64,000 nt of DNA from Cupriavidus alkaliphilus (lineage in GTDB: Bacteria; Pseudomonadota; Gammaproteobacteria; Burkholderiales; Burkholderiaceae), in assembly GCF_900094595.1 (NCBI RefSeq), contig NZ_FMAD01000001.1, positions 620,001 to 684,000 on the forward strand, in the 5' to 3' direction. Positions 1 to 64,000 of the stretch are shown one piece after another. The first letter of the stretch is position 1. Each line of letters starts with the position of its first letter. Under the pieces are notes generated by a model. That model saw only the letters and a list, made by a program, of their open reading frames with translations, ran no database searches and had not been told where the DNA came from. The position numbers and the translations under genes are program-made.

Positions 1-504
1 GGCATCGACCTGGCGATCCTGGGTCTGGCCGAGCTGGATGGCCAGGGCAACGTCAATGTCAGCAAGTTCGGCGAAGGCGAGGGCGCGCTGATTGCCGGCG
101 TCGGCGGCTTCATCAACATTACCCAGAGCGCGCGCGCGGTGGTGTTCATGGGCACGCTGACGGCGGGCGGCCTGGAAGTGAGCGTCGGTGACGGCAGCCT
201 GCGGATCGTGCGCGAAGGCCGCGTGAAGAAGATCGTGCCGGAGGTCTCGCACCTGAGCTTCAACGGCCCCTATGTGGCATCGCTGGGCATCCCGGTGGTG
301 TACATCACCGAACGCGCGGTGTTCGAGATGCGCCCAAGTGCGGGCGGGGAGGGCGGGGAAGCCTGCCTCACGCTGGTGGAGATCGCTCCCGGCGTCGACC
401 TGCAGCGCGATGTGCTCGACCAGTGCGCCACGCCGGTGGCGGTGGCGCCCGACCTGCGCCAGATGGATGCGCGGCTGTTCCGGGCCGGCACCATGCGGCT
501 GTAA
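1..504 (+). CDS. CoA-transferase, C-terminal part (5' end outside window)
   Basis: The reading frame is open from the first base to TAA at 502 and gives the last 167 residues of a protein whose start lies upstream. Stretches such as LAELDGQGNVNVSKFG, GGFINITQSA and VFMGTLTAGGLEVSV match the C-terminal half of the YdiF/Pct-type acyl-CoA:acetate/3-ketoacid CoA-transferases, which move CoA between short-chain acids in the cytoplasm. The catalytic glutamate region is not in the window. The Bug-type receptor gene that follows on the same strand suggests a carboxylic-acid uptake and activation unit, but the 173-base gap leaves co-transcription open. Confidence 0.8.
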   Translation, partial: GIDLAILGLAELDGQGNVNVSKFGEGEGALIAGVGGFINITQSARAVVFMGTLTAGGLEVSVGDGSLRIVREGRVKKIVPEVSHLSFNGPYVASLGIPVVYITERAVFEMRPSAGGEGGEACLTLVEIAPGVDLQRDVLDQCATPVAVAPDLRQMDARLFRAGTMRL

Positions 505-677
505 CGGCCGCCGCACCACAACACCATTCCATCGGACGGGCCGGCCATGACCGGTTCCCAAGGAGGCACGCCAGATCTGTCATGACGTTACGCAACCGCA
601 GTCGCTTCATCCCGGCGCGGCCTGGGCCGCGCATCGATTCTGATTTATCGCGATTCACCGCAGGAAACAGTCACACC

Positions 678-1676
678 ATGCAGAACACCAGCCGCCGTAC
701 CTTCCAGCGCCGCCTGGGCGCCGTGCTCCTGAGCGCCACGCTGCCGCTCGCCGCCGCACCGGCTCTTGCCGAGTCCTACCCCAGCAAGCCGATCCGGCTG
801 GTGGTGCCGTTCCCGCCGGGCGGCCCGACCGACACCGCCGCGCGCATCATCGGCCAGAAGATGAGCGAAACGCTGAAGCAGCCGGTGGTGGTGGACAACC
901 GCCCCGGCGCCTCCGGCACCATCGGCGCCGAAAACGTCGCCAAGAGCCCCGCCGACGGTTACACCCTGCTGGTGCTGGCCACGCCCACGCTGCTGGCGCC
1001 GCACCTGATCAACCGCAAGGGCTATGACATCTTCAAGGACTTCACGCCCATCGGCGCGGCCTACGACCTGCCGATCGTGATGGTGGTCAATCCGCAGGCG
1101 ATGCCGGACGTGAACAGCCTGCAGCAGTACATCGCCAAGGCCAAGGCCAAGCCGGGCGCGCTCAACTACACCAGCGCCGGCAACGGCAGCTTCGGCCACC
1201 TGTCGACCGAGCTGCTGAAGAACCTGGGCAACTTCGACGTGCAGCACGTGCCGTACAAGGGCAGCGCGCCGGCCATCTCCGACCTGCTGGCCGGCCAGGT
1301 GCCGATGATGTTCTCGGACATGATCGCGGCGCTGCCGCATATCAAGGCCGGCAAGCTGCGTCCGATCGCGGTCGGATCGGGCAAGCGGGTCAGCTTTACG
1401 CCGGAGGTCAAGACGGTGGCCGAACAGGGCTTCGCGGGCTTCGATGCCACCGCATGGGGCGGGCTGCTGGCGCCGGCCGGCACGCCCAAGGAGGTGGTGG
1501 CGACGTTGTCGGCCGAGCTGAAGAAGGCGCTGGCCGACCCGACCGTGCAGCAGAAGATGCTGGGCGCCGGCACCGTGGCCGCCTATATGCCGCCGGAGCA
1601 GCTGGCCGCGCGCATGAAGGCCGACTACAGCAAATGGGGCAAGGTGATCCAGGACAACGGCATCCGCGGCGACTGA
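678..1676 (+). CDS. Bug-family (TctC-like) periplasmic solute-binding protein
   Basis: A protein of 332 residues. The reading frame is open further upstream, but the ATG at 678 follows an AGGAAACAG ribosome site and begins a clear export signal (SRRTFQRR twin-arginine-like motif, then a hydrophobic stretch ending APALA), so this start is chosen. The mature part opens YPSKPIRLVVPFPPGGPTD, the hallmark of the tripartite tricarboxylate receptor family that is greatly expanded in Burkholderiales. These proteins bind small carboxylates in the periplasm. No membrane TctA/TctB genes are adjacent, as is usual for Bug orphans. The ligand cannot be told from sequence. Confidence 0.92.
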   Translation: MQNTSRRTFQRRLGAVLLSATLPLAAAPALAESYPSKPIRLVVPFPPGGPTDTAARIIGQKMSETLKQPVVVDNRPGASGTIGAENVAKSPADGYTLLVLATPTLLAPHLINRKGYDIFKDFTPIGAAYDLPIVMVVNPQAMPDVNSLQQYIAKAKAKPGALNYTSAGNGSFGHLSTELLKNLGNFDVQHVPYKGSAPAISDLLAGQVPMMFSDMIAALPHIKAGKLRPIAVGSGKRVSFTPEVKTVAEQGFAGFDATAWGGLLAPAGTPKEVVATLSAELKKALADPTVQQKMLGAGTVAAYMPPEQLAARMKADYSKWGKVIQDNGIRGD

Positions 1677-2193
1677 GCGCGCGGATGACGACCCGGCGGC
1701 CCCGCTGCGGTTCAGGCGGGCTGCCGGCCCTGGGGCTGGCTCGCCGGCAGGGCGGGCAGCGCCGGCCTTGGCAACGCCGGCTGGCGGCCGGCCGCGGCCA
1801 GGCCCAGAAACTGGCTGGAGGTGCGCAGGAATTGCTGGCAGGTCTGGCGAAACAGCTCGAAGTCCATGTCGGTCCCGATGTGAAGAAGCCGCGCGGTCCG
1901 GCAGGGCCGCCGCGCCGCCGGCATCTTGCTTGGCCGATATGACAATGTCTTGACAATGGGCGCGCCGGCGCCGCCGCTGGCGCCGGCTTGTCGCGGCCGT
2001 CGCACGGCGGCGCCGGATCGCCCACTGCGGGGACAGAGATGCTAAAATCTAAGTCTTTGATTCTCATGGCCAAATGCTGTAGCCAGCAGGGCCGCGCCGG
2101 AACCTTGCCGGCGCCCGGCGAGATTCAGGGCGAGATGAGTTCCAGACGCGTATCCGTTTGTGCCGGGTTCGCCTCCCGCCAATACCGATACCC
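1677..2193. other. Intergenic region, leader of rhlE
   Basis: About 517 bases between the Bug gene and rhlE without a convincing gene. A 51-codon reading frame on the minus strand (1867 down to 1712, starting MDFELFRQTCQQFLRTSSQF) has no ribosome site and is left uncalled. A TAAAAT hexamer at 2043 could be a -10 element for rhlE, but no good -35 box lies at the right distance. Confidence 0.4.
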
Positions 2194-3696
<1,503 letters not shown>

Positions 3697-3718
3697 ACGG
3701 ATCGACGTTGTGCAGAGA

Positions 3719-3748
3719 ATGGCCCGCTTGTGCGGGCCATTTGTTTTT
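3719..3748. terminator. Intrinsic terminator between rhlE and gluQ
   Basis: Perfect 9-bp stem ATGGCCCGC / GCGGGCCAT (3719-3727 and 3732-3740) with a TTGT loop, followed by TTGTTTTT on the plus strand. It follows rhlE and also sits at the end of the convergent gluQ. Confidence 0.85.
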
Positions 3749-3755
3749 GCGGCGG

Positions 3756-4688
3756 CTAGACCGATGCCGGCAGCGGCAGCGTGGCCAGCCGCTCGCGCCA
3801 GCCGTCGGTGGCCCGCGCCAGCCAGTCCTGGACCGTGCCGGCGGGATTCGACAGTCCCAGGTGCGCGCCGGCCTCGCGCAGCGCGTCCAGCGGGGCGTTT
3901 GTGTCGATCGCCTGCGCGCCGCTCTGCTTGCTGAGCTTCTCGCCAAGCTGGTTCACCACCACCGGCACGTGCAGGTACGCCGGCGTGGGCAGGCCCAGCA
4001 GGTGCTGCAGGTGGATCTGCCGCGGCGTGGAGTCGAGCAGGTCGGCGCCGCGCACGATATGCGTGATGCCCTGCAGGCCGTCGTCGACCACCACCGCCAG
4101 CTGGTACGCCCATAGCCCGTCGGCGCGGCGCAGCACGAAGTCGCCCAGCTCGGTTTCCAGGTTCTGGCACTGGCGCCCCTGCCAGCGGTCGTCGAAACAC
4201 ACGACGGCGGCCGGCCCGTCCGGCACGCGCACGCGCCACGCGCGCGGCAGCCTGCCGTTCAGGCCGTGGCGGCAGGTGCCGGGATAGCCCAGGGTCTGGT
4301 GGCGTTCGCGCACGTGCGCCAGCGAATCGGCGATCTCTTTGCGCGAACAGCCGCACGGGTAGAGCTGCCCCGCGGCATCGAGCCGGCGCAGCGCCTCGGC
4401 ATAGTGCGGTTCGCGCCGGCTCTGCCACACCGGCGGCTCGTCGGGCGTCATGCCGACGCGCTCCAGCGTGTGCAGGATGTCGTGGTCCGCGTCGCGCACG
4501 CAGCGCGGCGTGTCGATGTCCTCGATGCGCACCAGCCATTGCCCGCCATGCGCGCGCGCGTCCAGCCAGCTGGCCAGCGCGGTCACCAGCGAGCCCATGT
4601 GCAGCGGCCCGGTGGGCGAGGGCGCGAAGCGGCCGCGATAGCCGCCCGCGGCGCTCTTCTGCACTGCCATTGCCGCCCTCTCTGCCAT
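3756..4688 (-). CDS. gluQ: Glutamyl-Q tRNA(Asp) synthetase
   Basis: A protein of 310 residues resembling the catalytic half of glutamyl-tRNA synthetase without an anticodon-binding domain, which is the hallmark of GluQ (YadB). This enzyme attaches glutamate to the queuosine base of tRNA-Asp. Visible are the HIGH-type motif ([12 protein letters not shown]), a KMSKS-type motif (KLSKQSG) and zinc-site cysteines in YPCGCSRKE and TCRH. The ATG at 4688 is 10 bases after the stop of the LysR gene, with GGATGGG as ribosome site; a second in-frame ATG at 4670 is the alternative. Probably co-transcribed with the LysR gene. Confidence 0.92.
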
Positions 4689-4698
4689 CAGCCCATCC

Positions 4699-5619
4699 TC
4701 AGCCGGCGAAGTCGGGTTGCTGCAGCAGCGCCTGCGCCAGGCGCGGGTCTTCCAGCTTGCCGGCCCACCACTGCAGCGCCTTGCCGCGGTTGCTGGTGCG
4801 CCACGCCACCTTGAAGTTGCCCGGCGCGCGCACCTCGACGGTCTCGCGTGCCTGCAGCACGCCGCTCTCGATATGCGGCTGCGCCATCGGCGCCGGCAGC
4901 CAGCCGCAGCCGAGGCCGCGGATCTGCGCTTCGAGCTTGTCGCGCATGGTCGGCACCACCAGCACGTCCTGGCCCGCCAGCACGCCATGGGTGCGCGCCG
5001 GCAGGTTGCGCGAGGTGTCGCCCACGGCGACGATGCGGTGCCTGGCGATCTGGATCGTGGTGAGCGGGCCTTCCTCGGTGGCGAGCGGATGATGCGCGGC
5101 CACGGCGAACACGAACGGCATCGACCCCAGCGGCCGGATCTGGAAGCCCTGCGTGCTGGGCGCGTCGTAGGCGCCGCCGATCACCAGGTCGGCGCGGTTG
5201 CTGACCAGCGCGTCCCACGCGCCGCCCAGCACTTCCTTGGAAAAGCGCAGCCGGGTCGCGGTGTTCTCGGCGTAGAAGTCGTGGATCACCGGCAGCAGCG
5301 CGCGGAAGTTGATCAGGTCGTCGACCACGATGGTGAGGGTGGCCTCCCAGCCGGTGGCCAGGCGCTTGACGCGCCGCGCGAGGTCGTCGGCGGCGTGCAG
5401 CAGGTGGCGGCCCTCGTCGAGCAGGGCGCGGCCCGCGGGCGTGAGTTCGGCGCGATGGCGGCGCCGGTCGAACAGCAGCACGTCAAGGTCCTCTTCCAGC
5501 TTGCGTACCACGTAGGTCAGCGCGGAGGGGACCTTGCCCATCTCGTGGGCGGCGGCGGCAAAGCTGCCCTTGCGTTCGATGGCGTCGAGGACTTCGAGGG
5601 ATTCTAGCGAGAGGGCCAT
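4699..5619 (-). CDS. LysR-family transcriptional regulator
   Basis: A protein of 306 residues with an N-terminal winged helix-turn-helix ([20 protein letters not shown], residues 4-60) and a periplasmic-binding-protein-like effector domain. The frame is open upstream to 5757, but the domain begins at the ATG at 5619. It is divergent from the pirin gene across 152 bases, and a 15-bp palindrome abuts its own start codon, the usual layout for a LysR protein that represses itself and activates the divergent gene. The effector is unknown. Confidence 0.9.
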
Positions 5620-5620
5620 G

Positions 5621-5635
5621 TTCAGAAATTCTGAA
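5621..5635. promoter_or_regulatory. Palindromic operator, probably for the LysR regulator
   Basis: TTCAGAAATTCTGAA is a perfect inverted repeat with 7-bp arms around one central base, and a T-N11-A core can be drawn in it. It starts one base upstream of the LysR start codon in the LysR/pirin divergent region, so binding there would block LysR expression. Confidence 0.6.
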
Positions 5636-5771
5636 TGACTGCTTCTAAGGTGGTCCCCGTAAATATACGCCTGAAGGCCTAAACTGCCTAGCATCCAAAG
5701 CGAAAACGTATGCCGCAACACGGTTATCCAGACGGTGCTGTCGGCGAAAAGGCTCAAGGAGGGCCATCAAA

Positions 5772-6470
5772 ATGATTGAAATCAGAAAGTCCGCAGAGCG
5801 TGGGTACGCCGATCACGGCTGGCTGAAGTCCTATCATTCGTTCTCATTCGCCGACTATTACGACCCGCAGCATGTGCAGTTCGGGCCGCTGCGCGTGATC
5901 AACGAAGACCGCGTCGCGCCGGGCATGGGCTTTGGCACCCATGGCCACCGCGACATGGAAATCATCAGCTACGTGCTCGAAGGCGAGTTGGCGCACAAGG
6001 ACAGCATGGGCAACGGCAGCGTGATCCGCCCGGGTGACGTGCAGCGCATGAGCGCCGGCACCGGCGTGCGCCATTCGGAATACAACCACGCCGCGCACGA
6101 CACCACCCATTTCCTGCAGATCTGGATTGTGCCGGCCGAGAACGGCATCGACCCCGGCTACGAGGAAAAGCACTTCGACGCGGCCGACAAGCGCGGCAAG
6201 CTGCGCCTGGTGGCCAGCGCCGACGGTGCCGATGGCTCGGTGCTGGTGCACCAGGACATCCGGCTCTACGCCGGCCTGTTCGACGGCGAAGAAGCCGCCA
6301 CGCTGGCGCTGGCGCCGGGCCGCCGCGCCTATGTGCACGTGGCGCGCGGCCGGGTCGTGGTCAACGGCAAGGCGCTCGAGGCCGGCGACGCGGCCAGGCT
6401 GGAAGACGTGGCCGAGGTCGCGCTGTCCGGCGGCGACGGTGCCGAGGTGCTGGTGTTCGACCTGCCCTGA
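5772..6470 (+). CDS. Pirin-family bicupin protein
   Basis: A protein of 232 residues starting at ATG 5772 behind an AAGGAGGGCC ribosome site. The N-terminal cupin carries the pirin metal-binding pattern (GFGTHGHRDMEIISYVLEGE, and a later HSEYN). Some pirins are quercetin 2,3-dioxygenases and others have regulatory roles; the family name does not settle the function. The usual partner is a LysR regulator, as here. A strong hairpin terminator follows. Confidence 0.9.
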   Translation: MIEIRKSAERGYADHGWLKSYHSFSFADYYDPQHVQFGPLRVINEDRVAPGMGFGTHGHRDMEIISYVLEGELAHKDSMGNGSVIRPGDVQRMSAGTGVRHSEYNHAAHDTTHFLQIWIVPAENGIDPGYEEKHFDAADKRGKLRLVASADGADGSVLVHQDIRLYAGLFDGEEAATLALAPGRRAYVHVARGRVVVNGKALEAGDAARLEDVAEVALSGGDGAEVLVFDLP

Positions 6471-6493
6471 CATCGTTCGCGGCCCCATGCGAG

Positions 6494-6522
6494 AGCCCGC
6501 CCCATGGCGGGCTTTTGCTTTT
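6494..6522 (+). terminator. Intrinsic terminator after the pirin gene
   Basis: AGCCCGCC / GGCGGGCT stem (6494-6501 and 6506-6513) with a CCAT loop, followed by TTTGCTTTT. Confidence 0.85.
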
Positions 6523-6660
6523 GCGTGGCGCACCGGGGTGCCCGCGCGTAGCGCTGTGCTATCTTCTCGCTATGCATTGCGCCTGCGCCGGCACATCGCT
6601 GGCCAGTCGCGCCGGCCGGCCCGAACGGGCCGGCGTGCCCTTGGAGCACCCCGTACCAAG

Positions 6661-7665
6661 ATGACCTTTGTTTCCATTCTCCTGGCGCTGATTGCCGAGC
6701 AGTTCCGCGCCCTGGGCCGCAACAACCCGATCTACGAGATCGTGCGCGCGCTCGGCGACCGCGCCGAGCACGCCTTCGACACCGGCCGCCCGCGCGACGC
6801 CGCGCTGGCGTGGCTCACCGTGGTGCTGCCGCTGACCCTGGCGGTGATCGTGGTGCACTACCTGCTGGCGTCGATCAGCGTGGCGCTGACGCTCGCGTGG
6901 AACGTGCTGGTGCTGTACATGACGCTGGGCTTCCGCCAGTTCAGCCACTACTTCACCGACATCCACGAGGCGCTCAACCGCGACGACCTCCATACCGCGC
7001 GCACGCTGCTGCACGAGTGGACCGGGCTCGACACCGTCGAGATGCCGGTGTCCGAAATCGTGCGGCATACGCTGGAAGCGGCGATCATCGCCGTGCACCG
7101 GCACGTGTTCGGCGTGTTCTTCTGGTTCCTGGTGCCGGTCGGTCCGGGCGGGGTGGTGCTGTACCGCACCGCCGAATACCTGGGCCGCCACTGGAACCTG
7201 CCGTCGACCGAGCGCAGCCCGGCGCTGGGTCGCTTCGCCGCGCGCGCCTTCTACCTGCTGGACTGGATCCCGTCGCGGCTGACCTCGATCGGCTTTGCCA
7301 TCGTCGGCAACTTCGAGGACGCGGTCTACGCCTGGCGCAACCATGCGCGCAAGTGGAACGATGCCGTCAACGGCATCCTGCTGGCGAGCGGCGGCGGCGC
7401 GCTGGGCGTGCGGCTGGGCACGCCGCTGGCCGAGGACGATTCCACCGTGGTGCTGCGCACCAGCGTGGCCGGCCCGGCCGTGGACTACGCGCCCGGCATG
7501 GAAGACGCCGACGGCGCCAACGGCGGCCCGGAGCCGGCGCCGCCCGAGTTCGGCACCGAGCCCGGCGTGCGCACGCTGCAGTCGGCGGTGGGGCTGGTGT
7601 GGCGCGCGGTGGTGTTGTGGATGCTGCTGCTGGCGATGCTGTCGCTGGCGCTGTGGGTGGGTTGA
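6661..7665 (+). CDS. CobD/CbiB-family membrane protein
   Basis: A protein of 334 residues beginning at ATG 6661; the open frame upstream runs through the pirin gene and is not coding there. It has several hydrophobic segments (about residues 50-90, 150-175 and the last 25) and resembles the CobD/CbiB-AmpE group found as single genes in beta-proteobacteria. No other cobalamin genes are near, so a role in making the aminopropanol arm of B12 is not supported by context. Inner-membrane location is inferred from the hydrophobic pattern. Confidence 0.75.
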   Translation: MTFVSILLALIAEQFRALGRNNPIYEIVRALGDRAEHAFDTGRPRDAALAWLTVVLPLTLAVIVVHYLLASISVALTLAWNVLVLYMTLGFRQFSHYFTDIHEALNRDDLHTARTLLHEWTGLDTVEMPVSEIVRHTLEAAIIAVHRHVFGVFFWFLVPVGPGGVVLYRTAEYLGRHWNLPSTERSPALGRFAARAFYLLDWIPSRLTSIGFAIVGNFEDAVYAWRNHARKWNDAVNGILLASGGGALGVRLGTPLAEDDSTVVLRTSVAGPAVDYAPGMEDADGANGGPEPAPPEFGTEPGVRTLQSAVGLVWRAVVLWMLLLAMLSLALWVG

Positions 7666-7707
7666 GCGGCGCCTGGCCGGCAAGCGCGGCAGGCTGATCC
7701 AGGCAGG

Positions 7708-8013
7708 TCAGGCGCGGGCCGCGCCGCAGCGCCAGCACGCGCCGAACTGCGCCTCGTGCCATTCGCCGCAACGGTCGCATTGCCAGCTGGGCCCCGGCAC
7801 CGGGTTGGCCGCGGCATTGAGCACCGCCCACGCCTGCGCCTCCATCTCGTCGTCCACCAGCCACACCTGCGGCGCGCTCTCGCGGAACGGGATTTCGCCG
7901 GTCGCGCCGGCCAGCCAGGTATTGCGCAGTTCCGCCCGGATGCCGGCCGCGCGCAGGACGTTTTGGCAATGGGCCGCGTGGACGAGGGACGTTGCGGACA
8001 GCAGAAGTTTCAT
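7708..8013 (-). CDS. DUF2007 domain protein with a C-terminal zinc ribbon
   Basis: A protein of 101 residues. The N-terminal half (LLLSATSLVHAAHCQNVLRA...LVDDEMEAQAWAVL) has the GlnB-like fold signature of DUF2007. The C-terminal part holds two CxxC pairs (CDRCGEWHEAQFGACWRCG), a probable zinc ribbon. Function unknown. It lies downstream of rsgA on the same strand with a 43-base gap. Confidence 0.75.
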   Translation of the reverse strand: MKLLLSATSLVHAAHCQNVLRAAGIRAELRNTWLAGATGEIPFRESAPQVWLVDDEMEAQAWAVLNAAANPVPGPSWQCDRCGEWHEAQFGACWRCGAARA

Positions 8014-8056
8014 GACAGCGCACCGGGAACCCTGGTGCGCTTACCTTACCACGGCT

Positions 8057-9028
8057 TCACCACGGTTTCTGCTGGCTGGATTCGTGCAGCAACTGCGTGT
8101 AGAGCTGGTGCCGGCGTTCCGAGATGTCGCCGGCGGCCACCGCGGCCAGCACGCCGCAGCCTGGCTCGTTGACGTGATGGCAGTTGTAGAAGCGGCACGC
8201 GGTCAGCAGCGGGCGGAACTCGGGGAAGGCGCGTTCCAGCATGCCCTCGCTGAGATGGTAGAGGCCGAACTCCTGGAAGCCCGGCGAATCGATCAGCGCC
8301 CCCTGGCGCCCATCGACGGTACCCCAGTCCTGCGGCAGATGGTAGAGCCGGGTGAAGGTGGTGGTGTGCTTGCCCGAATCGAGCTTGGCCGAGATCTCGC
8401 GGGTCTGCGCGTCGACGCCCGGGATCAGCAGGTTCAGCAGCGACGACTTGCCCATGCCCGACTGGCCGATCAGGATGCTGGCCAGCCCCGCCACGCGCGG
8501 CCGCAGCGCGGCCAGCGCCTGCGCCGGATCGGCGCGCACCGACAGCTCCAGCGTGTCGTAGCCCAGCCCGCGGTACAGCGCCAGGCGGCCGCGCGCTTCT
8601 TCCAGCCGCTCGGGCAGGTCGGTCTTGTTGAGCACCACCAGCGGCCGGATCCCGAGCGCCTCGGCCGAGACCAGCGCGCGCCCGAGCAGGTCTTCGGAGA
8701 AACCCGGCTCGGTGGCCAGCACGATGATGACCTGGTCGATATTGGCCGCCAGCAGCTTGGACTTGAACTGGTCCGAGCGGTGCAGCAGGTTCTTGCGCGG
8801 CGAAACCCCGGTGATCACGCACTGGTCGGCGGCGGCGCGCTCGACGCTGACGTGGTCGCCCACCGCGCAGTCGCTCTTCTTGCCGCGCGGGAAGGCGTGC
8901 ATGCGCGCGCCGTCCTCCAGCTCGACCACGTAGTGGCGGCCGTGGGCGGCGATGATCAGCGCGGATTCGGTCGGGTTGCCGGCCGGGGTGCCGCCCCCGG
9001 CGTTGCGGTGACGCGTGGCGCGGCTCAT
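8057..9028 (-). CDS. rsgA: Small-ribosomal-subunit biogenesis GTPase RsgA
   Basis: A protein of 323 residues. It has an N-terminal OB domain, a circularly permuted GTPase domain (NKTD comes before the P-loop GQSGMGKSS, then [10 protein letters not shown]) and a C-terminal zinc site (C-x-YNCHH...EPGC). RsgA checks late 30S assembly. Its ATG overlaps the stop codon of the M48 protease gene by four bases (ATGA, 9025-9028), so the two are translationally coupled. Confidence 0.95.
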
Positions 9029-10272
9029 GCGTGCGCCAGCAGGCGGTCGATCCGCTGTGCCGCGGGCGGATGCGAGTAGTAGAAGGCGCTGTAGAGCGGG
9101 TCGGGCGTCAGCGTCGAGGCGTTGTCCTTGTACAGCTTCACCAGCGCCGACACCAGGTGGCTGGCATCGGTCTGGTCGGCGGCAAAGGCATCGGCCTCGA
9201 ACTCATGGCGGCGCGACGACTGGCTCGACAGCGGCCCCAGCAGGAACGTGAAGACCGGCAGCGTCAGGAAGAACAGCACCAGCGCCAGCGCGCTGTTGGA
9301 CACGCCCAGGTTGGGCGCCACCCCCAGCCCGGTGTAGAACCAGCTGCGCGTCGCCAGCCAGCCCAGCAGCGCCAGGAATACCAGACTCAGCGCGAAGGTC
9401 ACGGCGATGCGCTTGGCCACGTGGCGGCGCTTGAAGTGACCCAGCTCGTGCGCCAGCACCGCCTCGATCTCGTCGCCCGACAGGCGCGACAGCAGCGTGT
9501 CGAAGAAAACGATGCGCTTGGCGGCGCCGAAACCGGTGAAGTACGCATTGCCGTGCGCGCTGCGCTTGCTGCCGTCCATCACGAACAGCCCCTTGCTGGC
9601 AAAGCCGCAGCGCTGCATCAGGCTCTCGATGCGCTGGCGCAGCGAGGCGTCGTCGAGCGGCTCGAACTTGTTGAACAGCGGTGCGATAAAGGTCGGGAAC
9701 ACCACCAGCAGGAACAGGTTGAACGCCATCCACACCAGCCAGGTCCACACCCACCACAGCGAACCGGCGCGCTCCATCAGCCACAGCACCGCCAGCAGCA
9801 GCGGCAGGCCCAGCGCGCTGGCGACCAGCAGCATCTTGACCAGGTCGGCCAGCCACAGCCCGAAGGTCATCTTGTTGAAGCCGAAACGTTGCTCGATGCC
9901 GAACTGGCCATACAGCGAGAACGGCAGGTCGACCAGCCCGCCGATCAGCGCCACGCTGGCCACCAGCGCCACGCCGTAGGCGTAGCCCGGGCCGAAGGCC
10001 TCCAGCCAGAACTGGTTGAGCCACTGCAGCAAGCCCAGCATGGTGAAGGCGATCAGCACCGCGGCGCCGGCCAGCACCTCCAGCATCGACAGCCGCGTGC
10101 GGGCGATGGTGTAGTCGGCGGCCTTCTGGTGCGAGGCCAGGCTGATGGTGTCGGCAAAGCGCGCCGGCACGGCGTGGCGGTGCTGCGCGACATGGCGCAC
10201 CTGGCGCGCGGCCAGCCACAGCTTGGTCAGCACCATCAGCACCAGGGCGGCGAGAAAGACAATCGTGAACAT
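9025..10272 (-). CDS. M48-family (Ste24-like) membrane zinc metalloprotease
   Basis: A protein of 415 residues with about seven hydrophobic segments, the zinc motif HELGH and the downstream glutamate ligand in EFEADAFA. It resembles CAAX-prenyl-protease-1/Ste24-type integral membrane proteases, which act in bacterial membrane protein quality control. ATG at 10272 is preferred (AAGGCGC upstream); a TTG two codons earlier is possible. It overlaps rsgA by 4 bases and is divergent from orn across 221 bases. Confidence 0.92.
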
Positions 10273-10493
10273 CGGCAAGCGCCTTGTGGGTGCGGGCGCC
10301 CGTCGTTGCAGGCGACGGGTGCCCGTGGGGACCGCGCCGCGGGGTGGGGCAGGCGGCGGTCCGGGAATTCCGGAAAACGGCGCCGCGCTGGTGCGCAGTC
10401 AGCCGTCCCGGACGGATATGCGAGAATTATAAATTGTTCGCGCCCGGCCCCGCCGCGGCCGCTTCCCCGAAATCCCTATCTCCCGCAGTCCCG

Positions 10494-11120
10494 ATGACAA
10501 GCCAAGCCGCCGCCAAATCCGTCAAAAGCGAAAACAACCTGATCTGGCTGGACATGGAAATGACCGGCCTGCAGCCGGATACCGACCGCATTATCGAAGT
10601 GGCGGTGGTGATTACCGACTCCGAGCTCAATATCCTGGCCGAAGGCCCGGTGCTGGTGATCCACCAGAGCGATGCCGTGCTCGACGGCATGGACAACTGG
10701 AACAAGGGCACCCACGGCCGCTCGGGCCTGATCGACAAGGTCAAGGCCTCGACCCTGACCGAAGAGCAGGCCGAAGCCGAACTGCTGGCCTTCCTCAAGC
10801 GCTGGGTGCCGGCGGGCAAGTCGCCGATGTGCGGCAACTCGATCTGCCAGGACCGCCGCTTCATGGCGCGCTACATGCCCAAGCTGGAAGCGTTCTTCCA
10901 CTACCGCAACCTCGACGTGTCCACGCTCAAGGAGCTGTGCAAGCGCTGGGAGCCGGTCATCCACAAGGGCTTCGTCAAGCGCCAGCTGCACACGGCGCTG
11001 GCCGACATCCTGGAGTCGGTGGAAGAGCTGCGCTACTACCGCACCCACTTTATCCGCCACGCCGCGCCCGGCGCGGCGCCTTCCGGCGAGGCGCCGGCTG
11101 CCGGCACGCCGGCGCAGTAA
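10494..11120 (+). CDS. orn: Oligoribonuclease
   Basis: A protein of 208 residues with the DEDDh exonuclease motifs (WLDMEMTGL, then NSICQDRRF, then HTALADI). Orn degrades 2-5 nucleotide RNAs and pGpG. It is longer than the E. coli enzyme because of an Ala/Pro-rich tail (from about residue 185). ATG at 10494 is chosen because the conserved region begins soon after; the open frame upstream is not conserved. Confidence 0.95.
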
Positions 11121-11201
11121 GCGGAGCGCGGCACCCGCACGCATCCCACCATTTCCGGCGCGCCGTTCCGTGCAGGCGGCGCGTTGCCCGCCCGCCTGCC
11201 C

Positions 11202-12083
11202 ATGCTCGAGCGCATCGTCTCCATCATCACGCCGGTCATCCTGATCATCCTGGTCGGGTGGCTGTACGGGCGCCGCGCCCATCCGGACATGGCGGGCATC
11301 AACCGCGCCACGCTGGACGTGATCGCGCCGCTGCTGGTGGTGTCGGCCTTCGTCAGCAAGGACTTCGTGCTGGCCGACCAGCTGGTGCTGCTGGGTTGCG
11401 CGGTGGCGGTGGTGCTGGGCTCGGGGGTGCTGGCGTGGGGGCTGGCGCGCTGGATGAAGGTCGATCCGCGAACCTTCGTGCCGCCGATGATGTTCAACAA
11501 CTGCGGCAACATGGGTTTGCCGCTGTCCGTGTTCGCCTTCGGCCCGGCCGGGCTGGCGCCGGCGGTGGCGCTGTTCGCGGCGTCGAACCTGATGCACTTC
11601 ACCATCGGCATGAAGATCGTCAACCGGCATGCGTCGCTGGCGCAGATCGCCCGCAACCCGATGGTGCTGGCCACCGTGGCGGGGGTGGCGCTGGCGCTGG
11701 CGCGGCCGTGGTTCACGCTGCCGGACCCGGTCTACCAGTCGGTCAAGCTGCTGGGCGATGCCACCGTGCCGCTGATGCTGTTTGCGCTGGGCGTGCGCAT
11801 GAAGGATGTGAGCCTGCGCAACTGGGGCATGGGGCTGGTCGGCGCGGCGGTATGTCCGCTGACGGGCATCGCGGTGGCGCTGGCGCTGGCGCAGTGGGTG
11901 CCGCTGAGCGAGCTGCAGCGCGGCCTGCTGTTCGTGTTTGCGGCGTTGCCGCCGGCGGTGCTGAATTTCCTGGTGGCGGACCACTTCCGGCAGGAGCCGG
12001 ACCAGGTGGCGTCGATCGTGCTGCTCGGCAATATCGCCGCGGTGGTGTTCGTGCCGGTGGGGCTGTACCTGGGCCTGCGCTGA
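11202..12083 (+). CDS. AEC-family (auxin efflux carrier-like) transporter
   Basis: A protein of 293 residues with about ten hydrophobic segments in two halves and the family pattern MMFNNCGNMGLPL in the fourth helix region. Members export or import organic acids; the substrate is not evident. The ATG at 11202 opens the first membrane segment; a TTG at 11184 is in frame. Convergent with mog. Confidence 0.85.
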   Translation: MLERIVSIITPVILIILVGWLYGRRAHPDMAGINRATLDVIAPLLVVSAFVSKDFVLADQLVLLGCAVAVVLGSGVLAWGLARWMKVDPRTFVPPMMFNNCGNMGLPLSVFAFGPAGLAPAVALFAASNLMHFTIGMKIVNRHASLAQIARNPMVLATVAGVALALARPWFTLPDPVYQSVKLLGDATVPLMLFALGVRMKDVSLRNWGMGLVGAAVCPLTGIAVALALAQWVPLSELQRGLLFVFAALPPAVLNFLVADHFRQEPDQVASIVLLGNIAAVVFVPVGLYLGLR

Positions 12084-12134
12084 GGGCGGCACGCCCGCGC
12101 GGCGCGTGCCGGCGGGCGGGACCGTCAGTCCGGG

Positions 12135-12773
12135 TCAGGCCGCGGGCCTGGTCCGCACGGCGTTCTTGGGCCGCCAGGCCTTGACGATGGCCTCGTCGGT
12201 TTCCATGTAGGGCCCGCCGATGAGGTCGATGCAATACGGCACCGCGGCAAAGATGCCCTGCACCACCGGCTTGCCGTCGGCGTCGCGCAGGCCTTCCAGG
12301 GTTTCGCGGATGGCGCGCGGCTGGCCGGGCAGGTTGATGATCAGCGCCGCGCGGCTGGCGGTCTCGCGGATGACCGCGACCTGGCGCGACAGGATCGCGG
12401 TCGGCACGAAATGCAGGCTGACCTGGCGCATCTGCTCGCCGAATCCCGGCATTTCCTTGGTCGCCACCGCCAGCGTGGCCTCGGGGGTCACGTCGCGGCG
12501 CGCCGGGCCGGTGCCGCCGGTGGTCAGCACCAGGTCGCAGCCGGCGACGTCGACCAGTTCGATCAGCGTGCGCGAGATCTGCGCCTGCTCGTCCGGGATC
12601 AGCCGCTCCACCGCCTGCCAGGGCGAGGTCAGCGTGCGCCCGAACCAGTCGCGCAGCGCCGGGATGCCCTCGTCCTGGTAGGTGCCGGCCGAGGCACGGT
12701 CCGAGATCGAAACGAAGCCGACGACGAGTTCGTCGGGATGGTTGCGGACTACCGGCTGCGTGGTCTGGGTCAT
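12135..12773 (-). CDS. mog: Molybdopterin adenylyltransferase MogA
   Basis: A protein of 212 residues with the MoaB/Mog signature ([19 protein letters not shown]) and INLPGQP. It adenylylates molybdopterin before molybdenum insertion. Its start overlaps the stop of darP by four bases (12770-12773), so the two are coupled although their roles differ. Confidence 0.92.
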
Positions 12774-13390
12774 GCCTCGGGCTCCGGGGTAGGGGGTTGG
12801 TCCTCGGCGGCGCCGGCCTTGCCATCCTTCACGTCGAGCGCCGTCTTGATCGCCTGGAACAGCTCGCGGAAATAGCGCGGCGGCTTGCCCAGCTCTTTTT
12901 CCTTGCGCGCGTTGCGGATGGTGTTGCGCAGCGCCTGCACGTCGATGCCGGGATGCTCGCCGAGGAAGCGCGTCAGCGCCGCGTCGTCGGCCAGCAGCAG
13001 CTCGCGCCAGCGCTCGATCAGATGCATGCGGGCGGTTTCGGCCTTGCTGGTGCCCTTGAAGCCTTCCAGCGCTTGCCGGATCACCTCGACCTCTTCGTCC
13101 TCGAGGCCGCGCATGATCTTTCCCACGTACTGCATCTGGCGGCGCTTGCCTTCATGGCTGTTGATCCGGCGCGCCTCGCGGATGGCGTCGGCGAGCGCTT
13201 CGGGCATCGGCACGCGCGCCAGGCGGTCCTTGGCCAGCGCCTCGAGCTCGGCGCCGAGGTCCTGCAGGGCGGTCATGTCGCGCTTGCGCTGCGACTTGCT
13301 TTTCGGTTCGTCGTCTTCCGGCTCGGGGGCAAAGCCTCCGGGAAAGCGCGAGCCTTGGTGGTTACGGGAATTTCGCGTCATGGCCGGCAT
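12770..13390 (-). CDS. darP: Ribosome biogenesis factor DarP (YjgA, DUF615)
   Basis: A protein of 206 residues, highly charged and helical, with the DUF615 blocks [21 protein letters not shown] and NPRYF-like [11 protein letters not shown]. DarP binds the precursor of the 50S subunit. Starts at 13390 and 13381 are both ATG; the first is given. Divergent from pmbA across 49 bases. Confidence 0.9.
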
Positions 13391-13439
13391 TTTATCTTGC
13401 TATGATTGCCGCTTGGACTTTTGATGACACCCGCCCAGC

Positions 13440-14807
13440 ATGGACCAGATCGCCGAACAGACCGCGCATTTCACCTACACCCAGGCCCAGCTCAGCGAGA
13501 TGGCCGCCGATGTGCTGCGGGTGGCACGCGAACTGGGGGCGACCGACGCCGCCACCGAGATCTCCGAAGGCAGCGGCCTGTCGGTGTCGGTGCGCAAGGG
13601 CCAGGTCGAGACCATCGAGCAGAACCGCGACAAGGTGGTCGGGGTCACGGTGATGATCGGCAAGCGCCGCGGCAACGCCAGCACCTCGGACTTCTCGCCG
13701 GCCGCGCTGCGCGCCACCGCCGAGGCGGCCTACAACATCGCCCGCTTCACCGCGGAGGATGACTGCGCCGGCCTCGCCGAAGAGGAACTGCTGGAGCGCG
13801 CGCCGCAGGACCTGGACCTGTTCCACCCGTGGGCGCTCGACGCCGAAGCCGCGATCGACATCGCCACCCGCGCCGAGGCGGCCGCCTTCGCGGTATCGCC
13901 GCGCATCCGCAACAGCGACGGCGCCAGCGTCTCGGCCCAGCATTCGCAGTTCGTGCTGGCGACCACGCGCGGCTTCACCGGCGGCTATCCGTATTCGCGC
14001 CATTTCATCTCGTGCGCGCCGATCGCCGGCAGCGGCAGCGGCATGCAGCGCGACGACTGGTATTCGTCCAAGCGCTCGCCGCTGGCGCTGGCCGCGCCCG
14101 AGGACATCGGCCGCTACGCCGCCGAGCGCGCGCTGGCGCGGCTGCAGGCGCGCAAGCTGTCGACGCGCCGCTGCCCGGTGCTGTTCGAGGCGCCGCTGGC
14201 CGCGGGGCTGCTGGGCGCCTTCGTGCAGGCGGTGTCGGGCGGCGCGCTGTACCGCAAGTCCACCTTCCTGTGCGATTCGCTGGGCCAGGCCGTGTTCGCT
14301 CCGCATATTCAGATCCACGAGCAGCCGCATGTCCCGGGCGCCATGGGTAGCGCCCCGTTCGACGAAGAGGGCGTGCGCACGCGCGAGCGCGATGTGGTCA
14401 AGGACGGCGTGGTGCAGGGCTACTTCCTCTCCACCTATTCGGCGCGCAAGCTCGGCATGCAGACCACCGGCAATGCCGGCGGCTCGCACAACCTGACGCT
14501 GTCGAGCAGCCTGACCCAGCCCGGCGACGACTTCCCCGCCATGCTGCGCAAGCTTGGCACCGGCCTGCTGGTGACCGAGCTGATGGGGCAGGGCGTCAAC
14601 TACGTGACCGGCGACTATTCGCGCGGCGCGTCGGGCTACTGGGTCGAGAATGGCGTGATCCAGTATCCGGTCGAGGAAATCACCATCGCCGGCAATATGG
14701 CCGAGATGTTCCGGCAGATCGTCGCGATCGGCGCGGACGCGCTGGTACGCGGCACCAAGGAAACCGGCTCGATCCTGCTCGAGCAGATGACCATCGCCGG
14801 CAACTGA
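13440..14807 (+). CDS. pmbA: Metalloprotease PmbA/TldE
   Basis: A protein of 455 residues covering the whole TldE/PmbA fold. The TldD/TldE pair processes small peptides such as microcin B17 and the CcdA antitoxin; PmbA lacks the zinc-binding motif and works with TldD, which is not in the window. The C-terminal MGQGVNYVTGDYSRGASGYW block is typical. Given the peptide export locus in this window, PmbA is worth noting, although it is a housekeeping gene here. It ends at a strong bidirectional terminator. Confidence 0.94.
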   Translation: MDQIAEQTAHFTYTQAQLSEMAADVLRVARELGATDAATEISEGSGLSVSVRKGQVETIEQNRDKVVGVTVMIGKRRGNASTSDFSPAALRATAEAAYNIARFTAEDDCAGLAEEELLERAPQDLDLFHPWALDAEAAIDIATRAEAAAFAVSPRIRNSDGASVSAQHSQFVLATTRGFTGGYPYSRHFISCAPIAGSGSGMQRDDWYSSKRSPLALAAPEDIGRYAAERALARLQARKLSTRRCPVLFEAPLAAGLLGAFVQAVSGGALYRKSTFLCDSLGQAVFAPHIQIHEQPHVPGAMGSAPFDEEGVRTRERDVVKDGVVQGYFLSTYSARKLGMQTTGNAGGSHNLTLSSSLTQPGDDFPAMLRKLGTGLLVTELMGQGVNYVTGDYSRGASGYWVENGVIQYPVEEITIAGNMAEMFRQIVAIGADALVRGTKETGSILLEQMTIAGN

Positions 14808-14820
14808 GCGGCATCGATCC

Positions 14821-14852
14821 AAAAAAAAAGCGGGCCACGGCCCGCTTTTTTA
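14821..14852. terminator. Bidirectional terminator between pmbA and folA
   Basis: An A-run, AGCGGGCC, AC, GGCCCGCT, then a T-run. The symmetric poly-A and poly-T flanks let it serve both convergent genes. Confidence 0.93.
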
Positions 14853-14865
14853 TTTCATGCGCCGG

Positions 14866-15366
14866 TCACGATTCTTCCGACGGCGGCCGCTCGTACGTGA
14901 CGAAGGCGTAGTCGAAGCCGTTCGCTGCCGAATGATGGGTCTCGCGCGCGGTTTCGATCCATTGGGTGCGGTCGATCGCGGGGAAAAAGGCATCGCCTTC
15001 CACATCGGCGTCGATCTCGGTCACCACCAGCCGGTCCGCGCTCGGCATGGCCTCGGCATACAGCTGCGCGCCGCCGATCAGGAAGATCTGCTCGGCGCCC
15101 ACGCACAGGCGCTGGGCTTCTTCCAGCGAAGGCGCCACTTCGGCCCCCTCGAGGCGCAGGTCGGGGTTGCGGCTGACCACGATATTGCGCCGGCCCGGCA
15201 GCGGGCGGCCGATCGAATCCCAGGTCTTGCGTCCCATGATCACGGGCGCGCCCATGGTGGTGCGCTTGAAGTGCGCCAGGTCTTCCGGCAGGCGCCACGG
15301 CAACGTGTTGTCGCGGCCGATGGTGCCGTTGCGGGCGCGTGCTACAACCAGTGTCAGCAGCGTCAT
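14866..15366 (-). CDS. folA: Dihydrofolate reductase
   Basis: A protein of 166 residues with DHFR landmarks: [37 protein letters not shown] and [13 protein letters not shown]. It regenerates tetrahydrofolate consumed by ThyA. Its ATG overlaps the thyA stop by four bases (15363-15366), giving the common thyA-folA coupled pair. Confidence 0.96.
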
Positions 15367-16157
15367 ACGGCCACCGGTGCCTTGATCGCGGGATGCGACT
15401 GGTAGCCCGCCAGTTCGAAGTCTTCGTAGCGGTAGTCGAAGATGCTGTCGGGCCGGCGCAGGATATTCAGTCGCGGCAGCGCCAGCGGCTCGCGCGCCAG
15501 CTGGGTCTGCACCTGTTCGAAATGGTTGTTGTACAAGTGGCAGTCGCCGCCGGTCCAGATGAAGTCGCCCACTTCGAGCCCGGTCTGCTGCGCCATCATA
15601 TGGGTCAGCAGCGCATAGCTGGCGATATTGAACGGCACCCCCAGGAAGATGTCGGCACTGCGCTGGTACAGCTGGCACGAGAGCCGGCCGTCGGCCACGT
15701 AGAACTGGAAGAACGCATGGCAGGGCGGCAGCTTCATGCGCGGGATGTCGGCGACGTTCCAGGCCGACACGATCAGGCGGCGCGAATCCGGGTTGGCGCG
15801 GATCTGCGCCACCAGCTCGGAGATCTGGTCGATATGGCGGCCGTCCGGGGCCGGCCACGAACGCCATTGCGAGCCGTAGACCGGGCCCAGTTCGCCGTGC
15901 TCGTCGGCCCACTCGTCCCAGATGGTGACGCCGTGCTCCTGCAGCCAGCGCACATTGGTCGAGCCCTGCAGGAACCACAGCAGTTCATAGATGATCGACT
16001 TCAGGTGCAGCTTCTTGGTGGTCACCACCGGGAAGCCTTCGCGCAGGTCGAAGCGCATCTGGTAGCCGAACACCGAGCGCGTGCCGGTGCCGGTGCGGTC
16101 GGCCTTGTCGGTGCCATGCTCGTAAACATGGCGCATGAAGTCGAGGTACTGTTTCAT
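15363..16157 (-). CDS. thyA: Thymidylate synthase
   Basis: A protein of 264 residues, the same length as the E. coli enzyme. It includes the catalytic cysteine block [12 protein letters not shown] and the nucleotide-binding [18 protein letters not shown]. It converts dUMP to dTMP using methylene-tetrahydrofolate. The open frame upstream of 16157 is not conserved. Confidence 0.97.
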
Positions 16158-16222
16158 CGGCGCGGGGCGGGATGGAAGGTGGCGCGGGCGCCTGGGCCCG
16201 CGAAACCGGCATTTTAAAGCAA

Positions 16223-16251
16223 GACGGGCCGCCCCTTGCGGGCGGCCCGTC
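16223..16251 (-). terminator. Terminator hairpin after the TerC-family gene
   Basis: An 11-bp perfect stem GACGGGCCGCC / GGCGGCCCGTC. In the minus direction it is followed by TTGCTTTAAAA, a moderate T-tract. Confidence 0.6.
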
Positions 16252-16296
16252 CTTTGCGGCAGGGCCAGGGCGCGAGGCCCTGGCGCCGGGGCAGGC

Positions 16297-17004
16297 TTAG
16301 TGGCTGCCGGCCGGCTCCTGCTGCTGCTCGCGGCGCTTCTGCACCAGGTAGCCGGCACCCAGCACGCCGCCGACGATCAGCACGTACAGGCCCCAGTTGA
16401 CCACCGGGTTGGCTTCGAAGAACGCCTTGATCATCGGCTCGTGCACGATCATCTTGACCGCCGTGAAGGCCAGCACGCCGGCGCCCACGTAGATGATGAC
16501 CGGGAAGCGGGCCATCAGCTTGAGCACCAGGCTCGAGCCCCACACCACGATGGGGATGCTGATCAGCAGGCCCAGCACCACCAGCAGGAAGCTGCCGTGG
16601 GCGGCGCCGGCCACGGCCAGCACGTTGTCCACGCCCATCACCGCGTCGGCGATGATGATGGTCTTCATCGCGCCCCACAGGGTCGAGGCGCCGGTGCCAT
16701 GCTCGTCGCCGCCGCTGTCGTCGGACAGCAGCTTGTAGGCGATCCACACCAGCGCCAGGCCGCCCACCAGCATCAGCCCGGGGACCTTCAGCAGCCAGAC
16801 CACGCCGATCGTCATGGCCGAGCGGACCACCACGGCACCCACGGTACCCCAGATAATGGCCTTCTTCTGCAGGTGGGGCGGCAGGTTGCGTGCCGCCAGC
16901 GCGATCACGATGGCATTGTCCCCGGCCAGCACCAGGTCAATGACGACGATGGACAGCAGCGCCGTCAGGAACTGCATCGTGAACAGATCGGTAAACCACT
17001 CCAT
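16297..17004 (-). CDS. TerC-family membrane protein, probable manganese exporter
   Basis: A protein of 235 residues with seven predicted membrane helices and acidic residues within them ([18 protein letters not shown] and [18 protein letters not shown]), the paired signature of the TerC/Alx/YceF superfamily. Several members behind yybP-ykoY riboswitches export manganese. The riboswitch upstream makes this role likely here. Confidence 0.88.
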
Positions 17005-17083
17005 GAACTCTCCTCAGGTACGAATCAGCGCAAGCGCGCGCATTGGGTTCGCCTGGATTCACGTGCACGGGAGCGTGGGGGCG

Positions 17084-17227
17084 CCTTTGCAAACCATGAA
17101 GTCCAGGTTGCAAAGGTCTTGCTCGACCACTGGCGCGGTATGCGCGCCGGTTGTCAGCACAACCGGAGACTGCGGTCCCGGAATGACGATTGTGCTAAGG
17201 GCAAAGCCCCGGAGCTACTCCCCTTTG
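17084..17227 (-). promoter_or_regulatory. yybP-ykoY (manganese) riboswitch upstream of the TerC-family gene
   Basis: Read on the minus strand, CAAAGGGGAGTAGC starts at 17227 and TCGTCATTCCGG follows, both matching the conserved aptamer core; AAGACCTTTGC closes it. P1 is formed by CAAAGG (17222-17227) and CCTTTG (17111-17116). The 3' strand of P1 can instead pair in a second hairpin, TTGCAAAGG (17108-17116 on the plus strand) with CCTTTGCAA (17084-17092), so the two structures exclude each other: an expression platform. A TATAAT -10 box lies just upstream (about 17264-17269). The family binds Mn2+ and turns the downstream gene on. Confidence 0.88.
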
Positions 17228-17603
17228 AGGGACACGACCCGTTCAGGGGCCGCGCTGGGCGGGATTATAAACGAACTGCAAGGGACATGCCGAATTAGGA
17301 AAGATACTGACTCAAGTTCGCCGGGGTGCCGTAATCGTCTCGCCCGGGCGCGCCGCGCGGGCGCTCCGGCGCGACGGCGCGTTGACTGCACGTGAGCGGC
17401 GCGTTTGCGGCGATTTTGTATCGGGCCCGCCATGGGGCTGCGCGATCCGCCGGATCGGCCTATCCTTGAGGTTCGGCTCCGACCGATGCGTCCCGGACAG
17501 CACAGGCGCGCATTGCGGAGACCGGCGCGCACGACATGCACAGCGCGGCCTTGGGGAATACGCAGTGAAGCAGTGCCCATTTGCGACCACACAAGGAAAC
17601 GAC

Positions 17604-18698
17604 ATGCCGGTTGTCCCGAACCCGCCCAACCCTCCCGCACGCCACAAAGCCCCGCAGACCCCCCTCCCGCCCCTGAACCACCATAACGGCCATGCCGTGG
17701 CGCCGCCGGCGCTGGTGGCGCTGGCCAATGGCCGCGCGCAGCGCCCGCCGCAGCCGGAGTTGGTGCAGCAGTACCGCGAAGACAGCGGCGCGCTGCGCGA
17801 GCAGGTGCTGTCCGGGCTGCGCGCCGCGCAGGCGGCGATCAGTCCCAAGTTCTTTTACGACGTGCTGGGTTCGCGCCTTTTCGAAGCCATCACCGACCTG
17901 CCCGAGTACTACCCGACCCGCACCGAGGCCGCGATCTTTGCCAGCGCGGCGCCCGCCATCGCGGCGCGCGCCGGCAGCGGCTGCGTGCTGGTGGACCTGG
18001 GCGCGGGCAACTGCGAGAAGGCGGCGCGGCTGTTCGGCAGCTTGCGCCCGGCGCAGTACGTTGCGGTGGATATCTCGGTCGAGTTCCTGCGCGCGACGCT
18101 GTCGTCGCTGCAGCAGCAGCATCCCGAGATCCCGATGCTCGGGCTGGGCGCCGACCTGTGCGCGCCGTTCGACCTGCCGGCCCAGGTCAGGAGCGGCAGG
18201 CGCCTGTTCTTCTATCCGGGCTCGAGCATCGGCAATTTCGCCCCGGTGGAGGCGCTGGCGCTGCTGCAGCGCCTGCGCGGCGCGGCCGGGCGCGGCGACG
18301 GCGTGCTGATCGGCGTGGACCTGCACAAGGACGAGGCCACGCTGGTATCGGCCTATGACGATGCGCTGGGCGTCACCGCGGCCTTCAACCGCAATGTGCT
18401 GCGCAACGTGAACCGTATCGTGGGCACCGATTTCGCGCTGGACGACTGGCGCCACCAGGCCAGCTTCGACCGCGAGGCCTCGCGCATCCAGATGCACCTG
18501 CAGGCATGCCGCGACGTGCGCGTGCAATGGGACGGCGGCGCGCGCGAGTTCGCCGCCGGCGAGCGCATCCATACCGAGGATTCGTACAAGTACCGCCCGG
18601 AGGACTTCGCGCTGCTGCTCGAAGCCGCCGGCTTCGACGACCCGGTGTACTGGTCCGATCCGCGCGGCTGGTTCGCGGTGTTCCACGCGCGCGGCTGA
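17604..18698 (+). CDS. egtD: L-histidine Nalpha-methyltransferase EgtD
   Basis: A protein of 364 residues. The ATG at 17604 follows AAGGAAACG; the first 45 residues are Pro/His-rich and not conserved. Then come ISPKFFYDVLGSRLFEAIT, the SAM loop VDLGAGNCEKAARLF, VAVDIS and a C-terminal GERIHTEDSYKY, all typical of EgtD. It trimethylates histidine to hercynine, the first step to ergothioneine. egtB follows 167 bases downstream. Confidence 0.93.
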   Translation: MPVVPNPPNPPARHKAPQTPLPPLNHHNGHAVAPPALVALANGRAQRPPQPELVQQYREDSGALREQVLSGLRAAQAAISPKFFYDVLGSRLFEAITDLPEYYPTRTEAAIFASAAPAIAARAGSGCVLVDLGAGNCEKAARLFGSLRPAQYVAVDISVEFLRATLSSLQQQHPEIPMLGLGADLCAPFDLPAQVRSGRRLFFYPGSSIGNFAPVEALALLQRLRGAAGRGDGVLIGVDLHKDEATLVSAYDDALGVTAAFNRNVLRNVNRIVGTDFALDDWRHQASFDREASRIQMHLQACRDVRVQWDGGAREFAAGERIHTEDSYKYRPEDFALLLEAAGFDDPVYWSDPRGWFAVFHARG

Positions 18699-18865
18699 CC
18701 GGCCTGCCGGTCGGGTAGTGTCATAATGGCCGCAGTCCGGCGCGGCGTGCCACGGCGCGCCGCCTGCGGGCCGTGGCTGCCCCGGTCGCCCCGGTTGCGC
18801 CGGTTGCCCGCGGCTGTACGGACCGCTGCCTGGCCACCCTCCATTCCCTGCGCGGACTTCCCCCG

Positions 18866-20122
18866 ATGAGCGGCTTTCCCATGCTTCCCGATCTCTACTT
18901 CACCGGCGGCAAGGCGACGTGGTCGGACCCGCGCCGGCTGCCGCGCGAAGGGCTGGCGCAGGCCCTGGTCGACACGCGCAGCCGCACGCTGGCGTGGCTG
19001 GCGCCGTTCGGGCAGACCCGCCGCGCCTGGGACGTGCCGCGCCAGCACGATGCCGATCCGCCGCTGTGGACCCTCGGCCACGTTGCCTGGCATGCGGAGT
19101 GGTGGTGCCTGCGCGGCGTACGCCAGGTCGATCGCGGCGGCGTGCCGGTGCCGGTGGCGTCGGAGCCGTCGCTGCTGGACGGCGCCGATGAATGGCTCGA
19201 TCCCGACCGCATCGGGCCCGAGGAGCGCTGGGAGATCGCGCTGCCCGACGTCGCGGTGGTCAAGCGCTATGCCGCCGAGGTGCTCGACGGCGTGCTGCGC
19301 CGGATCGCGCTGCTGCCCGACGACACCGACCTGACCCTGTACCCGTTCCGCCGCGCGCTGCTGCATGAAGACGCGCAGGGCGAGGGCGTGGCCGCGCTGC
19401 TGCAGGCGCTTGGCATGGCCCCCGCCGAAGCCGCCGGGGCGGCGCCGGCGGCGGCCGCCGGACATGGCGGCACGCTGCATTTCCCGGGCGGGCGCTTCAC
19501 GCTCGGCTGGAGCGATGCCGACGGCTTTGCCTGGCCCGACGAACTGCCGCCGCAGCCGACCTACGTGCCCGCGTTTGAAATCGACATGGCGCTGGTCAGC
19601 AACGCGCAGTTCCTGGAATTTGTCGAGGACGGCGGCTACGAGCATCCGGCCTGGTGGTCGTCGGCGGGACGGCAATGGCTGATGACGCAGGAACGTTCCG
19701 CACCGCGCTACTGGTCGCGCCATCCGGAGTCGCGCACATGGATGCTGGAGCGCTTCGGCACGCTGCGCACGCTCAACCCCGACGAGGCGGTGCGCCATGT
19801 CACGCTGTACGAGGCGCAGGCGTGGTGCGTCTGGGCCGGGCGGCGCCTGCCGGCGGAATCGGAATGGGAACTCGCCGCGACCCAGAACCGCGGCCTGCAG
19901 TGGGGCGCATTGCGCGAGTGGACCGCGACGCCGTACGAGCCGTATGCCGGCTTTGTCGCCGCCCCGTCCGATGGCGACATGGTGGGGCGCTTCGGCACGC
20001 ACCAGGCGGTGCGGGGAGTGTCGTTCGCCAGCCCGGCGCGGCTGCGCCATGTGCGCGCCCGCTGGGCGCGGCTGCCCGAGGACGACCTGTCCTTCATCGG
20101 CTTCCGCACCTGCGCGATGTAA
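18866..20122 (+). CDS. egtB: EgtB-like sulfoxide synthase (or selenoneine synthase-type) with an altered iron motif
   Basis: A protein of 418 residues: an N-terminal DinB-like domain followed by a formylglycine-enzyme-fold domain with typical GFRT end. The family joins a thiol or selenosugar to hercynine using non-heme iron held by one His in the first helix bundle and an HxxxHxE motif. Here His72 (in LGHVAW) is present but the motif reads H167-E-D-A-Q171-G-E173, so the second motif His is Gln. The short N-terminal region also resembles the SenA-type branch; no senB or selD is adjacent. Start is ATG 18866; an ATG at 18881 is possible. Function depends on whether Gln can replace His. Confidence 0.8.
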   Translation: MSGFPMLPDLYFTGGKATWSDPRRLPREGLAQALVDTRSRTLAWLAPFGQTRRAWDVPRQHDADPPLWTLGHVAWHAEWWCLRGVRQVDRGGVPVPVASEPSLLDGADEWLDPDRIGPEERWEIALPDVAVVKRYAAEVLDGVLRRIALLPDDTDLTLYPFRRALLHEDAQGEGVAALLQALGMAPAEAAGAAPAAAAGHGGTLHFPGGRFTLGWSDADGFAWPDELPPQPTYVPAFEIDMALVSNAQFLEFVEDGGYEHPAWWSSAGRQWLMTQERSAPRYWSRHPESRTWMLERFGTLRTLNPDEAVRHVTLYEAQAWCVWAGRRLPAESEWELAATQNRGLQWGALREWTATPYEPYAGFVAAPSDGDMVGRFGTHQAVRGVSFASPARLRHVRARWARLPEDDLSFIGFRTCAM

Positions 20123-20141
20123 GTACCGCGCCAGCAGAAAA

Positions 20142-20169
20142 AAACAGGGCACCCGAGGGTGCCCTGTTT
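20142..20169. terminator. Bidirectional terminator between egtB and the DEAD-box gene
   Basis: AAACAGGGCACCC / GGGTGCCCTGTTT, a 13-bp near-perfect stem with A and T flanks on both sides. Confidence 0.88.
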
Positions 20170-20204
20170 GCTATCCGGCAGGTGCGCGCAAGCGCACCGC
20201 GCGA

Positions 20205-22133
<1,929 letters not shown>

Positions 22134-22500
22134 GGCACCCCGAAATGCAGAATGGGGTGGGCGCAGTGCAAAGTCTTAAAAAGGCTTCGGCGCCAATCGG
22201 TGAGGCCGTTACGACAGACACAGCTGGCAGTACGGCGGCAGGCAGGGTGGTGGCTGGTAACCGCGGGGCGGTCCGGCCATGTCCCTGGCAGGCAAACAGC
22301 TCAGTTCAGGCTGTTCAACAGGATCGGAGACGAGGCGACGTCAGGTGAGCGGTGCGTTCTGCTGGGCGGCTGGGGCCATATTGTGATGACTAGGCGTCCG
22401 GCAGCGAGGAAACAGAGCTTGGGAGGGCAGCGGATTCGCCGGGCAGGAAGCCGGGCGCTTGGCGGATCTCACAGTTGCGAAACTCACGGCGCGGATTATA
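22134..22500 (-). promoter_or_regulatory. Promoter and long leader of the DEAD-box gene
   Basis: On the minus strand a perfect TATAAT lies at 22495-22500 with no strong -35 box. It would start a transcript with a leader of about 355 bases before the helicase ATG. No reading frame with a ribosome site is seen in the leader. Long leaders in RNA-helicase mRNAs often mediate cold or self-regulation; that part is inference. Confidence 0.45.
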
Positions 22501-22622
22501 GCAGAGTGCCAGAATTTTGTTGCACTGCGAAAACGTAACCGGATATGTCAGGCAGGCGTCACCTGCGCGGTAGCGGCCGGCCCGCTGGTTGCAAGCGGAA
22601 ATGCCCCGCCTATACTTGAGGC

Positions 22623-22898
22623 GCGAGCACACAGGATGCCCGCACGGGGCGGACGAAAACGCTCCCGCTTGACCTCCTTCAGCGGCATTGCGCCGCTGTT
22701 CGCGGCAAGCACTGCGGTCATTGACTCCACGCGCCAGTCTTCCTGCGACTCTCCGGGTGGTCCGGATGGGCGTCCGCGTCATGGGCGGAATCATGGGAAG
22801 CCTGCATGGATACAGAATGACCGAACTGCTGACCGCGTGACCCAGGCGGTCCGGGCCCGTCCGCATCCAAAGCCCGCCAGAGATGGCGGGCTTTTCAT
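22623..22898 (+). ncRNA. Candidate small RNA with own promoter and terminator
   Basis: TTGCAA (22589-22594), a 16-bp spacer and TATACT (22611-22616) form a good sigma-70 promoter on the plus strand. About 250 bases later an 11-bp stem AAAGCCCGCCA / TGGCGGGCTTT (22869-22894) is followed by TTTTCATTT. Between them there is no reading frame with a ribosome site longer than a few codons. I do not recognise it as tmRNA, RNase P, SRP or 6S RNA. The terminator may also serve the convergent P4-P1 peptide operon. Confidence 0.35.
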
Positions 22899-22900
22899 TT
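22869..22900. terminator. Terminator between candidate sRNA and peptide gene P1
   Basis: Stem of 11 bp with GAGA loop and TTTTCATTT on the plus side; on the minus side the stem ends in TTTGGA, so it is weaker for the peptide operon. Confidence 0.75.
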
Positions 22901-22916
22901 GGGCCGGCGGGTCGCT

Positions 22917-23159
22917 TCAGTCCTCGGCAGCGTTGCCCGCGGACTTGCGCGGGAGCCGGCCGAGCGGTGCCTCGCGCGGCATCGCATGGCGATTGCCGGG
23001 CAAGCCACCGGGGTAGTCGACGATGCGCACGGCGCCCGGGCGCCGCAAGCCATGCCACGCCTGGCCGCCGGCCGTGCGCCCGCCGCCGAGGATGGTGATC
23101 ATGGCCTGCCGGTCGAGATCCATGCTGTCGGGCAAATCCTTGATGACGATCACTGCCAT
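22917..23159 (-). CDS. Double-glycine leader peptide P1
   Basis: A product of 80 residues starting at ATG 23159 behind GGAGA. The first 27 residues (VIVIKDLPDSMDLDRQAM then ILGGG) follow the leader pattern of P2-P5: short hydrophobic start, DL, LD, M and GG. The tail is Gly/Pro/Arg-rich and unlike the Asn-rich tails of its neighbours. Last gene of the P4-P1 run, about 105 bases after P2 with a 10-bp hairpin between. Predicted substrate of the C39 transporter at 36473; no database family recognised. Confidence 0.7.
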   Translation of the reverse strand: MAVIVIKDLPDSMDLDRQAMITILGGGRTAGGQAWHGLRRPGAVRIVDYPGGLPGNRHAMPREAPLGRLPRKSAGNAAED

Positions 23160-23197
23160 GGCTGTCTCCGGTCAAGCGGGACCCCGGCCCTGCGGCC

Positions 23198-23232
23198 GCG
23201 GGACCGCTTCAGTATAGGCGAGGCGGTCCCGC
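23198..23232. repeat. Hairpin between peptide genes P2 and P1
   Basis: GCGGGACCGC / GCGGTCCCGC, a perfect 10-bp inverted repeat with a 15-base loop and no T-run. It may attenuate or stabilise the mRNA so that P1 is made at a different level from P2-P4. Confidence 0.5.
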
Positions 23233-23264
23233 GCTCCTGCCCGCGGGGCCGCACCGCGCTGCGC

Positions 23265-23537
23265 TCAGACGGCGGCAAAGTTGCCGGCCCATTGCGACGG
23301 GTTGACGTTGACGCGCACCGGACCGACGCCGGGGCCGACAAAGCTGTTGTTGAGCGTGTTGACGTTGATGCTTTGCAGCTGCGCGATGTTCTGGTTGACG
23401 TTGACGGTGACATTGGCGAGCGGGCCGACATCGCCGACACCGCGGCTGAGCCACGAGCTGCCGCCGCGTACGGCGCCCAGCGAGGCACGATCGAGTTCCT
23501 TGCTCAGGGCAAGGTCGCGGACGAGGATGGTTGACAT
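23265..23537 (-). CDS. Double-glycine leader peptide P2
   Basis: A product of 90 residues, ATG at 23537 behind AAAGGAGC. Leader LVRDLALSKELDRASLGAVRGG (residues 5-26), cleavage predicted after GG. The 64-residue tail alternates hydrophobic residues and Asn (NVTVNVNQNIAQLQSINVN), a pattern that suits beta strands. Lies between P3 and P1 in one direction with short gaps. Confidence 0.8.
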   Translation of the reverse strand: MSTILVRDLALSKELDRASLGAVRGGSSWLSRGVGDVGPLANVTVNVNQNIAQLQSINVNTLNNSFVGPGVGPVRVNVNPSQWAGNFAAV

Positions 23538-23623
23538 GATGGTGCTCCTTTGAATCGGTGTGGGGCGGCAGGCGCGGAGATTGCTGCGCTCAGGCAGGCT
23601 CCGCGCGCGCTGCGCATCGGCTT

Positions 23624-23893
23624 TCAGCCGAAGATGTTGTTGGTGGCGTTCTGGTTGGTGTGCACGTCGGACTTGACGTGGTCCAGGAAGGCCGAGCCGT
23701 TGCCGTTCAGGTTGGTGACGGACTGCATCTGCGCGATGCTCTGCACGGCGCTGATGCTCTTGTCGACCGACGCCTTGATCGGCATGTAGACGGCGGCGAA
23801 GGGCAGGTAAGACGTGCCGCCGCGTACGGCGTGCATGCGCTTGCTGTCGAGGGTTGCGGCGGCGGACAGGTCCTGGATGGTCAGCGTGGTCAT
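23624..23893 (-). CDS. Double-glycine leader peptide P3
   Basis: A product of 89 residues, ATG at 23893 behind CCGGAGACC. Close paralogue of P4 and P5: leader DLSAAATLDSKRMHAVRGG, tail with MQSVTNLNGNGSAFLDHVKS and TNQNATNNIFG. Only 55 bases separate it from P4, so it shares the sigma-54 promoter of P4. No Cys, so no disulfide or lanthionine chemistry is expected; no modification enzyme is seen in the locus. Confidence 0.85.
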   Translation of the reverse strand: MTTLTIQDLSAAATLDSKRMHAVRGGTSYLPFAAVYMPIKASVDKSISAVQSIAQMQSVTNLNGNGSAFLDHVKSDVHTNQNATNNIFG

Positions 23894-23948
23894 GATGGTC
23901 TCCGGTATCGGTAGTCAGTGTCTGGGTTCGGTGGGCCGGGCGCGAAGC

Positions 23949-24218
23949 TCAGCCGAAGATGTTGTTGGTGGCGTTCTGGTTGGTGCGCACGTCGGACTTG
24001 ACGTGGTCCAGGAAGGCCGAGCCGTTGCCGTTCAGGTTGGTGACGGACTGCATCTGCGCGATCTCCTGCACGGCGGTGATGCTCTTGTCGAGCGACAGCT
24101 TTACCGGGCTGTAGACGGCGGCGAAGGGCATGTAGGCGATGCCGCCGCGCACGGCGTGCATGCGCTTGCTGTCGAGGGTTGCGGCGGAGGACAGGTCCTT
24201 GATGGTCAGCGTGGTCAT
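23949..24218 (-). CDS. Double-glycine leader peptide P4
   Basis: A product of 89 residues, ATG at 24218, first gene behind the sigma-54 promoter at 24299-24314. Leader LTIKDLSSAATLDSKRM then HAVRGG at residues 21-26; the tail is nearly the same as P3 and P5 (IAQMQSVTNLNGNGSAFLDH shared by all three). Its leader region and 5' flank are a near copy, in inverted orientation, of those of P5 at 29.4 kb. The frame is open further upstream to 24638 but the ribosome site (CTGGAGACC) and paralogy fix the start. Confidence 0.87.
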   Translation of the reverse strand: MTTLTIKDLSSAATLDSKRMHAVRGGIAYMPFAAVYSPVKLSLDKSITAVQEIAQMQSVTNLNGNGSAFLDHVKSDVRTNQNATNNIFG

Positions 24219-24268
24219 GATGGTCTCCAGTAGAGGAAGGTGTTGCCTTGGGTTTGGGGTTCGAGCAT
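24215..24268 (-). CDS. Short upstream reading frame overlapping P4
   Basis: Seventeen codons (MLEPQTQGNTFLYWRPS) whose TGA overlaps the P4 ATG as ATGA. The same frame, with two substitutions, precedes P5. No ribosome site is evident, so translation is uncertain; if translated it would couple to the peptide gene. Confidence 0.25.
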   Translation of the reverse strand: MLEPQTQGNTFLYWRPS

Positions 24269-24298
24269 CGGGTTGGTGTCGCGCTCGGGAGGGACAAT

Positions 24299-24314
24299 CG
24301 CAGGGACTGTGCCA
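24299..24314 (-). promoter_or_regulatory. Sigma-54 promoter of the P4-P1 peptide genes
   Basis: On the minus strand TGGCAC-AGTCC-CTGCG, matching the -24/-12 consensus TGGCAC-N5-TTGC except for one base. A predicted start about 12 bases downstream gives a leader of some 70 bases before P4. Confidence 0.82.
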
Positions 24315-24437
24315 GGGCCATGGGAACTTGCGCTGCGCGCGCGCAAGTGCCTGAAAACAAGGGGAATTCAATGCCGATGTCGACCCGGCGGCAGCGCCCG
24401 CGCGGTGCTGCCGGCGCCCCGGTGTGACGGGCCGCGG

Positions 24438-24462
24438 CCAACACTGGCGGCGCCGGTGTTGG
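24438..24462. promoter_or_regulatory. Palindromic upstream activator site A
   Basis: CCAACAC-N11-GTGTTGG, perfect 7-bp arms, 124 bases upstream of the P4 sigma-54 promoter. Equivalent palindromes lie upstream of the other two sigma-54 promoters (sites B and C). A further element AAGTGCCTGAAAACA at 24345-24359 is also conserved upstream of P5 at the same distance (about 30 bases) from the promoter. Confidence 0.6.
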
Positions 24463-24546
24463 TGCCGCCGCGACAGTGCCGCGCGCGGGCGGCCATGGCG
24501 CATGCAAAGCGCGCCGCGGTGCGGTCGCATGCCGTCCTCGCATGGT

Positions 24547-24575
24547 TTGCGCATGCCTTGGGTGCGCACTAGTAT
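24547..24575 (+). promoter_or_regulatory. Sigma-70 promoter of the kinase gene
   Basis: TTGCGC (24547-24552), 17-bp spacer, TAGTAT (24570-24575), then GAGGAGGGGG. GCATGC hexamers at 24500, 24528 and 24551 precede and overlap it and could be an operator. The rest of the 408-base gap between P4 and the kinase holds activator site A. Confidence 0.55.
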
Positions 24576-24626
24576 CCAGCGAGGAGGGGGCATCTCCGCA
24601 GGGCGGGACAGGCCCTGCCAGCAACC

Positions 24627-26711
24627 ATGTCGGGGCATCCCGTGGCCAGTCTCAAAGACCTGATCCGCAAGTTCCAGAACGGTGGTCTCTCCGACGACGA
24701 GTTCGTCGCGTCATTCGAAACGGCCCTGGCGCAAGACCCCACCACGCCGAGCCAGGCGGCGCGGGTGGTGATCGAGGAAAACACGCGCTTTCCGTTTCCG
24801 CCCGCGGTCTATGCCGAAGTCATGCGGCGCATCGAGCGCCGCGGCGCCACCCAATACGATGGCGCCGGCGATGCCACGCGCCTGGCCGGCACGGAAACCG
24901 GCTCGATGTATGCGGCCTCGCCCGAACCCGGCACGCTGCCGCAGACGCCGGCCACCAAGGGCGTGGGCGATACGCTCAACGGTCGCTTCGTGCTGGAGGA
25001 ATGCCTGGGCGTGGGCGGCATGGGCACGGTCTACAAGGCGCTCGACCTGCGCAAGCTGGAAGCCTCGGACCGCCGGCCGTACATCGCCATCAAGGTGCTG
25101 AACCTGCAATTCAGCGGCCATCCCAAGTCGCTGATGGCGCTGCAGCGCGAGGCGCGCAAGGCGCAGACGCTGGCGCACCGGAACATCGTCACCGTCTATG
25201 ACTTCGACCGCGACGGGCCGGTGGTCTTCCTTACCATGGAGTACCTGTCGGGCTCGTCGCTCAACCATGTGCTCAAGGCCCCGGGCTTTGCCGGCATGCC
25301 GATGGCGCGCGCCATGCCCATCATCCAGGGCATGGGCAATGCGCTGGCGTATGCGCACGAGCGCGGCTTCGTGCACTGCGACTTCAAGCCCGCCAACGTC
25401 TTCCTGACGGGCAACGGCGAGGTCAAGGTGATCGACTTCGGCATCGCGCGCGGCTTCCTGCCGCCGGCCGACGAATCCGACCGCACCGTATTCGATCCCG
25501 GTTCGCTGGGCGGCATGACGCCGGCCTATGCCAGCCCGGAGATGTTCGAGCATCGCGAGCCCGACCCCCGCGACGATATCTACGCGCTGGCCTGCGTGAC
25601 CTACGAGCTGCTGAGCGGCAAGCATCCCTACCAGCGGCTCTCGGCCAACCAGGCGCGCGAAGCCGGGCTCAAGCCGGCGCAGCTGCCGCAATTGGGCCGC
25701 ACGCAATGGAAGACCCTGCGCGAAGCGCTTTCGCTCGACCGCGAGACGCGCACGCCGACGGTCGCGCGCTTCCTGCAGGGCATGAGCGCGGCGCCGGCCG
25801 CCAGCAGCGGGCCGGCGCGCCGCTCCGCGCCGTTGGTGGGCGCGGGCGTGCTGACCGCGTTGGCCGGCGTGGCGGCACTCGGCTACTACGCCTGGCAGTC
25901 GCAGCGGCCAGCCGAAGCCCCGGCCGCGGATGCCGGCGCGACCGCGCCGCTCAGCGCTGCCGCGCCGGCCGCGGAGCCGCCCGCCGCGCCCGTGCCGGCG
26001 CCGCCAGCACCCGCGCCAGCCGCCGCGGCGGAGTTGTCGATGGCCGAGGTCGGCAAGCTGCTGGCCGCGGTGCCGTGCTCGCTGCTTGCCGGCGCGCGGC
26101 AGGACCAGACCCTGCACGTGCGCGGCTACCTGGCGGAAAGCGTGGGTGCCGCGCGCCTGCGCGAACAGCTCAGCGGCTTGCCGGGGGCCAAGGCGCTGCG
26201 CGAGGTGGTGGTCGACGCCCAGCCGCTGGCCGCCGACAAATGCGAGGTGGCCAGGATGATCGCGCCGTACTGGTCGGGCAACCGCCAGGGCGAGACCGCG
26301 TCGTCGCTGCAGTTGCGCGGCAAGGGCACGCAATTGACCGAGGGCGCGCCCATGGTGCTCGACCTGCGCACGCCGGCGCAGGATTCCTATGTCTATGTCG
26401 ACTACTTTGCAGCGGACGGCAAGGTGGCGCATATGGTGCCAAGCCAGCGCATTCCGGCCCACCAGGCGCCGCCGGCGCATCACGCCACCATCGGCGACAG
26501 CGGCGACTGGATCGTCTCAGCGCCCTTCGGCAACGAACTGGTGGTGATGCTGACCACGCCGGCGCCGCTGTTCGCGTCGCGCCGTGCCGAGGTGGAGTCG
26601 CGCCAGGAGTATCTGCGGGCGCTGGAAAAGCCGCTGGCGCAGATGGCGCGCACGTATGGCCGCGACCGCATCAGCGCGGACCTGGTGCAGATTTCCACGC
26701 GCGCACGCTGA
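24627..26711 (+). CDS. Membrane Ser/Thr protein kinase with a C-terminal DUF4384-like domain
   Basis: A protein of 694 residues. Cytosolic kinase domain at about 120-390: glycine loop LGVGGMGTVY (127-136), Lys156, catalytic HCDFKPAN (Asp252), DFG (270-272) and SPE (303-305), so it looks active. A membrane segment follows at about 401-423, an Ala/Pro linker, then a periplasmic part with a DUF4384-like domain (LRTPAQDSYVYVDYFAADGK). The N-terminal part carries the motif YDGAGDAT (77-84), which also occurs in the FHA protein of this locus. This layout resembles PpkA-type kinases of type VI secretion. It probably phosphorylates the FHA protein, opposed by the PP2C phosphatase at 40937. Confidence 0.9.
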   Translation: MSGHPVASLKDLIRKFQNGGLSDDEFVASFETALAQDPTTPSQAARVVIEENTRFPFPPAVYAEVMRRIERRGATQYDGAGDATRLAGTETGSMYAASPEPGTLPQTPATKGVGDTLNGRFVLEECLGVGGMGTVYKALDLRKLEASDRRPYIAIKVLNLQFSGHPKSLMALQREARKAQTLAHRNIVTVYDFDRDGPVVFLTMEYLSGSSLNHVLKAPGFAGMPMARAMPIIQGMGNALAYAHERGFVHCDFKPANVFLTGNGEVKVIDFGIARGFLPPADESDRTVFDPGSLGGMTPAYASPEMFEHREPDPRDDIYALACVTYELLSGKHPYQRLSANQAREAGLKPAQLPQLGRTQWKTLREALSLDRETRTPTVARFLQGMSAAPAASSGPARRSAPLVGAGVLTALAGVAALGYYAWQSQRPAEAPAADAGATAPLSAAAPAAEPPAAPVPAPPAPAPAAAAELSMAEVGKLLAAVPCSLLAGARQDQTLHVRGYLAESVGAARLREQLSGLPGAKALREVVVDAQPLAADKCEVARMIAPYWSGNRQGETASSLQLRGKGTQLTEGAPMVLDLRTPAQDSYVYVDYFAADGKVAHMVPSQRIPAHQAPPAHHATIGDSGDWIVSAPFGNELVVMLTTPAPLFASRRAEVESRQEYLRALEKPLAQMARTYGRDRISADLVQISTRAR

Positions 26712-26760
26712 CGGCGCTGGCCACGGTGCGCGGGCTTGCGCTTCACGCCGCAGCGGCTTC

Positions 26761-27990
26761 CTATTTCATGTCGCGTGCCACGCGAAAGCCGTTCTGCGAT
26801 TGCCGCACGCTCGGGCTGTACTTGAAGCGCGTCGACGACACCATGTAGCTGGCGCCTTCGCGCCACGAGCCGCCGCGGATGACACGCGCCCCGCAGGCGT
26901 TCTCGTTCCATGCGCGCCCGTCGGTGGGCGCGCCCTTGTACGAGCTGTGCCAGCAATCGGCGACCCATTCCCACACGCTGCCGTTGACGTCATGCAGGCC
27001 GTAGGGGTTGGCCGCGAACGAGCCCACCGGGGCCGGCGCATCCTGGCTCCACGGATCGCCGCAGTCCTTGCAGTTGGCATTGCCCTTGCGCATCTGGTCG
27101 CCCCACCAGTAAGTGCTGGCACTGCCGCCGCGCGCCGCGTATTCCCATTCCGCCTCGGTGGGCAGGCGGTAGCTCTTGCCGGTGGTCTTGCTGAGCCACG
27201 CCACGTACTGCTGCGCGTCGTCCCAGCTGACGTCGCGGACCGGTGCGTTCTTCGCGCTGTCGGCGAGGGTGGGAATGCGCTGGCAGCCGCCGGCGTCGGC
27301 ACAGGCGTTCCATTGCTCGACCGTGACTTCATAGCGGCCGATGGCAAAGGGCTGGCCGATGGCGACCTGATGCGGCGGCTTTTCGGCCGGGTCGCTGGCG
27401 TTGCTGCCCATGGTGAAGCTGCCCGCCGGCACCGTGACCAGCGCCGGGCAGGCCGGGCAATCGCGGATCTCCGCAGTGCGCAGCGTGGTACTGACCACGC
27501 CGTCGCCCGCCGTGCCGGCGCGCGGCGCCGTGGCCGGTGGCGCCGGTGCGGGCGCTGAAGGACGCGCGGCCGCGGGCGCGGCCGGTGCAGCCTTGGCCGG
27601 GGGTGCCGAAGCCGTGGCTGGCGCCGGGGATCGCGAGGCCTGTCCGCCGGCCGTGGCGCCGGCGCGTGGCTGCGGCGCGGGCGCCTGCGCCTTGGGCGCG
27701 GGGGCGCTGCCCGCCAGGCGCTCGAGCCGCGCCCTGGCCAGTCCCGCGAAGCGGCCGTTGGGGTACTGCTTCAGGTAGGCCTCGTAGTCGGCGGCGTAGT
27801 TGCTGTTCTTGATCGATTCCCAGAAGCTCAGCTCATACTGCTCGTCGGTGTTCTTCGGCATGATGCCGGCGAGCAGTGTCCGGGCTTGCGCCGGTTCGCC
27901 GGCCGCGGGCATTGCCGTGGCGAGCAGCCCTGCCGTGACGGCCATCGGGATCATCGCAGCCACGCGTACCACTGGTAGGTTGCGCCACAT
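26761..27990 (-). CDS. Exported SUMF1/FGE-fold protein without the catalytic cysteines
   Basis: A protein of 409 residues from ATG 27990 (GAGG upstream), beginning with a signal sequence ([18 protein letters not shown]... AAG). A short repeat-like segment ([20 protein letters not shown]) is often found in stress and caspase-type proteins. After a Pro/Ala linker comes the sulfatase-modifying-factor fold ([51 protein letters not shown]). The Cys pair used by true formylglycine-generating enzymes near the end is missing ([17 protein letters not shown]), so it is more likely a binding or regulatory protein in the periplasm. Convergent with the kinase gene. Confidence 0.85.
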
Positions 27991-28280
27991 CTTCACACCT
28001 CGCTGGAGCCGCCGCGATTCCATTGCATGCCGTAGCCGCCGGCATGCGCTGGGCACCTTGGGGTGTGGCCAGGACGTCGACCGGCTTGCTTCAAGATAGC
28101 ACAGCGCGTGTGGATGCGGCGGAGCATTGCCGGGCCCGCGCCGCACGCCGGGGTCGCCTTTTCCGCGCTTGCGTTCTAACCTGAATGACGAATCGCCGAG
28201 CGCTGACCAACAAGCAACAACAAGGGGCTTTCGGGACAACGTGATCGGGTTTCGGGATAGATCTCGGGGAGGCGACGCGC
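27991..28280. other. Divergent region between the SUMF1-fold and DUF4399 genes
   Basis: No gene. Holds an 8-bp inverted repeat GCATGCCG / CGGCATGC (28025-28032 and 28040-28047), the same GCATGC core as upstream of the kinase. Possible -10 boxes are weak on both strands. Confidence 0.4.
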
Positions 28281-28706
28281 ATGTCCAGACGATTCCTGCT
28301 CCGCCTGCTGGCGGCCACCACGCTGGCCGTCGCGCCGTCGCTGTCGTTGCCGACGGCAGCCCCGCCCAATGCCGAGGCTTATATCATCTGGCCGCACGAC
28401 GGCGCTGTCATCGGCGGCGGCAAGTTCTGGGTGCGCATGGGCCTGCGCAATATGGGCGTATGCCCCAAGGGCGTCGAATCGCCACGCTGCGGGCACCATC
28501 ACCTGCTGATCGATACCGAGCTGCCACCGCTCGACAAGGAAATCCCGTCGGACAAGAACCACCTGCACTTCGGCGCGGGCGAGACCGATGCGCGCATCGA
28601 ACTGCCGCCCGGCAAGCACACGCTGCAATTGCTGATGGGCGACGCCAAGCACGTTCCGTTCGAGCCGCCGATCTATTCGAAGAAGATCACCATCACGGTG
28701 AAATAG
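28281..28706 (+). CDS. Exported DUF4399 protein, copy 1
   Basis: A protein of 141 residues with an N-terminal signal ([20 protein letters not shown]) and one DUF4399 domain. His-rich segments [14 protein letters not shown] and [14 protein letters not shown] could bind metal. Preceded by GGGGAGGCG. Copy 2 follows 49 bases downstream. The function of the family is unknown to me; exported location is inferred. Confidence 0.8.
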
Positions 28707-28755
28707 CGACGCAGCACGCGCCGGCGGAGCCGATCAACAAACAGGGGAGAGCGCC

Positions 28756-29184
28756 ATGTCCCGACTACTTGCCGCGGCTGTCTTCGCCGTCAGCCTGTTG
28801 CTGTCCGCGTGGGTGCAGGGCGGCCCCACGGCTGCGCCGCCCAATGCCTATCTGTACATCGGCTGGCCCAATGACGGGCAGACCCTGCCCGCCGGCAAGC
28901 CGTTCAAGGTGTGGTTCGGGCTGCGCAACATGGGGGTGGCGCCCAAGGACGTGAAGTTTCCCAATACCGGCCACCATCACCTGCTGATCGACGTGGAGCT
29001 GCCGCCGATGGACAAGGAGATTCCCAACGACCGCAATCACCTGCATTTTGGCGCTGGCGAGACCGAGACCATGATCGAGCTGGCGCCGGGCAAGCACACG
29101 CTGCAGCTGCTGATGGGCGATGACAAGCACATACCGACCAACCCGCCGGTATATTCCAAGCGCATCACGATCTACGTAAAGTAG
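28756..29184 (+). CDS. Exported DUF4399 protein, copy 2
   Basis: A protein of 142 residues, a tandem paralogue of copy 1 with the same GHHHLLID and [10 protein letters not shown] segments and a clear signal sequence. Unlike copy 1 it lacks the Cys pair ([16 protein letters not shown] in copy 1). The ribosome site is GGGGAGAGC. It is the last gene before the P5 unit. Confidence 0.8.
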   Translation: MSRLLAAAVFAVSLLLSAWVQGGPTAAPPNAYLYIGWPNDGQTLPAGKPFKVWFGLRNMGVAPKDVKFPNTGHHHLLIDVELPPMDKEIPNDRNHLHFGAGETETMIELAPGKHTLQLLMGDDKHIPTNPPVYSKRITIYVK

Positions 29185-29242
29185 GCCGCAGCAGGCAGGC
29201 TGGCGACCTGGCGCGGAATCGGGCCAGGTTGTTGGCCCGCTT

Positions 29243-29268
29243 CCAACACGCATCCTCCCATCTGTTGG
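29243..29268. promoter_or_regulatory. Palindromic upstream activator site B
   Basis: CCAACA-N14-TGTTGG, perfect 6-bp arms, ending 124 bases upstream of the P5 sigma-54 promoter, the same distance as site A from the P4 promoter. Confidence 0.6.
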
Positions 29269-29391
29269 CGGCCTCCCGCCACCAGGCCCGCGCGTCAATC
29301 GTGGCGCAGTCCTGCCGGGCCATGCGCCGAGAACGAAAAACCCCCGTGTTTACAGGCACTTCCGCCATCTGGCGCGGCATCGCGGGCGCGC

Positions 29392-29407
29392 TGGCACGGT
29401 CCCTGCA
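29392..29407 (+). promoter_or_regulatory. Sigma-54 promoter of P5
   Basis: TGGCAC-GGTCC-CTGCA, matching the -24/-12 consensus. The 80 bases that follow are almost the same as those downstream of the P4 promoter. Confidence 0.85.
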
Positions 29408-29437
29408 TTTGTCCCTCCCGAGCGCGACACCAACCCG

Positions 29438-29491
29438 ATGCTCGAACCCCAAGCCCAAGGCAACACCTTCCTCTACCGGAGACCATCATGA
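29438..29491 (+). CDS. Short upstream reading frame overlapping P5
   Basis: Seventeen codons (MLEPQAQGNTFLYRRPS) with TGA overlapping the P5 ATG as ATGA; counterpart of the frame before P4. The two differences between copies change amino acids, so selection for the peptide is not shown. Confidence 0.25.
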   Translation: MLEPQAQGNTFLYRRPS

Positions 29492-29757
29492 CCAAGCTGA
29501 CCCTCACCGACCTGACCACCGCCGAAACCCTGGACCGCAAGGGCATGCACGCCGTGCGCGGCGGCCGCGCGCTGATGCCGTTCGTGGCCGTGTTCCAGCC
29601 GCTGAACCTGTCGATCGACAAGAGCATCACCGCCGTGCAGGAAATCGCGCAGATGCAGTCCGTGACCAACCTGAACGGCAACGGCTCGGCCTTCCTCGAC
29701 CATGTCCGTTCGCATGTGGATACCAACCAGAACGCCAGCAACAATATCTATCGTTGA
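29488..29757 (+). CDS. Double-glycine leader peptide P5
   Basis: A product of 89 residues behind CCGGAGACC. Leader LTLTDLTTAETLDRKGM then HAVRGG; the tail ends TNQNASNNIYR. It has its own sigma-54 promoter and terminator, so it is a single-gene unit upstream of the outer-membrane component gene. Paralogue of P3 and P4. Confidence 0.87.
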   Translation: MTKLTLTDLTTAETLDRKGMHAVRGGRALMPFVAVFQPLNLSIDKSITAVQEIAQMQSVTNLNGNGSAFLDHVRSHVDTNQNASNNIYR

Positions 29758-29778
29758 GAGGATGGTTGAGATGGCGCA

Positions 29779-29808
29779 GCGCCGCGGGGGCATCCCCGCG
29801 GCGCTTTT
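29779..29808 (+). terminator. Terminator after P5
   Basis: GCGCCGCGGGG / CCCCGCGGCGC, an 11-bp perfect stem (29779-29789 and 29794-29804) followed by TTTT. Confidence 0.85.
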
Positions 29809-29880
29809 GCCGACCCCGTGCCGATCGGGGTTGGAGCGCGCGCCCGCGCGCACCACAATACAGACAGACGCGGCGGCCCC

Positions 29881-29904
29881 GCTGTACCGGCGAACCGGTA
29901 CAGC
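29881..29904. repeat. Inverted repeat upstream of the TolC-like gene
   Basis: GCTGTACCGG-CGAA-CCGGTACAGC, perfect 10-bp arms, about 37 bases before the GTG start. Either an operator or a leader hairpin. Confidence 0.5.
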
Positions 29905-29941
29905 CCTTGCCGACCGCCGCCGTCGCACGCAGGAACACATC

Positions 29942-31402
29942 GTGCCCGCATTCTCCCTTGCTCCGTCCGTACTGGCGGTGATCCGCGCGCCGCGCCGTGG
30001 AGCCTGGCTTGCCGCGCTGGCGGGCCTGGCGCTGCTGGCGGGTTGCGCCGATTTCCGCCCGCCGGTGTACCAGCGCCCGGAAACGCCGGCCAAGGCCGAA
30101 TGGTCGCGCCAGGACTCGATCACGGTATCGCCGTCCGAAGCGGTGCAGCCCAACTGGTGGCAGGGCTTCAAGGACCCGTACCTGAACCAGCTGATCGAAC
30201 GCGCGCTGGCCGGCAACTTCGATATCAAGGTGCTGGCGGCGCGCATCCGCGTGGCCAACGCGCAGATCGGCGAGGCCCGCGCCGGCGGGCTGCCGGTGAT
30301 CGACGTCGGCGCCGGCGCAAGCTTCGACAAGAGCACCGGGCAGAAGTCCACCTGGACCTATAACGCCGGGGCCCAGCTGAACTGGGACATCGATATCTGG
30401 GGCAAGGTCGAGAAGGGCGTGCAGGCGCAGACCGCCGAGTTCCGCGCCACCGAGGCGGACTGGCGCGCCGGCTACCTGACGCTGGTGGCCAATGTCTCGA
30501 CCACTTACTTCCAGATCCTGCAGTTCGACGAGCAGATCGAGCAGCAGTCGCGCACCGTGGCCAGGAACGGGCAGATCCTGTCGACCTACCAGGCCATGTA
30601 CCAGAACGGGCTGGTGCCGAAAATCCGCGTGATGCAGCAGCAAGCCGAAATCAACCGGTTGAACAAGGATCTGCTCGAGCTGCGCCGTTCGCGCGATGTG
30701 GCGGAGAACGCGCTGGCGACGCTGGTGGGCGTGCCCGCCGGCAATCTCAAGGTGCCGGCAGGGCGGCTGCAGGAGCGCGTGCAGCCGCCCCCGGTGCCGG
30801 CGGGGCTGCCGTCGCAGCTGCTGGCGCGGCGCCCGGACGTGGTGGCGGCGGAGTATCGCGTGCTGGCCGCCTACAACATCGTCGGCCAGGCGCGCCTGGC
30901 GCAGCTGCCCAGCATCAGCCTGACCGCGCGCGGCGGCACCGCCAGCTTCGCGTTGAGCGACCTGCTGAAGTCCTTCACCTTCGGCTTCATGCCGAGCATC
31001 AACCTGCCGATGCTCGACCCGGGCGTGCGGGCGCGGGTGAAGACCACAGAGGCGCAGGTGGGCGTGGCGGAAAACGAATATGGCCGCACCGTGATGACCG
31101 CGTTCGAGGAAGTCGAGACCGCGCTGGTCAACGTCGACGCCCACAAGAAGCAGCGCATCGAACTGCAGCAGCAGGTGGAACAGCTGCGCGTGGTATCCGC
31201 GCAGATCGAGGCGCAGCTGAAGGAAGGCGTGGTCTCGCAGCTCGAAGTGTTCGAGACCGAGCGCTCGCTGCTGGCCGCGCAGCTGCAGTTGTTGGCGGTC
31301 CACCAACAAATCCTGGGCGACACCATCACGCTCTACAAGGCGCTGGGCGGCGGCTGGCCCGAGGCCGATGTGCGCAACACCGCCCTGAATCCGCCGCAGT
31401 AA
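29942..31402 (+). CDS. TolC/NodT-family outer-membrane efflux lipoprotein
   Basis: A protein of 486 residues from GTG 29942 (AGGAAC upstream), chosen because a lipoprotein signal follows (LAGLALLAGC, Cys35). Two repeats of the outer-membrane efflux domain are visible (WWQGFKDPYLNQLIERALAG, LARRPDVVAAEYRVLAAYNI). Such trimers form the outer-membrane channel for type I exporters and RND pumps. Position next to the HlyD and ABC genes argues that it completes the peptide exporter. The upstream frame to 29702 overlaps P5 and is rejected. Confidence 0.88.
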   Translation: MPAFSLAPSVLAVIRAPRRGAWLAALAGLALLAGCADFRPPVYQRPETPAKAEWSRQDSITVSPSEAVQPNWWQGFKDPYLNQLIERALAGNFDIKVLAARIRVANAQIGEARAGGLPVIDVGAGASFDKSTGQKSTWTYNAGAQLNWDIDIWGKVEKGVQAQTAEFRATEADWRAGYLTLVANVSTTYFQILQFDEQIEQQSRTVARNGQILSTYQAMYQNGLVPKIRVMQQQAEINRLNKDLLELRRSRDVAENALATLVGVPAGNLKVPAGRLQERVQPPPVPAGLPSQLLARRPDVVAAEYRVLAAYNIVGQARLAQLPSISLTARGGTASFALSDLLKSFTFGFMPSINLPMLDPGVRARVKTTEAQVGVAENEYGRTVMTAFEEVETALVNVDAHKKQRIELQQQVEQLRVVSAQIEAQLKEGVVSQLEVFETERSLLAAQLQLLAVHQQILGDTITLYKALGGGWPEADVRNTALNPPQ

Positions 31403-31630
31403 GTGGTGCCCGCGATGCCGCCCCCGCGCGAAGGTGATGCCGGCGCAAGCAACGCGTTGCGCAACCCCGGCGCGCGCGCCGGCCGCCGGCCTTGCCCCGA
31501 TGCCGCTGCCACGCCAACCACGCGTGCCGCGGCCGATTGACTAGCCTAGGCCGTCGCCTACTATGTTCTTAGTCGCTTCATCCCCCCTGGCCTGCCGCCG
31601 CGGCAGCCGCGCTGTTGGCTCGCTGGAAAC
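31403..31630 (+). promoter_or_regulatory. Region with sigma-70 promoter of the exporter operon
   Basis: TTGACT (31537-31542), 16-bp spacer, TACTAT (31559-31564), one of the best sigma-70 promoters in the window. The expected start is near 31571, 60 bases before the FHA gene. The exporter operon therefore seems constitutive while the peptides are sigma-54 dependent. Confidence 0.7.
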
Positions 31631-34282
31631 ATGGCTCCTGACGAAGCACTGATCATGGAAATGCCGGTGAAAATGGCCCAGGGATCCGCACGGGACCTCG
31701 CGCAGCATGCGGCGCAAGATGTGGCGCAGGAATTCGACGTATTCCTCACGCCCGTGGCGCGCCCCGAGCTCGGCGAAATCCGCATCGACGAAGCGCTGTT
31801 CGCGGTCGGCCGCAGCGAGCTGCCGTTCGCCACCTACCCGGAAGCACTGGCCGCACCGCTGTCACGGCGCCATGCGCGCATCTTTGCCGAGCATGGCGAG
31901 GTCTATGTGGCGGACCTCGGCAGCAAGAACGGCACGCGCGTGAACGGCGTGGCCGTGGCGCGCCAGCCGGCGCGGCTCGGCGATGGCGATGAAGTCGCGT
32001 TCGGGCCGATGCTGACGTTCCGGGTGCGGCTGTCGCCGCGCGCGCCGCAGCCCGAGCCGCCGCGCGTGGCGCTGACGCTGGTGCCGGAACGCCATGACGT
32101 CGGGCTGCAGCCGCTGCACGTGGAGCAGTTCCCATACCTGATCAGCAAGGGCGACGAGGCCTTCGCGCGCTTTCGCGACAGCTATCCGCACCAGGTCAAC
32201 TACCTGTCGCGGCGCCATGCGCATATCTACCTCAAGGGCGGCATTCCCTTCGTCGAGGACCTTGGCAGCACCAATGGCACCTTCGTCAACGGCAAGCGCC
32301 TGGCTGACCACGGTGTGCCGCTCGACGATGGCGACCTGATCGCGTTTGGCGGCAACCACTTTGTCTACCAGGCGCAGGTGCGGTACGACGGCGCCGGCGA
32401 TGCCACGGCGACGCGTTCGCTGCTGCAGCCTCCAGACACGCCTGACACGCCCGGCACGCCCGCATCGTCTGCCGCCGTGGCTGCCACCATTGCCACGCCG
32501 CCCGCCCGCGACGACGGCGACCGCACCACCTTTGTCGGCGCGCCCGATTCCTTCCTCGACATCTTCTGCGTCGACTACGCCGCCCACCAGGAGGACGAGG
32601 TCAACAGCGAAGCCGAAGCCCAGGCCGCGGCAGCCACCGCCGCCGGCGACGGCGCGCGGCGCCCGCGCGGCCGTGCCGCGCTGCTGCTGGCGGAAGGGGC
32701 CCGGCAGTTCGGACTGGACCAGCCGGCGCGCACGCGGCGCGCGGCGCGCTGGGGCGTGGCCTTGCTGCTGCTCGTGCTGGTGGCGGGCGCTGCGCTCTAC
32801 TGGCGTGGCGCGCCGGAGCGCGCGGTGCAGTCGCGCTTTGTCGCCGGCGACCACGCCGGCGCGGCGCAAGCGGCCGACAGCTACCTGGCGCGACATCCCG
32901 ACGACGTCGAGGTCCAGGCCATCGGCACCGAAGCCCTGTTGCGTGCCTACGTGCCCGATTTTGCCGCCAGGCTGAAGGCCGGCGACATGGCCGGCGCCGA
33001 TGCCGTGCTGGCGCGCCTGCGCCAGCTCAGCACGCACAACGCCGAGGCGCGGCCGCTGGTGGCCGAGCTCGACTGGATCGGCAGGCTCGAGCGCTTCACC
33101 GCGCCGCGCGGCGCCGATGCGCCGATCCGGCTCTACACCGACGAAACGCCGATGCGCCAGCTGCTGGCGTACTGGAACCAGGACACCGCCGCGCACCAGC
33201 GCGCGCTCGGGCGCATCGCGGCCGACGTGCCGGCGTTCCGCGACCTGTATGCCGATGCGCTCAGCGATGTGCGCCGGCTGCAGAACGACGCCTCGGTCTA
33301 TCTGGCGGCGATCGACCGGCTCAATGCCAGCATCGCTGCCGAACTGGGCCGCGATCGGCCGGAGGCGTTGCAGCCGGTGCTTGCCGAATACCGCGACAAG
33401 TATCCGCGCCTGGCCGGCCTGGAGCGGCTGCAGTCGGACCTGGATCGCTACACCGGCCTGCTGCAGGCGTTGCGCGCGCGCCGGCCGGGGCAACTGGTGG
33501 CCCGGCTGGCCGACAGCCGTTTCGCCACGCCGCCGTTCCAGGCGCAGCTGGCCAGCCTGGCCGCGCGGCTGCCGCCGCCCGAGGTGGCGCGCGCGTATGC
33601 GAACGCAGCCCGGGCGTGGCAACGCGGCGACAGCGGCGCCGCGCTGGCCGCGCTCGGGCAGATCCGTGGCGGGCCGTGGGCCGACGACCTCGCGCGCGAC
33701 CTCGCGCACAAGCAGAAGGTCGCGGCGCAGTACGCCGCGTTGCAGTCCGCGCGCGGCGGCCGTGGCTACGAGGACCGCCTGCTGGACTTCTACGCCATGC
33801 TCGAGGCGGAGGAGGACGGCTACTTCGCCAAGGCGGTCGAGGCGGATGTCAACGGCGTGCGCGACAGTGCCCTGCGGCGCGCGCGCGAGCTGATGGCGAG
33901 CGCGCTCGCGGCGTGGAAGCAGTATCGCGCCAACGGCGTGATCGGCGGCGAGCAGCGGCTCGAGCCCGGCATCTCGCCGAAGTTCCGCGCGCAGGCGCGG
34001 CTGCTGTCGCAGGCGCAGGACGACGCGCGCCAGGGCATGCGCATCTTCACACAACTGCGTGCCGGCGAAAGCGCCGACCTGGCGCAACTGGCCAAGGTCG
34101 AGCTGGAGATCCGCGCCGAGGCGGAGCAGCAGCGGCACGCGCTGCGCGAACTGGGCACGGTGCTCGATCCAGCCGTGCTCAAGGCCAAGCTCGAGCTGAT
34201 CGGCGGTGAAGACACCGGCAAGGCGCCGGAATCCGCCGCGGCGGCCGCGGTCCCGCCACCGGCGGCAGTGGGGAAGCCATGA
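31631..34282 (+). CDS. Twin-FHA membrane protein with a large periplasmic region
   Basis: A protein of 883 residues. Two FHA domains: first at about 57-130 (RRHARIF, LGSKNGT), second at about 170-246 ([14 protein letters not shown]), both with the Arg/Ser/His/Asn residues used to bind phosphothreonine. A Thr-rich acidic linker follows with [12 protein letters not shown] (252-263) and DRTTFVG, likely phosphorylation sites; then one membrane helix (about 374-391) and about 490 residues of helical periplasmic sequence. The plausible role is to sense phosphorylation by the kinase and pass it to the exporter. First gene of the operon; overlaps the HlyD gene by four bases. Confidence 0.88.
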
Positions 34283-35661
34283 AGGACGATGCCCGCCACG
34301 CCGGCCTCAAGCCACTGTCCGAGGCGCTGGAAGACCACAGCGCCGAAGGCATCGGCCTGCTCAGCGCCGAGCCGTCGCGCCTCGGCCTGCTGACCATCGT
34401 CACCACCTTCGCCCTGGTGTTGTGCGGGCTGGTCTGGTCGTTCGTCGGCCACGCCGATGTCATCGTCACCGCGCAGGGTACGCTGGCGCCGGAGTCCGAG
34501 GTGCGGCGCTTCTATGCGCCGGTGGACGGCGAGCTGGCCGACCTTTACGTGGCGGAAGGGCAGCCCGTTTCCAAGGACGATGTGCTGGCGCGCCTGAATG
34601 CGCGCGGCGCGATCGAGGCCGCCGCCAACGCGCTGGAGGCGCAGCTCAAGCTGGAAGACTCCGAACGCGAGTGGAAGCAGTTCCCCGACAAGAAGGCGCT
34701 GATGGAACGCCGCGCGGCGGCGCTCAAGCAGCAGATTGACGTGGCCACGCGCCAGCACGAGACCCGCATCGCCGAAGGCACCACGCGGCTGGCCGAGCAG
34801 CAGCGCGCCCAGTTGCAGGAGGCGCGCAGCAACCTGGACAACGCGCGGCGCGCGCGCGAGTTCGCGCGCCAGGAGCAGGACCGCTATGCGCGCCTGCTGG
34901 CGCTGCCCGGCGGCGGCGGGGTTTCGCAATCGCAGGTCGACGCCAAGCGTGCCGCGGCGCAGGACGCGGAGAACAACCTGCGCGTGGCGCAGTCGCGGCT
35001 GGGCGAACTGGAGGCGCGCCTGGGCCGCGAGCTGACCCAGGCCAGCTCCGAGCTGGAAAGCAGCGGCCAGGACCTCGCGGGGTTGCGCGTGCAATATGAC
35101 GCGGCGCTGCGCGAGATCGCCAATACCGAGGACAAGCTGCGCCTGCAGGTGCAGACCGCCCGCCTGGTGGCGGACGCCGCCGCGCGCATCCGCTTCGAGA
35201 ACATCGACAAGGACAACTTCCTGCTGATCCTGGCGCCGGTGTCCGGCGTGATCACCGACGTCACCTCGACCCAGCGCGGCGACAAGATACAGGCCAATAC
35301 GCCGCTGGGCGGCATCGCGCCGAAGGATGCGCGCCCGGTGGTGAAGATCGTGATTGCCGAGCGCGACCGCGCCTTCCTGCGCGAAGGGCTGCCGGTCAAG
35401 CTCAAGTTCAATGCGTTCCCGTACCAGCGCTACGGGATCATCGATGGCACGCTCGAGTTCATCTCGCCCGCGACCAAGCCGGGCGGGCCTGACAAGCAGC
35501 CGGTCTACGAGGGCCGCGTGCGCCTGGCGCGCGACTATTACACCGTGGCCGACAACAAGTACCCGCTGCGCTATGGCATGACCGCCACGGCGGAGATCGT
35601 GGTGCGCGAACGGCGCCTGATCGACCTCGGGCTCGATCCCTTCCGCGAGGTGGCGGGCTAG
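34279..35661 (+). CDS. HlyD-family membrane-fusion protein
   Basis: A protein of 460 residues: short cytosolic start, one membrane helix (about 35-57), split biotinyl-lipoyl-like domain ([20 protein letters not shown] and [19 protein letters not shown]), a long coiled coil between them and a beta-barrel with C-terminal [19 protein letters not shown]. It links the ABC transporter to the outer-membrane channel. ATGA overlap with the FHA gene shows coupled translation. Confidence 0.93.
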
Positions 35662-35739
35662 CGCCGCGGTCGCACACTGGAACAGCATCTGGACAGCCTT
35701 GGCGCGCCGCCGCGCCAGGCCGCCAAAGGAGTCGGAAAA

Positions 35740-36492
35740 ATGACTGGCATCGTGCGTATCGACGACGAGGTGCTCGGGGTCGAGGAATTCGTGCGCCTGC
35801 TCAAGCTGACCGGGCAGTTCGAAGGACTGGTCGAGCAGATCGTGCGCGACAAGCTGACCGTGCACGCCGCCAGGCGGCAGGGGCTGGTGGTCACGCCCGA
35901 AGAGATCCAGGAACGCGCCGACCAGTTCCGCCGCGTGCAGGGCCTGCATCGCGCCGCCGACATGAACCACTACCTGGATGCGCTCAATGTCAGCCTGGAC
36001 GAGTTCGAGGCCTTCATTACCGACAGCCTCTATCAGGAGCGGATGATGGCGCAGGTGTGCAGCGACGCGGCGGTGCAGGAATACTTCGCGCTGAACTCGC
36101 CGCGCTTCGACAGCATCGAGGTCAGCCATATCGTGGTCGACAGCGAGGGCAAGGCCAGGGAGTTGATCTCGTACCTGCAGGACGACCCCGACGCCTTTGC
36201 CGAGATGGCGCGCGAGCACTCCATTGCCGACACGCGCGAGCGCGGCGGCGAGATCGGCAAGGTGCTGCGCGGCTCGCTCAAGACCGAGATCGAGGCCAAG
36301 GTCTTCAACGCCGAGCCGGGCGACCTGCTGGGGCCGTTCCCGGCCGCCGACCGCTCGTTCTTCGAGGTCTTCCTGGTGCGCGCCAAGCACCCGGCCACGC
36401 TCGACAGCGAGGTGGCGGTCGAGGTGCGCCGCCTGCTGCGCGAGGACTGGCTGATGGCCAGGGCGCAGGAACATGTCATCGAAGCCCGCTAG
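35740..36492 (+). CDS. Cytosolic parvulin-type peptidyl-prolyl isomerase
   Basis: A protein of 250 residues with a SurA-like N-terminal helical domain and a parvulin domain (EVSHIVVDSEGKARELISYL... DTRERGGEIGKVLRG... GDLLGPF). No signal sequence or membrane helix, unlike periplasmic PrsA/SurA, so it should act in the cytoplasm, probably keeping peptide substrates or the transporter competent. Its end overlaps the ABC gene by 20 bases. Similar isomerases occur beside cyanobacterial C39 exporters. Confidence 0.88.
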   Translation: MTGIVRIDDEVLGVEEFVRLLKLTGQFEGLVEQIVRDKLTVHAARRQGLVVTPEEIQERADQFRRVQGLHRAADMNHYLDALNVSLDEFEAFITDSLYQERMMAQVCSDAAVQEYFALNSPRFDSIEVSHIVVDSEGKARELISYLQDDPDAFAEMAREHSIADTRERGGEIGKVLRGSLKTEIEAKVFNAEPGDLLGPFPAADRSFFEVFLVRAKHPATLDSEVAVEVRRLLREDWLMARAQEHVIEAR

Positions 36493-39400
36493 CGAGGCCG
36501 GACCGGCCGGCGCCGCCACCGCCGCGCCGCAGCCGGAGGCGGGCCCGGCGCTGGCCGCTTTCCTGGCGTCGGTCGAGATCCTGTCGGTGCTGACGCCGGA
36601 AGAACTGGCACGCCTGGCCGACGCCGCGCAGGTGCTGAGCTTTGGCTTTGGCGACACCGTCTGCAATGCCGGCGAAACCGCGCCGGGCCTGTTTATCGTC
36701 AAGTCCGGCTCGGTGCGCGTGTTCAACGAGGAGCACGGCAAGGAAATCAGCATGGGGGTGCGCAAGACCGGCGAGGTCTTTGCCGATCTCGCGCTGCTGC
36801 GCGAGTACCGGCACGAGTCGTCGGTGCGCGCCTCGGGCAAGACCGAGTTGCTGATGATTCCGCGCACCGTCAGCGAGCCTGTGGTGGCGGGCAACCCCGC
36901 GGCGCTGGCCTTCATCACCAGCTATGTCGCGATCAGTTCGGCCGGCGGCTTTGTCGCGCGGCTGTTCGACCTGCGCGGCAAGCTCGACAAGCAGGAACTG
37001 GAAGACGCGGTGCGCAGCGTCGGCGTGAAGCGCGTGGCGGCCGGCCGGGAAATCCTGAAGCAGGACGGACGCGAGGACCGGCGCCTGTACGTGGTGCGCC
37101 AGGGCACGGTGCGCATCGTGCGCAGCGAAGAGGGCAGCGAGTTTCCGCTGGCGACGCTGGGCCAGGGCGATATCTTCGGCGAGCGCGCCTGCGTGATGCG
37201 GCAGGAGCAGCTCGCGTCGGCCATTGCCGAGACCGACGTGCGCCTGCTGGTGATTCCCGAGAAAACCGTACAGCTGATCCTCGAGCGCAATCCGCGCCTG
37301 CGCGAGGTGCTCGAGGAGCGCATCCGGGTGCTGGACCGCGAGCTGCATCGGCAAAAGAAGCTGGCCGAACGGCGCAAGCGCCCGGTACTGCTTGACCTGG
37401 CCTCGAAGCCGGAGCTGGGCGAGAAGCTGATTCGCCGCTTCGCGCTGGTGGAGCAGGCCGAGGAAATGGATTGCGGCGCGGCTTGCCTGGCGATGATCTG
37501 CCGGCACTACGGCATCCCGATGACGCTGGGCAAGCTGCGCGAACTGGCCAACGTCACCACGCAGGGCGCCACCCTCGACAGCCTGGCGCGGGCGGGGGAA
37601 TCGCTGGGCTTCACCACGCGCGGGGTGCAATGCACGCGCGATTCGCTGATGGGCTTCGAGCTGCCGTTCATCGTCCATTGGGAGGGCTACCACTACGTGG
37701 TGGTGTACGGCATCTCCGCGCGCTGGGTCTGGGTGGCCGACCCGGCCATCGGCTTCCGCAAGATGAGCGCCGAGGAGTTCGAGCGCGGCTGGAGCGGCAC
37801 CTGCCTGCTGTTCGCGCCGGGCGAGAGCATGACGCAGCTGTCGGTGCAGCGCTCGCCGTGGCTGCGCTTCATCGGCTACCTGGCACCCTACAAGAAAATC
37901 CTGGCGCACCTGTTCCTGGCGACCTTCGTGATCCAGATGCTGGGGGTGGTGCCGCCGCTGATCATCCAGAACATCCTGGACGGCGTGGTGGTGCACCAGA
38001 ACGTCGGGCTGCTGCACCTGCTGATCGCGGGGCTGATCATCTCCAGCGTGTTCTCGCAGCTGATGTCGACAATCCGCGCGTACCTGGCCAACTTCATGGT
38101 GCGCAACATGGATTTCGCCATGATGTCGCACTTCTTCAGGCACACGCTGTCGCTGCCGCTGTCGTTCTTCGCCAAGCGCAAGACCGGCGATATCTTCGCG
38201 CGCTTCCAGGAGAACCAGACTATCCGCGCCTTCCTGACCGAATCGACGGTGACCACGGCGCTGAATCTGCTGATGGTGTTTATCTACTTCACCATCATGT
38301 TTCTCTACAACGTCAAGCTGACGCTGCTGCTGATCGCCTTCGTGATCCCGATCGCCGCGCTGACGGTGGTGGTGACGCCGCGCGTCAAGACCTATGCGCG
38401 CGACGTCTTCGCGACCGCGACCGATGCCAAGGCCTACCTGATGGAGACGCTGGGCGGCGCCGAGACCGTCAAGGGCATGGGCATCGAGCGCCCGGTGCGG
38501 CTGCGCTGGGAGCGCAAGTACACCAAGGCGCTGGAGTCGCAGTACAAGGCGCAGCAGTTCCATATCCTGGTGGGGCTGGCGAGCCAGCTGCTCAACGCCG
38601 CCACCACCATCGCGGTGCTGTGGGTGGGCGCGACGCTGGTGCTGGAGCGCGAGCTGACCATCGGCCAGCTGATGGCCTTCAACGCCTTCATGGGCAGCGT
38701 GCTGGCGCCGCTGATGGGACTGGTGGCGCTGTGGGGCCAGCTCAACGATGCCGGCGTGGCGATGGAGCGGCTGGGCGACGTGCTCGACCTGGAGCCGGAG
38801 CAGAAGCCGCAGGACGTGCTGTCGCGCGTGATGCTGCCCGACCTGCAGGGCGAGATCGTGATGAAGGACCTGTACTTCCGCTACGGCGGCGAAGACACGC
38901 CTTATGTGCTGGAGAACATCAGCTTCACCATCCGGCCCGGCGAGATGGTGGCCATCGTCGGCCGCAGCGGCTCGGGCAAGACCACGCTGGCCAAGCTGCT
39001 GGTCGGCTTCTACAAGCCCACCGAGGGTTCGATGACGGTCGACGGCTACGACCTGAACGTGATCGACGCGGCGTTCTACCGCGCCCAGGTGGGCTACGTG
39101 ATGCAGTCCAACCTGCTGTTCTCCGGCACCATCGCCGAGAACATCGCCTGCGGCGACGACAGCCCGGAGCGGCGCCGCATCGAGGAAGTCGCGCGCATGG
39201 CCGACGCGCATGCCTTTATCAGCAAGCTGCCGCTGGGCTACGAGCAAGTCGTCGGCGAACGCGGCATCGGCCTGTCTGGCGGGCAGATCCAGCGGCTGTG
39301 CATTGCGCGCGCGCTGTACCACGACCCGCGCCTGCTGGTGTTCGACGAAGCTACCTCGGCGCTGGACACGCAGTCCGAGAGCAACATCCTGGCCAATATG

Positions 39401-39583
39401 CAGGAAATCCTGCGCGGGCGCACCGCGGTCATCATCGCGCACCGGCTCAGCACCATCATGCAGGCCGACAAGATCCTGGTGCTGTATGAAGGCGCCATCG
39501 TCGAGCAGGGCCGGCACGAGGAACTGCTGGAGCGCAAGGGCATGTATTTCCAACTGGTGCAGAAGCAACTGAGCGCAGCATGA
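36473..39583 (+). CDS. C39 peptidase-containing ABC transporter with two cyclic-nucleotide-binding-like domains
   Basis: A protein of 1036 residues. Two cNMP-binding-like domains at about 30-150 and 180-300; a C39 peptidase at about 320-450 with Cys334 (MDCGAAC), His407 and Asp423 in place; six-helix membrane domain at about 465-760; ATPase at about 790-1036 with GRSGSGKT (830-837), LSGGQ (934-938), DEA (958-960) and His990. It should cut the leaders of P1-P6 after GG and export the tails. The cNMP-C39-ABC layout is known from HetC and the NHLM bacteriocin transporters. Starts inside the parvulin gene and overlaps the activator gene by four bases. Confidence 0.95.
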   Translation: MSSKPASEAGPAGAATAAPQPEAGPALAAFLASVEILSVLTPEELARLADAAQVLSFGFGDTVCNAGETAPGLFIVKSGSVRVFNEEHGKEISMGVRKTGEVFADLALLREYRHESSVRASGKTELLMIPRTVSEPVVAGNPAALAFITSYVAISSAGGFVARLFDLRGKLDKQELEDAVRSVGVKRVAAGREILKQDGREDRRLYVVRQGTVRIVRSEEGSEFPLATLGQGDIFGERACVMRQEQLASAIAETDVRLLVIPEKTVQLILERNPRLREVLEERIRVLDRELHRQKKLAERRKRPVLLDLASKPELGEKLIRRFALVEQAEEMDCGAACLAMICRHYGIPMTLGKLRELANVTTQGATLDSLARAGESLGFTTRGVQCTRDSLMGFELPFIVHWEGYHYVVVYGISARWVWVADPAIGFRKMSAEEFERGWSGTCLLFAPGESMTQLSVQRSPWLRFIGYLAPYKKILAHLFLATFVIQMLGVVPPLIIQNILDGVVVHQNVGLLHLLIAGLIISSVFSQLMSTIRAYLANFMVRNMDFAMMSHFFRHTLSLPLSFFAKRKTGDIFARFQENQTIRAFLTESTVTTALNLLMVFIYFTIMFLYNVKLTLLLIAFVIPIAALTVVVTPRVKTYARDVFATATDAKAYLMETLGGAETVKGMGIERPVRLRWERKYTKALESQYKAQQFHILVGLASQLLNAATTIAVLWVGATLVLERELTIGQLMAFNAFMGSVLAPLMGLVALWGQLNDAGVAMERLGDVLDLEPEQKPQDVLSRVMLPDLQGEIVMKDLYFRYGGEDTPYVLENISFTIRPGEMVAIVGRSGSGKTTLAKLLVGFYKPTEGSMTVDGYDLNVIDAAFYRAQVGYVMQSNLLFSGTIAENIACGDDSPERRRIEEVARMADAHAFISKLPLGYEQVVGERGIGLSGGQIQRLCIARALYHDPRLLVFDEATSALDTQSESNILANMQEILRGRTAVIIAHRLSTIMQADKILVLYEGAIVEQGRHEELLERKGMYFQLVQKQLSAA

Positions 39584-40923
39584 AGCTATACAACCAGGGT
39601 GCCACCCCCGTCTCGGTGACTTCGCCGGTGTCGTTCGCCGGGCTGATCGAGAAGATCGAGATCCTGCGCTCGACGCTGCGCTGGGCGTCGAAGCTTGACC
39701 GGCCCGAGATCGAGAAGCTGCTCAAGCAGGCCACCACGCTGCGCGACGAGGTGATGGGCCTGTCGCACAAGGAGCGCTTCGTGCAGGCGGCATCGTCTGC
39801 CGAAACCGCGGCCGGAGCCACGGCCGGGGACGCGCCGCCGCAGCCGGAGGTCGAGCGCCTGCCGCGCGAGCGCCGCCAGGCGCTGATGGAGCGCAGCTTT
39901 ATCTTCGAGGGGACCTTCGGCGACAACCCGCGGCTGCTCGAGGCGCTGGAAATCGCCGAGAAGGCCGCGCCGACCGACCTGCCGGTGCTGATCGACGGCG
40001 AAAGCGGCACCGGCAAGGAGCTGATGGCCAAGGTGATCCACGCCAACGGCGCGCGCACCGACAAGCCGTTTATCTCGGTCAACTGCGGTGCCATTCCGGA
40101 TAGCCTGCTCGAATCCGAGTTGTTCGGGCACAAGAAGGGCGCCTTCACCGGCGCCAGCAACGACCGGCGCGGCAAGTTCGAGAGCGCGCATACCGGCACC
40201 ATCTTCCTGGACGAGATCGGCGAACTGCCGCTGACCGGGCAGGTCAAGCTGCTGCGCGTGCTCGAGGCGCACGAGATCCAGCGGGTCGGCTCGGACGAGA
40301 TCATCTCGGTCGATGCGCGCATCGTCGCCGCGACCAACAAGGACCTGCGCCGGATGAGCCAGGCCGGCACCTTCCGCGAGGATCTGTTCTATCGCCTGAG
40401 CGTGATCCACGTCAGCCTGCCGGCGCTGCGCGAGCGGCGCGACGAGATCCCGCTGCTGGTGTCGTACTTCAGCGACGAGGCCGCCGGCATGCTCCGGCGC
40501 GCGCCGGTCAGGCTGACGCCGCGGCTGCGCGACTTCCTGCTGCACTACGACTACCCCGGCAATATCCGCGAACTGCGCAACCTGCTGTACCGGCTGAGCT
40601 GCCTGGCCGGCGATACCGCCGACCTGCCGCACCTGCCGCAGGACATCCGCCCGAAGCCCGCGGCGCTGGCGGTGGTAGGCGCCGGTGCGTCCGGCGCGGA
40701 CCTCGCCATGGCGACCTCGCTGAGCGAAGCCAAGCGCGCGGCCAGCGACGAGGCCGAGCGCGCCTTCCTCGAGCGCGGACTGCAGGAGGTGGGCGGCACG
40801 GTTGCCGAACTGGCGCGGCGCTTCGACATGAACCGCTCGCACCTGCAGATGCTGCTGAAGAAGCACGGCATCCACTCGAAGGACTTCCGCGCCAGCCGGC
40901 AGGCCGAGGCCGGCAAGGGCTAG
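39580..40923 (+). CDS. Sigma-54-dependent activator of the peptide genes (proposed)
   Basis: A protein of 447 residues. AAA+ domain at about 108-345 with GESGTGKE (140-147), GAFTGA (187-192) and TIFLDEIGE, so it can contact sigma-54. C-terminal Fis-type helix-turn-helix (GGTVAELARRFDMNRSHLQM). The 100-residue N-terminal part is helical and is neither a receiver, GAF, PAS nor FHA domain; the input signal is unknown. Last gene of the exporter operon. Three sigma-54 promoters with palindromic upstream sites in this locus are its likely targets. Confidence 0.9.
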   Translation: MKLYNQGATPVSVTSPVSFAGLIEKIEILRSTLRWASKLDRPEIEKLLKQATTLRDEVMGLSHKERFVQAASSAETAAGATAGDAPPQPEVERLPRERRQALMERSFIFEGTFGDNPRLLEALEIAEKAAPTDLPVLIDGESGTGKELMAKVIHANGARTDKPFISVNCGAIPDSLLESELFGHKKGAFTGASNDRRGKFESAHTGTIFLDEIGELPLTGQVKLLRVLEAHEIQRVGSDEIISVDARIVAATNKDLRRMSQAGTFREDLFYRLSVIHVSLPALRERRDEIPLLVSYFSDEAAGMLRRAPVRLTPRLRDFLLHYDYPGNIRELRNLLYRLSCLAGDTADLPHLPQDIRPKPAALAVVGAGASGADLAMATSLSEAKRAASDEAERAFLERGLQEVGGTVAELARRFDMNRSHLQMLLKKHGIHSKDFRASRQAEAGKG

Positions 40924-40936
40924 GGCGCGGCGGGCT

Positions 40937-41713
40937 TCAGGCGTCGAGCTCGGGGTTGACCAGGGTGCGGTCCGATCCGCAAGGGTCGGCGGCGCGCAGC
41001 ACCACCACCGAGATGTTGTCGCGCCCGCCCGCATCGAGCGCCTTGTGCACCAGCGTCAGCGCGGCCTGCGCCACGTCCTGCTGCGCCAGCACCGCGGCAA
41101 TCTCGTCGTCGTCGACCTCGTTGCTCAGGCCGTCGCTGCACAGCAGGTAGACGTCGCCGTCGGCCACGTCGGTCAGCAGCTGCTCCGGCGCCAGCGTCGG
41201 CGCCGCGCCGACGGCGCGCGTGATGGTGTTCTGCGCGGGATGGTGGCGCGCCTGCTCCGGCGTGATCAGGCCGCGCGCGAGCAGGCGCTCGACCTGGTTG
41301 TGGTCGCGCGTCAGACGCGCCAGCTGGCCGCCGCGCAGCCGGTACAGGCGGCTGTCCCCTGCCCACAGGCAGGCACAGCGGCTGTCGCCGGCCAGCAGGA
41401 CCACCACCGTGCTGCCGATGCAGCGCACGCCCAGGCGCGCGGCTTCGTCGACCAGCGCCAGGTTCACCCCCTGCAACGCCGCGCGCGCGGCGTCGATGCG
41501 GTCTTCCAGCCGCGCTTGCGGCGGCAGCGCTGTCAGGGCCCTTACCACCGCCTGGCTGGCGAAATCCCCCACCGCATGGCCGCCCATGCCGTCGGCCACG
41601 GCCCACAGTTCCTGCCCGGGCAAATCCAGGCAAGCGTCCTCATTGCGCTCGCGCACGCGCCCGACGTCCGTGCACGCCGCCGAGGTCCACCGGAAATGCG
41701 AGTCGAAACCCAA
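40937..41713 (-). CDS. PP2C-family protein phosphatase
   Basis: A protein of 258 residues. A TTG at 41713 is chosen because GGAGG lies five bases before it; another TTG at 41737 is in frame but has no such site. PP2C motifs: DVGRVRERNEDA, VADGMGGHAVGD, GDSRLYRL, CSDGLSNEVDD and GRDNISVVV, with the metal-binding Asp residues present. It is the natural counterpart of the kinase at 24627 and resembles PppA. It follows P6 by 66 bases in the same direction and probably shares the P6 sigma-54 promoter. Convergent with the activator gene. Confidence 0.9.
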   Translation of the reverse strand: MGFDSHFRWTSAACTDVGRVRERNEDACLDLPGQELWAVADGMGGHAVGDFASQAVVRALTALPPQARLEDRIDAARAALQGVNLALVDEAARLGVRCIGSTVVVLLAGDSRCACLWAGDSRLYRLRGGQLARLTRDHNQVERLLARGLITPEQARHHPAQNTITRAVGAAPTLAPEQLLTDVADGDVYLLCSDGLSNEVDDDEIAAVLAQQDVAQAALTLVHKALDAGGRDNISVVVLRAADPCGSDRTLVNPELDA

Positions 41714-41779
41714 TCTGGCCTCCGCTGCGATCCGCAACGCTCCACGCCAGCGCCTGCCGGCGCCCGGGGTTCGGCCGGA

Positions 41780-42073
41780 TCAGACCAGCCTGCCGTCGTT
41801 CCTGGCACCCTGGTCGCCCCGGACATTGATGTTGGCGTTTGGTGCGTTGTTGCGGATATCGATGTTCTGGAACTGGTTGTTTATCTGATCAGCATAGAAG
41901 CTGTAGTTGATCTCGTAAAAGTTGATCACCGTGCCGAGCGGCGCCGGCGACGACGCCACGAACGGGCGGATCCAGCCGAACACCCACTGTCCACCCGCGC
42001 CGCGTACGCGCGCCATGGCGGCGGGAGCCAGTTCGCGGCAGCCGGCAAGGTCATTGATCGAGAGGGTGGCCAT
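41780..42073 (-). CDS. Double-glycine leader peptide P6
   Basis: A product of 97 residues, ATG at 42073 behind CCGGAGACC. The leader (TLSINDLAGCRELAPAAMARV) matches P1-P5 but ends RGAGG rather than RGG, so the cut site may differ. The tail is aromatic at first, then Asn-rich (NFYEINYSFYADQINNQF, and NANINVRGDQ). Single Cys in the leader only. Confidence 0.82.
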   Translation of the reverse strand: MATLSINDLAGCRELAPAAMARVRGAGGQWVFGWIRPFVASSPAPLGTVINFYEINYSFYADQINNQFQNIDIRNNAPNANINVRGDQGARNDGRLV

Positions 42074-42125
42074 ATGCGGTCTCCGGTGGAAGGCGCCGAT
42101 GCGCCGGGGGCGGTATGGGTGGTTG

Positions 42126-42141
42126 AGCAAGCGGCGTGCCA
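42126..42141 (-). promoter_or_regulatory. Sigma-54 promoter of P6 and the phosphatase
   Basis: On the minus strand TGGCAC-GCCGC-TTGCT, a perfect -24/-12 consensus, 53 bases before the P6 ATG. Confidence 0.88.
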
Positions 42142-42251
42142 CTGACGGGTAGCGGAACGGCCCAGGCCCTGATCCGGGGCCTGGCGCGGGTTCCGGGCAG
42201 GGCGGGGGACCAGCCGCCACTTGCAGCCGGCGCCGCCGCGTTGGCTGCGCG

Positions 42252-42277
42252 CCGACACCCTGGCACGCCGGTGTCGG
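42252..42277. promoter_or_regulatory. Palindromic upstream activator site C
   Basis: CCGACAC-N12-GTGTCGG, perfect 7-bp arms (8 counting the next base pair), 111 bases upstream of the P6 promoter. Same pattern as sites A and B. Confidence 0.6.
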
Positions 42278-42389
42278 TCAACACCCACCACCGCGGCGGC
42301 GCCGGGCCGTGGGCGTGCGGATTTTGATATACTCCCGCCCGTCTCCAGGATCACCGCGCCCGCGGCTTCCGCTCCTGGCAGTCCTGTCC

Positions 42390-42464
42390 CTCGCCGTAGT
42401 TCAATGGATAGAACGAGCGCCTCCTAAGCGCTAGATACAGGTTCGATTCCTGTCGGCGGGACCA
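42390..42464 (+). tRNA. tRNA-Arg (anticodon CCT)
   Basis: Seven-base acceptor CTCGCCG pairing with CGGCGGG (one G-T pair), anticodon stem AGCGC / GCGCT around loop CTCCTAA, T arm ACAGG-TTCGATT-CCTGT, and an encoded ACCA end. It is the integration target of the prophage that follows. Confidence 0.93.
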
Positions 42465-42466
42465 CA
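42430..42466. other. Presumed left attachment site (attL) in the tRNA 3' half
   Basis: P4-type integrases use the 3' end of tRNA genes; the T arm and acceptor would be rebuilt at the far end. The matching attR copy is outside the window, so the core cannot be delimited. Confidence 0.5.
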
Positions 42467-42578
42467 GAATAGTTCGCGGCAGTTCGCCAAAGTCCTCCTC
42501 TCCCAAGTAAATCAACGCTTTGCGCCGAATCGGCGTTCGCCTGCGTTCGTCTAAGACCGTTGGCATCCGTCACTTTTT

Positions 42579-42639
42579 GGGGCATCCTTAGGGGCATCTT
42601 CGAATGCCCCTATTTTCGGTGCCCCTAACGCGATGCCCC
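42579..42639. repeat. GGGGCAT repeats before the integrase gene
   Basis: Two direct copies (42579-42585, 42591-42597) and three inverted or near-inverted copies (42604-42610, 42619-42626 with GTGCCCCT, 42633-42639), the last covering the integrase ATG. AGGGGCAT-CTTCGA-ATGCCCCT forms a perfect hairpin. Likely integrase arm sites or an autoregulatory operator. Confidence 0.6.
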
Positions 42640-43835
42640 GCACGGTCGAGCCATTAACCGATACCAAAATCCGCAATGCCAAGCCGCGTGAGAAAGCCTA
42701 CAAGGTTTTCGACGGCGGCGGCCTGTATATCGAGGTAATGCCGGATGGCCGAAAGCTGTGGCGCTTCAAGTACGTGAGGCCGTCCGGCAGCGAAAGCCGT
42801 CTCGGCTTCGGTGCCTATCCTGGCGTCACCCTGGCGCAGGCCAGGTCGCAGCGTGAGGCCGCCCGCGCCATCGTGGCGGACGGGCGCGACCCGGGCGCCG
42901 TGAAGCAGGAAGAGCGCCGCGCCGCGCGCATCGCCGCGGGCAATTCGTTCGAGGCAGTGGCCCGAGACTGGCACGCTACCCAGAAGGGCGGCTGGAACGA
43001 GGTCTACGCTGGCAAGGTGTTGGCGTCGCTGGAGAATGACGTCTTTCCGACGCTGGGCGGCACGCCGATCGCAGACATCAGGGCGCCGGCCGTGCTGGAC
43101 CTGCTTAGGAAGGTCGAGGCCCGGGGCGTGCGCGATACGACAAAGCGCATTCTGCAGCGCATGCGAGCCGTCTTCCAGTACGGGATCATCTACGGCCTGT
43201 GCGATCGCAACCCAGCCGCCGACATCGACAGCGCCGCGGCGCTGAAGTCGGATCCGGTCCAGCACCAGGCGCGCGTGTCACCCATCGAGCTGCCGCAGCT
43301 GCTGCGCGACATCGATGCCTATGAGGGCGACGCCGTGACCCGCCTGGCGCTGCAGTTCATGACGCTGACGTTCGTGCGCACCACCGAAATGATCCAGGCC
43401 CGTTGGGCCGAGATCGACGAGGCCAAGGCCGAGTGGCGCATCCCTGCTGACCGAATGAAGATGCGCGACCCGCACATCGTGCCGCTGTCCACACAGGCCC
43501 AGGCCGTCTTGGCTGAGCTGCGCGCGATCACGGGGCACCGCGACTACCTCTTCTACAGCCCACGGGGCAAGACTGGCCACATCAGCAACAACACGATGCT
43601 GTACGCGCTGTACCGAATGGGGTACCACTCGCGGATGACCGGGCACGGCTTTCGTGGGGTGGCATCGACCGCGCTGAACGAGCTAGGGTTCCGGCCTGAC
43701 GTGATTGAGCGCCAGCTGGCTCATGCAGAGCGCAACAAGGTGCGGGCAGCGTATAACCACGCTCAGTATGTGCCTAAGCGCCGTCAGATGATGCAAGCCT
43801 GGGGCGATTATCTCAAAAAGCTAAAAAGTAAGTAA
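42633..43835 (+). CDS. int: Tyrosine integrase, P4 type
   Basis: A protein of 400 residues with an N-terminal DUF4102 arm-binding domain (LTDTKIRNAKPREKAYKVFD), a SAM-like core-binding domain and the catalytic domain with Arg249, His338-xx-Arg341, His364 and Tyr374. It reads rightward from the tRNA, opposite to the recombination operon. Confidence 0.95.
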   Translation: MPRTVEPLTDTKIRNAKPREKAYKVFDGGGLYIEVMPDGRKLWRFKYVRPSGSESRLGFGAYPGVTLAQARSQREAARAIVADGRDPGAVKQEERRAARIAAGNSFEAVARDWHATQKGGWNEVYAGKVLASLENDVFPTLGGTPIADIRAPAVLDLLRKVEARGVRDTTKRILQRMRAVFQYGIIYGLCDRNPAADIDSAAALKSDPVQHQARVSPIELPQLLRDIDAYEGDAVTRLALQFMTLTFVRTTEMIQARWAEIDEAKAEWRIPADRMKMRDPHIVPLSTQAQAVLAELRAITGHRDYLFYSPRGKTGHISNNTMLYALYRMGYHSRMTGHGFRGVASTALNELGFRPDVIERQLAHAERNKVRAAYNHAQYVPKRRQMMQAWGDYLKKLKSK

Positions 43836-43859
43836 TTAAAAAGGTCCAAGGTAAAAGGC

Positions 43860-44723
43860 ATGGCAGACGATCAACAAAAGTTTCCAGGGCTGGAATTTGC
43901 AGAGTATTTGTCCGGCGTTGCGCCATTGCAAGTAAGGGAAATTCCCGACGCGTGGAGTAAACGGAGAATTCAGGGCTCAAGCTTTATAAAGCGCGTTTTG
44001 GACTTGCCGGCAATTCAGTTGCATTGCTCAGCGGACACATGCAATGGGACCCGATTCTTTGACCCCGTGGAAGATGAGGTGGTTTTAGTCGAAGAAGTAT
44101 CGGACGTCTTTGCGCACTATAAATGTCGAAACTGCAAAGGGTCTGAGAAAACCTTTGGACTGACTGTTGGACGGCTGGATGAACCGGCGGCCGTGATAAT
44201 GAAGATTGGGGAAAGCCCTCGATTTGGCAGTCCTATGCCCCCGAAGCTTCGTAAACTCGCTGGGTCAGAAGTGGATCTTCTCGACAAGGGATATCGTTCT
44301 GAGCGAGATGGTCTTGGGATTGCTGCTTTTGCCTACTACAGGCGAGTTGTCGAATCCATAAAGGTCCGCCTTATCGAGGAAATCATCAAGGCATCGAGGG
44401 CGCTTAATGCGTCCCCTAAGGTTATCGAAGACTTAGAAGCGGCAAAGCGCGAAACACGCTTCACGCAGGCCGTAGAGGCAGTTAAGCACGGTATTCCAGA
44501 AAGCCTATACATAAACGGTCACAGCCCTCTGCTTCTCTTGCATGATGCATTGAGCGACCATTTGCATGATAAGTCCGACGAACAGTGCCTCGAAACGGCA
44601 AGGATCGTCCGAGTGCTGCTTGCAGAATTGGCGGAGAAATTATCTGCCGTCTTCGCCGATAGGAAGGAGGTCGAGGGTGCCGTGGCTGCATTGCTGCAGC
44701 GCAGAGCTGCTCGCGGGAAATAG
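43860..44723 (+). CDS. Prophage cargo protein with a possible zinc-binding region, unknown function
   Basis: A protein of 287 residues with clearly lower GC than its surroundings. Four cysteines in two groups (HCSADTCNG, YKCRNCKGS) suggest one zinc site at about residues 55-90. The rest is helical and charged (RVVESIKVRLIEEIIKAS) with a C-terminal helical region. I do not recognise the family. Its site beside the integrase is where prophages often carry defence or fitness genes. Confidence 0.7.
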   Translation: MADDQQKFPGLEFAEYLSGVAPLQVREIPDAWSKRRIQGSSFIKRVLDLPAIQLHCSADTCNGTRFFDPVEDEVVLVEEVSDVFAHYKCRNCKGSEKTFGLTVGRLDEPAAVIMKIGESPRFGSPMPPKLRKLAGSEVDLLDKGYRSERDGLGIAAFAYYRRVVESIKVRLIEEIIKASRALNASPKVIEDLEAAKRETRFTQAVEAVKHGIPESLYINGHSPLLLLHDALSDHLHDKSDEQCLETARIVRVLLAELAEKLSAVFADRKEVEGAVAALLQRRAARGK

Positions 44724-44759
44724 TCGATAGGCGCTGAACAGGGCACAGCCTGTAAAGCG

Positions 44760-45299
44760 CTAATACAGGGTATTGCCTGTAAAAGGGGCAGGGCGCATCT
44801 TAGAAGCGACGTAAAGCGGGTGTTTCGGGCTCCCGTCCTTATTCAGCCCCAAGTGATAGAGCAGTTTCCCGCGGCCGCACATACGGACGACGCGCAACAC
44901 TTCCGCTGCGCGCGCTGGCGCCGCCTTGTGCGCGCCCCACGCGCAGATCACCATCGAGCAGCGGTCGATCGCGTCCATGATCGCGCATTCGTTGAGGTCG
45001 GGGCGATCGCCCAGCGGCGCCGGATGCACCAGCAAGCCGGCTGGGTCCGTCGATCGCAGCGGAAAGAGGTTGACCACCTGCAGCCCACCGAACTTGCCGC
45101 CGGCCACCGCCCGCTGCTGGCATCGGGTGATAGTCGGATCATTGACCTGGTGGTCGGCGATGGACGGGTTCAGCATGATGAAGGCGAGTGCGGGCCGGGT
45201 CCGGTCCCATTCGCGCCAGAGGCGGTAGCGGTACTGCTCGCAGTCCGAAAGGATGCAGCCCGCCTCTCCGTCTAGGGTGGTTTCGATTAGGCGTTTCAT
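44760..45299 (-). CDS. DUF1643 domain protein
   Basis: A protein of 179 residues with the DUF1643 pattern YRYRLWREW, ALAFIMLNPSIAD and VVNLFPLRSTDP. Common in phages; proposed to relate to nucleotide or DNA metabolism, but the activity is not known. Overlaps the preceding gene by four bases. Confidence 0.8.
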   Translation of the reverse strand: MKRLIETTLDGEAGCILSDCEQYRYRLWREWDRTRPALAFIMLNPSIADHQVNDPTITRCQQRAVAGGKFGGLQVVNLFPLRSTDPAGLLVHPAPLGDRPDLNECAIMDAIDRCSMVICAWGAHKAAPARAAEVLRVVRMCGRGKLLYHLGLNKDGSPKHPLYVASKMRPAPFTGNTLY

Positions 45300-45532
45300 G
45301 CTGCCTCCTGTGATTGCTCCAGCGCGTGTGCAAGATGACGTTCATAGGTCGCAACGGCGCGCCAGTAAGCTGCCATTGGCCCTTTCCTGCGGCGCCACGC
45401 CACCTCCGCCTCGACATTCGCCTGATCGCGCAGCTGGCGGAGGACAAGTGCCATTGCCTTCCGCTGTTCGGGAGGCAACCCAAGGAGGGTGCGAGATGCC
45501 GGCAGCCGCAACAGTGGATTGATGTATCCCAC
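45296..45532 (-). CDS. Small prophage protein, unknown
   Basis: A product of 78 residues, helical and basic, starting MGYINPLLRLPAS. Coupled by ATGA to the DUF1643 gene. No recognised domain. Confidence 0.6.
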   Translation of the reverse strand: MGYINPLLRLPASRTLLGLPPEQRKAMALVLRQLRDQANVEAEVAWRRRKGPMAAYWRAVATYERHLAHALEQSQEAA

Positions 45533-45617
45533 TACGCCAGCTCCGTGTCGCCGCTGAAGAGTTTAGGGCGTTCTTTCGCCATGCTAGGATTCCTTTGCCA
45601 TATCGAGGAGACAGGAA

Positions 45618-45854
45618 ATGCGCGAGATAAAGACGGCAGACGAGATTCGGGCCTTGGTGCAAGAAGCTGCTGACCGGTGCGAGGATTGTGCCGATGCACA
45701 CTTCGGAGGTGTCTACTGGCACGAGCCCGACGAGACCGGGTGTAACTGGAGCATCTCGACCATGAGGGGAACGTCTTGGAAACCGTGCTTTGATTGCGTT
45801 CAGCCTGCCGCGGTCGAGCTCCGTGCCAAGTACAACCTCCCTGAGCCTGAATAG
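45618..45854 (+). CDS. Small prophage protein with four Cys, unknown
   Basis: A product of 78 residues, ATG at 45618 behind GAGGAGACAGG. Cysteines in CEDCADAHFGG, GCNWS and CFDC hint at a zinc site. Reads against its neighbours. Confidence 0.6.
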   Translation: MREIKTADEIRALVQEAADRCEDCADAHFGGVYWHEPDETGCNWSISTMRGTSWKPCFDCVQPAAVELRAKYNLPEPE

Positions 45855-45970
45855 CTTCACGTCGCCTCAGCATGCTGTGCTACTGACAAGGCCACGGCCA
45901 CCGGCCGCACTCACACCGGTGTGGTCGACAGCACGAAGGTCTCGCCGGCTGCGGAATTTGCTTCTGTAGT

Positions 45971-46960
45971 TCATTCGCAAAGTCCATATGCGGACGAGCA
46001 TGCGGTGGGCTCGTCGAGTTGATCGAGAAGACTGTATTGCCGACCCCCCCGAGTGGTCTTGCTCCACTCGACGACTGCGTGAATGGTCGAGTCCTGATCG
46101 GCATGGCCTTGCGTCCCCATGTGGAAAAAGGAGACTGGCGAGCGGGGCCGGCAGACAGCAGACACCAGGCGCTCCCATTCGGCAATTCTCTCGATGTGCT
46201 CTGGAAAACGGCGCGCGATCTCGCGCAGTTCGGCCTTGCCGCAGTTGATGCACGGCATGCAGCCAACCCGCTCCATGCCTTGTAGGTAGAGAGGATTCGG
46301 TCGAACGCCAGCCAGTTCGTGGGCCTGGAAAACATCACGCGCCGTCCAGCGTAGGATGGGCCGGTAATTGAAGAGGCCGCCGCCGACCACCTCGAACGAC
46401 TTCACGCATGCGCCGCTGCCTTGCAAGCGCTCGCGGCGGGAATGACTCTCATCAATCCGAACTCCTTGCCACGACCAAACGGCATGGCCCGCGTCCAACA
46501 CACCCACTGCGTAGGCAGTCAGCGGCTGGGTCTTCAGGTAGTCGGTGCAGTACTGGCGCTTCCTCGACGGAAAGCCCCCCTTCAGCATGCACATGTCGAG
46601 GTACGGATTGCCGGTGGGGTGCAGTAGATCGAGCGCACGCGCAGCGGCGGCCGGCGTCCAGGCGTACTGGAACTTGCGGCGTCCGTAGACAGCGCTCTCT
46701 GGCTCGCCGGCCGCCAGCCGCGCGAGGTTGGCGCGCTTCGTAGCGAACTCGTCGGAGAAGTCGGCACGCACCACATCGACGGAGATGCCGAGAGCGATGG
46801 GCAGGTACTCAAGCGCATAGCGGTAGGTTTCGGCATGCTCGTTGCCGGTATCGGCAAACACGAAGCGGCACGCCTCGCGACCGTGTTGCTCGATTGCCAA
46901 TATGGCGGTTGCCGTGCTGTCTTTCCCGCCGGACATTGAAACGACGTGGATAATGCTCAT
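45971..46960 (-). CDS. PAPS-reductase-family (PP-loop) protein
   Basis: A protein of 329 residues from ATG 46960 behind GGGGAGG. The PP-loop SMSGGKDSTATA and the block FADTGNEHAETYRY place it in the PAPS reductase/DndC superfamily; phage members are common and their role unsettled. Cys motifs GCMPCINCGK may bind an iron-sulfur cluster or zinc. Confidence 0.82.
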   Translation of the reverse strand: MSIIHVVSMSGGKDSTATAILAIEQHGREACRFVFADTGNEHAETYRYALEYLPIALGISVDVVRADFSDEFATKRANLARLAAGEPESAVYGRRKFQYAWTPAAAARALDLLHPTGNPYLDMCMLKGGFPSRKRQYCTDYLKTQPLTAYAVGVLDAGHAVWSWQGVRIDESHSRRERLQGSGACVKSFEVVGGGLFNYRPILRWTARDVFQAHELAGVRPNPLYLQGMERVGCMPCINCGKAELREIARRFPEHIERIAEWERLVSAVCRPRSPVSFFHMGTQGHADQDSTIHAVVEWSKTTRGGRQYSLLDQLDEPTACSSAYGLCE

Positions 46961-46995
46961 GCTAGGATGCCTCCCCAAAACGGGAGGGTCGAAGA

Positions 46996-47607
46996 ATGTT
47001 GAAGCGAGTCTGGCAATGGTTCGAGGTTGGTGCAGCGCTGCTCGCGCTCACCATACTGACGCTTGCTTGCCACGCGATGTGGCCGGATAAAGATGGAGTC
47101 GCTGCGTGGTTCCAGGCTATTGGCTCTGTTGCGGGTATCGGCATTGCCGTCTACGTGCCGTGGCGACAACGTAGGGACCAGATCCAACAGCAGAATTTCG
47201 ATGTGGCTCGTCAACGGGTCGGTGTAGCAAGACGGCTCTATTTCCTTTCCACTGACTTCGTGCGCGCTTGCCAGCGTTACGCGGACGATGTCTTCATGGA
47301 AGGCAATTCGCCGCCGGGGTTGGCCCAATTGGAGGTTGAAGACTTGGTTCGCGTGATGGAAGTCACGCGGATGTTGGAGGCACAGGATCACGACAACGTG
47401 GCGGTTCCCATGCTCTACGCTATTCGGGCTCAGGCGGATCTTATGATTACGAAGGTAAAGAGGGTCGCACGAAATCCGGGCGAGTCGGACGATTTCTTTG
47501 ATGCGAGCAGAAAGTGGCTTGAGCATGCGTCGGCATTTCAGTTGACTGCAGACGGCATCAAGAGGAATGCCGAGCGGCGTGCGCATGAGCTGGGGATCGA
47601 GGACTGA
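46996..47607 (+). CDS. Membrane protein, unknown (prophage)
   Basis: A protein of 203 residues with two N-terminal hydrophobic segments (about 8-28 and 36-54) and a helical cytosolic part. Start behind CGGGAGGG. It is divergent from the PAPS-like gene and breaks the leftward operon, so it may be cargo. No family recognised. Confidence 0.65.
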   Translation: MLKRVWQWFEVGAALLALTILTLACHAMWPDKDGVAAWFQAIGSVAGIGIAVYVPWRQRRDQIQQQNFDVARQRVGVARRLYFLSTDFVRACQRYADDVFMEGNSPPGLAQLEVEDLVRVMEVTRMLEAQDHDNVAVPMLYAIRAQADLMITKVKRVARNPGESDDFFDASRKWLEHASAFQLTADGIKRNAERRAHELGIED

Positions 47608-47654
47608 TAGACGCGGACCCTGCGCAGCAGCGGCTGGTGCAGATTCGCAAACGA

Positions 47655-48314
47655 TCATGCCTTGACCTCCTCGCTGGCGCGCAAGGCGGCGGAGACGGCG
47701 ATGTACGCGGCAGCCGTGCGCGTGCCCGCGATTTCATGAGCCGGCAGTTCTTCCAACAGGGACTTGGCACCTTTCAGCGCGTCCAGGACCAGAGCATCCC
47801 TCGCATCGTCGGGCGGCACATGCTCAGGCAGCGGCGAGTGTTTCGGCTTCGCGGCTTGCTTGGCGCGAATCTTCTCAACCATGGTCCAGATGCGTGCCAG
47901 CTCAGTTTCGCCGGCTGAATGCATGTCCAGCCCTTGCGCCAGACACAGCGCTGCGAGCGTGACCATCACGCCACCGGCCTCTTGACCCTTGTCGCCGACC
48001 GGGCGGCCGTAGACGTAGTCGACGAGCTGGTGCGCCTCGCTGGCAGTGGCGCCGCAGGCCTGCACCAGCTCCAGCGCCTCTTCCAGAAAGCGGTGGTTGC
48101 GCTCCTGGCGGTCGCCAGCGATCTCGGTGCCGAAGCATTCCAGCATCCACGGTTTCACGCGGTCCTGGAAAGATGCGGAAGGCAAGGCGCTAGTTGCCGT
48201 GCCAACGCGCTTTGCCACGCGCATGCAGAGTTCGAAGTCGTCTCGGGACAAGGTGCGGCCAGCTTCCTGGTGAATGATTGCCAGCAGCGCGGCGTGCGTA
48301 TTCTTGTCTGTCAT
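47655..48314 (-). CDS. MazG-like nucleotide pyrophosphohydrolase (probable)
   Basis: A protein of 219 residues. ERNHRFLEEALELVQACG resembles the all-alpha NTP-PPase metal site (E-x-x-E-E), with a following helical DKGQEAGGVMVTLAALC containing the second acidic pair region. ATG at 48314 overlaps the stop of the next gene upstream by four bases. Confidence 0.65.
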   Translation of the reverse strand: MTDKNTHAALLAIIHQEAGRTLSRDDFELCMRVAKRVGTATSALPSASFQDRVKPWMLECFGTEIAGDRQERNHRFLEEALELVQACGATASEAHQLVDYVYGRPVGDKGQEAGGVMVTLAALCLAQGLDMHSAGETELARIWTMVEKIRAKQAAKPKHSPLPEHVPPDDARDALVLDALKGAKSLLEELPAHEIAGTRTAAAYIAVSAALRASEEVKA

Positions 48315-48514
48315 GCCTGGTCCTTGATCGTTGCGAGGAAGGCCGCCATCGGCCCGAACTTCACCCAGCGCGACAGCGGCTGGTGCGGGTGCTTCGCCGC
48401 AGCGTTCTTGAGCTCGCGCGCCAGGCGTTCGAGCTGGGCGACACGCGAGGCTAATGCGACATTGGTCTCGCGCGCGACGGCCAGCAGCGATTCCACTTCT
48501 GCCAGCGTCCGCAT
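48311..48514 (-). CDS. Small coiled-coil prophage protein
   Basis: A product of 67 residues: a heptad-like helix (LAEVESLLAVARETNVALAS) and a basic C-terminus. Its ATG overlaps the stop of the AlpA gene by one base (TGATG). Function unknown. Confidence 0.55.
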   Translation of the reverse strand: MRTLAEVESLLAVARETNVALASRVAQLERLARELKNAAAKHPHQPLSRWVKFGPMAAFLATIKDQA

Positions 48515-48717
48515 CAGTGCCCCCCGCGCGTTGCGATGATTTGCTCGTCCACCCACTTCTGAACCTCCTCCTCGATCCAGCCGCTGGCACGTCCCAGCTT
48601 GATTGGCGCCGGAAAGGTGTGTTCCTTGATGCGCTCGTAGATCGCGGTCTTGCCGAGGCCCACGCGCTGGCTCACCTCTGGCAGCCGGATGATCCGGCGT
48701 TGGGGTTCGGTGTTCAT
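48514..48717 (-). CDS. AlpA-family DNA-binding protein (excisionase-like)
   Basis: A product of 67 residues with the MerR-like AlpA helix-turn-helix (IIRLPEVSQRVGLGKTAIYE, then FPAPIKLG and GWIEEEVQKWV). AlpA proteins act as excision factors or regulators of P4-type integrases. Confidence 0.85.
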   Translation of the reverse strand: MNTEPQRRIIRLPEVSQRVGLGKTAIYERIKEHTFPAPIKLGRASGWIEEEVQKWVDEQIIATRGGH

Positions 48718-48719
48718 GG

Positions 48720-50462
48720 TTACGCTGCCTCCCTGATGCTTCCAACCTGGTGATCCTCGATCCAGTAGGCGGTGATCGATTCCGGCAGCGCGCTCGGCGG
48801 CGCCTTGAGGCTCATGAAGACCAGCGCCGTGTCGATCTCGCCGGCGGCGGCCAGGTCGTCGAGCCACCAGAAGAGCCGGTCGCGCTCGGCGCCGATCAGC
48901 ACGTCGGCCCGGTCCAGCACCAGCAGGCGCATGCCGGTCAGGCGCGAGATGGCCTCGGCCAGCAGCGCGTCAGCGCGCCACTTCTCCGACTCGGAGAACA
49001 GGGCATACGGCCGACCGCCGTCGCCGGTGATAGCCATATCGGCGCCGATGCCGATGCGCATCCATTCGGACTCGGCTGCTGCTGCGGCCAGGCGCTCGTT
49101 GATGGGGTCCAGCGCCTCGGACAGCAGCTCTGCCGGGATGCCGCTGGGGCCGAAAGCGTCGGCCAGCGCTTCCCAGGCGACCACGTCGGCGTGGTGCTGG
49201 GCGGCCTTGGCCGTCTGCTCGGCGGCCTGGGCGATCGCGCGGCGCGCGGCGCGCGCGGCTTCCAGTTCCTCGCTGACCTTGCCGATGACCGACTGCAGAA
49301 TCGCCAGCTCGGCCTCGATCCCGGCGCGCAGCTCGCCGTCGGCATCACCGCTGTCAGCCGCGGCGTCCTTGCGCAGCAGCTCGAGCTGCTTGGCGGCGGC
49401 GTCAGCTGCGTCACGCTCGGCCGTGCGGCTCTTCAGGGCGTTTTCCAGCACCTTCAGGCTGCGCTCGTACTCGGGCAGGCGGGCCGCGGCTTCCGGGTCG
49501 GCCTGGGTCGGCTCGTACTTCGCCAACTGTCCGGTCAGGAAGAGCAGCATTGCGCCGCACTCGGGGCAGGCGCAGGGGATGCCGGCCACCTTGCCGCCGG
49601 CGGCGGCGCGCAGCGCTTCGACCTTGGGCCGGAAGGCGTCCAGCTCGGCCTGCGCGCGCGCGACGGATTCCTGCGCCTTGGGCAGCTGGTCCGCTTTGCC
49701 GGCCAGGTCAGCAATCTGGCGATCGCGGTGGGCGCGCTGGCGCGCCGCGGCGTCGATCTCGCCCAGCTGGCGCTGCAGGTCGCCGGCCGACCCGCTGGCT
49801 TCCGCAATATCGGCCTCGCATTCCGCGATGGTCGCGGCAAGGTCTTCGGCGGCCGGGCCACCGGCCGGCGCCGGCGCGACCCAGTCGGCGGCCTTGACGC
49901 TGCCATACGTCTCGTTGGTGATGGCCCGCCACGCGCCCTTGGCGGCGGTGGCCTTCATCTGCGCTTCCTTGGCTGCCGCCTCGAAGCCGGCGCGCACCAT
50001 GGGCAACACCGCTTCGGCCTTCTTCGTGTCGCACCCGCGCGCGGCCAGGCGCTCGCGCACCTGGTCGGTGCCGATCTTGATGCCCATCAGGTCGAACAGG
50101 AAGGCGCGGCGTTCCTTGACGTCCAGGTGGGCGAAGCGCTGGGCGTCCAGCACGAACGGCAGCCTGGGATCGGCCGGGATGCCCTGCGTGGCCTTGCCGG
50201 AGGGCAGGGCGACGCTGTTGGACTGCGGGCCCATGGAAATCACAATCGAGCCCGATTCGGTTCCGTCGTGCAGCAGCTGGCCATATTCCTTTTTGAGGCT
50301 GACGCGCACGCTCTCGCCGGCCAGCGCCATGCGCACGGCTTCCTGGATGCTCGACTTGCCGGCCCCGTTCGGTCCGCAGATGAGGGTGACCGGCGTGGCC
50401 GGGCTGATGTCGGCCGCCCGGATGCCGAGGAAGTTGCGGGCGTGGATGTGGGTGAGCTTCAT
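48720..50462 (-). CDS. SbcC/Rad50-like AAA ATPase
   Basis: A protein of 580 residues. Walker A GPNGAGKSS near the start, a coiled coil broken by a zinc-hook-like CACPECG, another coiled coil and a C-terminal Walker B-like LLVLDRADVL. Probably a compact SMC-type ATPase helping phage recombination with the exonuclease and RecT genes upstream. Overlaps the Rmf-fold gene by four bases. Confidence 0.85.
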   Translation of the reverse strand: MKLTHIHARNFLGIRAADISPATPVTLICGPNGAGKSSIQEAVRMALAGESVRVSLKKEYGQLLHDGTESGSIVISMGPQSNSVALPSGKATQGIPADPRLPFVLDAQRFAHLDVKERRAFLFDLMGIKIGTDQVRERLAARGCDTKKAEAVLPMVRAGFEAAAKEAQMKATAAKGAWRAITNETYGSVKAADWVAPAPAGGPAAEDLAATIAECEADIAEASGSAGDLQRQLGEIDAAARQRAHRDRQIADLAGKADQLPKAQESVARAQAELDAFRPKVEALRAAAGGKVAGIPCACPECGAMLLFLTGQLAKYEPTQADPEAAARLPEYERSLKVLENALKSRTAERDAADAAAKQLELLRKDAAADSGDADGELRAGIEAELAILQSVIGKVSEELEAARAARRAIAQAAEQTAKAAQHHADVVAWEALADAFGPSGIPAELLSEALDPINERLAAAAAESEWMRIGIGADMAITGDGGRPYALFSESEKWRADALLAEAISRLTGMRLLVLDRADVLIGAERDRLFWWLDDLAAAGEIDTALVFMSLKAPPSALPESITAYWIEDHQVGSIREAA

Positions 50463-51148
50463 GCCGCTTCCCCTTCGGTGTGCTTTGCGTGCCAGGCCTT
50501 CCAGCCCTTCACCCATTGGATGCAGAGCGGCCCCGCCATTACCGGGCAGTCGCTTTCCGGCTTGCCCTCCGCCGCGGCGTCGTAGCCGGCTTGGAACGCC
50601 GCGTCGAGCTCTTCCTGCAGGGGCTGGTGCTCGATGCCGATGACCTTCGCTTCGGCGTCGATCACGCCGTCGTCTACATCCGCTTCCGGCATGCCGTCGC
50701 CGTCGTCGTCGGTGTATTCCTTGCCGAGGTCCAGGCCGCGCTGGTCTGCCTCGCCGCGGACTTCATCCATGCCGCCGGTGTACGCATCTGCGTTGGCGCT
50801 CAAAACCAGCAACACGGCCTGGCCTTGCGCTTCGGCCAGCTCATGCAGCGCGGAGACCGACTTGCCGATCTTGATCAGCGCCTGAGCGCCGTCCTTGATG
50901 GTGATCTTGTCGAGATCGCCCTGGACGACGGTGCGGCCGTTCGCAGCGATCAGGTGCGTTGCCATCTTCACCGACGCATCAACGCGGCTGCGCAGGCGAT
51001 CGATGATGTCGTCCTGCTTCTTCTGCGACAGCTTCACCCACGTGTCGGGCAGCATCTTCAACTCCAACACCAGCGCGGACAGCAGGTCCTTGCCGACGGT
51101 GGTGGCGGTCATGTTCAGGGTTTCGCGCATTTCGGGGGAGTGGCTCAT
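50459..51148 (-). CDS. Prophage protein with a C-terminal ribosome-modulation-factor-like domain
   Basis: A protein of 229 residues. The last 45 follow the Rmf pattern: AFQAGYDAAAEG, CP, then QWVKGWKAW, comparable to the 55-residue E. coli Rmf that pairs idle ribosomes. The N-terminal part is helical and unassigned, with an acidic middle. Lies in the recombination operon. Confidence 0.75.
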   Translation of the reverse strand: MSHSPEMRETLNMTATTVGKDLLSALVLELKMLPDTWVKLSQKKQDDIIDRLRSRVDASVKMATHLIAANGRTVVQGDLDKITIKDGAQALIKIGKSVSALHELAEAQGQAVLLVLSANADAYTGGMDEVRGEADQRGLDLGKEYTDDDGDGMPEADVDDGVIDAEAKVIGIEHQPLQEELDAAFQAGYDAAAEGKPESDCPVMAGPLCIQWVKGWKAWHAKHTEGEAA

Positions 51149-51207
51149 TTCGGTGTCCTGTGGTGTTGGGCGGGGCGGCGGCAGGCCGCCCGTTCGCAGA
51201 ATTGGGT

Positions 51208-52359
51208 TCAGTCAGCGTTGATCGGCGCGCGGGAGCGGCGGGTCGGCTGCGCGGCGGATTCATCCGGCGGCGCCAGTTCGCGCATGCGGCGCGCGGCCAC
51301 CTGGTTGAGGGTCGCCTTCTGCGTTTCGTCCGGCAGCTGCTTGATCAGGCTGCGGGCGTAGTCCAGATCCTCGAGCGACGAGGCCTGCAGCAGCTCGCGG
51401 TTCACGTCCTGAAACGTGGGGGCGTCGTCGGCGCCGGTGTTGTCGCCCGGCCCCGGCTCGCCAGCCGGTGCATGCGCGGCATCGACTTCCGGTTTTTCCA
51501 CCTCGGATGAGGCGGTCTGCACCGGCGCGGGCTTGCGCTCGACGACCTCGGCAGGCTGTGTGGGCTGAGCCGCCGCGCGCGCGCCGCTGCGCAGCTCGTC
51601 GACCGATGTGCTGGCCACGGTGTACGAGCCATCCGGGTGCAGATCTATGATGTCCTGGGCTTCCTCGACGGACTGCAGGCCCATCAGCAGCTCGGGCGCG
51701 TAGAGCTTCCCGAAGAAGCTGGCGGTGCGGTAGCGCAGCATCACCTCGTCCATGGTCTGCCACTTGCTGCCGTTCTTCGTGTACCAGCCTTCCTTCACGG
51801 CCATCTCGATCGACACGGCGGGCGATTCGATTCGCTCGCCGGTTTCCTTCTCGACAGCCCAGGCCACGCAAACCTTGTCGACGATCTCGACCTTGGTGGT
51901 TCGACTCTGCTTCTGGTTGTTTTCCCAGTAGGTTTCGGTGCGCTCTACGACCTTCTTGCCAAGCACCTTGATGTCGAAGCGCAGCGGCGAGAAACGGCCG
52001 CAGCCGTTCACGGCGGCAATGATCCACTGCGAGGACCAGGACGGCCGGCCTTCGACGATGTAGAGGTTCTGCATCACCATCAGCGGGTCGGCGCCCATGC
52101 GCTGGGCCATGTTCAGCGCGACGACAGCGTTGGCCAGTGCGTTCGGGTTCTCGCGCGATTCCTTGACGTTGCCGTATTTGTCCAGCTTCTCGATCACCTT
52201 GCGGTACGCCGCAGGGACCAAGGTGGATGACGCCAGCAGGTTAGCGGCGCGCTGCATCAGTTCGAACGACTGCGAAGTGCCGAAGCCCATGGTCACGACA
52301 GGGGCGGCTTCGCGCACGGCGGGCGCGCGCATTTTTTCGAGGGTTGCAGTAGCGGTCAT
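51208..52359 (-). CDS. recT: RecT-family single-strand annealing protein
   Basis: A protein of 383 residues, start at ATG 52359. The RecT core spans about 25-230 (NALANAVVALNMAQRMGADPLMV, GKKVVERTETYWENNQKQ). The C-terminal third is Ala/Pro-rich and variable. Works with the exonuclease encoded just upstream. Confidence 0.88.
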   Translation of the reverse strand: MTATATLEKMRAPAVREAAPVVTMGFGTSQSFELMQRAANLLASSTLVPAAYRKVIEKLDKYGNVKESRENPNALANAVVALNMAQRMGADPLMVMQNLYIVEGRPSWSSQWIIAAVNGCGRFSPLRFDIKVLGKKVVERTETYWENNQKQSRTTKVEIVDKVCVAWAVEKETGERIESPAVSIEMAVKEGWYTKNGSKWQTMDEVMLRYRTASFFGKLYAPELLMGLQSVEEAQDIIDLHPDGSYTVASTSVDELRSGARAAAQPTQPAEVVERKPAPVQTASSEVEKPEVDAAHAPAGEPGPGDNTGADDAPTFQDVNRELLQASSLEDLDYARSLIKQLPDETQKATLNQVAARRMRELAPPDESAAQPTRRSRAPINAD

Positions 52360-52373
52360 GGTGGTGGTCTCGA

Positions 52374-53168
52374 TCAGGACTTGTAGGGGCAGGTGGCGTG
52401 CCGCGGGCAGTACTTCGCCGAGCACAGGACGGATTTGCCGTTGCCGTAGAAGGCGCCGGAATGGATGAGGCGGGATGCGTGCTGCAGCAGGCCCGGCTGT
52501 TCTTCGGTGCCCAGCAGCGCCGTGCGCGGGGATTCAATCTCGCCGGTACCGACGCGCTGCGCCGCGGCGGTCTTGCCGGTGTTCAGGCCGACGATCTGCG
52601 CCGGCGCGCTGATGGGCACGCCCAGGGCGTGTTCCGCCAGCAGCTCGTAGACGCCCAGCTGCGGGCCGTGGCCGGCGGTCACCGCGGTGCCGTCGGTGCC
52701 CACCGCGCGCCCGCCGGTCTTCAGGTCGGAGATGCCGAAACCGGCCTCGGTGGTGCGCACGCGGTCGGTGGTGCCGGTCAGGGCCAGGCCCAGCTCGGGG
52801 ATCTCCAGGCGCTCGCAGGCAACCTCGACGCCCACATAGTGCTGGCGCGGCGCGATCTCGGCGCAGTAGCGCGCATGCAGCGCCAGGCCGATGCGTTCGG
52901 CGGCGGCCGGGTCGGTGTCGTCCCAGTCCACTTCGGCGTTCTTGTCGCGGATCGCGTCGACCAGCGCGCCGGCGGCGTCGTCGGCGGTGATGGGCGCGCC
53001 CTCGAGCGTGGCCTGGTCGAACAGACCGGTGCTGGCGTGCACGGCGGTGCCCAGGTGCGCGGCGGCGCCGGACGGCATGCGCATGCCCAGGATGTGCTTC
53101 GCTTCCCAGCGCGCGGGGCAGTCGAAGAGCTCGGCCAGCGAGCTGGCGCGGATGGTGACGATGTTCAT
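52374..53168 (-). CDS. RecB/Cas4-like PD-(D/E)XK exonuclease
   Basis: A protein of 264 residues. Nuclease motif region GISDLKTGG (D and K), and an iron-sulfur-type set of cysteines: one near the start (FDCPARWE) and three at the end (LCSAKYCPRHATCPYKS). This pattern occurs in Cas4 and AddB-type nucleases. It should resect double-strand ends for RecT. Confidence 0.85.
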   Translation of the reverse strand: MNIVTIRASSLAELFDCPARWEAKHILGMRMPSGAAAHLGTAVHASTGLFDQATLEGAPITADDAAGALVDAIRDKNAEVDWDDTDPAAAERIGLALHARYCAEIAPRQHYVGVEVACERLEIPELGLALTGTTDRVRTTEAGFGISDLKTGGRAVGTDGTAVTAGHGPQLGVYELLAEHALGVPISAPAQIVGLNTGKTAAAQRVGTGEIESPRTALLGTEEQPGLLQHASRLIHSGAFYGNGKSVLCSAKYCPRHATCPYKS

Positions 53169-53178
53169 GGTGGTGGCC

Positions 53179-53292
53179 TCAGTGGATGCGGATCAGCTCG
53201 GGTTCACCGCTGGCGAGCCAGCGGCCGGTGGGGCGGAAGCCCGCGGCGCGCTGCAGGCGCAACCAGGCCTCCCAGGTGATTTCGGGGTTCAT
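53179..53292 (-). CDS. Tiny prophage protein (37 residues)
   Basis: MNPEITWEAWLRLQRAAGFR..., overlapping the next upstream gene by four bases (ATGA). Part of a chain of small coupled genes. Confidence 0.5.
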   Translation of the reverse strand: MNPEITWEAWLRLQRAAGFRPTGRWLASGEPELIRIH

Positions 53293-53444
53293 GTGGTCTT
53301 CCGGAACGAGGTGGGATGGACCAGCACCGGCTCGTCGGTCGCTGCGGCGTAGACGCAGAACAGCGCGGCCAGGGCGGCGGTGGAGGCGAGCCACAGGCAG
53401 ATCAGCTGGCCGATGGCGCGCGCAAGGGCGGGGCGGCGCTTCAT
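53289..53444 (-). CDS. Small membrane protein (51 residues)
   Basis: One hydrophobic helix (IGQLICLWLASTAALAALF). ATGA overlaps on both sides. Function unknown. Confidence 0.5.
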   Translation of the reverse strand: MKRRPALARAIGQLICLWLASTAALAALFCVYAAATDEPVLVHPTSFRKTT

Positions 53445-53539
53445 TGCGACACCACCATGCTGATGAACGTCGCTGCCAGCACCACCAGCGGCGGCGCCAC
53501 GCAGATGACCAGGGCGGTCAGGAAGAGGTCGCGGCTCAC
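53441..53539 (-). CDS. Tiny membrane peptide (32 residues), GTG start
   Basis: GTG at 53539 overlaps the upstream stop as GTGA; a single helix (LFLTALVICVAPPLVVLAA). It ends in an ATGA overlap with the next gene. Small membrane peptides in this position of lambdoid phages include Kil-like and host-takeover proteins, but no likeness is seen. Confidence 0.4.
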   Translation of the reverse strand: MSRDLFLTALVICVAPPLVVLAATFISMVVSQ

Positions 53540-53772
53540 GATTGCACCCCCGTGGCTCGCGCGATCGCGGCCTCGCGCTCGTTGGCGCGCGTGATGCCTT
53601 CGCCGTCGACGCAGTCGCGGGCATTGCGCTCGCCCCAGACCATCTGCTGGCACGGCGACATCAGGTTCAGGGCGTTGCGGATGATCAGGTGCGCGGCTTT
53701 AAGCTCGCGCAGCAACTCGGCACGAGCGCTGTCAGCGACTGCCTGGCGGATGGCGGCTTGGGTAGGGGTCAT
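53536..53772 (-). CDS. Small prophage protein (78 residues)
   Basis: Helical protein MTPTQAAIRQAVADSARAEL..., with two Cys. No family recognised. Confidence 0.6.
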   Translation of the reverse strand: MTPTQAAIRQAVADSARAELLRELKAAHLIIRNALNLMSPCQQMVWGERNARDCVDGEGITRANEREAAIARATGVQS

Positions 53773-53780
53773 GGCGCGCC

Positions 53781-54059
53781 TCAGTCCAGATTGAAGGCGC
53801 GGACCACAACCACGTAGTCGATGCCGTCTCGGTAGCGGCCGACCACCGCCGGCGAGCGATACGGGTCGATCAGGTTCTTGCGGTCGAGCGCGGCGGCGTA
53901 GACCTGGTCTTCGTCGGTGCCGCGGAACTCGAAGTGCGGATTGCCGTACATCATGCGGCTGATCTCGCGCACTGCCGGCAGGGCGTGGCCGCCGCCGGCG
54001 CGTTGTTGCGCTTCGTACGCGCGCTGATAGGCGGCTGCAGGGGGAACGGCGTTTGGCAT
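53781..54059 (-). CDS. First gene of the leftward prophage operon, unknown
   Basis: A product of 92 residues with GGAGACAG before ATG 54059. First gene behind pL, the place of lambda N, but it is not Arg-rich at its start and shows no N-like feature. Function unknown. Confidence 0.6.
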   Translation of the reverse strand: MPNAVPPAAAYQRAYEAQQRAGGGHALPAVREISRMMYGNPHFEFRGTDEDQVYAAALDRKNLIDPYRSPAVVGRYRDGIDYVVVVRAFNLD

Positions 54060-54103
54060 CTCTGTCTCCAGCGAACCGCTGCGAACGTCAGCGGCGTGGA
54101 GAA

Positions 54104-54180
54104 ATACTAGCAACGCTAGTTCTTCAATTCAATAGCGGAGCTAGTTCATCGGGATTGTATGTTTTAATAGCTTCGCTAGT
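54104..54180 (-). promoter_or_regulatory. pL promoter with three repressor operators (OL-like)
   Basis: On the minus strand TTGAAT (54127-54132), 17-bp spacer, TAGTAT (54104-54109). Operators: 54106-54120 (ACTAGC-AAC-GCTAGT) over the -10, 54131-54145 (AATAGC-GGA-GCTAGT) beside the -35, and 54166-54180 (AATAGC-TTC-GCTAGT) upstream. Confidence 0.82.
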
Positions 54181-54198
54181 ATTGATAGACGGAAGCGC

Positions 54199-54222
54199 AA
54201 AAAAGCCGCCTCAAGGGCGGCT
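54199..54222 (-). terminator. Leftward terminator, proximal to pL
   Basis: AGCCGCC / GGCGGCT stem with an A-run at 54199-54204 that reads as T-run on the minus strand. Ends transcription from the repressor unit before pL. Confidence 0.78.
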
Positions 54223-54243
54223 GCAGTGTGTGGCGCGGGCAAC

Positions 54244-54265
54244 AAAAAACCCGCCGGGCGGCGGG
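54244..54265 (-). terminator. Leftward terminator, distal to pL
   Basis: CCCGCC-GGGC-GGCGGG with an A-run at 54244-54249 (T-run on the minus strand). Tandem with the previous terminator. Confidence 0.78.
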
Positions 54266-54291
54266 CTGTTGCTGGTTTTTACTTTGGGGTG

Positions 54292-54609
54292 TTAGTAGAG
54301 CTGCCGGGCCGACTGCGCATCGTCGGATTCGTCGAGGATTGCGAGCAATGCAAAGATTCCGGCCACCGACAGGCTCATTTTGGACGCTTCCACAATGCCC
54401 TGGATCAGTTTCGACGAAAGCACACTGAGGGCAAGAATACTCAGTGGGAAGAGGGCCGCGCCATTGGCGAAGTCCATACCCGTCGTCTTGGAAAAAAACC
54501 GCTGGTGGTCCCAGCGCCTCAGCTTACGATAGAACAGATAGACGAACCCGGAAATCAAAGACCCGATGTCGACCCAGTTCCCATCAATGGGAATCTCTGG
54601 AAGGGCCAT
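54292..54609 (-). CDS. Small membrane protein downstream of the repressor (rexB-like position)
   Basis: A product of 105 residues with two hydrophobic segments (SLISGFVYLFY and LFPLSILALSVLSSKLIQ, SLSVAGIFALLAIL). Lies between repressor and pL and is read in the repressor direction, as rexA/rexB are in lambda. No sequence likeness to Rex proteins. Confidence 0.65.
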   Translation of the reverse strand: MALPEIPIDGNWVDIGSLISGFVYLFYRKLRRWDHQRFFSKTTGMDFANGAALFPLSILALSVLSSKLIQGIVEASKMSLSVAGIFALLAILDESDDAQSARQLY

Positions 54610-54611
54610 TT

Positions 54612-54788
54612 TCAGATCAGATGAAAGATCTTGATAGCACTGATCAGGGCACCCATGGATGCTCCAACGATCCGCGGGTCGAACGAGAGATCCGAGGCAC
54701 CAAAGAAGGTGCCAGCGACTACAGAGCCAATCAGCGCGCAGCCGGCAATGAGCCGAAGCTTCGGCAGAGTTACTTTCATCGAGCCCAT
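54612..54788 (-). CDS. Small membrane protein downstream of the repressor (58 residues)
   Basis: ATG 54788 behind AAGGGG; two hydrophobic stretches (LRLIAGCALIGSVVAGTFFG and GASMGALISAIKIF). Two bases from the next gene, so the pair is probably co-translated. Candidate immunity or exclusion gene by position only. Confidence 0.6.
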   Translation of the reverse strand: MGSMKVTLPKLRLIAGCALIGSVVAGTFFGASDLSFDPRIVGASMGALISAIKIFHLI

Positions 54789-55037
54789 GGTGATACCCCT
54801 TGTTCTTCTTAGTTTTATATGTGTTGCAAGGGGAATCTTAACACCGTAATTAACGTTTTGTGTGCGCGCACGAATGTCGGCGGGCGTTGGCGAACGTCTA
54901 CGGAAGTAACTTCCGACGGCTTGAGGATCCAGTTTCAACGTAGAAACTTGGTGTGAAATCGATTTCAAAGTGCTCCATTAGGCACTTATCGGCATGTGTC
55001 GGGCTTACACATGTCGGGATAATCATGGCCCGCAAAG

Positions 55038-56042
55038 CTAGTCTGGTCGCCAAGCCGACGACTTGACGATGCCCGCGACATACTGCAGCCGCTCGATCTG
55101 GTCCTGCGGGATGCGCACCATGCCGTGCCGCTCGTTGACCGACGACAGGTGCACCACGCCGTCGCGCACGTAGGCCAGCTCCTTTACCATGACGCGGCCG
55201 TCCTGCGACTTGACTAGGACCTCATCGCCGTTCGTTACCGCGTGGTTCGGCTCTACCACCACGAACTCGTTGTGCTTCACGCGAGGCCGCATGGAGTCGC
55301 CGTTGCAGCGCAGGCCGTACGCGTCTGGGTCCATGGTGGGAAATACCAGGAAGCCGTCACCGTGGCCCACAGGGTATTCGATATCGGAGAAGTGCCCGTT
55401 GTCGCCGAGCTGAGCCATGCCAACCACTGGGATGCGCCTGTAGCTGTTTGGAGGGATATGGACGATGTCAAAGGGCAGGCTGGGTTCGTCCGGCTCGGAC
55501 TCTAGGCGGTTCGTCAACCGCGGATTTCCTTTGCCGTTGATCAGCCATGCCGGGTTGTAGCCGAAGGCCTCCTGCAGCTTGATTGCATGGTGCAGCTGCA
55601 GCTTGTCGCCGTCGGGCTCCAGCCACGCACGGACCACCGCTGTCTCCACACCCAGGAGCTCCGCTACCCCGGTGATTTCCAAGTGCTGCTCGGCCATGAC
55701 GATGAGCAGCCGGTCTGCGGGCTTCGCACCAATTTCCGTGCCCGGCTGCACCGTTGGAACCGTGTCGGTGACAGTGCTGGACGCTCGGCGGATCTCTTCA
55801 GCCAGGCGCGGGCTGAAAGCATCGACCTCGACGCCTAGGCCGCGAGCAAAGCCCGTGGCGGCCTTGATGTTCAGGGGGCGATGGGCGTTTAGGTACTGCC
55901 AGACCATGCCCTGGCTGCCGATCTCAAATCGGCTGCCGAACTCTTCCTGGCTCATCTTGCCTTTGCGCTCGCCATAGAGCGCCTTCAGACGCGCTGCGTC
56001 TTCAGCTTGCCAGGCTTCGAGGGTTTTGCTTGGTCGCGACAT
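55038..56042 (-). CDS. CI-like phage repressor with S24 autocleavage domain
   Basis: A protein of 334 residues, larger than lambda CI. Two helix-turn-helix-like regions (about 15-75 and 110-175), then an S24/LexA domain with Ser250 (CNGDSMRP) and Lys287 (VMVKELAY). It keeps the prophage silent and should be inactivated by RecA during the SOS response. The start codon lies seven bases after the -10 of its own promoter, so the mRNA is likely leaderless. Confidence 0.9.
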   Translation of the reverse strand: MSRPSKTLEAWQAEDAARLKALYGERKGKMSQEEFGSRFEIGSQGMVWQYLNAHRPLNIKAATGFARGLGVEVDAFSPRLAEEIRRASSTVTDTVPTVQPGTEIGAKPADRLLIVMAEQHLEITGVAELLGVETAVVRAWLEPDGDKLQLHHAIKLQEAFGYNPAWLINGKGNPRLTNRLESEPDEPSLPFDIVHIPPNSYRRIPVVGMAQLGDNGHFSDIEYPVGHGDGFLVFPTMDPDAYGLRCNGDSMRPRVKHNEFVVVEPNHAVTNGDEVLVKSQDGRVMVKELAYVRDGVVHLSSVNERHGMVRIPQDQIERLQYVAGIVKSSAWRPD

Positions 56043-56049
56043 GCGCGCG

Positions 56050-56117
56050 AGTGTAGCAATGCTATTTGAGTCTGCAATGAGCATAGCTATTGATCTATTT
56101 ACTAGCTGTGCTAGTAT
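56050..56117. promoter_or_regulatory. pRM and pR with three operators (OR-like)
   Basis: Operators 56052-56066 (TGTAGC-AAT-GCTATT), 56077-56091 (ATGAGC-ATA-GCTATT) and 56101-56115 (ACTAGC-TGT-GCTAGT). pR on the plus strand: TTGATC (56090-56095), 16 bp, TAGTAT (56112-56117). pRM on the minus strand: TTGCAG (56072-56077), 16 bp, TACACT (56050-56055). Confidence 0.8.
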
Positions 56118-56124
56118 TTGTGGC

Positions 56125-56421
56125 ATGAAACTCGCCGACTTCCTCGAATCGACGAAGACCAGCCAAGCGGCTTTTGCAGAGCAGCTGGGGGTCTCCCAAG
56201 GGCTCATCCATCAGTGGATCTCGGGCAAGCGGCCTGTTTCGGCCGAACAATGCCCGGTCATCGAGCGCATCACTGGCGGCAAGGTGACCTGCGAAGAGCT
56301 GAACGACAAGGTCGACTGGGCCTTCGTGCGCTCGTCGCGCGACTCGCCTGCTGAGCGCGGGGCGCGGAAGGGCGGTAAGCCGAAGGCTGACGCTCAGGAA
56401 TCTCACCCTGAGGCCGCCTGA
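56125..56421 (+). CDS. Cro/YdaS-like regulator
   Basis: A product of 98 residues with an N-terminal helix-turn-helix (TSQAAFAEQLGVSQGLIHQW) and a charged tail. Divergent from the repressor gene across 82 bases. ATG follows the pR -10 by seven bases with no ribosome site, so a leaderless message is likely. Confidence 0.85.
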   Translation: MKLADFLESTKTSQAAFAEQLGVSQGLIHQWISGKRPVSAEQCPVIERITGGKVTCEELNDKVDWAFVRSSRDSPAERGARKGGKPKADAQESHPEAA

Positions 56422-56697
56422 AGGCGACCCAGGCACCAAGACCTTTGGCGCGCCGCTTGGGGCGCCGGGCACAAAAGACGGGCGAGAGCCCAACCGGGGG
56501 AATAGCCATGCTGCGCAGTCCGCAGAGGGCGACATCTGGCCGAAGCCGACGCGGCATAGCGCGGCGCGCTGCTTGCCTCAGTGGCAAGCGGTGGTGGCAT
56601 CCGTTTCCCATTGTCTTTTTCTCGCCGGCCTGCGCGCCGGCTGTTCTGTTTCGTTGGGTGAATCGTATGAACCTCTTTGAGCACTTGGGAGCATCGC
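56422..56697 (+). other. Region between Cro and CII-like genes
   Basis: No certain gene. A frame at 56508-56705 (66 codons, MLRSPQRATSG...) has GGGGGAA before it but an Arg-rich shadow-like composition. A 12-codon frame MNLFEHLGASHA ends overlapping the CII-like start. Confidence 0.4.
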
Positions 56698-56964
56698 ATG
56701 CCTAGCCTGGAATCCATGGTGCTGAACCGTGTTGCTCCGCTCACCCAGAAGAAGGTGGCCGAGCGCATCGGCGTCGAGCCGACCAACTTCTCCCGGTTCC
56801 TGAACAACAGCGGGCACAGGTTGACGTTCGCCGAGTTCTGCCAGCTGTTCGACGTGCTCGAGCTGGACGTCGTCGCGCCTGGTGATGACAGCATGGTTTG
56901 CCTGCCGCGCGAGGAATACCAGGCGCTGCGCACACTGGCGAGGAAGGGATTGGAGGTGGCCTGA
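56698..56964 (+). CDS. CII-like transcriptional regulator
   Basis: A product of 88 residues, ATG behind GGGAGC. Helix-turn-helix TQKKVAERIGVEPTNFSRFL followed by an amphipathic C-terminus, as in phage CII proteins that activate lysogeny promoters. An in-frame TTG at 56677 is a less likely start. Confidence 0.78.
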   Translation: MPSLESMVLNRVAPLTQKKVAERIGVEPTNFSRFLNNSGHRLTFAEFCQLFDVLELDVVAPGDDSMVCLPREEYQALRTLARKGLEVA

Positions 56965-56966
56965 CC

Positions 56967-57839
56967 ATGAGCGAGTACAGCAAGATCGAGTGGACTGACC
57001 ATACATTCAACCCATGGGAGGGCTGCCAGAAGGTCGGGCCCGGCTGCGACCACTGCTATGCAGAGACACGCAATGCCCGCTTCGGCGGCGGCACGCCGGT
57101 GAACTGGGGCCCGGGCGCGCCGCGGCGGCGCACGTCGCCAGCCAACTGGCGCAAGCCGCTCGCGTGGAACCGCGACGCCGGCGTCTTCTATGCCCAGCAC
57201 CGTCGGCGCCAGCGCGTGTTCTGCGCGAGCTTGGCCGACGTGTTCGACAATGCCGTCGATCCGGCTTGGCGCGCCGACCTGTTCGATCTGATCATGGCCA
57301 CGCCGAACCTCGATTGGCTGCTGCTGACGAAGCGGATCGGCAATGTCGCCAGCATGCTCGTTGGGCCCGGCATGCCTGGGCGCCTACCGTCGAACGTCTG
57401 GCTCGGCGCCACGATCGTGAATCAGGCCGAGGCTGACCGCGACATCCCGAAGCTGCTGGCCACGCCGGCGGCGGTGCGCTTTCTGTCGATGGAGCCGCTA
57501 CTCGAGGAAGTGACGGTGTTCAGCGTCGACGGCCCCATCGACGTGCCAGACGGCGACGCGTCGCCGCTGCACTGGGTGATCGTCGGCGGCGAGAGCGGCC
57601 CTGGCGCGCGCCCGATGCATCCGGACTGGGCCCGCAGCCTGCGCGACCAGTGCGCCGCGGCAGGCGTGCCGTTCCTGTTTAAGCAGTGGGGCGAATGGGG
57701 ATCTGTCAGCGAAGTTCCTGGCCCTGGTGAGCACTTCCACTTCCGTGACGGCGCGACCGTACGGCGCCTCGGTAAGAAAACCGCTGGCCGCCTGCTCGAC
57801 GGCGTGCGGCACGATGGATTTCCTATGGGGCGGCCATGA
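56967..57839 (+). CDS. DUF5131 (phage Gp37/Gp68) protein
   Basis: A protein of 290 residues with the family start IEWTDHTFNPWEGCQKVGPG and CDHCYAE, a radical-SAM-like cysteine pattern (C-x6-C-x2-C). Widespread in phages; activity unknown. Overlaps the next gene by four bases. Confidence 0.88.
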   Translation: MSEYSKIEWTDHTFNPWEGCQKVGPGCDHCYAETRNARFGGGTPVNWGPGAPRRRTSPANWRKPLAWNRDAGVFYAQHRRRQRVFCASLADVFDNAVDPAWRADLFDLIMATPNLDWLLLTKRIGNVASMLVGPGMPGRLPSNVWLGATIVNQAEADRDIPKLLATPAAVRFLSMEPLLEEVTVFSVDGPIDVPDGDASPLHWVIVGGESGPGARPMHPDWARSLRDQCAAAGVPFLFKQWGEWGSVSEVPGPGEHFHFRDGATVRRLGKKTAGRLLDGVRHDGFPMGRP

Positions 57840-59005
57840 GCGAAGCACCATTGCCCCTCACCCCTCCCGATTGCGACCTGCGGGATTTCCCATTCATGCC
57901 GCTGGAGATCAACCGGCTGCGGCGTTCGAAATCGTGGCTCAAGGCGAAGCGCAATCCGGCGCTGGCCTTCTACCAGATCAACCTTTGGACGGCCGCGTGG
58001 CATGACGTGCCGGCGGGCTCGCTCGAGGACGATGACGACGTGCTGGCTGACTTGGCCATGTGCGACCCGGCGAAGTGGGCCAAGGTCCGCGACGAGGTCA
58101 TGCGCGGCTGGGTCAAATGCAGCGACGGCCGCCTCTACAACCCCACCGTCTGCGAGAAGGCCATGGAAAGCTGGGCCGCCAAGGTCGAGCGCCGCGAGAA
58201 GGACGAGCACGAACGGGACCGCAAGCGCCGCGAGCGCGAGGACCGCACGCGCATGTTCGAGCAGTTGAAAGCCGCCGGACAGTCACTGCCTTGGAACACC
58301 TCGACCACGGAACTGCGACGACTGGTCACAGACCTGTCACGCGGACAGGTGCGTGACAGTCACGGTGACATGTGCGGTCAGTCACGGCTAAGAGAGAGAG
58401 AGGGACAGGGAGAGGGACAGGGACAGGGAGAGAGAGAAGTTAAAAGCTATAGCGGCGGCGTAGGTGGCTCAACCGGTGTAGGCCCTGTGGATAACTCGGA
58501 CTCGCCGCCGCCGCTTTCCGCTGACGCGATCGGCGAACAACTGGTGCTGCTCGAAGCCGAGCGGGGCAGGACGTTGCGGCTGTCCTCGCGCGCGCACGAG
58601 GCGTTGCTCCGGCTTGAGGCGCGCCAAGTCGCGTTGCCGGTGTTGCTCCGGGCTCATGCCCTCGCGTGCGCGCGAAGGGCTGCCGATGGGGACCCGTCGG
58701 CGGTGAACCCGGGTTTTCTCGAGCCGTTCATCGACGAGGCCCTGGCGCTAGGGCAGGGCAGCGGTACCGCGGCGGATTGGGACGAGACCACCGAAGGCGT
58801 GCAGGCCAAGGCCTGCGAGCTGGGCATTCCGCCGCAGCAGGACGGCGAGGCGTGGTTCTGGTTCCGGCTGCGGGTCATCCGCGATTCCGGTGAGCAGCAC
58901 CGCATCGAGCGCGAGGTCAGCAAGGCCGAGCGGATGAACCCCAACGAGTTCGAGCGCGTGTACCGGCTCATGTACGGCGTCGCGCCGGGTCAGGTGGCAG
59001 CATGA
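57836..59005 (+). CDS. DUF1376 replication-type protein
   Basis: A protein of 389 residues. The N-terminal 100 match DUF1376 (KSWLKAKRNPALAFYQINLW, DVPAGSLEDDDDVLADLA), found in phage replication initiators of the lambda O position. The middle is low in complexity (REREGQGEGQGQGERE) where a GTCAC repeat cluster lies. The C-terminal domain is helical. Confidence 0.82.
   Translation: MSEAPLPLTPPDCDLRDFPFMPLEINRLRRSKSWLKAKRNPALAFYQINLWTAAWHDVPAGSLEDDDDVLADLAMCDPAKWAKVRDEVMRGWVKCSDGRLYNPTVCEKAMESWAAKVERREKDEHERDRKRREREDRTRMFEQLKAAGQSLPWNTSTTELRRLVTDLSRGQVRDSHGDMCGQSRLREREGQGEGQGQGEREVKSYSGGVGGSTGVGPVDNSDSPPPLSADAIGEQLVLLEAERGRTLRLSSRAHEALLRLEARQVALPVLLRAHALACARRAADGDPSAVNPGFLEPFIDEALALGQGSGTAADWDETTEGVQAKACELGIPPQQDGEAWFWFRLRVIRDSGEQHRIEREVSKAERMNPNEFERVYRLMYGVAPGQVAA
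58280..58445 (+). other. Candidate phage replication origin inside the DUF1376 gene
   Basis: Seven GTCAC/GTGAC words in about 105 bases (58281, 58324, 58335, 58352, 58358, 58364 and 58380 regions) followed by a purine tract of GAGAG/GGGACA units to 58440 and TTAAAAG. Lambda ori has iterons plus an easily melted tract in gene O. Here the tract is purine-rich rather than AT-rich. Confidence 0.35.
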
Positions 59006-59472
59006 CGCAATCGCTTTTCGACCGACCCCAGCGGGCGCTGCGCCGCGTGGCCTTTACCATCCCAGGCCAGCCGGTGGCCAAGGGCCGGCCCAAGTTCGCG
59101 CGCCAAGGCGCCTTCGTGCGGACCTACACGCCGGAGAAGACGGCCACCTACGAGAACCTGGTCAAGCTGTCCGCGACGCAAGCCATGTCCGGCCGCCCGC
59201 CGTTCGACGGCCCGGTCGAGCTGACGCTGGAGATCCGGCTGCAGATCCCGGCCAGCTGGTCCAAGAAGCGCCAGCAGCTGGCCGAGGCCGGCCAGGTCGC
59301 GGCGACCAAGAAGCCCGACGCCGACAACGTGCTCAAGGCCGTCAAGGACGGGATGAACGGCATCGTGTGGATCGACGACGCGCAGGCGGTCGAGTACCGG
59401 ATCAGCAAGCGCTACGGCACGACGCCAGGCGTGCGCGTCATCGTGGAACAACTGCCGCTGCAGGCGGCGTGA
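59002..59472 (+). CDS. rusA: RusA-family Holliday junction resolvase
   Basis: A protein of 156 residues with the RusA pattern PVAKGRPKFAR and the acidic set KPDADNVLKAVKDGMNG...WIDDAQ. Overlaps the DUF1376 gene by four bases. Confidence 0.92.
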   Translation: MTQSLFDRPQRALRRVAFTIPGQPVAKGRPKFARQGAFVRTYTPEKTATYENLVKLSATQAMSGRPPFDGPVELTLEIRLQIPASWSKKRQQLAEAGQVAATKKPDADNVLKAVKDGMNGIVWIDDAQAVEYRISKRYGTTPGVRVIVEQLPLQAA

Positions 59473-59496
59473 GGAATGAATTTGACGGGGGAAAAC

Positions 59497-60099
59497 ATGA
59501 CGGAAGAACGCCTCTTCGACAGCTCGCACGCGGCGCTGGTGTTCGCGTTCAACTACTCGGGCCAGCAGTACCAGGCCTCGGCGATGAACAAGGCCATGAC
59601 GCCGGCTATCGGCTCAGGCAAAGGGCTGATCGGCGTCGACGGCGCGGCGCAGGCGGGCATGATCCGCAACGAACTGAGCATGCTGCCCGAGCTGCACCAG
59701 GCAGTGCTCACCGCGCGCTGCGCGCCGCGCGACATCATCTGCGACTGCGGCCGACCCTGCTGCGCTGCCCGGCGCCCCAACCCGGAATGGGAAGCGGCCA
59801 TCGTCTGGCTGACCGAGCGGGCCATGCAGCAGCTGTCCGGCACGTTCTCGCACTACCGCGTGCGGCGGTCGATCCTGGAGAAGATCTTCGGCGTCCGGGT
59901 CGACCTGCAGCAGATCGCGGAAGACTGCGGCGCGCACCGCAACACGGTCAGCGCCCACAACACCAAGCTGAAGGTCTGGATCGAGGGCGAGAAGAAGCGC
60001 GGATTGATGGCCGCGCCCGGGGTTGAATCGGTTGCCTGGACGGCGATCGACATCCGCCTGAAGGCTGCCGCGATGGTGAAAATCGAAGAGGTGGCTTGA
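59497..60099 (+). CDS. Late regulator in the lambda Q position, DNA-binding
   Basis: A protein of 200 residues, ATG 59497 behind GGGGGAAAAC (an ATG at 59476 has poor spacing). Cysteine group CDCGRPCC suggests a zinc site; C-terminal helix-turn-helix DLQQIAEDCGAHRNTVSAHN. Its site between resolvase and terminase, followed by a TTGACA box and a terminator, suggests antitermination or late activation. Confidence 0.7.
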   Translation: MTEERLFDSSHAALVFAFNYSGQQYQASAMNKAMTPAIGSGKGLIGVDGAAQAGMIRNELSMLPELHQAVLTARCAPRDIICDCGRPCCAARRPNPEWEAAIVWLTERAMQQLSGTFSHYRVRRSILEKIFGVRVDLQQIAEDCGAHRNTVSAHNTKLKVWIEGEKKRGLMAAPGVESVAWTAIDIRLKAAAMVKIEEVA

Positions 60100-60120
60100 C
60101 ATTGTGCATTTCATGCACAA
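60096..60120 (+). promoter_or_regulatory. Possible late promoter element and palindrome
   Basis: TTGACA at 60096-60101 overlapping the Q-like stop, then a perfect palindrome TTGTGCA-TTTCA-TGCACAA (60102-60120). A matching -10 box is poor (AAAAAT). Confidence 0.4.
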
Positions 60121-60157
60121 AAATCGCCTCAATTCGATACACCTCCGAACTACGTCT

Positions 60158-60187
60158 AAAGCCCGCGCAAGCGGGCTTTTTCGTTTT
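60158..60187. terminator. Terminator after the Q-like gene
   Basis: AAAGCCCGC-GCAA-GCGGGCTTT followed by TTCGTTTT. Shared with the convergent NTPase gene. Confidence 0.85.
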
Positions 60188-60192
60188 GGAGT

Positions 60193-60756
60193 TCACCAAG
60201 CGATGGCTCGGCGCATCAGTAGGTTGCTGAACTCGATGGCCCTTCTCCACAGCTGGTTCTGGATTTTCTCCTGTTGCGTCTCCTGCGTTTTCACCGGGGG
60301 ATTGTTAATCACAAGACGTTCGTTCCAGTGGTGACTCGCAGAAATATCTTGCTCGGCAGTGCCGAAAGCATTGCTGAAGAAGATCACCGAGACGTTATAT
60401 CCGCGGGCGATGGGGAGCTCAAACATGCGTTGGATGTCCTGGAGCGACCCCTTGTCAGCATGGGATGACAGGATCGTTACGTCAGCATCCTGATCTAGCG
60501 CACCGTTGACGTAGTCGTCGATGGGGCCCCATTCGCTTCGCTTCTCTTGGAAGCTGCGGTTGGCCAGGAAGATCTTCTCGAAGCGGCGAGGGGCATCCTG
60601 GTGGACGACATCCCAAGTTCGACCGGTAGGTAATTTTTGGTACGGTTGGTCGCAAAGATACGCCAGCAGGTGCCGTTGGAAAGATGTCTTACCCGTATTG
60701 TTGTTCCCGATAAGGACAAATACCTGTCGAGACAAAAGATTTGCCATTTGCTTCAT
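60193..60756 (-). CDS. P-loop NTPase, low-GC cargo gene
   Basis: A product of 187 residues starting MKQMANLL (ATG 60756; ATG 60747 also possible). Walker A GNNNTGKTS and a later ADVTILSSHAD. It opposes the rightward operon and has lower GC, the signs of a moron gene. No known family. Confidence 0.65.
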   Translation of the reverse strand: MKQMANLLSRQVFVLIGNNNTGKTSFQRHLLAYLCDQPYQKLPTGRTWDVVHQDAPRRFEKIFLANRSFQEKRSEWGPIDDYVNGALDQDADVTILSSHADKGSLQDIQRMFELPIARGYNVSVIFFSNAFGTAEQDISASHHWNERLVINNPPVKTQETQQEKIQNQLWRRAIEFSNLLMRRAIAW

Positions 60757-60896
60757 TTTTTTGTTTGAGGGAACCGCAAGCCTAGCATCGTCCGGCCACT
60801 TCCCGTTCCGTTGTCTCCTTCCACCGCTCCTGTGGTGGTTTGCCCGGTCACCCGTTCCGGGCGTTTTTATTTCCCGTCCCCGCATTTCTACCGCGT

Positions 60897-62279
60897 ATGA
60901 AAAAGGCCGATCAGCTCGCCATCCGCTACCGCGCGGCGAGCGACCTGGTCCGGTACGAGCGGAATGCGAGGACGCACAGCGCCGCCCAGATCGAGCAGAT
61001 CAAGGCTTCGCTGCGGCAGTTCGGCTGGACCAACCCGGCGCTGACCGCGGGCGATGAGCTGCTGGCGGGCCACGGCCGGCTGGAAGCGGCCACGCAGCTG
61101 TGGGCCGCCGGCGAGACCATCGCCAACTGCCCGACCCAGGGCGAGGTGCCAACGGTCGACCTGTCGCACCTGTCGGCGGACGAGCGGCGCGCCTACATCC
61201 TGGCCGACAACAAGCTCGCGGAGAACGCGGGCTGGGACGTCGACCTGCTGGCCGGCGAGCTGCTGGATCTGCGCGACGTTGGCTTTGACCTGTCGCTGAC
61301 AGGCTTCGACGCCGGCGAGCTGGCCGAGCTGCTGGACCCGCAGCAGCCCGGGCCGGGCGGTGGTGGTGGCCAGTCGCTGGCCGACCGGTTCATGGTGCCG
61401 CCGTTCAGCACGCTCAACGCGCGCGACGCGGCGTGGCAGGATCGCAAGAAGGCCTGGCTGGCACTGGGCATCCAGTCCGAGCTGGGCCGCGACGCGCCGG
61501 CGTACGCCTCGGCGTCTGAGCATCAGAAGGCTGGCGGCCCGGCAACGCAGCACAGGACCAGCGTCTTTGACCCGGTGCTGTGCGAGCTGGCCTACCGCTG
61601 GTTCTGCCCGGCCGGCGGCATGGTGCTGGATCCGTTCGCCGGCGGCAGCGTGCGCGGCATCGTCGCGGCGCGGCTGGGCCGGCAGTAGGTCGGCATGGAG
61701 CTTCGGCCGGAACAGGTCGAGGCCAACCGCGGCCAGCTGGGCCTGCTGCAGCCGGCGGACCCGGCGCCAGCCTGGCACGTCGGCGACAGCCGGCAGATCG
61801 GGCGGCGCCTGGCCGATGTCGAGGCCGATTTCGTGTTCTCGTGCCCGCCGTACGCGGACCTGGAACGCTATTCGGACGACCCGGCCGACCTGTCCACGAT
61901 GGACTATCCGGCCTTCCTGACGGCCTACCGCGAGGTGATCGCGGGCGCCGTGGGCCAGCTCAAGCCCGACCGCTTTGCCTGCTTCGTGGTGGGCGACGTC
62001 CGCGAGAAGCGCGGCACCGGGGTCTACCGCAATTTCGTGGCCGACACCATCGAGGCCTTCCTCGACGCCGGCGCGCAGCTGTACAACGAGGCCATCCTGC
62101 TCACCGCCTACGGCAGCCTGCCCATCCGGGCCGGCAAGCAGTTCGCGGCCAGCCGGAAGCTGGGCAAGACGCACCAGAACGTGCTGGTGTTCGTGAAGGG
62201 CGACTGGAAGCGGGCGGTGGCCGCATGCGGCGACGTGAACGTGTCGGACGACCTGTTTCCCGAGGCTGATGAAGAGTAG
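60897..62279 (+). pseudogene. ParB-methyltransferase fusion interrupted by an amber codon
   Basis: One frame from ATG 60897 to 62279 is broken only by TAG at 61686-61688. The first part (263 codons) has a ParB-like nuclease/partition domain (AGHGRLEAA, LADNKLAENAGWD) and the methyltransferase loop DPFAGGSVRG; after the TAG, VGMELRPEQVEAN and SCPPYADLERYS (the catalytic PPY) continue in the same frame. Related proteins read GRQYVGIE at this point, so TAG replaces a Tyr codon. The enzyme is probably split or lost; the second half could restart at ATG 61695. Confidence 0.8.
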
Positions 62280-62283
62280 CGCC

Positions 62284-62865
62284 CTACCTATGCAATTGTG
62301 GCGGGTCCATCTTGATGACGCATCCCATCGGCTCCTTTGCCTCTTTCGATATGGATGTGTAGCCCCCTGAGACAGCCGAAACAAGCAGGCCGAAGCCGAG
62401 GACGACGCTCCAGATCGCAATCCGACCCCACCAGTGCGTGTAGCGACTGAGATCGGATGACGGCAGTGCCAACTCCGTAGTGCTGCGACCGTTGATCGCT
62501 GCCGCGAGCAAATCGGCCCTTCTGCGGCTTGCTTCGGCTGACGACAGGAACGTCCCGGCGCAAGCAATCAAGCAACCGACCAAGACCCCGAGTGCTCCTA
62601 GCAGTTGTATCGGTGCGTGCTTCATGTAGCCAACGCTTGCAAATACCCCAACGGCTGCAAGTGAGGCGACTGCGAGAATCGCAATATGCTTGACCGATTC
62701 CAGTATCCAGGTCGAGTGCTGGTTAGCTTCGAAGTACCACAGGGTGATTTGCTCATCCCTGCGTTTCGCATGAGCAGTATCGGCAGGGACCGGTGGCTTC
62801 GGATCATGTGGCGCATCTTCGGCCCATTGCATGATGCTGCGAACAAGGGTCTTAATTAGTTTCAT
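62284..62865 (-). CDS. Membrane protein, low-GC cargo gene
   Basis: A protein of 193 residues with about four hydrophobic segments (HIAILAVASLAAVGVFASVGY, LLGALGVLVGCLIACAG, IAIWSVVLGFGLLVSA). Opposes the late operon between methyltransferase and terminase genes. Function unknown; exclusion is a possibility from position. Confidence 0.65.
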   Translation of the reverse strand: MKLIKTLVRSIMQWAEDAPHDPKPPVPADTAHAKRRDEQITLWYFEANQHSTWILESVKHIAILAVASLAAVGVFASVGYMKHAPIQLLGALGVLVGCLIACAGTFLSSAEASRRRADLLAAAINGRSTTELALPSSDLSRYTHWWGRIAIWSVVLGFGLLVSAVSGGYTSISKEAKEPMGCVIKMDPPQLHR

Positions 62866-62956
62866 GTTGGATCGCAACTCAGGTGACCGATGATTGACGG
62901 CATTGGCACGCGGTTTCTGAACCCAACCTGCATGGGGTTCAACGGAGTGACGTTGT

Positions 62957-63367
62957 ATGGCAGGACGCAAACCATTCCAGCCGACCGACGAAGACCGCCG
63001 CGTGGTCACGTCGCTCGCGGGCTTCGGCGCGCCGCATGAGTACATCGCCAGCCAGGTGATCAACCCGCAGACCGGCAAGCCGCTGACGGCCAAGACGCTG
63101 CGGGCGCATTTCCGCGCCGAGCTGGACAACGCGAGGGACAAGACAAACGCCCTGGTGGCGCAGGCCCTGTTCAAGCAAGCCACCGGCACCGGCAAGGGCG
63201 CTGTGCCAGCCGCCATCTTCTGGATGAAGGTGCGGGCGGGTTGGAAAGAGCCGGCCCAAGGGATTGAGCTGACAGGCAAGGACGGCGGCCCGGTCGAGCA
63301 ACGAACCACCGTCGTCGATGAAAAACAGGTCGCAGCCGCCGTCGCCAAGCTCGAGGACGAGTATTGA
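62957..63367 (+). CDS. Terminase small subunit (probable)
   Basis: A product of 136 residues with a helix-turn-helix start ([20 protein letters not shown]) and [16 protein letters not shown], matching phage small terminase proteins. Immediately before the large subunit. Confidence 0.82.
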
Positions 63368-64000
63368 CCCTGCCATCGAGCGGGCCGTCCTGAAGGCGAA
63401 GTGCGAGCGCGACCACCTGTTCTTCAGCCGGTACTTCTTCAAGCACCGCCAGGGCATCAAGTTCCGCGTCAACTGGCACCACGTGCTGATCGCGGACACG
63501 GTGCAGCGTGTCATCGATGGCGAGCTCAAGAACGTTGTCATCAACGTGCCGCCGGGCTCGTCGAAGACCGAGCTAGTAGCGATCAACCTGATCGCGCGGG
63601 GCTTGGCGGTGAACCCGCGCGCGCGGTTCCTGCACATCTCGTACTCGGATGACTTGGCCCTGCTGAACAGCGAGACGGCGCGCGAGATCGTCCAGTCGGA
63701 CGAGTTCCAGGCGCTGTGGCCGCTGACCATCGCGCCGGACGCGAAGTCGAAGAAGCGGTGGAACGTCATCGCCGACGGCAAGAAGGCTGGCGGCGTGTAC
63801 GCGGTGTCCCTGGGCGGACAGATCACTGGCTTCCGCGCGGGCCACATGACCGATGGCTGGCAGGGCGCCATCATCATCGACGACCCGCTGAAGGTCGAGG
63901 ACGCGTACAGCAAGCCGAACCGCGACAAGGCGAACCGCAAGCTGCTGTCCACGGTGAAAAGCCGGAAGGCCAACCCGGACACGCCGATCATCGTGATCAT
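63318..64000 (+). CDS. Terminase large subunit, N-terminal part (runs off the window)
   Basis: ATG at 63318 lies inside the small-subunit gene, overlapping it by 50 bases; 227 codons are present. Walker A PPGSSKTE (residues 78-85) and Walker B-like AIIIDDPLK. It packages phage DNA. The C-terminal nuclease is outside the window. Confidence 0.9.

Follow-up and report, generated by a model that had tools for sequence, protein, structure and literature searches.

It is fairly probable that a gene cluster in Cupriavidus alkaliphilus forms one sigma-54 regulon in which small peptides are processed and exported under a threonine-phosphorylation module like that of type VI secretion systems (T6SS). 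In this genus and soil-dwelling relatives, the exporter, the phosphorylation switch and their own activation circuit are inherited as one unit and thus probably function together. In the window (the whole 64 kb stretch of DNA analysed, to which all positions refer), open reading frames and Pfam matches (Pkinase, FGE-sulfatase, OEP, two FHA, HlyD, PPIC rotamase, C39 and ABC, Sigma54_activat, and PP2C) place every gene named in a preliminary description between 22917 and 42073. The TolC-like channel, HlyD, C39 ABC transporter, parvulin, kinase, PP2C phosphatase, twin-FHA protein, SUMF1-fold protein and sigma-54 activator listed there are all confirmed by Pfam. Six leader peptides are likewise present, but only five end in GG as described, with the sixth, P6, ending in GA. 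A tRNA-Arg gene (42390-42464) and an integrase gene starting at 42633 come next, so the cluster ends on this side. The two cNMP domains on the ABC exporter, a pair of DUF4399 genes and the promoter logic had gone unmentioned.

The exporter has the parts of a PCAT type I system, namely a C39 ABC protein, a membrane fusion protein and an outer-membrane channel. The ABC protein (36473..39583, + strand) combines two cNMP-binding domains with a C39 peptidase and with ABC membrane and ATPase domains; the two PF00027 (cNMP) stretches precede C39, the order expected of a HetC-like protein. Its peptidase (PF03412, 9.2e-40) retains the catalytic Cys, His and Asp, and the motifs DCgAAC, GYHY and DP are conserved across 49 sequences. 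The NodT-type, TolC-like outer-membrane channel (29942..31402, +; PF02321, 2.8e-52; start codon GTG assumed) scores 321.6 bits against TIGR01845, above the cut-off of 210, and the HlyD-type membrane fusion protein (34279..35661, +; PF13437, 1.2e-19) scores 165.6 bits against TIGR01843, below its cut-off. Between HlyD and the ABC gene lies a parvulin-type prolyl isomerase (35740..36492, +; PF00639, 5.2e-11), in whose sequence no signal peptide or hydrophobic segment was seen. Double-glycine-type leaders, which mark the substrates of such exporters, are present, and from sequence the exporter is predicted to trim these small peptides and probably also to export them.

Three further genes are part of the cluster. 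The SUMF1/FGE-fold protein (26761..27990, -; PF03781, 1.1e-60) has an N-terminal hydrophobic segment and occurs in 36/39 relatives. A role as formylglycine enzyme for peptide Cys was considered and is unlikely, because mature peptides contain 0.3% Cys (298 candidates) and the closest solved relative is PvdO. The two DUF4399 proteins (28281..28706, +, PF14347, 2.2e-38; and 28756..29184, +, PF14347, 1.6e-35) each carry an N-terminal hydrophobic segment, are each found in 36/39 relatives, and are probably exported.

Four of the leader peptides lie in a row on the minus strand: P1 (22917..23159; leader profile E 6.3e-12), P2 (23265..23537; 1.8e-11), P3 (23624..23893; 1.9e-12), a paralog of P4 and P5 that is absent from the profile, and P4 (23949..24218; 3.6e-13). 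P5 (29488..29757, +; 4.7e-12) and P6 (41780..42073, -; 3.1e-12) stand apart. P2 has orthologs in relatives. P1, whose mature part contains RIVDYPGGLPG, has orthologs in loci L098-L105, where such peptides adjoin the kinase gene in genomes in which the kinase has moved. The leader profile, built from 16 leaders of which five come from this window, gave six matches at E <= 1.8e-11 in the whole 6.1 Mb genome, all at this locus and including P3; no further leader of this type was found there, the seventh match having an E of 1.9. In the loci of 40 relatives, the leader pattern recovered 121 peptides, against 2 when those loci were reversed. At least 4 of the 298 mined peptides (L048 14994, L059 7491, L061 12187 and L076 2140) resemble chance ORFs, a figure that comes from inspecting 60 of the 120 in their group, and such ORFs were kept in the peptide counts.

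These peptides could be antibacterials of the class II microcin type and their cluster an unusually regulated bacteriocin operon, a tentative reading of the cargo that is compatible with the switch. The GG leaders, C39 exporter, HlyD and TolC resemble microcin V systems, and there are several leader-peptide paralogs per genome. However, no immunity gene adjoining the peptides was recognised, and P6, which is present in 63/70 full-length named loci, keeps 40-63% identity across genera. The mature parts of the 298 candidates, being Asn-rich, poor in charge and almost free of Cys, would also suit surface fibres or signals. The AlphaFold model of P6 (mean pLDDT 41.3) is uninformative.

The peptide genes form three units, P4-P3-P2-P1, P5 and P6, each with one promoter and one palindrome. 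Sigma-54-type -24/-12 promoters matching perfectly are found at 24300..24314 (-; TGGCACAGTCCCTGC), 81 bp from the P4 start codon, at 29392..29406 (+; TGGCACGGTCCCTGC), 81 bp from that of P5, and at 42127..42141 (-; TGGCACGCCGCTTGC), 53 bp from that of P6. They are the only three perfect matches in the 64 kb, and each is directly ahead of a peptide unit. With up to one mismatch, 15 matches to the pattern were found in the window against 18.1 expected, which is not above chance, and perfect matches in the whole genome (67) barely exceed the control (56), so the perfect promoters are meaningful by position only. Across relatives and the window, 189/296 peptide starts have a promoter score of at least 7 of 8, compared with 5/296 when shuffled.

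Farther upstream than each promoter lies a palindrome of consensus CCRACA-N13/14-TGTYGG, probably an operator: CCAACA-N13-TGTTGG between P4 and the kinase gene (24438..24462), CCAACA-N14-TGTTGG upstream of P5 (29243..29268), just ahead of which is an overlapping TGTTGG-N7-CCAACA, and CCGACA-N14-TGTCGG upstream of P6 (42252..42277). Among relatives, 43/46 palindrome sites in family loci and 100/112 in named loci fall 100-420 bp before a mined peptide, with 0 and 3 sites, respectively, in reversed sequences, the consensus having been defined on the same sequences used for counting. The same holds for 8/10 sites in kinase-side loci, and the C. alkaliphilus genome itself has 8 sites, 3 of them at this cluster, against 0 in the control. 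A palindrome near a mined peptide is absent from 16/39 family loci and 19/80 named loci. The P1-type peptides of the kinase-side loci L098 and L103-L105 have the palindrome, and their best promoter reaches just 4-6 of 8. Another palindrome, CGAGCA-N6/7-TGCTCG, sits downstream of the promoters and was rejected as the operator. The likely ligand of the CCRACA sites is the cluster's own sigma-54 activator (39580..40923, +; PF00158, 7.9e-70), which has GAFTGA in its translation, an N-terminal region of about 95 aa and no receiver domain. Promoters at the peptide units and a GAFTGA activator thus occur together, as in a sigma-54 regulon.

The phosphorylation module consists of three proteins. The membrane Ser/Thr kinase (24627..26711, +; Pkinase, 6.4e-38) combines a Hanks kinase on the cytosolic side, a single TM segment at about 400-421 and a C-terminal DUF4384-like region whose match falls below the DUF4384 cut-off; AIK, HCDFKPAN and DFG are conserved in 29 sequences. 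The twin-FHA membrane protein (31631..34282, +) has Pfam FHA domains at 77-125 and 190-240, a conserved T299-T300-F301, a TM segment at about 370-395 and an all-helical part at about 395-857. Its AlphaFold model has a mean pLDDT of 80.4, mostly above 90 in the helical part, for which the best 50 PDB matches shown, nearly all FHA domains, include no convincing one. FHA domains usually use Arg at the phosphate-binding position; in FHA2 the residue there is Lys. The PP2C phosphatase (40937..41737, -; PF13672, 3e-13) has no TM segment, ends in the tail DRTLVNP and scores 202.8 bits against NF033484, below the cut-off of 230.

Each of the three has a conserved Thr motif, TTF in the FHA proteins, TVFDP in the kinases and T-x-x-N-P in the phosphatases; these are short and only loosely alike, in a comparison limited to Thr and the residues after it. 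A common form, [DE][RK]Tx[FVLI], is found in 40/42 FHA proteins and 31/37 phosphatases but fails for the kinases, with just 4/29; it also occurs by chance in 18/43 TolC proteins.

Phosphorylation might instead control the sigma-54 activator, in which case the module would act on transcription and export itself would be ungated. The activator, with that N-terminal region but no receiver domain, would need a partner; all three peptide units bear its likely sites, and peptide genes with the palindrome adjoin the moved kinase. The reading is nevertheless rather unlikely. In the FHA protein, a membrane segment is followed by an extensive helical region, and its gene directly precedes HlyD, all of which points to the envelope machine, while the loose Thr motif is found in just 7/46 activators.

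It is very improbable that the module belongs to a T6SS and is merely displaced here. Kinase, FHA protein and PP2C are encoded together in the window, as in the T6SS threonine pathway outlined in PMC3953482 and PMC12607579. However, the sole VipB gene found lies on contig C13, on which no FHA domain was found, and the window is on C21, which disfavours a T6SS origin of the three genes.

Genome comparisons support the link between module and exporter well. The preliminary description had proposed a search for co-occurrence as a check on its claim and named unlinked module genes in relatives as evidence against it. The FHA protein occurs in 40/150 family genomes, and the same 40 hold the parvulin (at least 368 bits) and the kinase (more than 500 bits). 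In the other 110, nothing matches the FHA protein at E <= 1e-5, the parvulin is matched three times but weakly, and the kinase once, at 108 bits; five genomes of the same genus that are listed as lacking the FHA protein, the parvulin or the kinase lack all three. TolC, FHA, HlyD, parvulin and ABC genes are clustered in 39/39 fetched relatives, with PP2C nearby in 38/39 and the remaining locus interrupted by a contig start. Linkage is thus borne out for FHA and PP2C but incomplete for the kinase, which is linked to the exporter in 27/40 genomes, apart from it in 9/40 and hidden by contig ends in 4. The nine, all of one genus, still encode it, and in 8/8 of these loci examined leader-peptide genes with an upstream palindrome adjoin the moved kinase, which argues for function and against chance adjacency.

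Among 80 named loci, of which 70 are full length, these 70 all contain ppi, abc and sig54; fha, tolC and hlyD occur in 65 and pp2c in 64. Three of the five exceptional loci, from Noviherbaspirillum, contain the complete set within 25-34 kb, with the gene order permuted. About 41 kb separates the cluster halves of Herbaspirillum sp. ST 5-3, and the cluster of Noviherbaspirillum denitrificans is fragmented. That a general kinase/phosphatase pair adjoins the exporter by chance and without function, as the kinase's location elsewhere in 9/40 genomes might suggest, is the least probable reading of all given co-presence in 40/40 genomes, near absence from the other 110, palindromes at the moved-kinase loci and permuted yet complete clusters in three Noviherbaspirillum genomes.

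Outside the family, an FHA gene adjoins 4/5 exporters of the same build at 30-36% identity and 2/2 closer ones (63-66%). Around these seven relatives, no kinase was found in the fetched stretches and PP2C in one alone; in that fetched from a distant relative, G294, the FHA protein, parvulin and activator are all absent. An order-wide search of 300 genomes (E <= 1e-40) recovered the FHA protein from just 3, each belonging to this family, and the exporter from those 3 alone.

In the favoured reading, one regulon would make, trim and export a small set of peptides under two layers of control. The activator would bind CCRACA-N13/14-TGTYGG and turn on the promoters of P4-P3-P2-P1, P5 and P6. Cleavage by the C39 domain behind GG or GA would free the peptides of their leaders, and the processed peptides would exit via ABC-HlyD-TolC, with the cytosolic parvulin perhaps holding precursors open for export. 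The membrane kinase, sensing a periplasmic cue, would phosphorylate itself on the activation loop (T287) and the FHA protein at T299/T300. The FHA domains would then bind the phospho-Thr sites, so that the exporter complex is built or opened, and we infer that phosphorylation acts here on export rather than on transcription. The helical part of the FHA protein, presumed periplasmic, would reach HlyD, PP2C would reset the switch, and the cNMP domains may contribute a nucleotide signal.

If this is true, secretion machines of different kinds are controlled by eukaryotic-type Thr phosphorylation, type I peptide export is open to post-translational switching, and DUF4399, the Asn-rich peptide family and an exporter-tied parvulin gain a setting. 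Many environmental Burkholderiaceae share the conserved cluster, and with its defined set of cargo peptides, its probable operator and its candidate sites of phosphorylation it lends itself readily to direct testing.

Several known systems share parts of this build. Microcin V exporters of the CvaAB-TolC type combine a GG leader, a C39 ABC exporter, a HlyD-type protein and TolC, all found here; to our knowledge, they have no kinase, FHA protein, phosphatase, parvulin, cNMP domain or sigma-54 activator. In GarA/OdhI and DgcB, phosphorylation turns a Thr motif lying outside the FHA domain into a ligand of that domain, whereas the motif here, predicted only, sits between FHA2 and the TM segment of a membrane protein. 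We know of no C39, HlyD, TolC or leader peptides in the mycobacterial Rv1747 system.

Rv1747, an ABC exporter of Mycobacterium tuberculosis, is positively modulated by PknF (PMC3908365) and bears two FHA domains (PMC5549992). A Ser/Thr kinase, an ABC exporter and two FHA domains go together in both cases, but in Rv1747 the FHA domains lie inside the exporter itself, and its cargo is thought to be a cell-wall component. The T6SS pathway, made up of PpkA, Fha and PppA (PMC3953482, PMC12607579), similarly ties a membrane kinase with a periplasmic C-terminus, an FHA protein and a PP2C to a secretion machine. Here, by contrast, a type I peptide exporter takes the place of the T6SS, of which the cluster has no gene, and the FHA protein differs from T6SS Fha in its two FHA domains, TM segment and subsequent helical part. 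HetC of Nostoc PCC 7120 has the same cNMP, C39 and ABC architecture; PMC10986499 describes it as thought to be nucleotide-regulated, with ppGpp binding in vitro, and reports no membrane fusion gene or leader peptide gene in its neighbourhood. Unlike HetC as described there, the present cluster adds HlyD, TolC, parvulin, six leader peptides, two cNMP domains and kinase/FHA/PP2C.

The preliminary description knew of no account of an exporter combined with kinase, FHA protein and phosphatase. Among the literature matches listed none describes it, but PknF-Rv1747 (PMC3908365) is a partial precedent, in that a kinase modulates an ABC exporter with FHA domains there too. New here are the perfect -24/-12 promoters and the shared palindrome ahead of each peptide unit. 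The chances are about even that the cluster represents a type I secretion class of its own, where a dedicated membrane kinase, a twin-FHA envelope scaffold and a PP2C gate a C39 exporter by reversible Thr phosphorylation in the manner of type VI secretion, and where a sigma-54 activator encoded in the cluster governs a peptide regulon, scattered in some cases, via one conserved operator.

All genes that the preliminary description listed in this cluster are present as open frames within 22917-42073, and family searches bear out the families it named. From left to right they are the leader peptide genes P1, P2, P3 and P4 (all leftward), the kinase (rightward), SUMF1 (leftward), two DUF4399 genes, P5, TolC, FHA, HlyD, parvulin, ABC and the sigma-54 activator (all rightward), then PP2C and the leader peptide gene P6 (both leftward). 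Absent from that description were the DUF4399 pair, which is part of the gene set, the two cNMP-binding domains forming the N-terminus of the ABC protein, and the promoter and palindrome control sites. The closest named relative of the parvulin is from Cupriavidus neocaledonicus (100% identity). The right border is a tRNA-Arg (CCT) gene at 42390-42464, after which comes a phage-type integrase from 42633; a mobile element probably begins here, directly past the peptide cluster (42390-43835). Elsewhere in the window, 17382-20122 holds an EgtD-type histidine methyltransferase (TIGR03438, above cut-off) and, after it, an EgtB/SenA-like protein that fits the model for the selenoneine synthase SenA best, though below cut-off.

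The proposed tie between the kinase/FHA/PP2C module and the exporter is matched by genome-wide co-occurrence in the family set (150 genomes, own genome counted), where the FHA protein and the strong parvulin and kinase matches occur in the identical 40 genomes. Parvulin matches were found in 43 genomes, 40 of them at 368 bits or more and exactly the FHA-positive 40, while the three further matches are weak (E 6e-7 to 7e-6). The kinase was found in 41, with exactly the same 40 above 500 bits and one further match at 108 bits. In the stretches around the FHA gene, fetched for all 39 relatives, TolC, FHA, HlyD, parvulin and ABC are present in 39/39, the activator in 38, and SUMF1 and the two DUF4399 genes in 36 apiece. 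PP2C lies within 34 of these stretches and, because four further PP2C genes turned up somewhat further along (L108, L139, L259 and L260, fetched loci of relatives), nearby in 38/39. The absent activator and one absent PP2C are accounted for by a single locus that starts at a contig start (L075).

Physical linkage of kinase and exporter holds in part. By coordinates, no more than about 25 kb separates kinase and FHA gene in 27 of the 40 genomes. The two are apart in nine, all belonging to one genus (g9): five with both genes on one contig at a distance of 104 kb to 1.05 Mb (G030, G081, G108, G116, G132) and four with the kinase on a different contig, the exporter lying well inside its own (G061, G100, G124, G139). 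In four others, a contig end blocks placement (G071, G091, G118, G146). Yet the separated kinase keeps its peptides. In all eight of the nine separated regions that were fetched (L098-L105; G139 left out), a P1-type leader peptide adjoins the kinase and a palindrome of the type described below lies upstream of a peptide; four also have P2 and P4 types beside the kinase. In L098 and L103-L105, the best promoter match upstream of the P1-type peptide reaches just 4-6 of 8. In a ninth kinase-side locus, the 5.9 kb contig L106 of G071, the palindrome was not found near a mined peptide.

The gene set extends to named species. A scan of one genome per species gave 225 places with parvulin relatives; the best 80 of 225 come from Cupriavidus, Paraburkholderia, Pandoraea, Noviherbaspirillum, Herbaspirillum and a few records under other names. 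Among these 80, the 70 full-length loci all hold parvulin, ABC and activator, with FHA, TolC and HlyD in 65 each, SUMF1 in 66, one DUF4399 gene in 64 and the other in 65, PP2C in 64 and P6 in 63 (40-63% identity across genera); the kinase count of 37/70 reflects a 10 kb flank that often stops short of it. Four Noviherbaspirillum loci and one from Herbaspirillum have no FHA gene nearby, and all five genomes encode the protein elsewhere (in N. denitrificans, where the cluster is split up, as two separate pieces). N. massiliense, N. autotrophicum and N. galbum carry permuted clusters of 34, 25 and 25 kb: parvulin-ABC-activator comes first, PP2C and the peptides follow, and kinase-SUMF1-DUF4399 pair-TolC-FHA-HlyD comes last. 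The cluster ends of Herbaspirillum sp. ST 5-3 lie about 41 kb apart on one contig, and PP2C was not found within the stretches examined. An extra gene with an FHA match sits between the DUF4399 pair and TolC in Noviherbaspirillum and Herbaspirillum clusters and in the MAG behind L210 (L204, L205, L207-L210), with an open frame of 660-688 aa where a frame was reported.

At E <= 1e-40, three of 300 order genomes, the own genome among them, encode the FHA protein, and the same three, all belonging to this family, encode the exporter. A search of 274 class genomes with the exporter's cNMP-C39 portion gave matches in eight genomes at E <= 1e-30, own included. Two of these genomes, G345 (66% identity) and G312 (63%), hold TolC, FHA, HlyD, parvulin, ABC and activator. 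Among five exporters at 30-36% identity, the FHA gene is beside ABC in four (G250, G282, G382, G395), the activator is present in three, parvulin in three (one by Pfam only) and PP2C in one; the G294 stretch yielded none of FHA, activator, parvulin and PP2C. The seven stretches outside the family, several of them cut off at contig ends, showed no kinase. Some relatives' loci have further neighbours. In L095 (14663-19223), the neighbours of a distant exporter relative (35% identity) include a LapD-type GGDEF-EAL protein, a LapG-like Peptidase_C93 protein and a ShlB-type pore, a hint of a surface-adhesin link in that group. L096 (31-5800), likewise a distant cluster, has VWA-domain and ATP-grasp proteins and PP2C beside activator, parvulin and exporter, and in L092 (12476-15238), a cluster relative, the gene adjacent to TolC codes for a caspase-like (Peptidase_C14) protein containing Sel1 repeats.

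Sequence and alignment give one pattern common to all six leaders, M-x6-D-L-x5-L-x4-[ML]-x2-[VI]-x-G-[GA]. A profile of 16 leaders, five from the window with P3 left out, was run over the 6.1 Mb genome; blind to leaders of different build, it gave six matches at E <= 1.8e-11, all within the cluster and including P3, and its next match had E = 1.9. A regular expression mined 298 candidate peptides, at least four of which resemble chance, from 121 of 144 sequences searched; in 40 control loci, it gave 121 matches vs 2 in reversed sequences. Their mature parts average 13% Asn, 6% Gln and 0.3% Cys, with few charged residues.

The window contains three perfect sigma-54-type promoters (TGGCAC-N5-YTGC), each on the correct strand for its peptide: 24300-24314 (minus strand, 81 bp to the P4 start codon), 29392-29406 (plus, 81 bp to P5) and 42127-42141 (minus, 53 bp to P6). 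No own site was found for P1, P2 or P3, which probably belong to the same transcription unit, after P4. Genome-wide, the perfect pattern has 67 matches vs 56 in the control, so position is what counts. Of the mined peptide starts, 189/296 have a promoter scoring 7 or 8 of 8 within 160 bp, vs 5/296 when shuffled, and 187 of the 189 sit 40-89 bp before the start codon. Each window promoter is accompanied by a palindrome of the form CCRACA-N13/14-TGTYGG; the three start at -244, -245 and -204. The whole genome holds eight such sites, three of them in the cluster, and the control none. With spacing widened to 12-16, a mined peptide follows at 100-420 bp for 43 of the 46 palindromes in the family loci and for 100 of the 112 in the named loci, a set that overlaps the family set in genomes; the reversed sequences gave 0 palindromes in 752 kb and 3 in 1.6 Mb, respectively. 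In 16/39 family and 19/80 named loci, some cut short, there is no palindrome near a mined peptide. The motif was defined on these same data, and its strength therefore lies in position and conservation. Its linkage suggests that the cluster's own activator binds it as a likely operator. Past the promoter and 58-65 bp ahead of the peptide start, L062, L064, L067, L099, L101, L102 and other loci carry a separate inverted repeat, CGAGCA-N6/7-TGCTCG (17 sites across the 752 kb of family loci, 0 in the reversed control), which may form a hairpin where the peptide mRNA begins. A sigma-70-like match (9 of 12) at 31537-31564 stops 66 bp short of the FHA start codon, so the exporter operon may have its own transcription start; matches of this kind count as weak evidence (3 observed vs 1.1 expected).

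Catalytic residues are conserved in the kinase (29 aligned sequences), phosphatase (37) and C39 peptidase (49), as are both FHA domains' SRRHA and NGT signatures (31). The AlphaFold model of the FHA protein has two such domains, a flexible linker and, past the membrane segment, a region predicted with confidence to be entirely helical. Between FHA2 and that segment, T299-T300-F301 is invariant in 27 aligned proteins and is followed by a conserved SFLDIF; the kinase activation loop carries a conserved TVFDP and the PP2C tail T-x-x-N-P. We read these Thr motifs as candidate phospho-Thr sites that the FHA domains could bind, the predicted residues being T287 in the kinase, T299/T300 in the FHA protein and T258 in PP2C; their mutual likeness is loose, and the pattern tried also matches 18/43 TolC proteins. 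GarA and OdhI, with a Thr motif outside the FHA domain, are precedents for such a ligand. Solved DgcB FHA-tail complexes provide a further precedent for FHA binding a tail.

In the account that fits best, the activator would set transcription of the peptide regulon, the C39-HlyD-TolC machine would trim and export the peptides, and the Thr-phosphorylation switch would add a further layer of control. Its target could be the activator, and hence transcription, the exporter, or both. We favour the exporter because the membrane-bound FHA protein is encoded directly before HlyD.

Type VI secretion is switched on when PpkA phosphorylates Fha or TssL (PMC3953482; PMC12607579). In mycobacteria, PknF modulates the ABC exporter Rv1747 (PMC3908365), which has two FHA domains (PMC5549992). 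HetC unites cNMP and C39 domains within one exporter (PMC10986499), a build common to HetC and the window ABC protein. A genome paper on Paraburkholderia fungorum gives TolC and LapE under type I secretion. Among the matches listed in a full-text literature search, which covered few subscription papers, no description was found of a C39 peptide exporter linked with a kinase/FHA/PP2C module.
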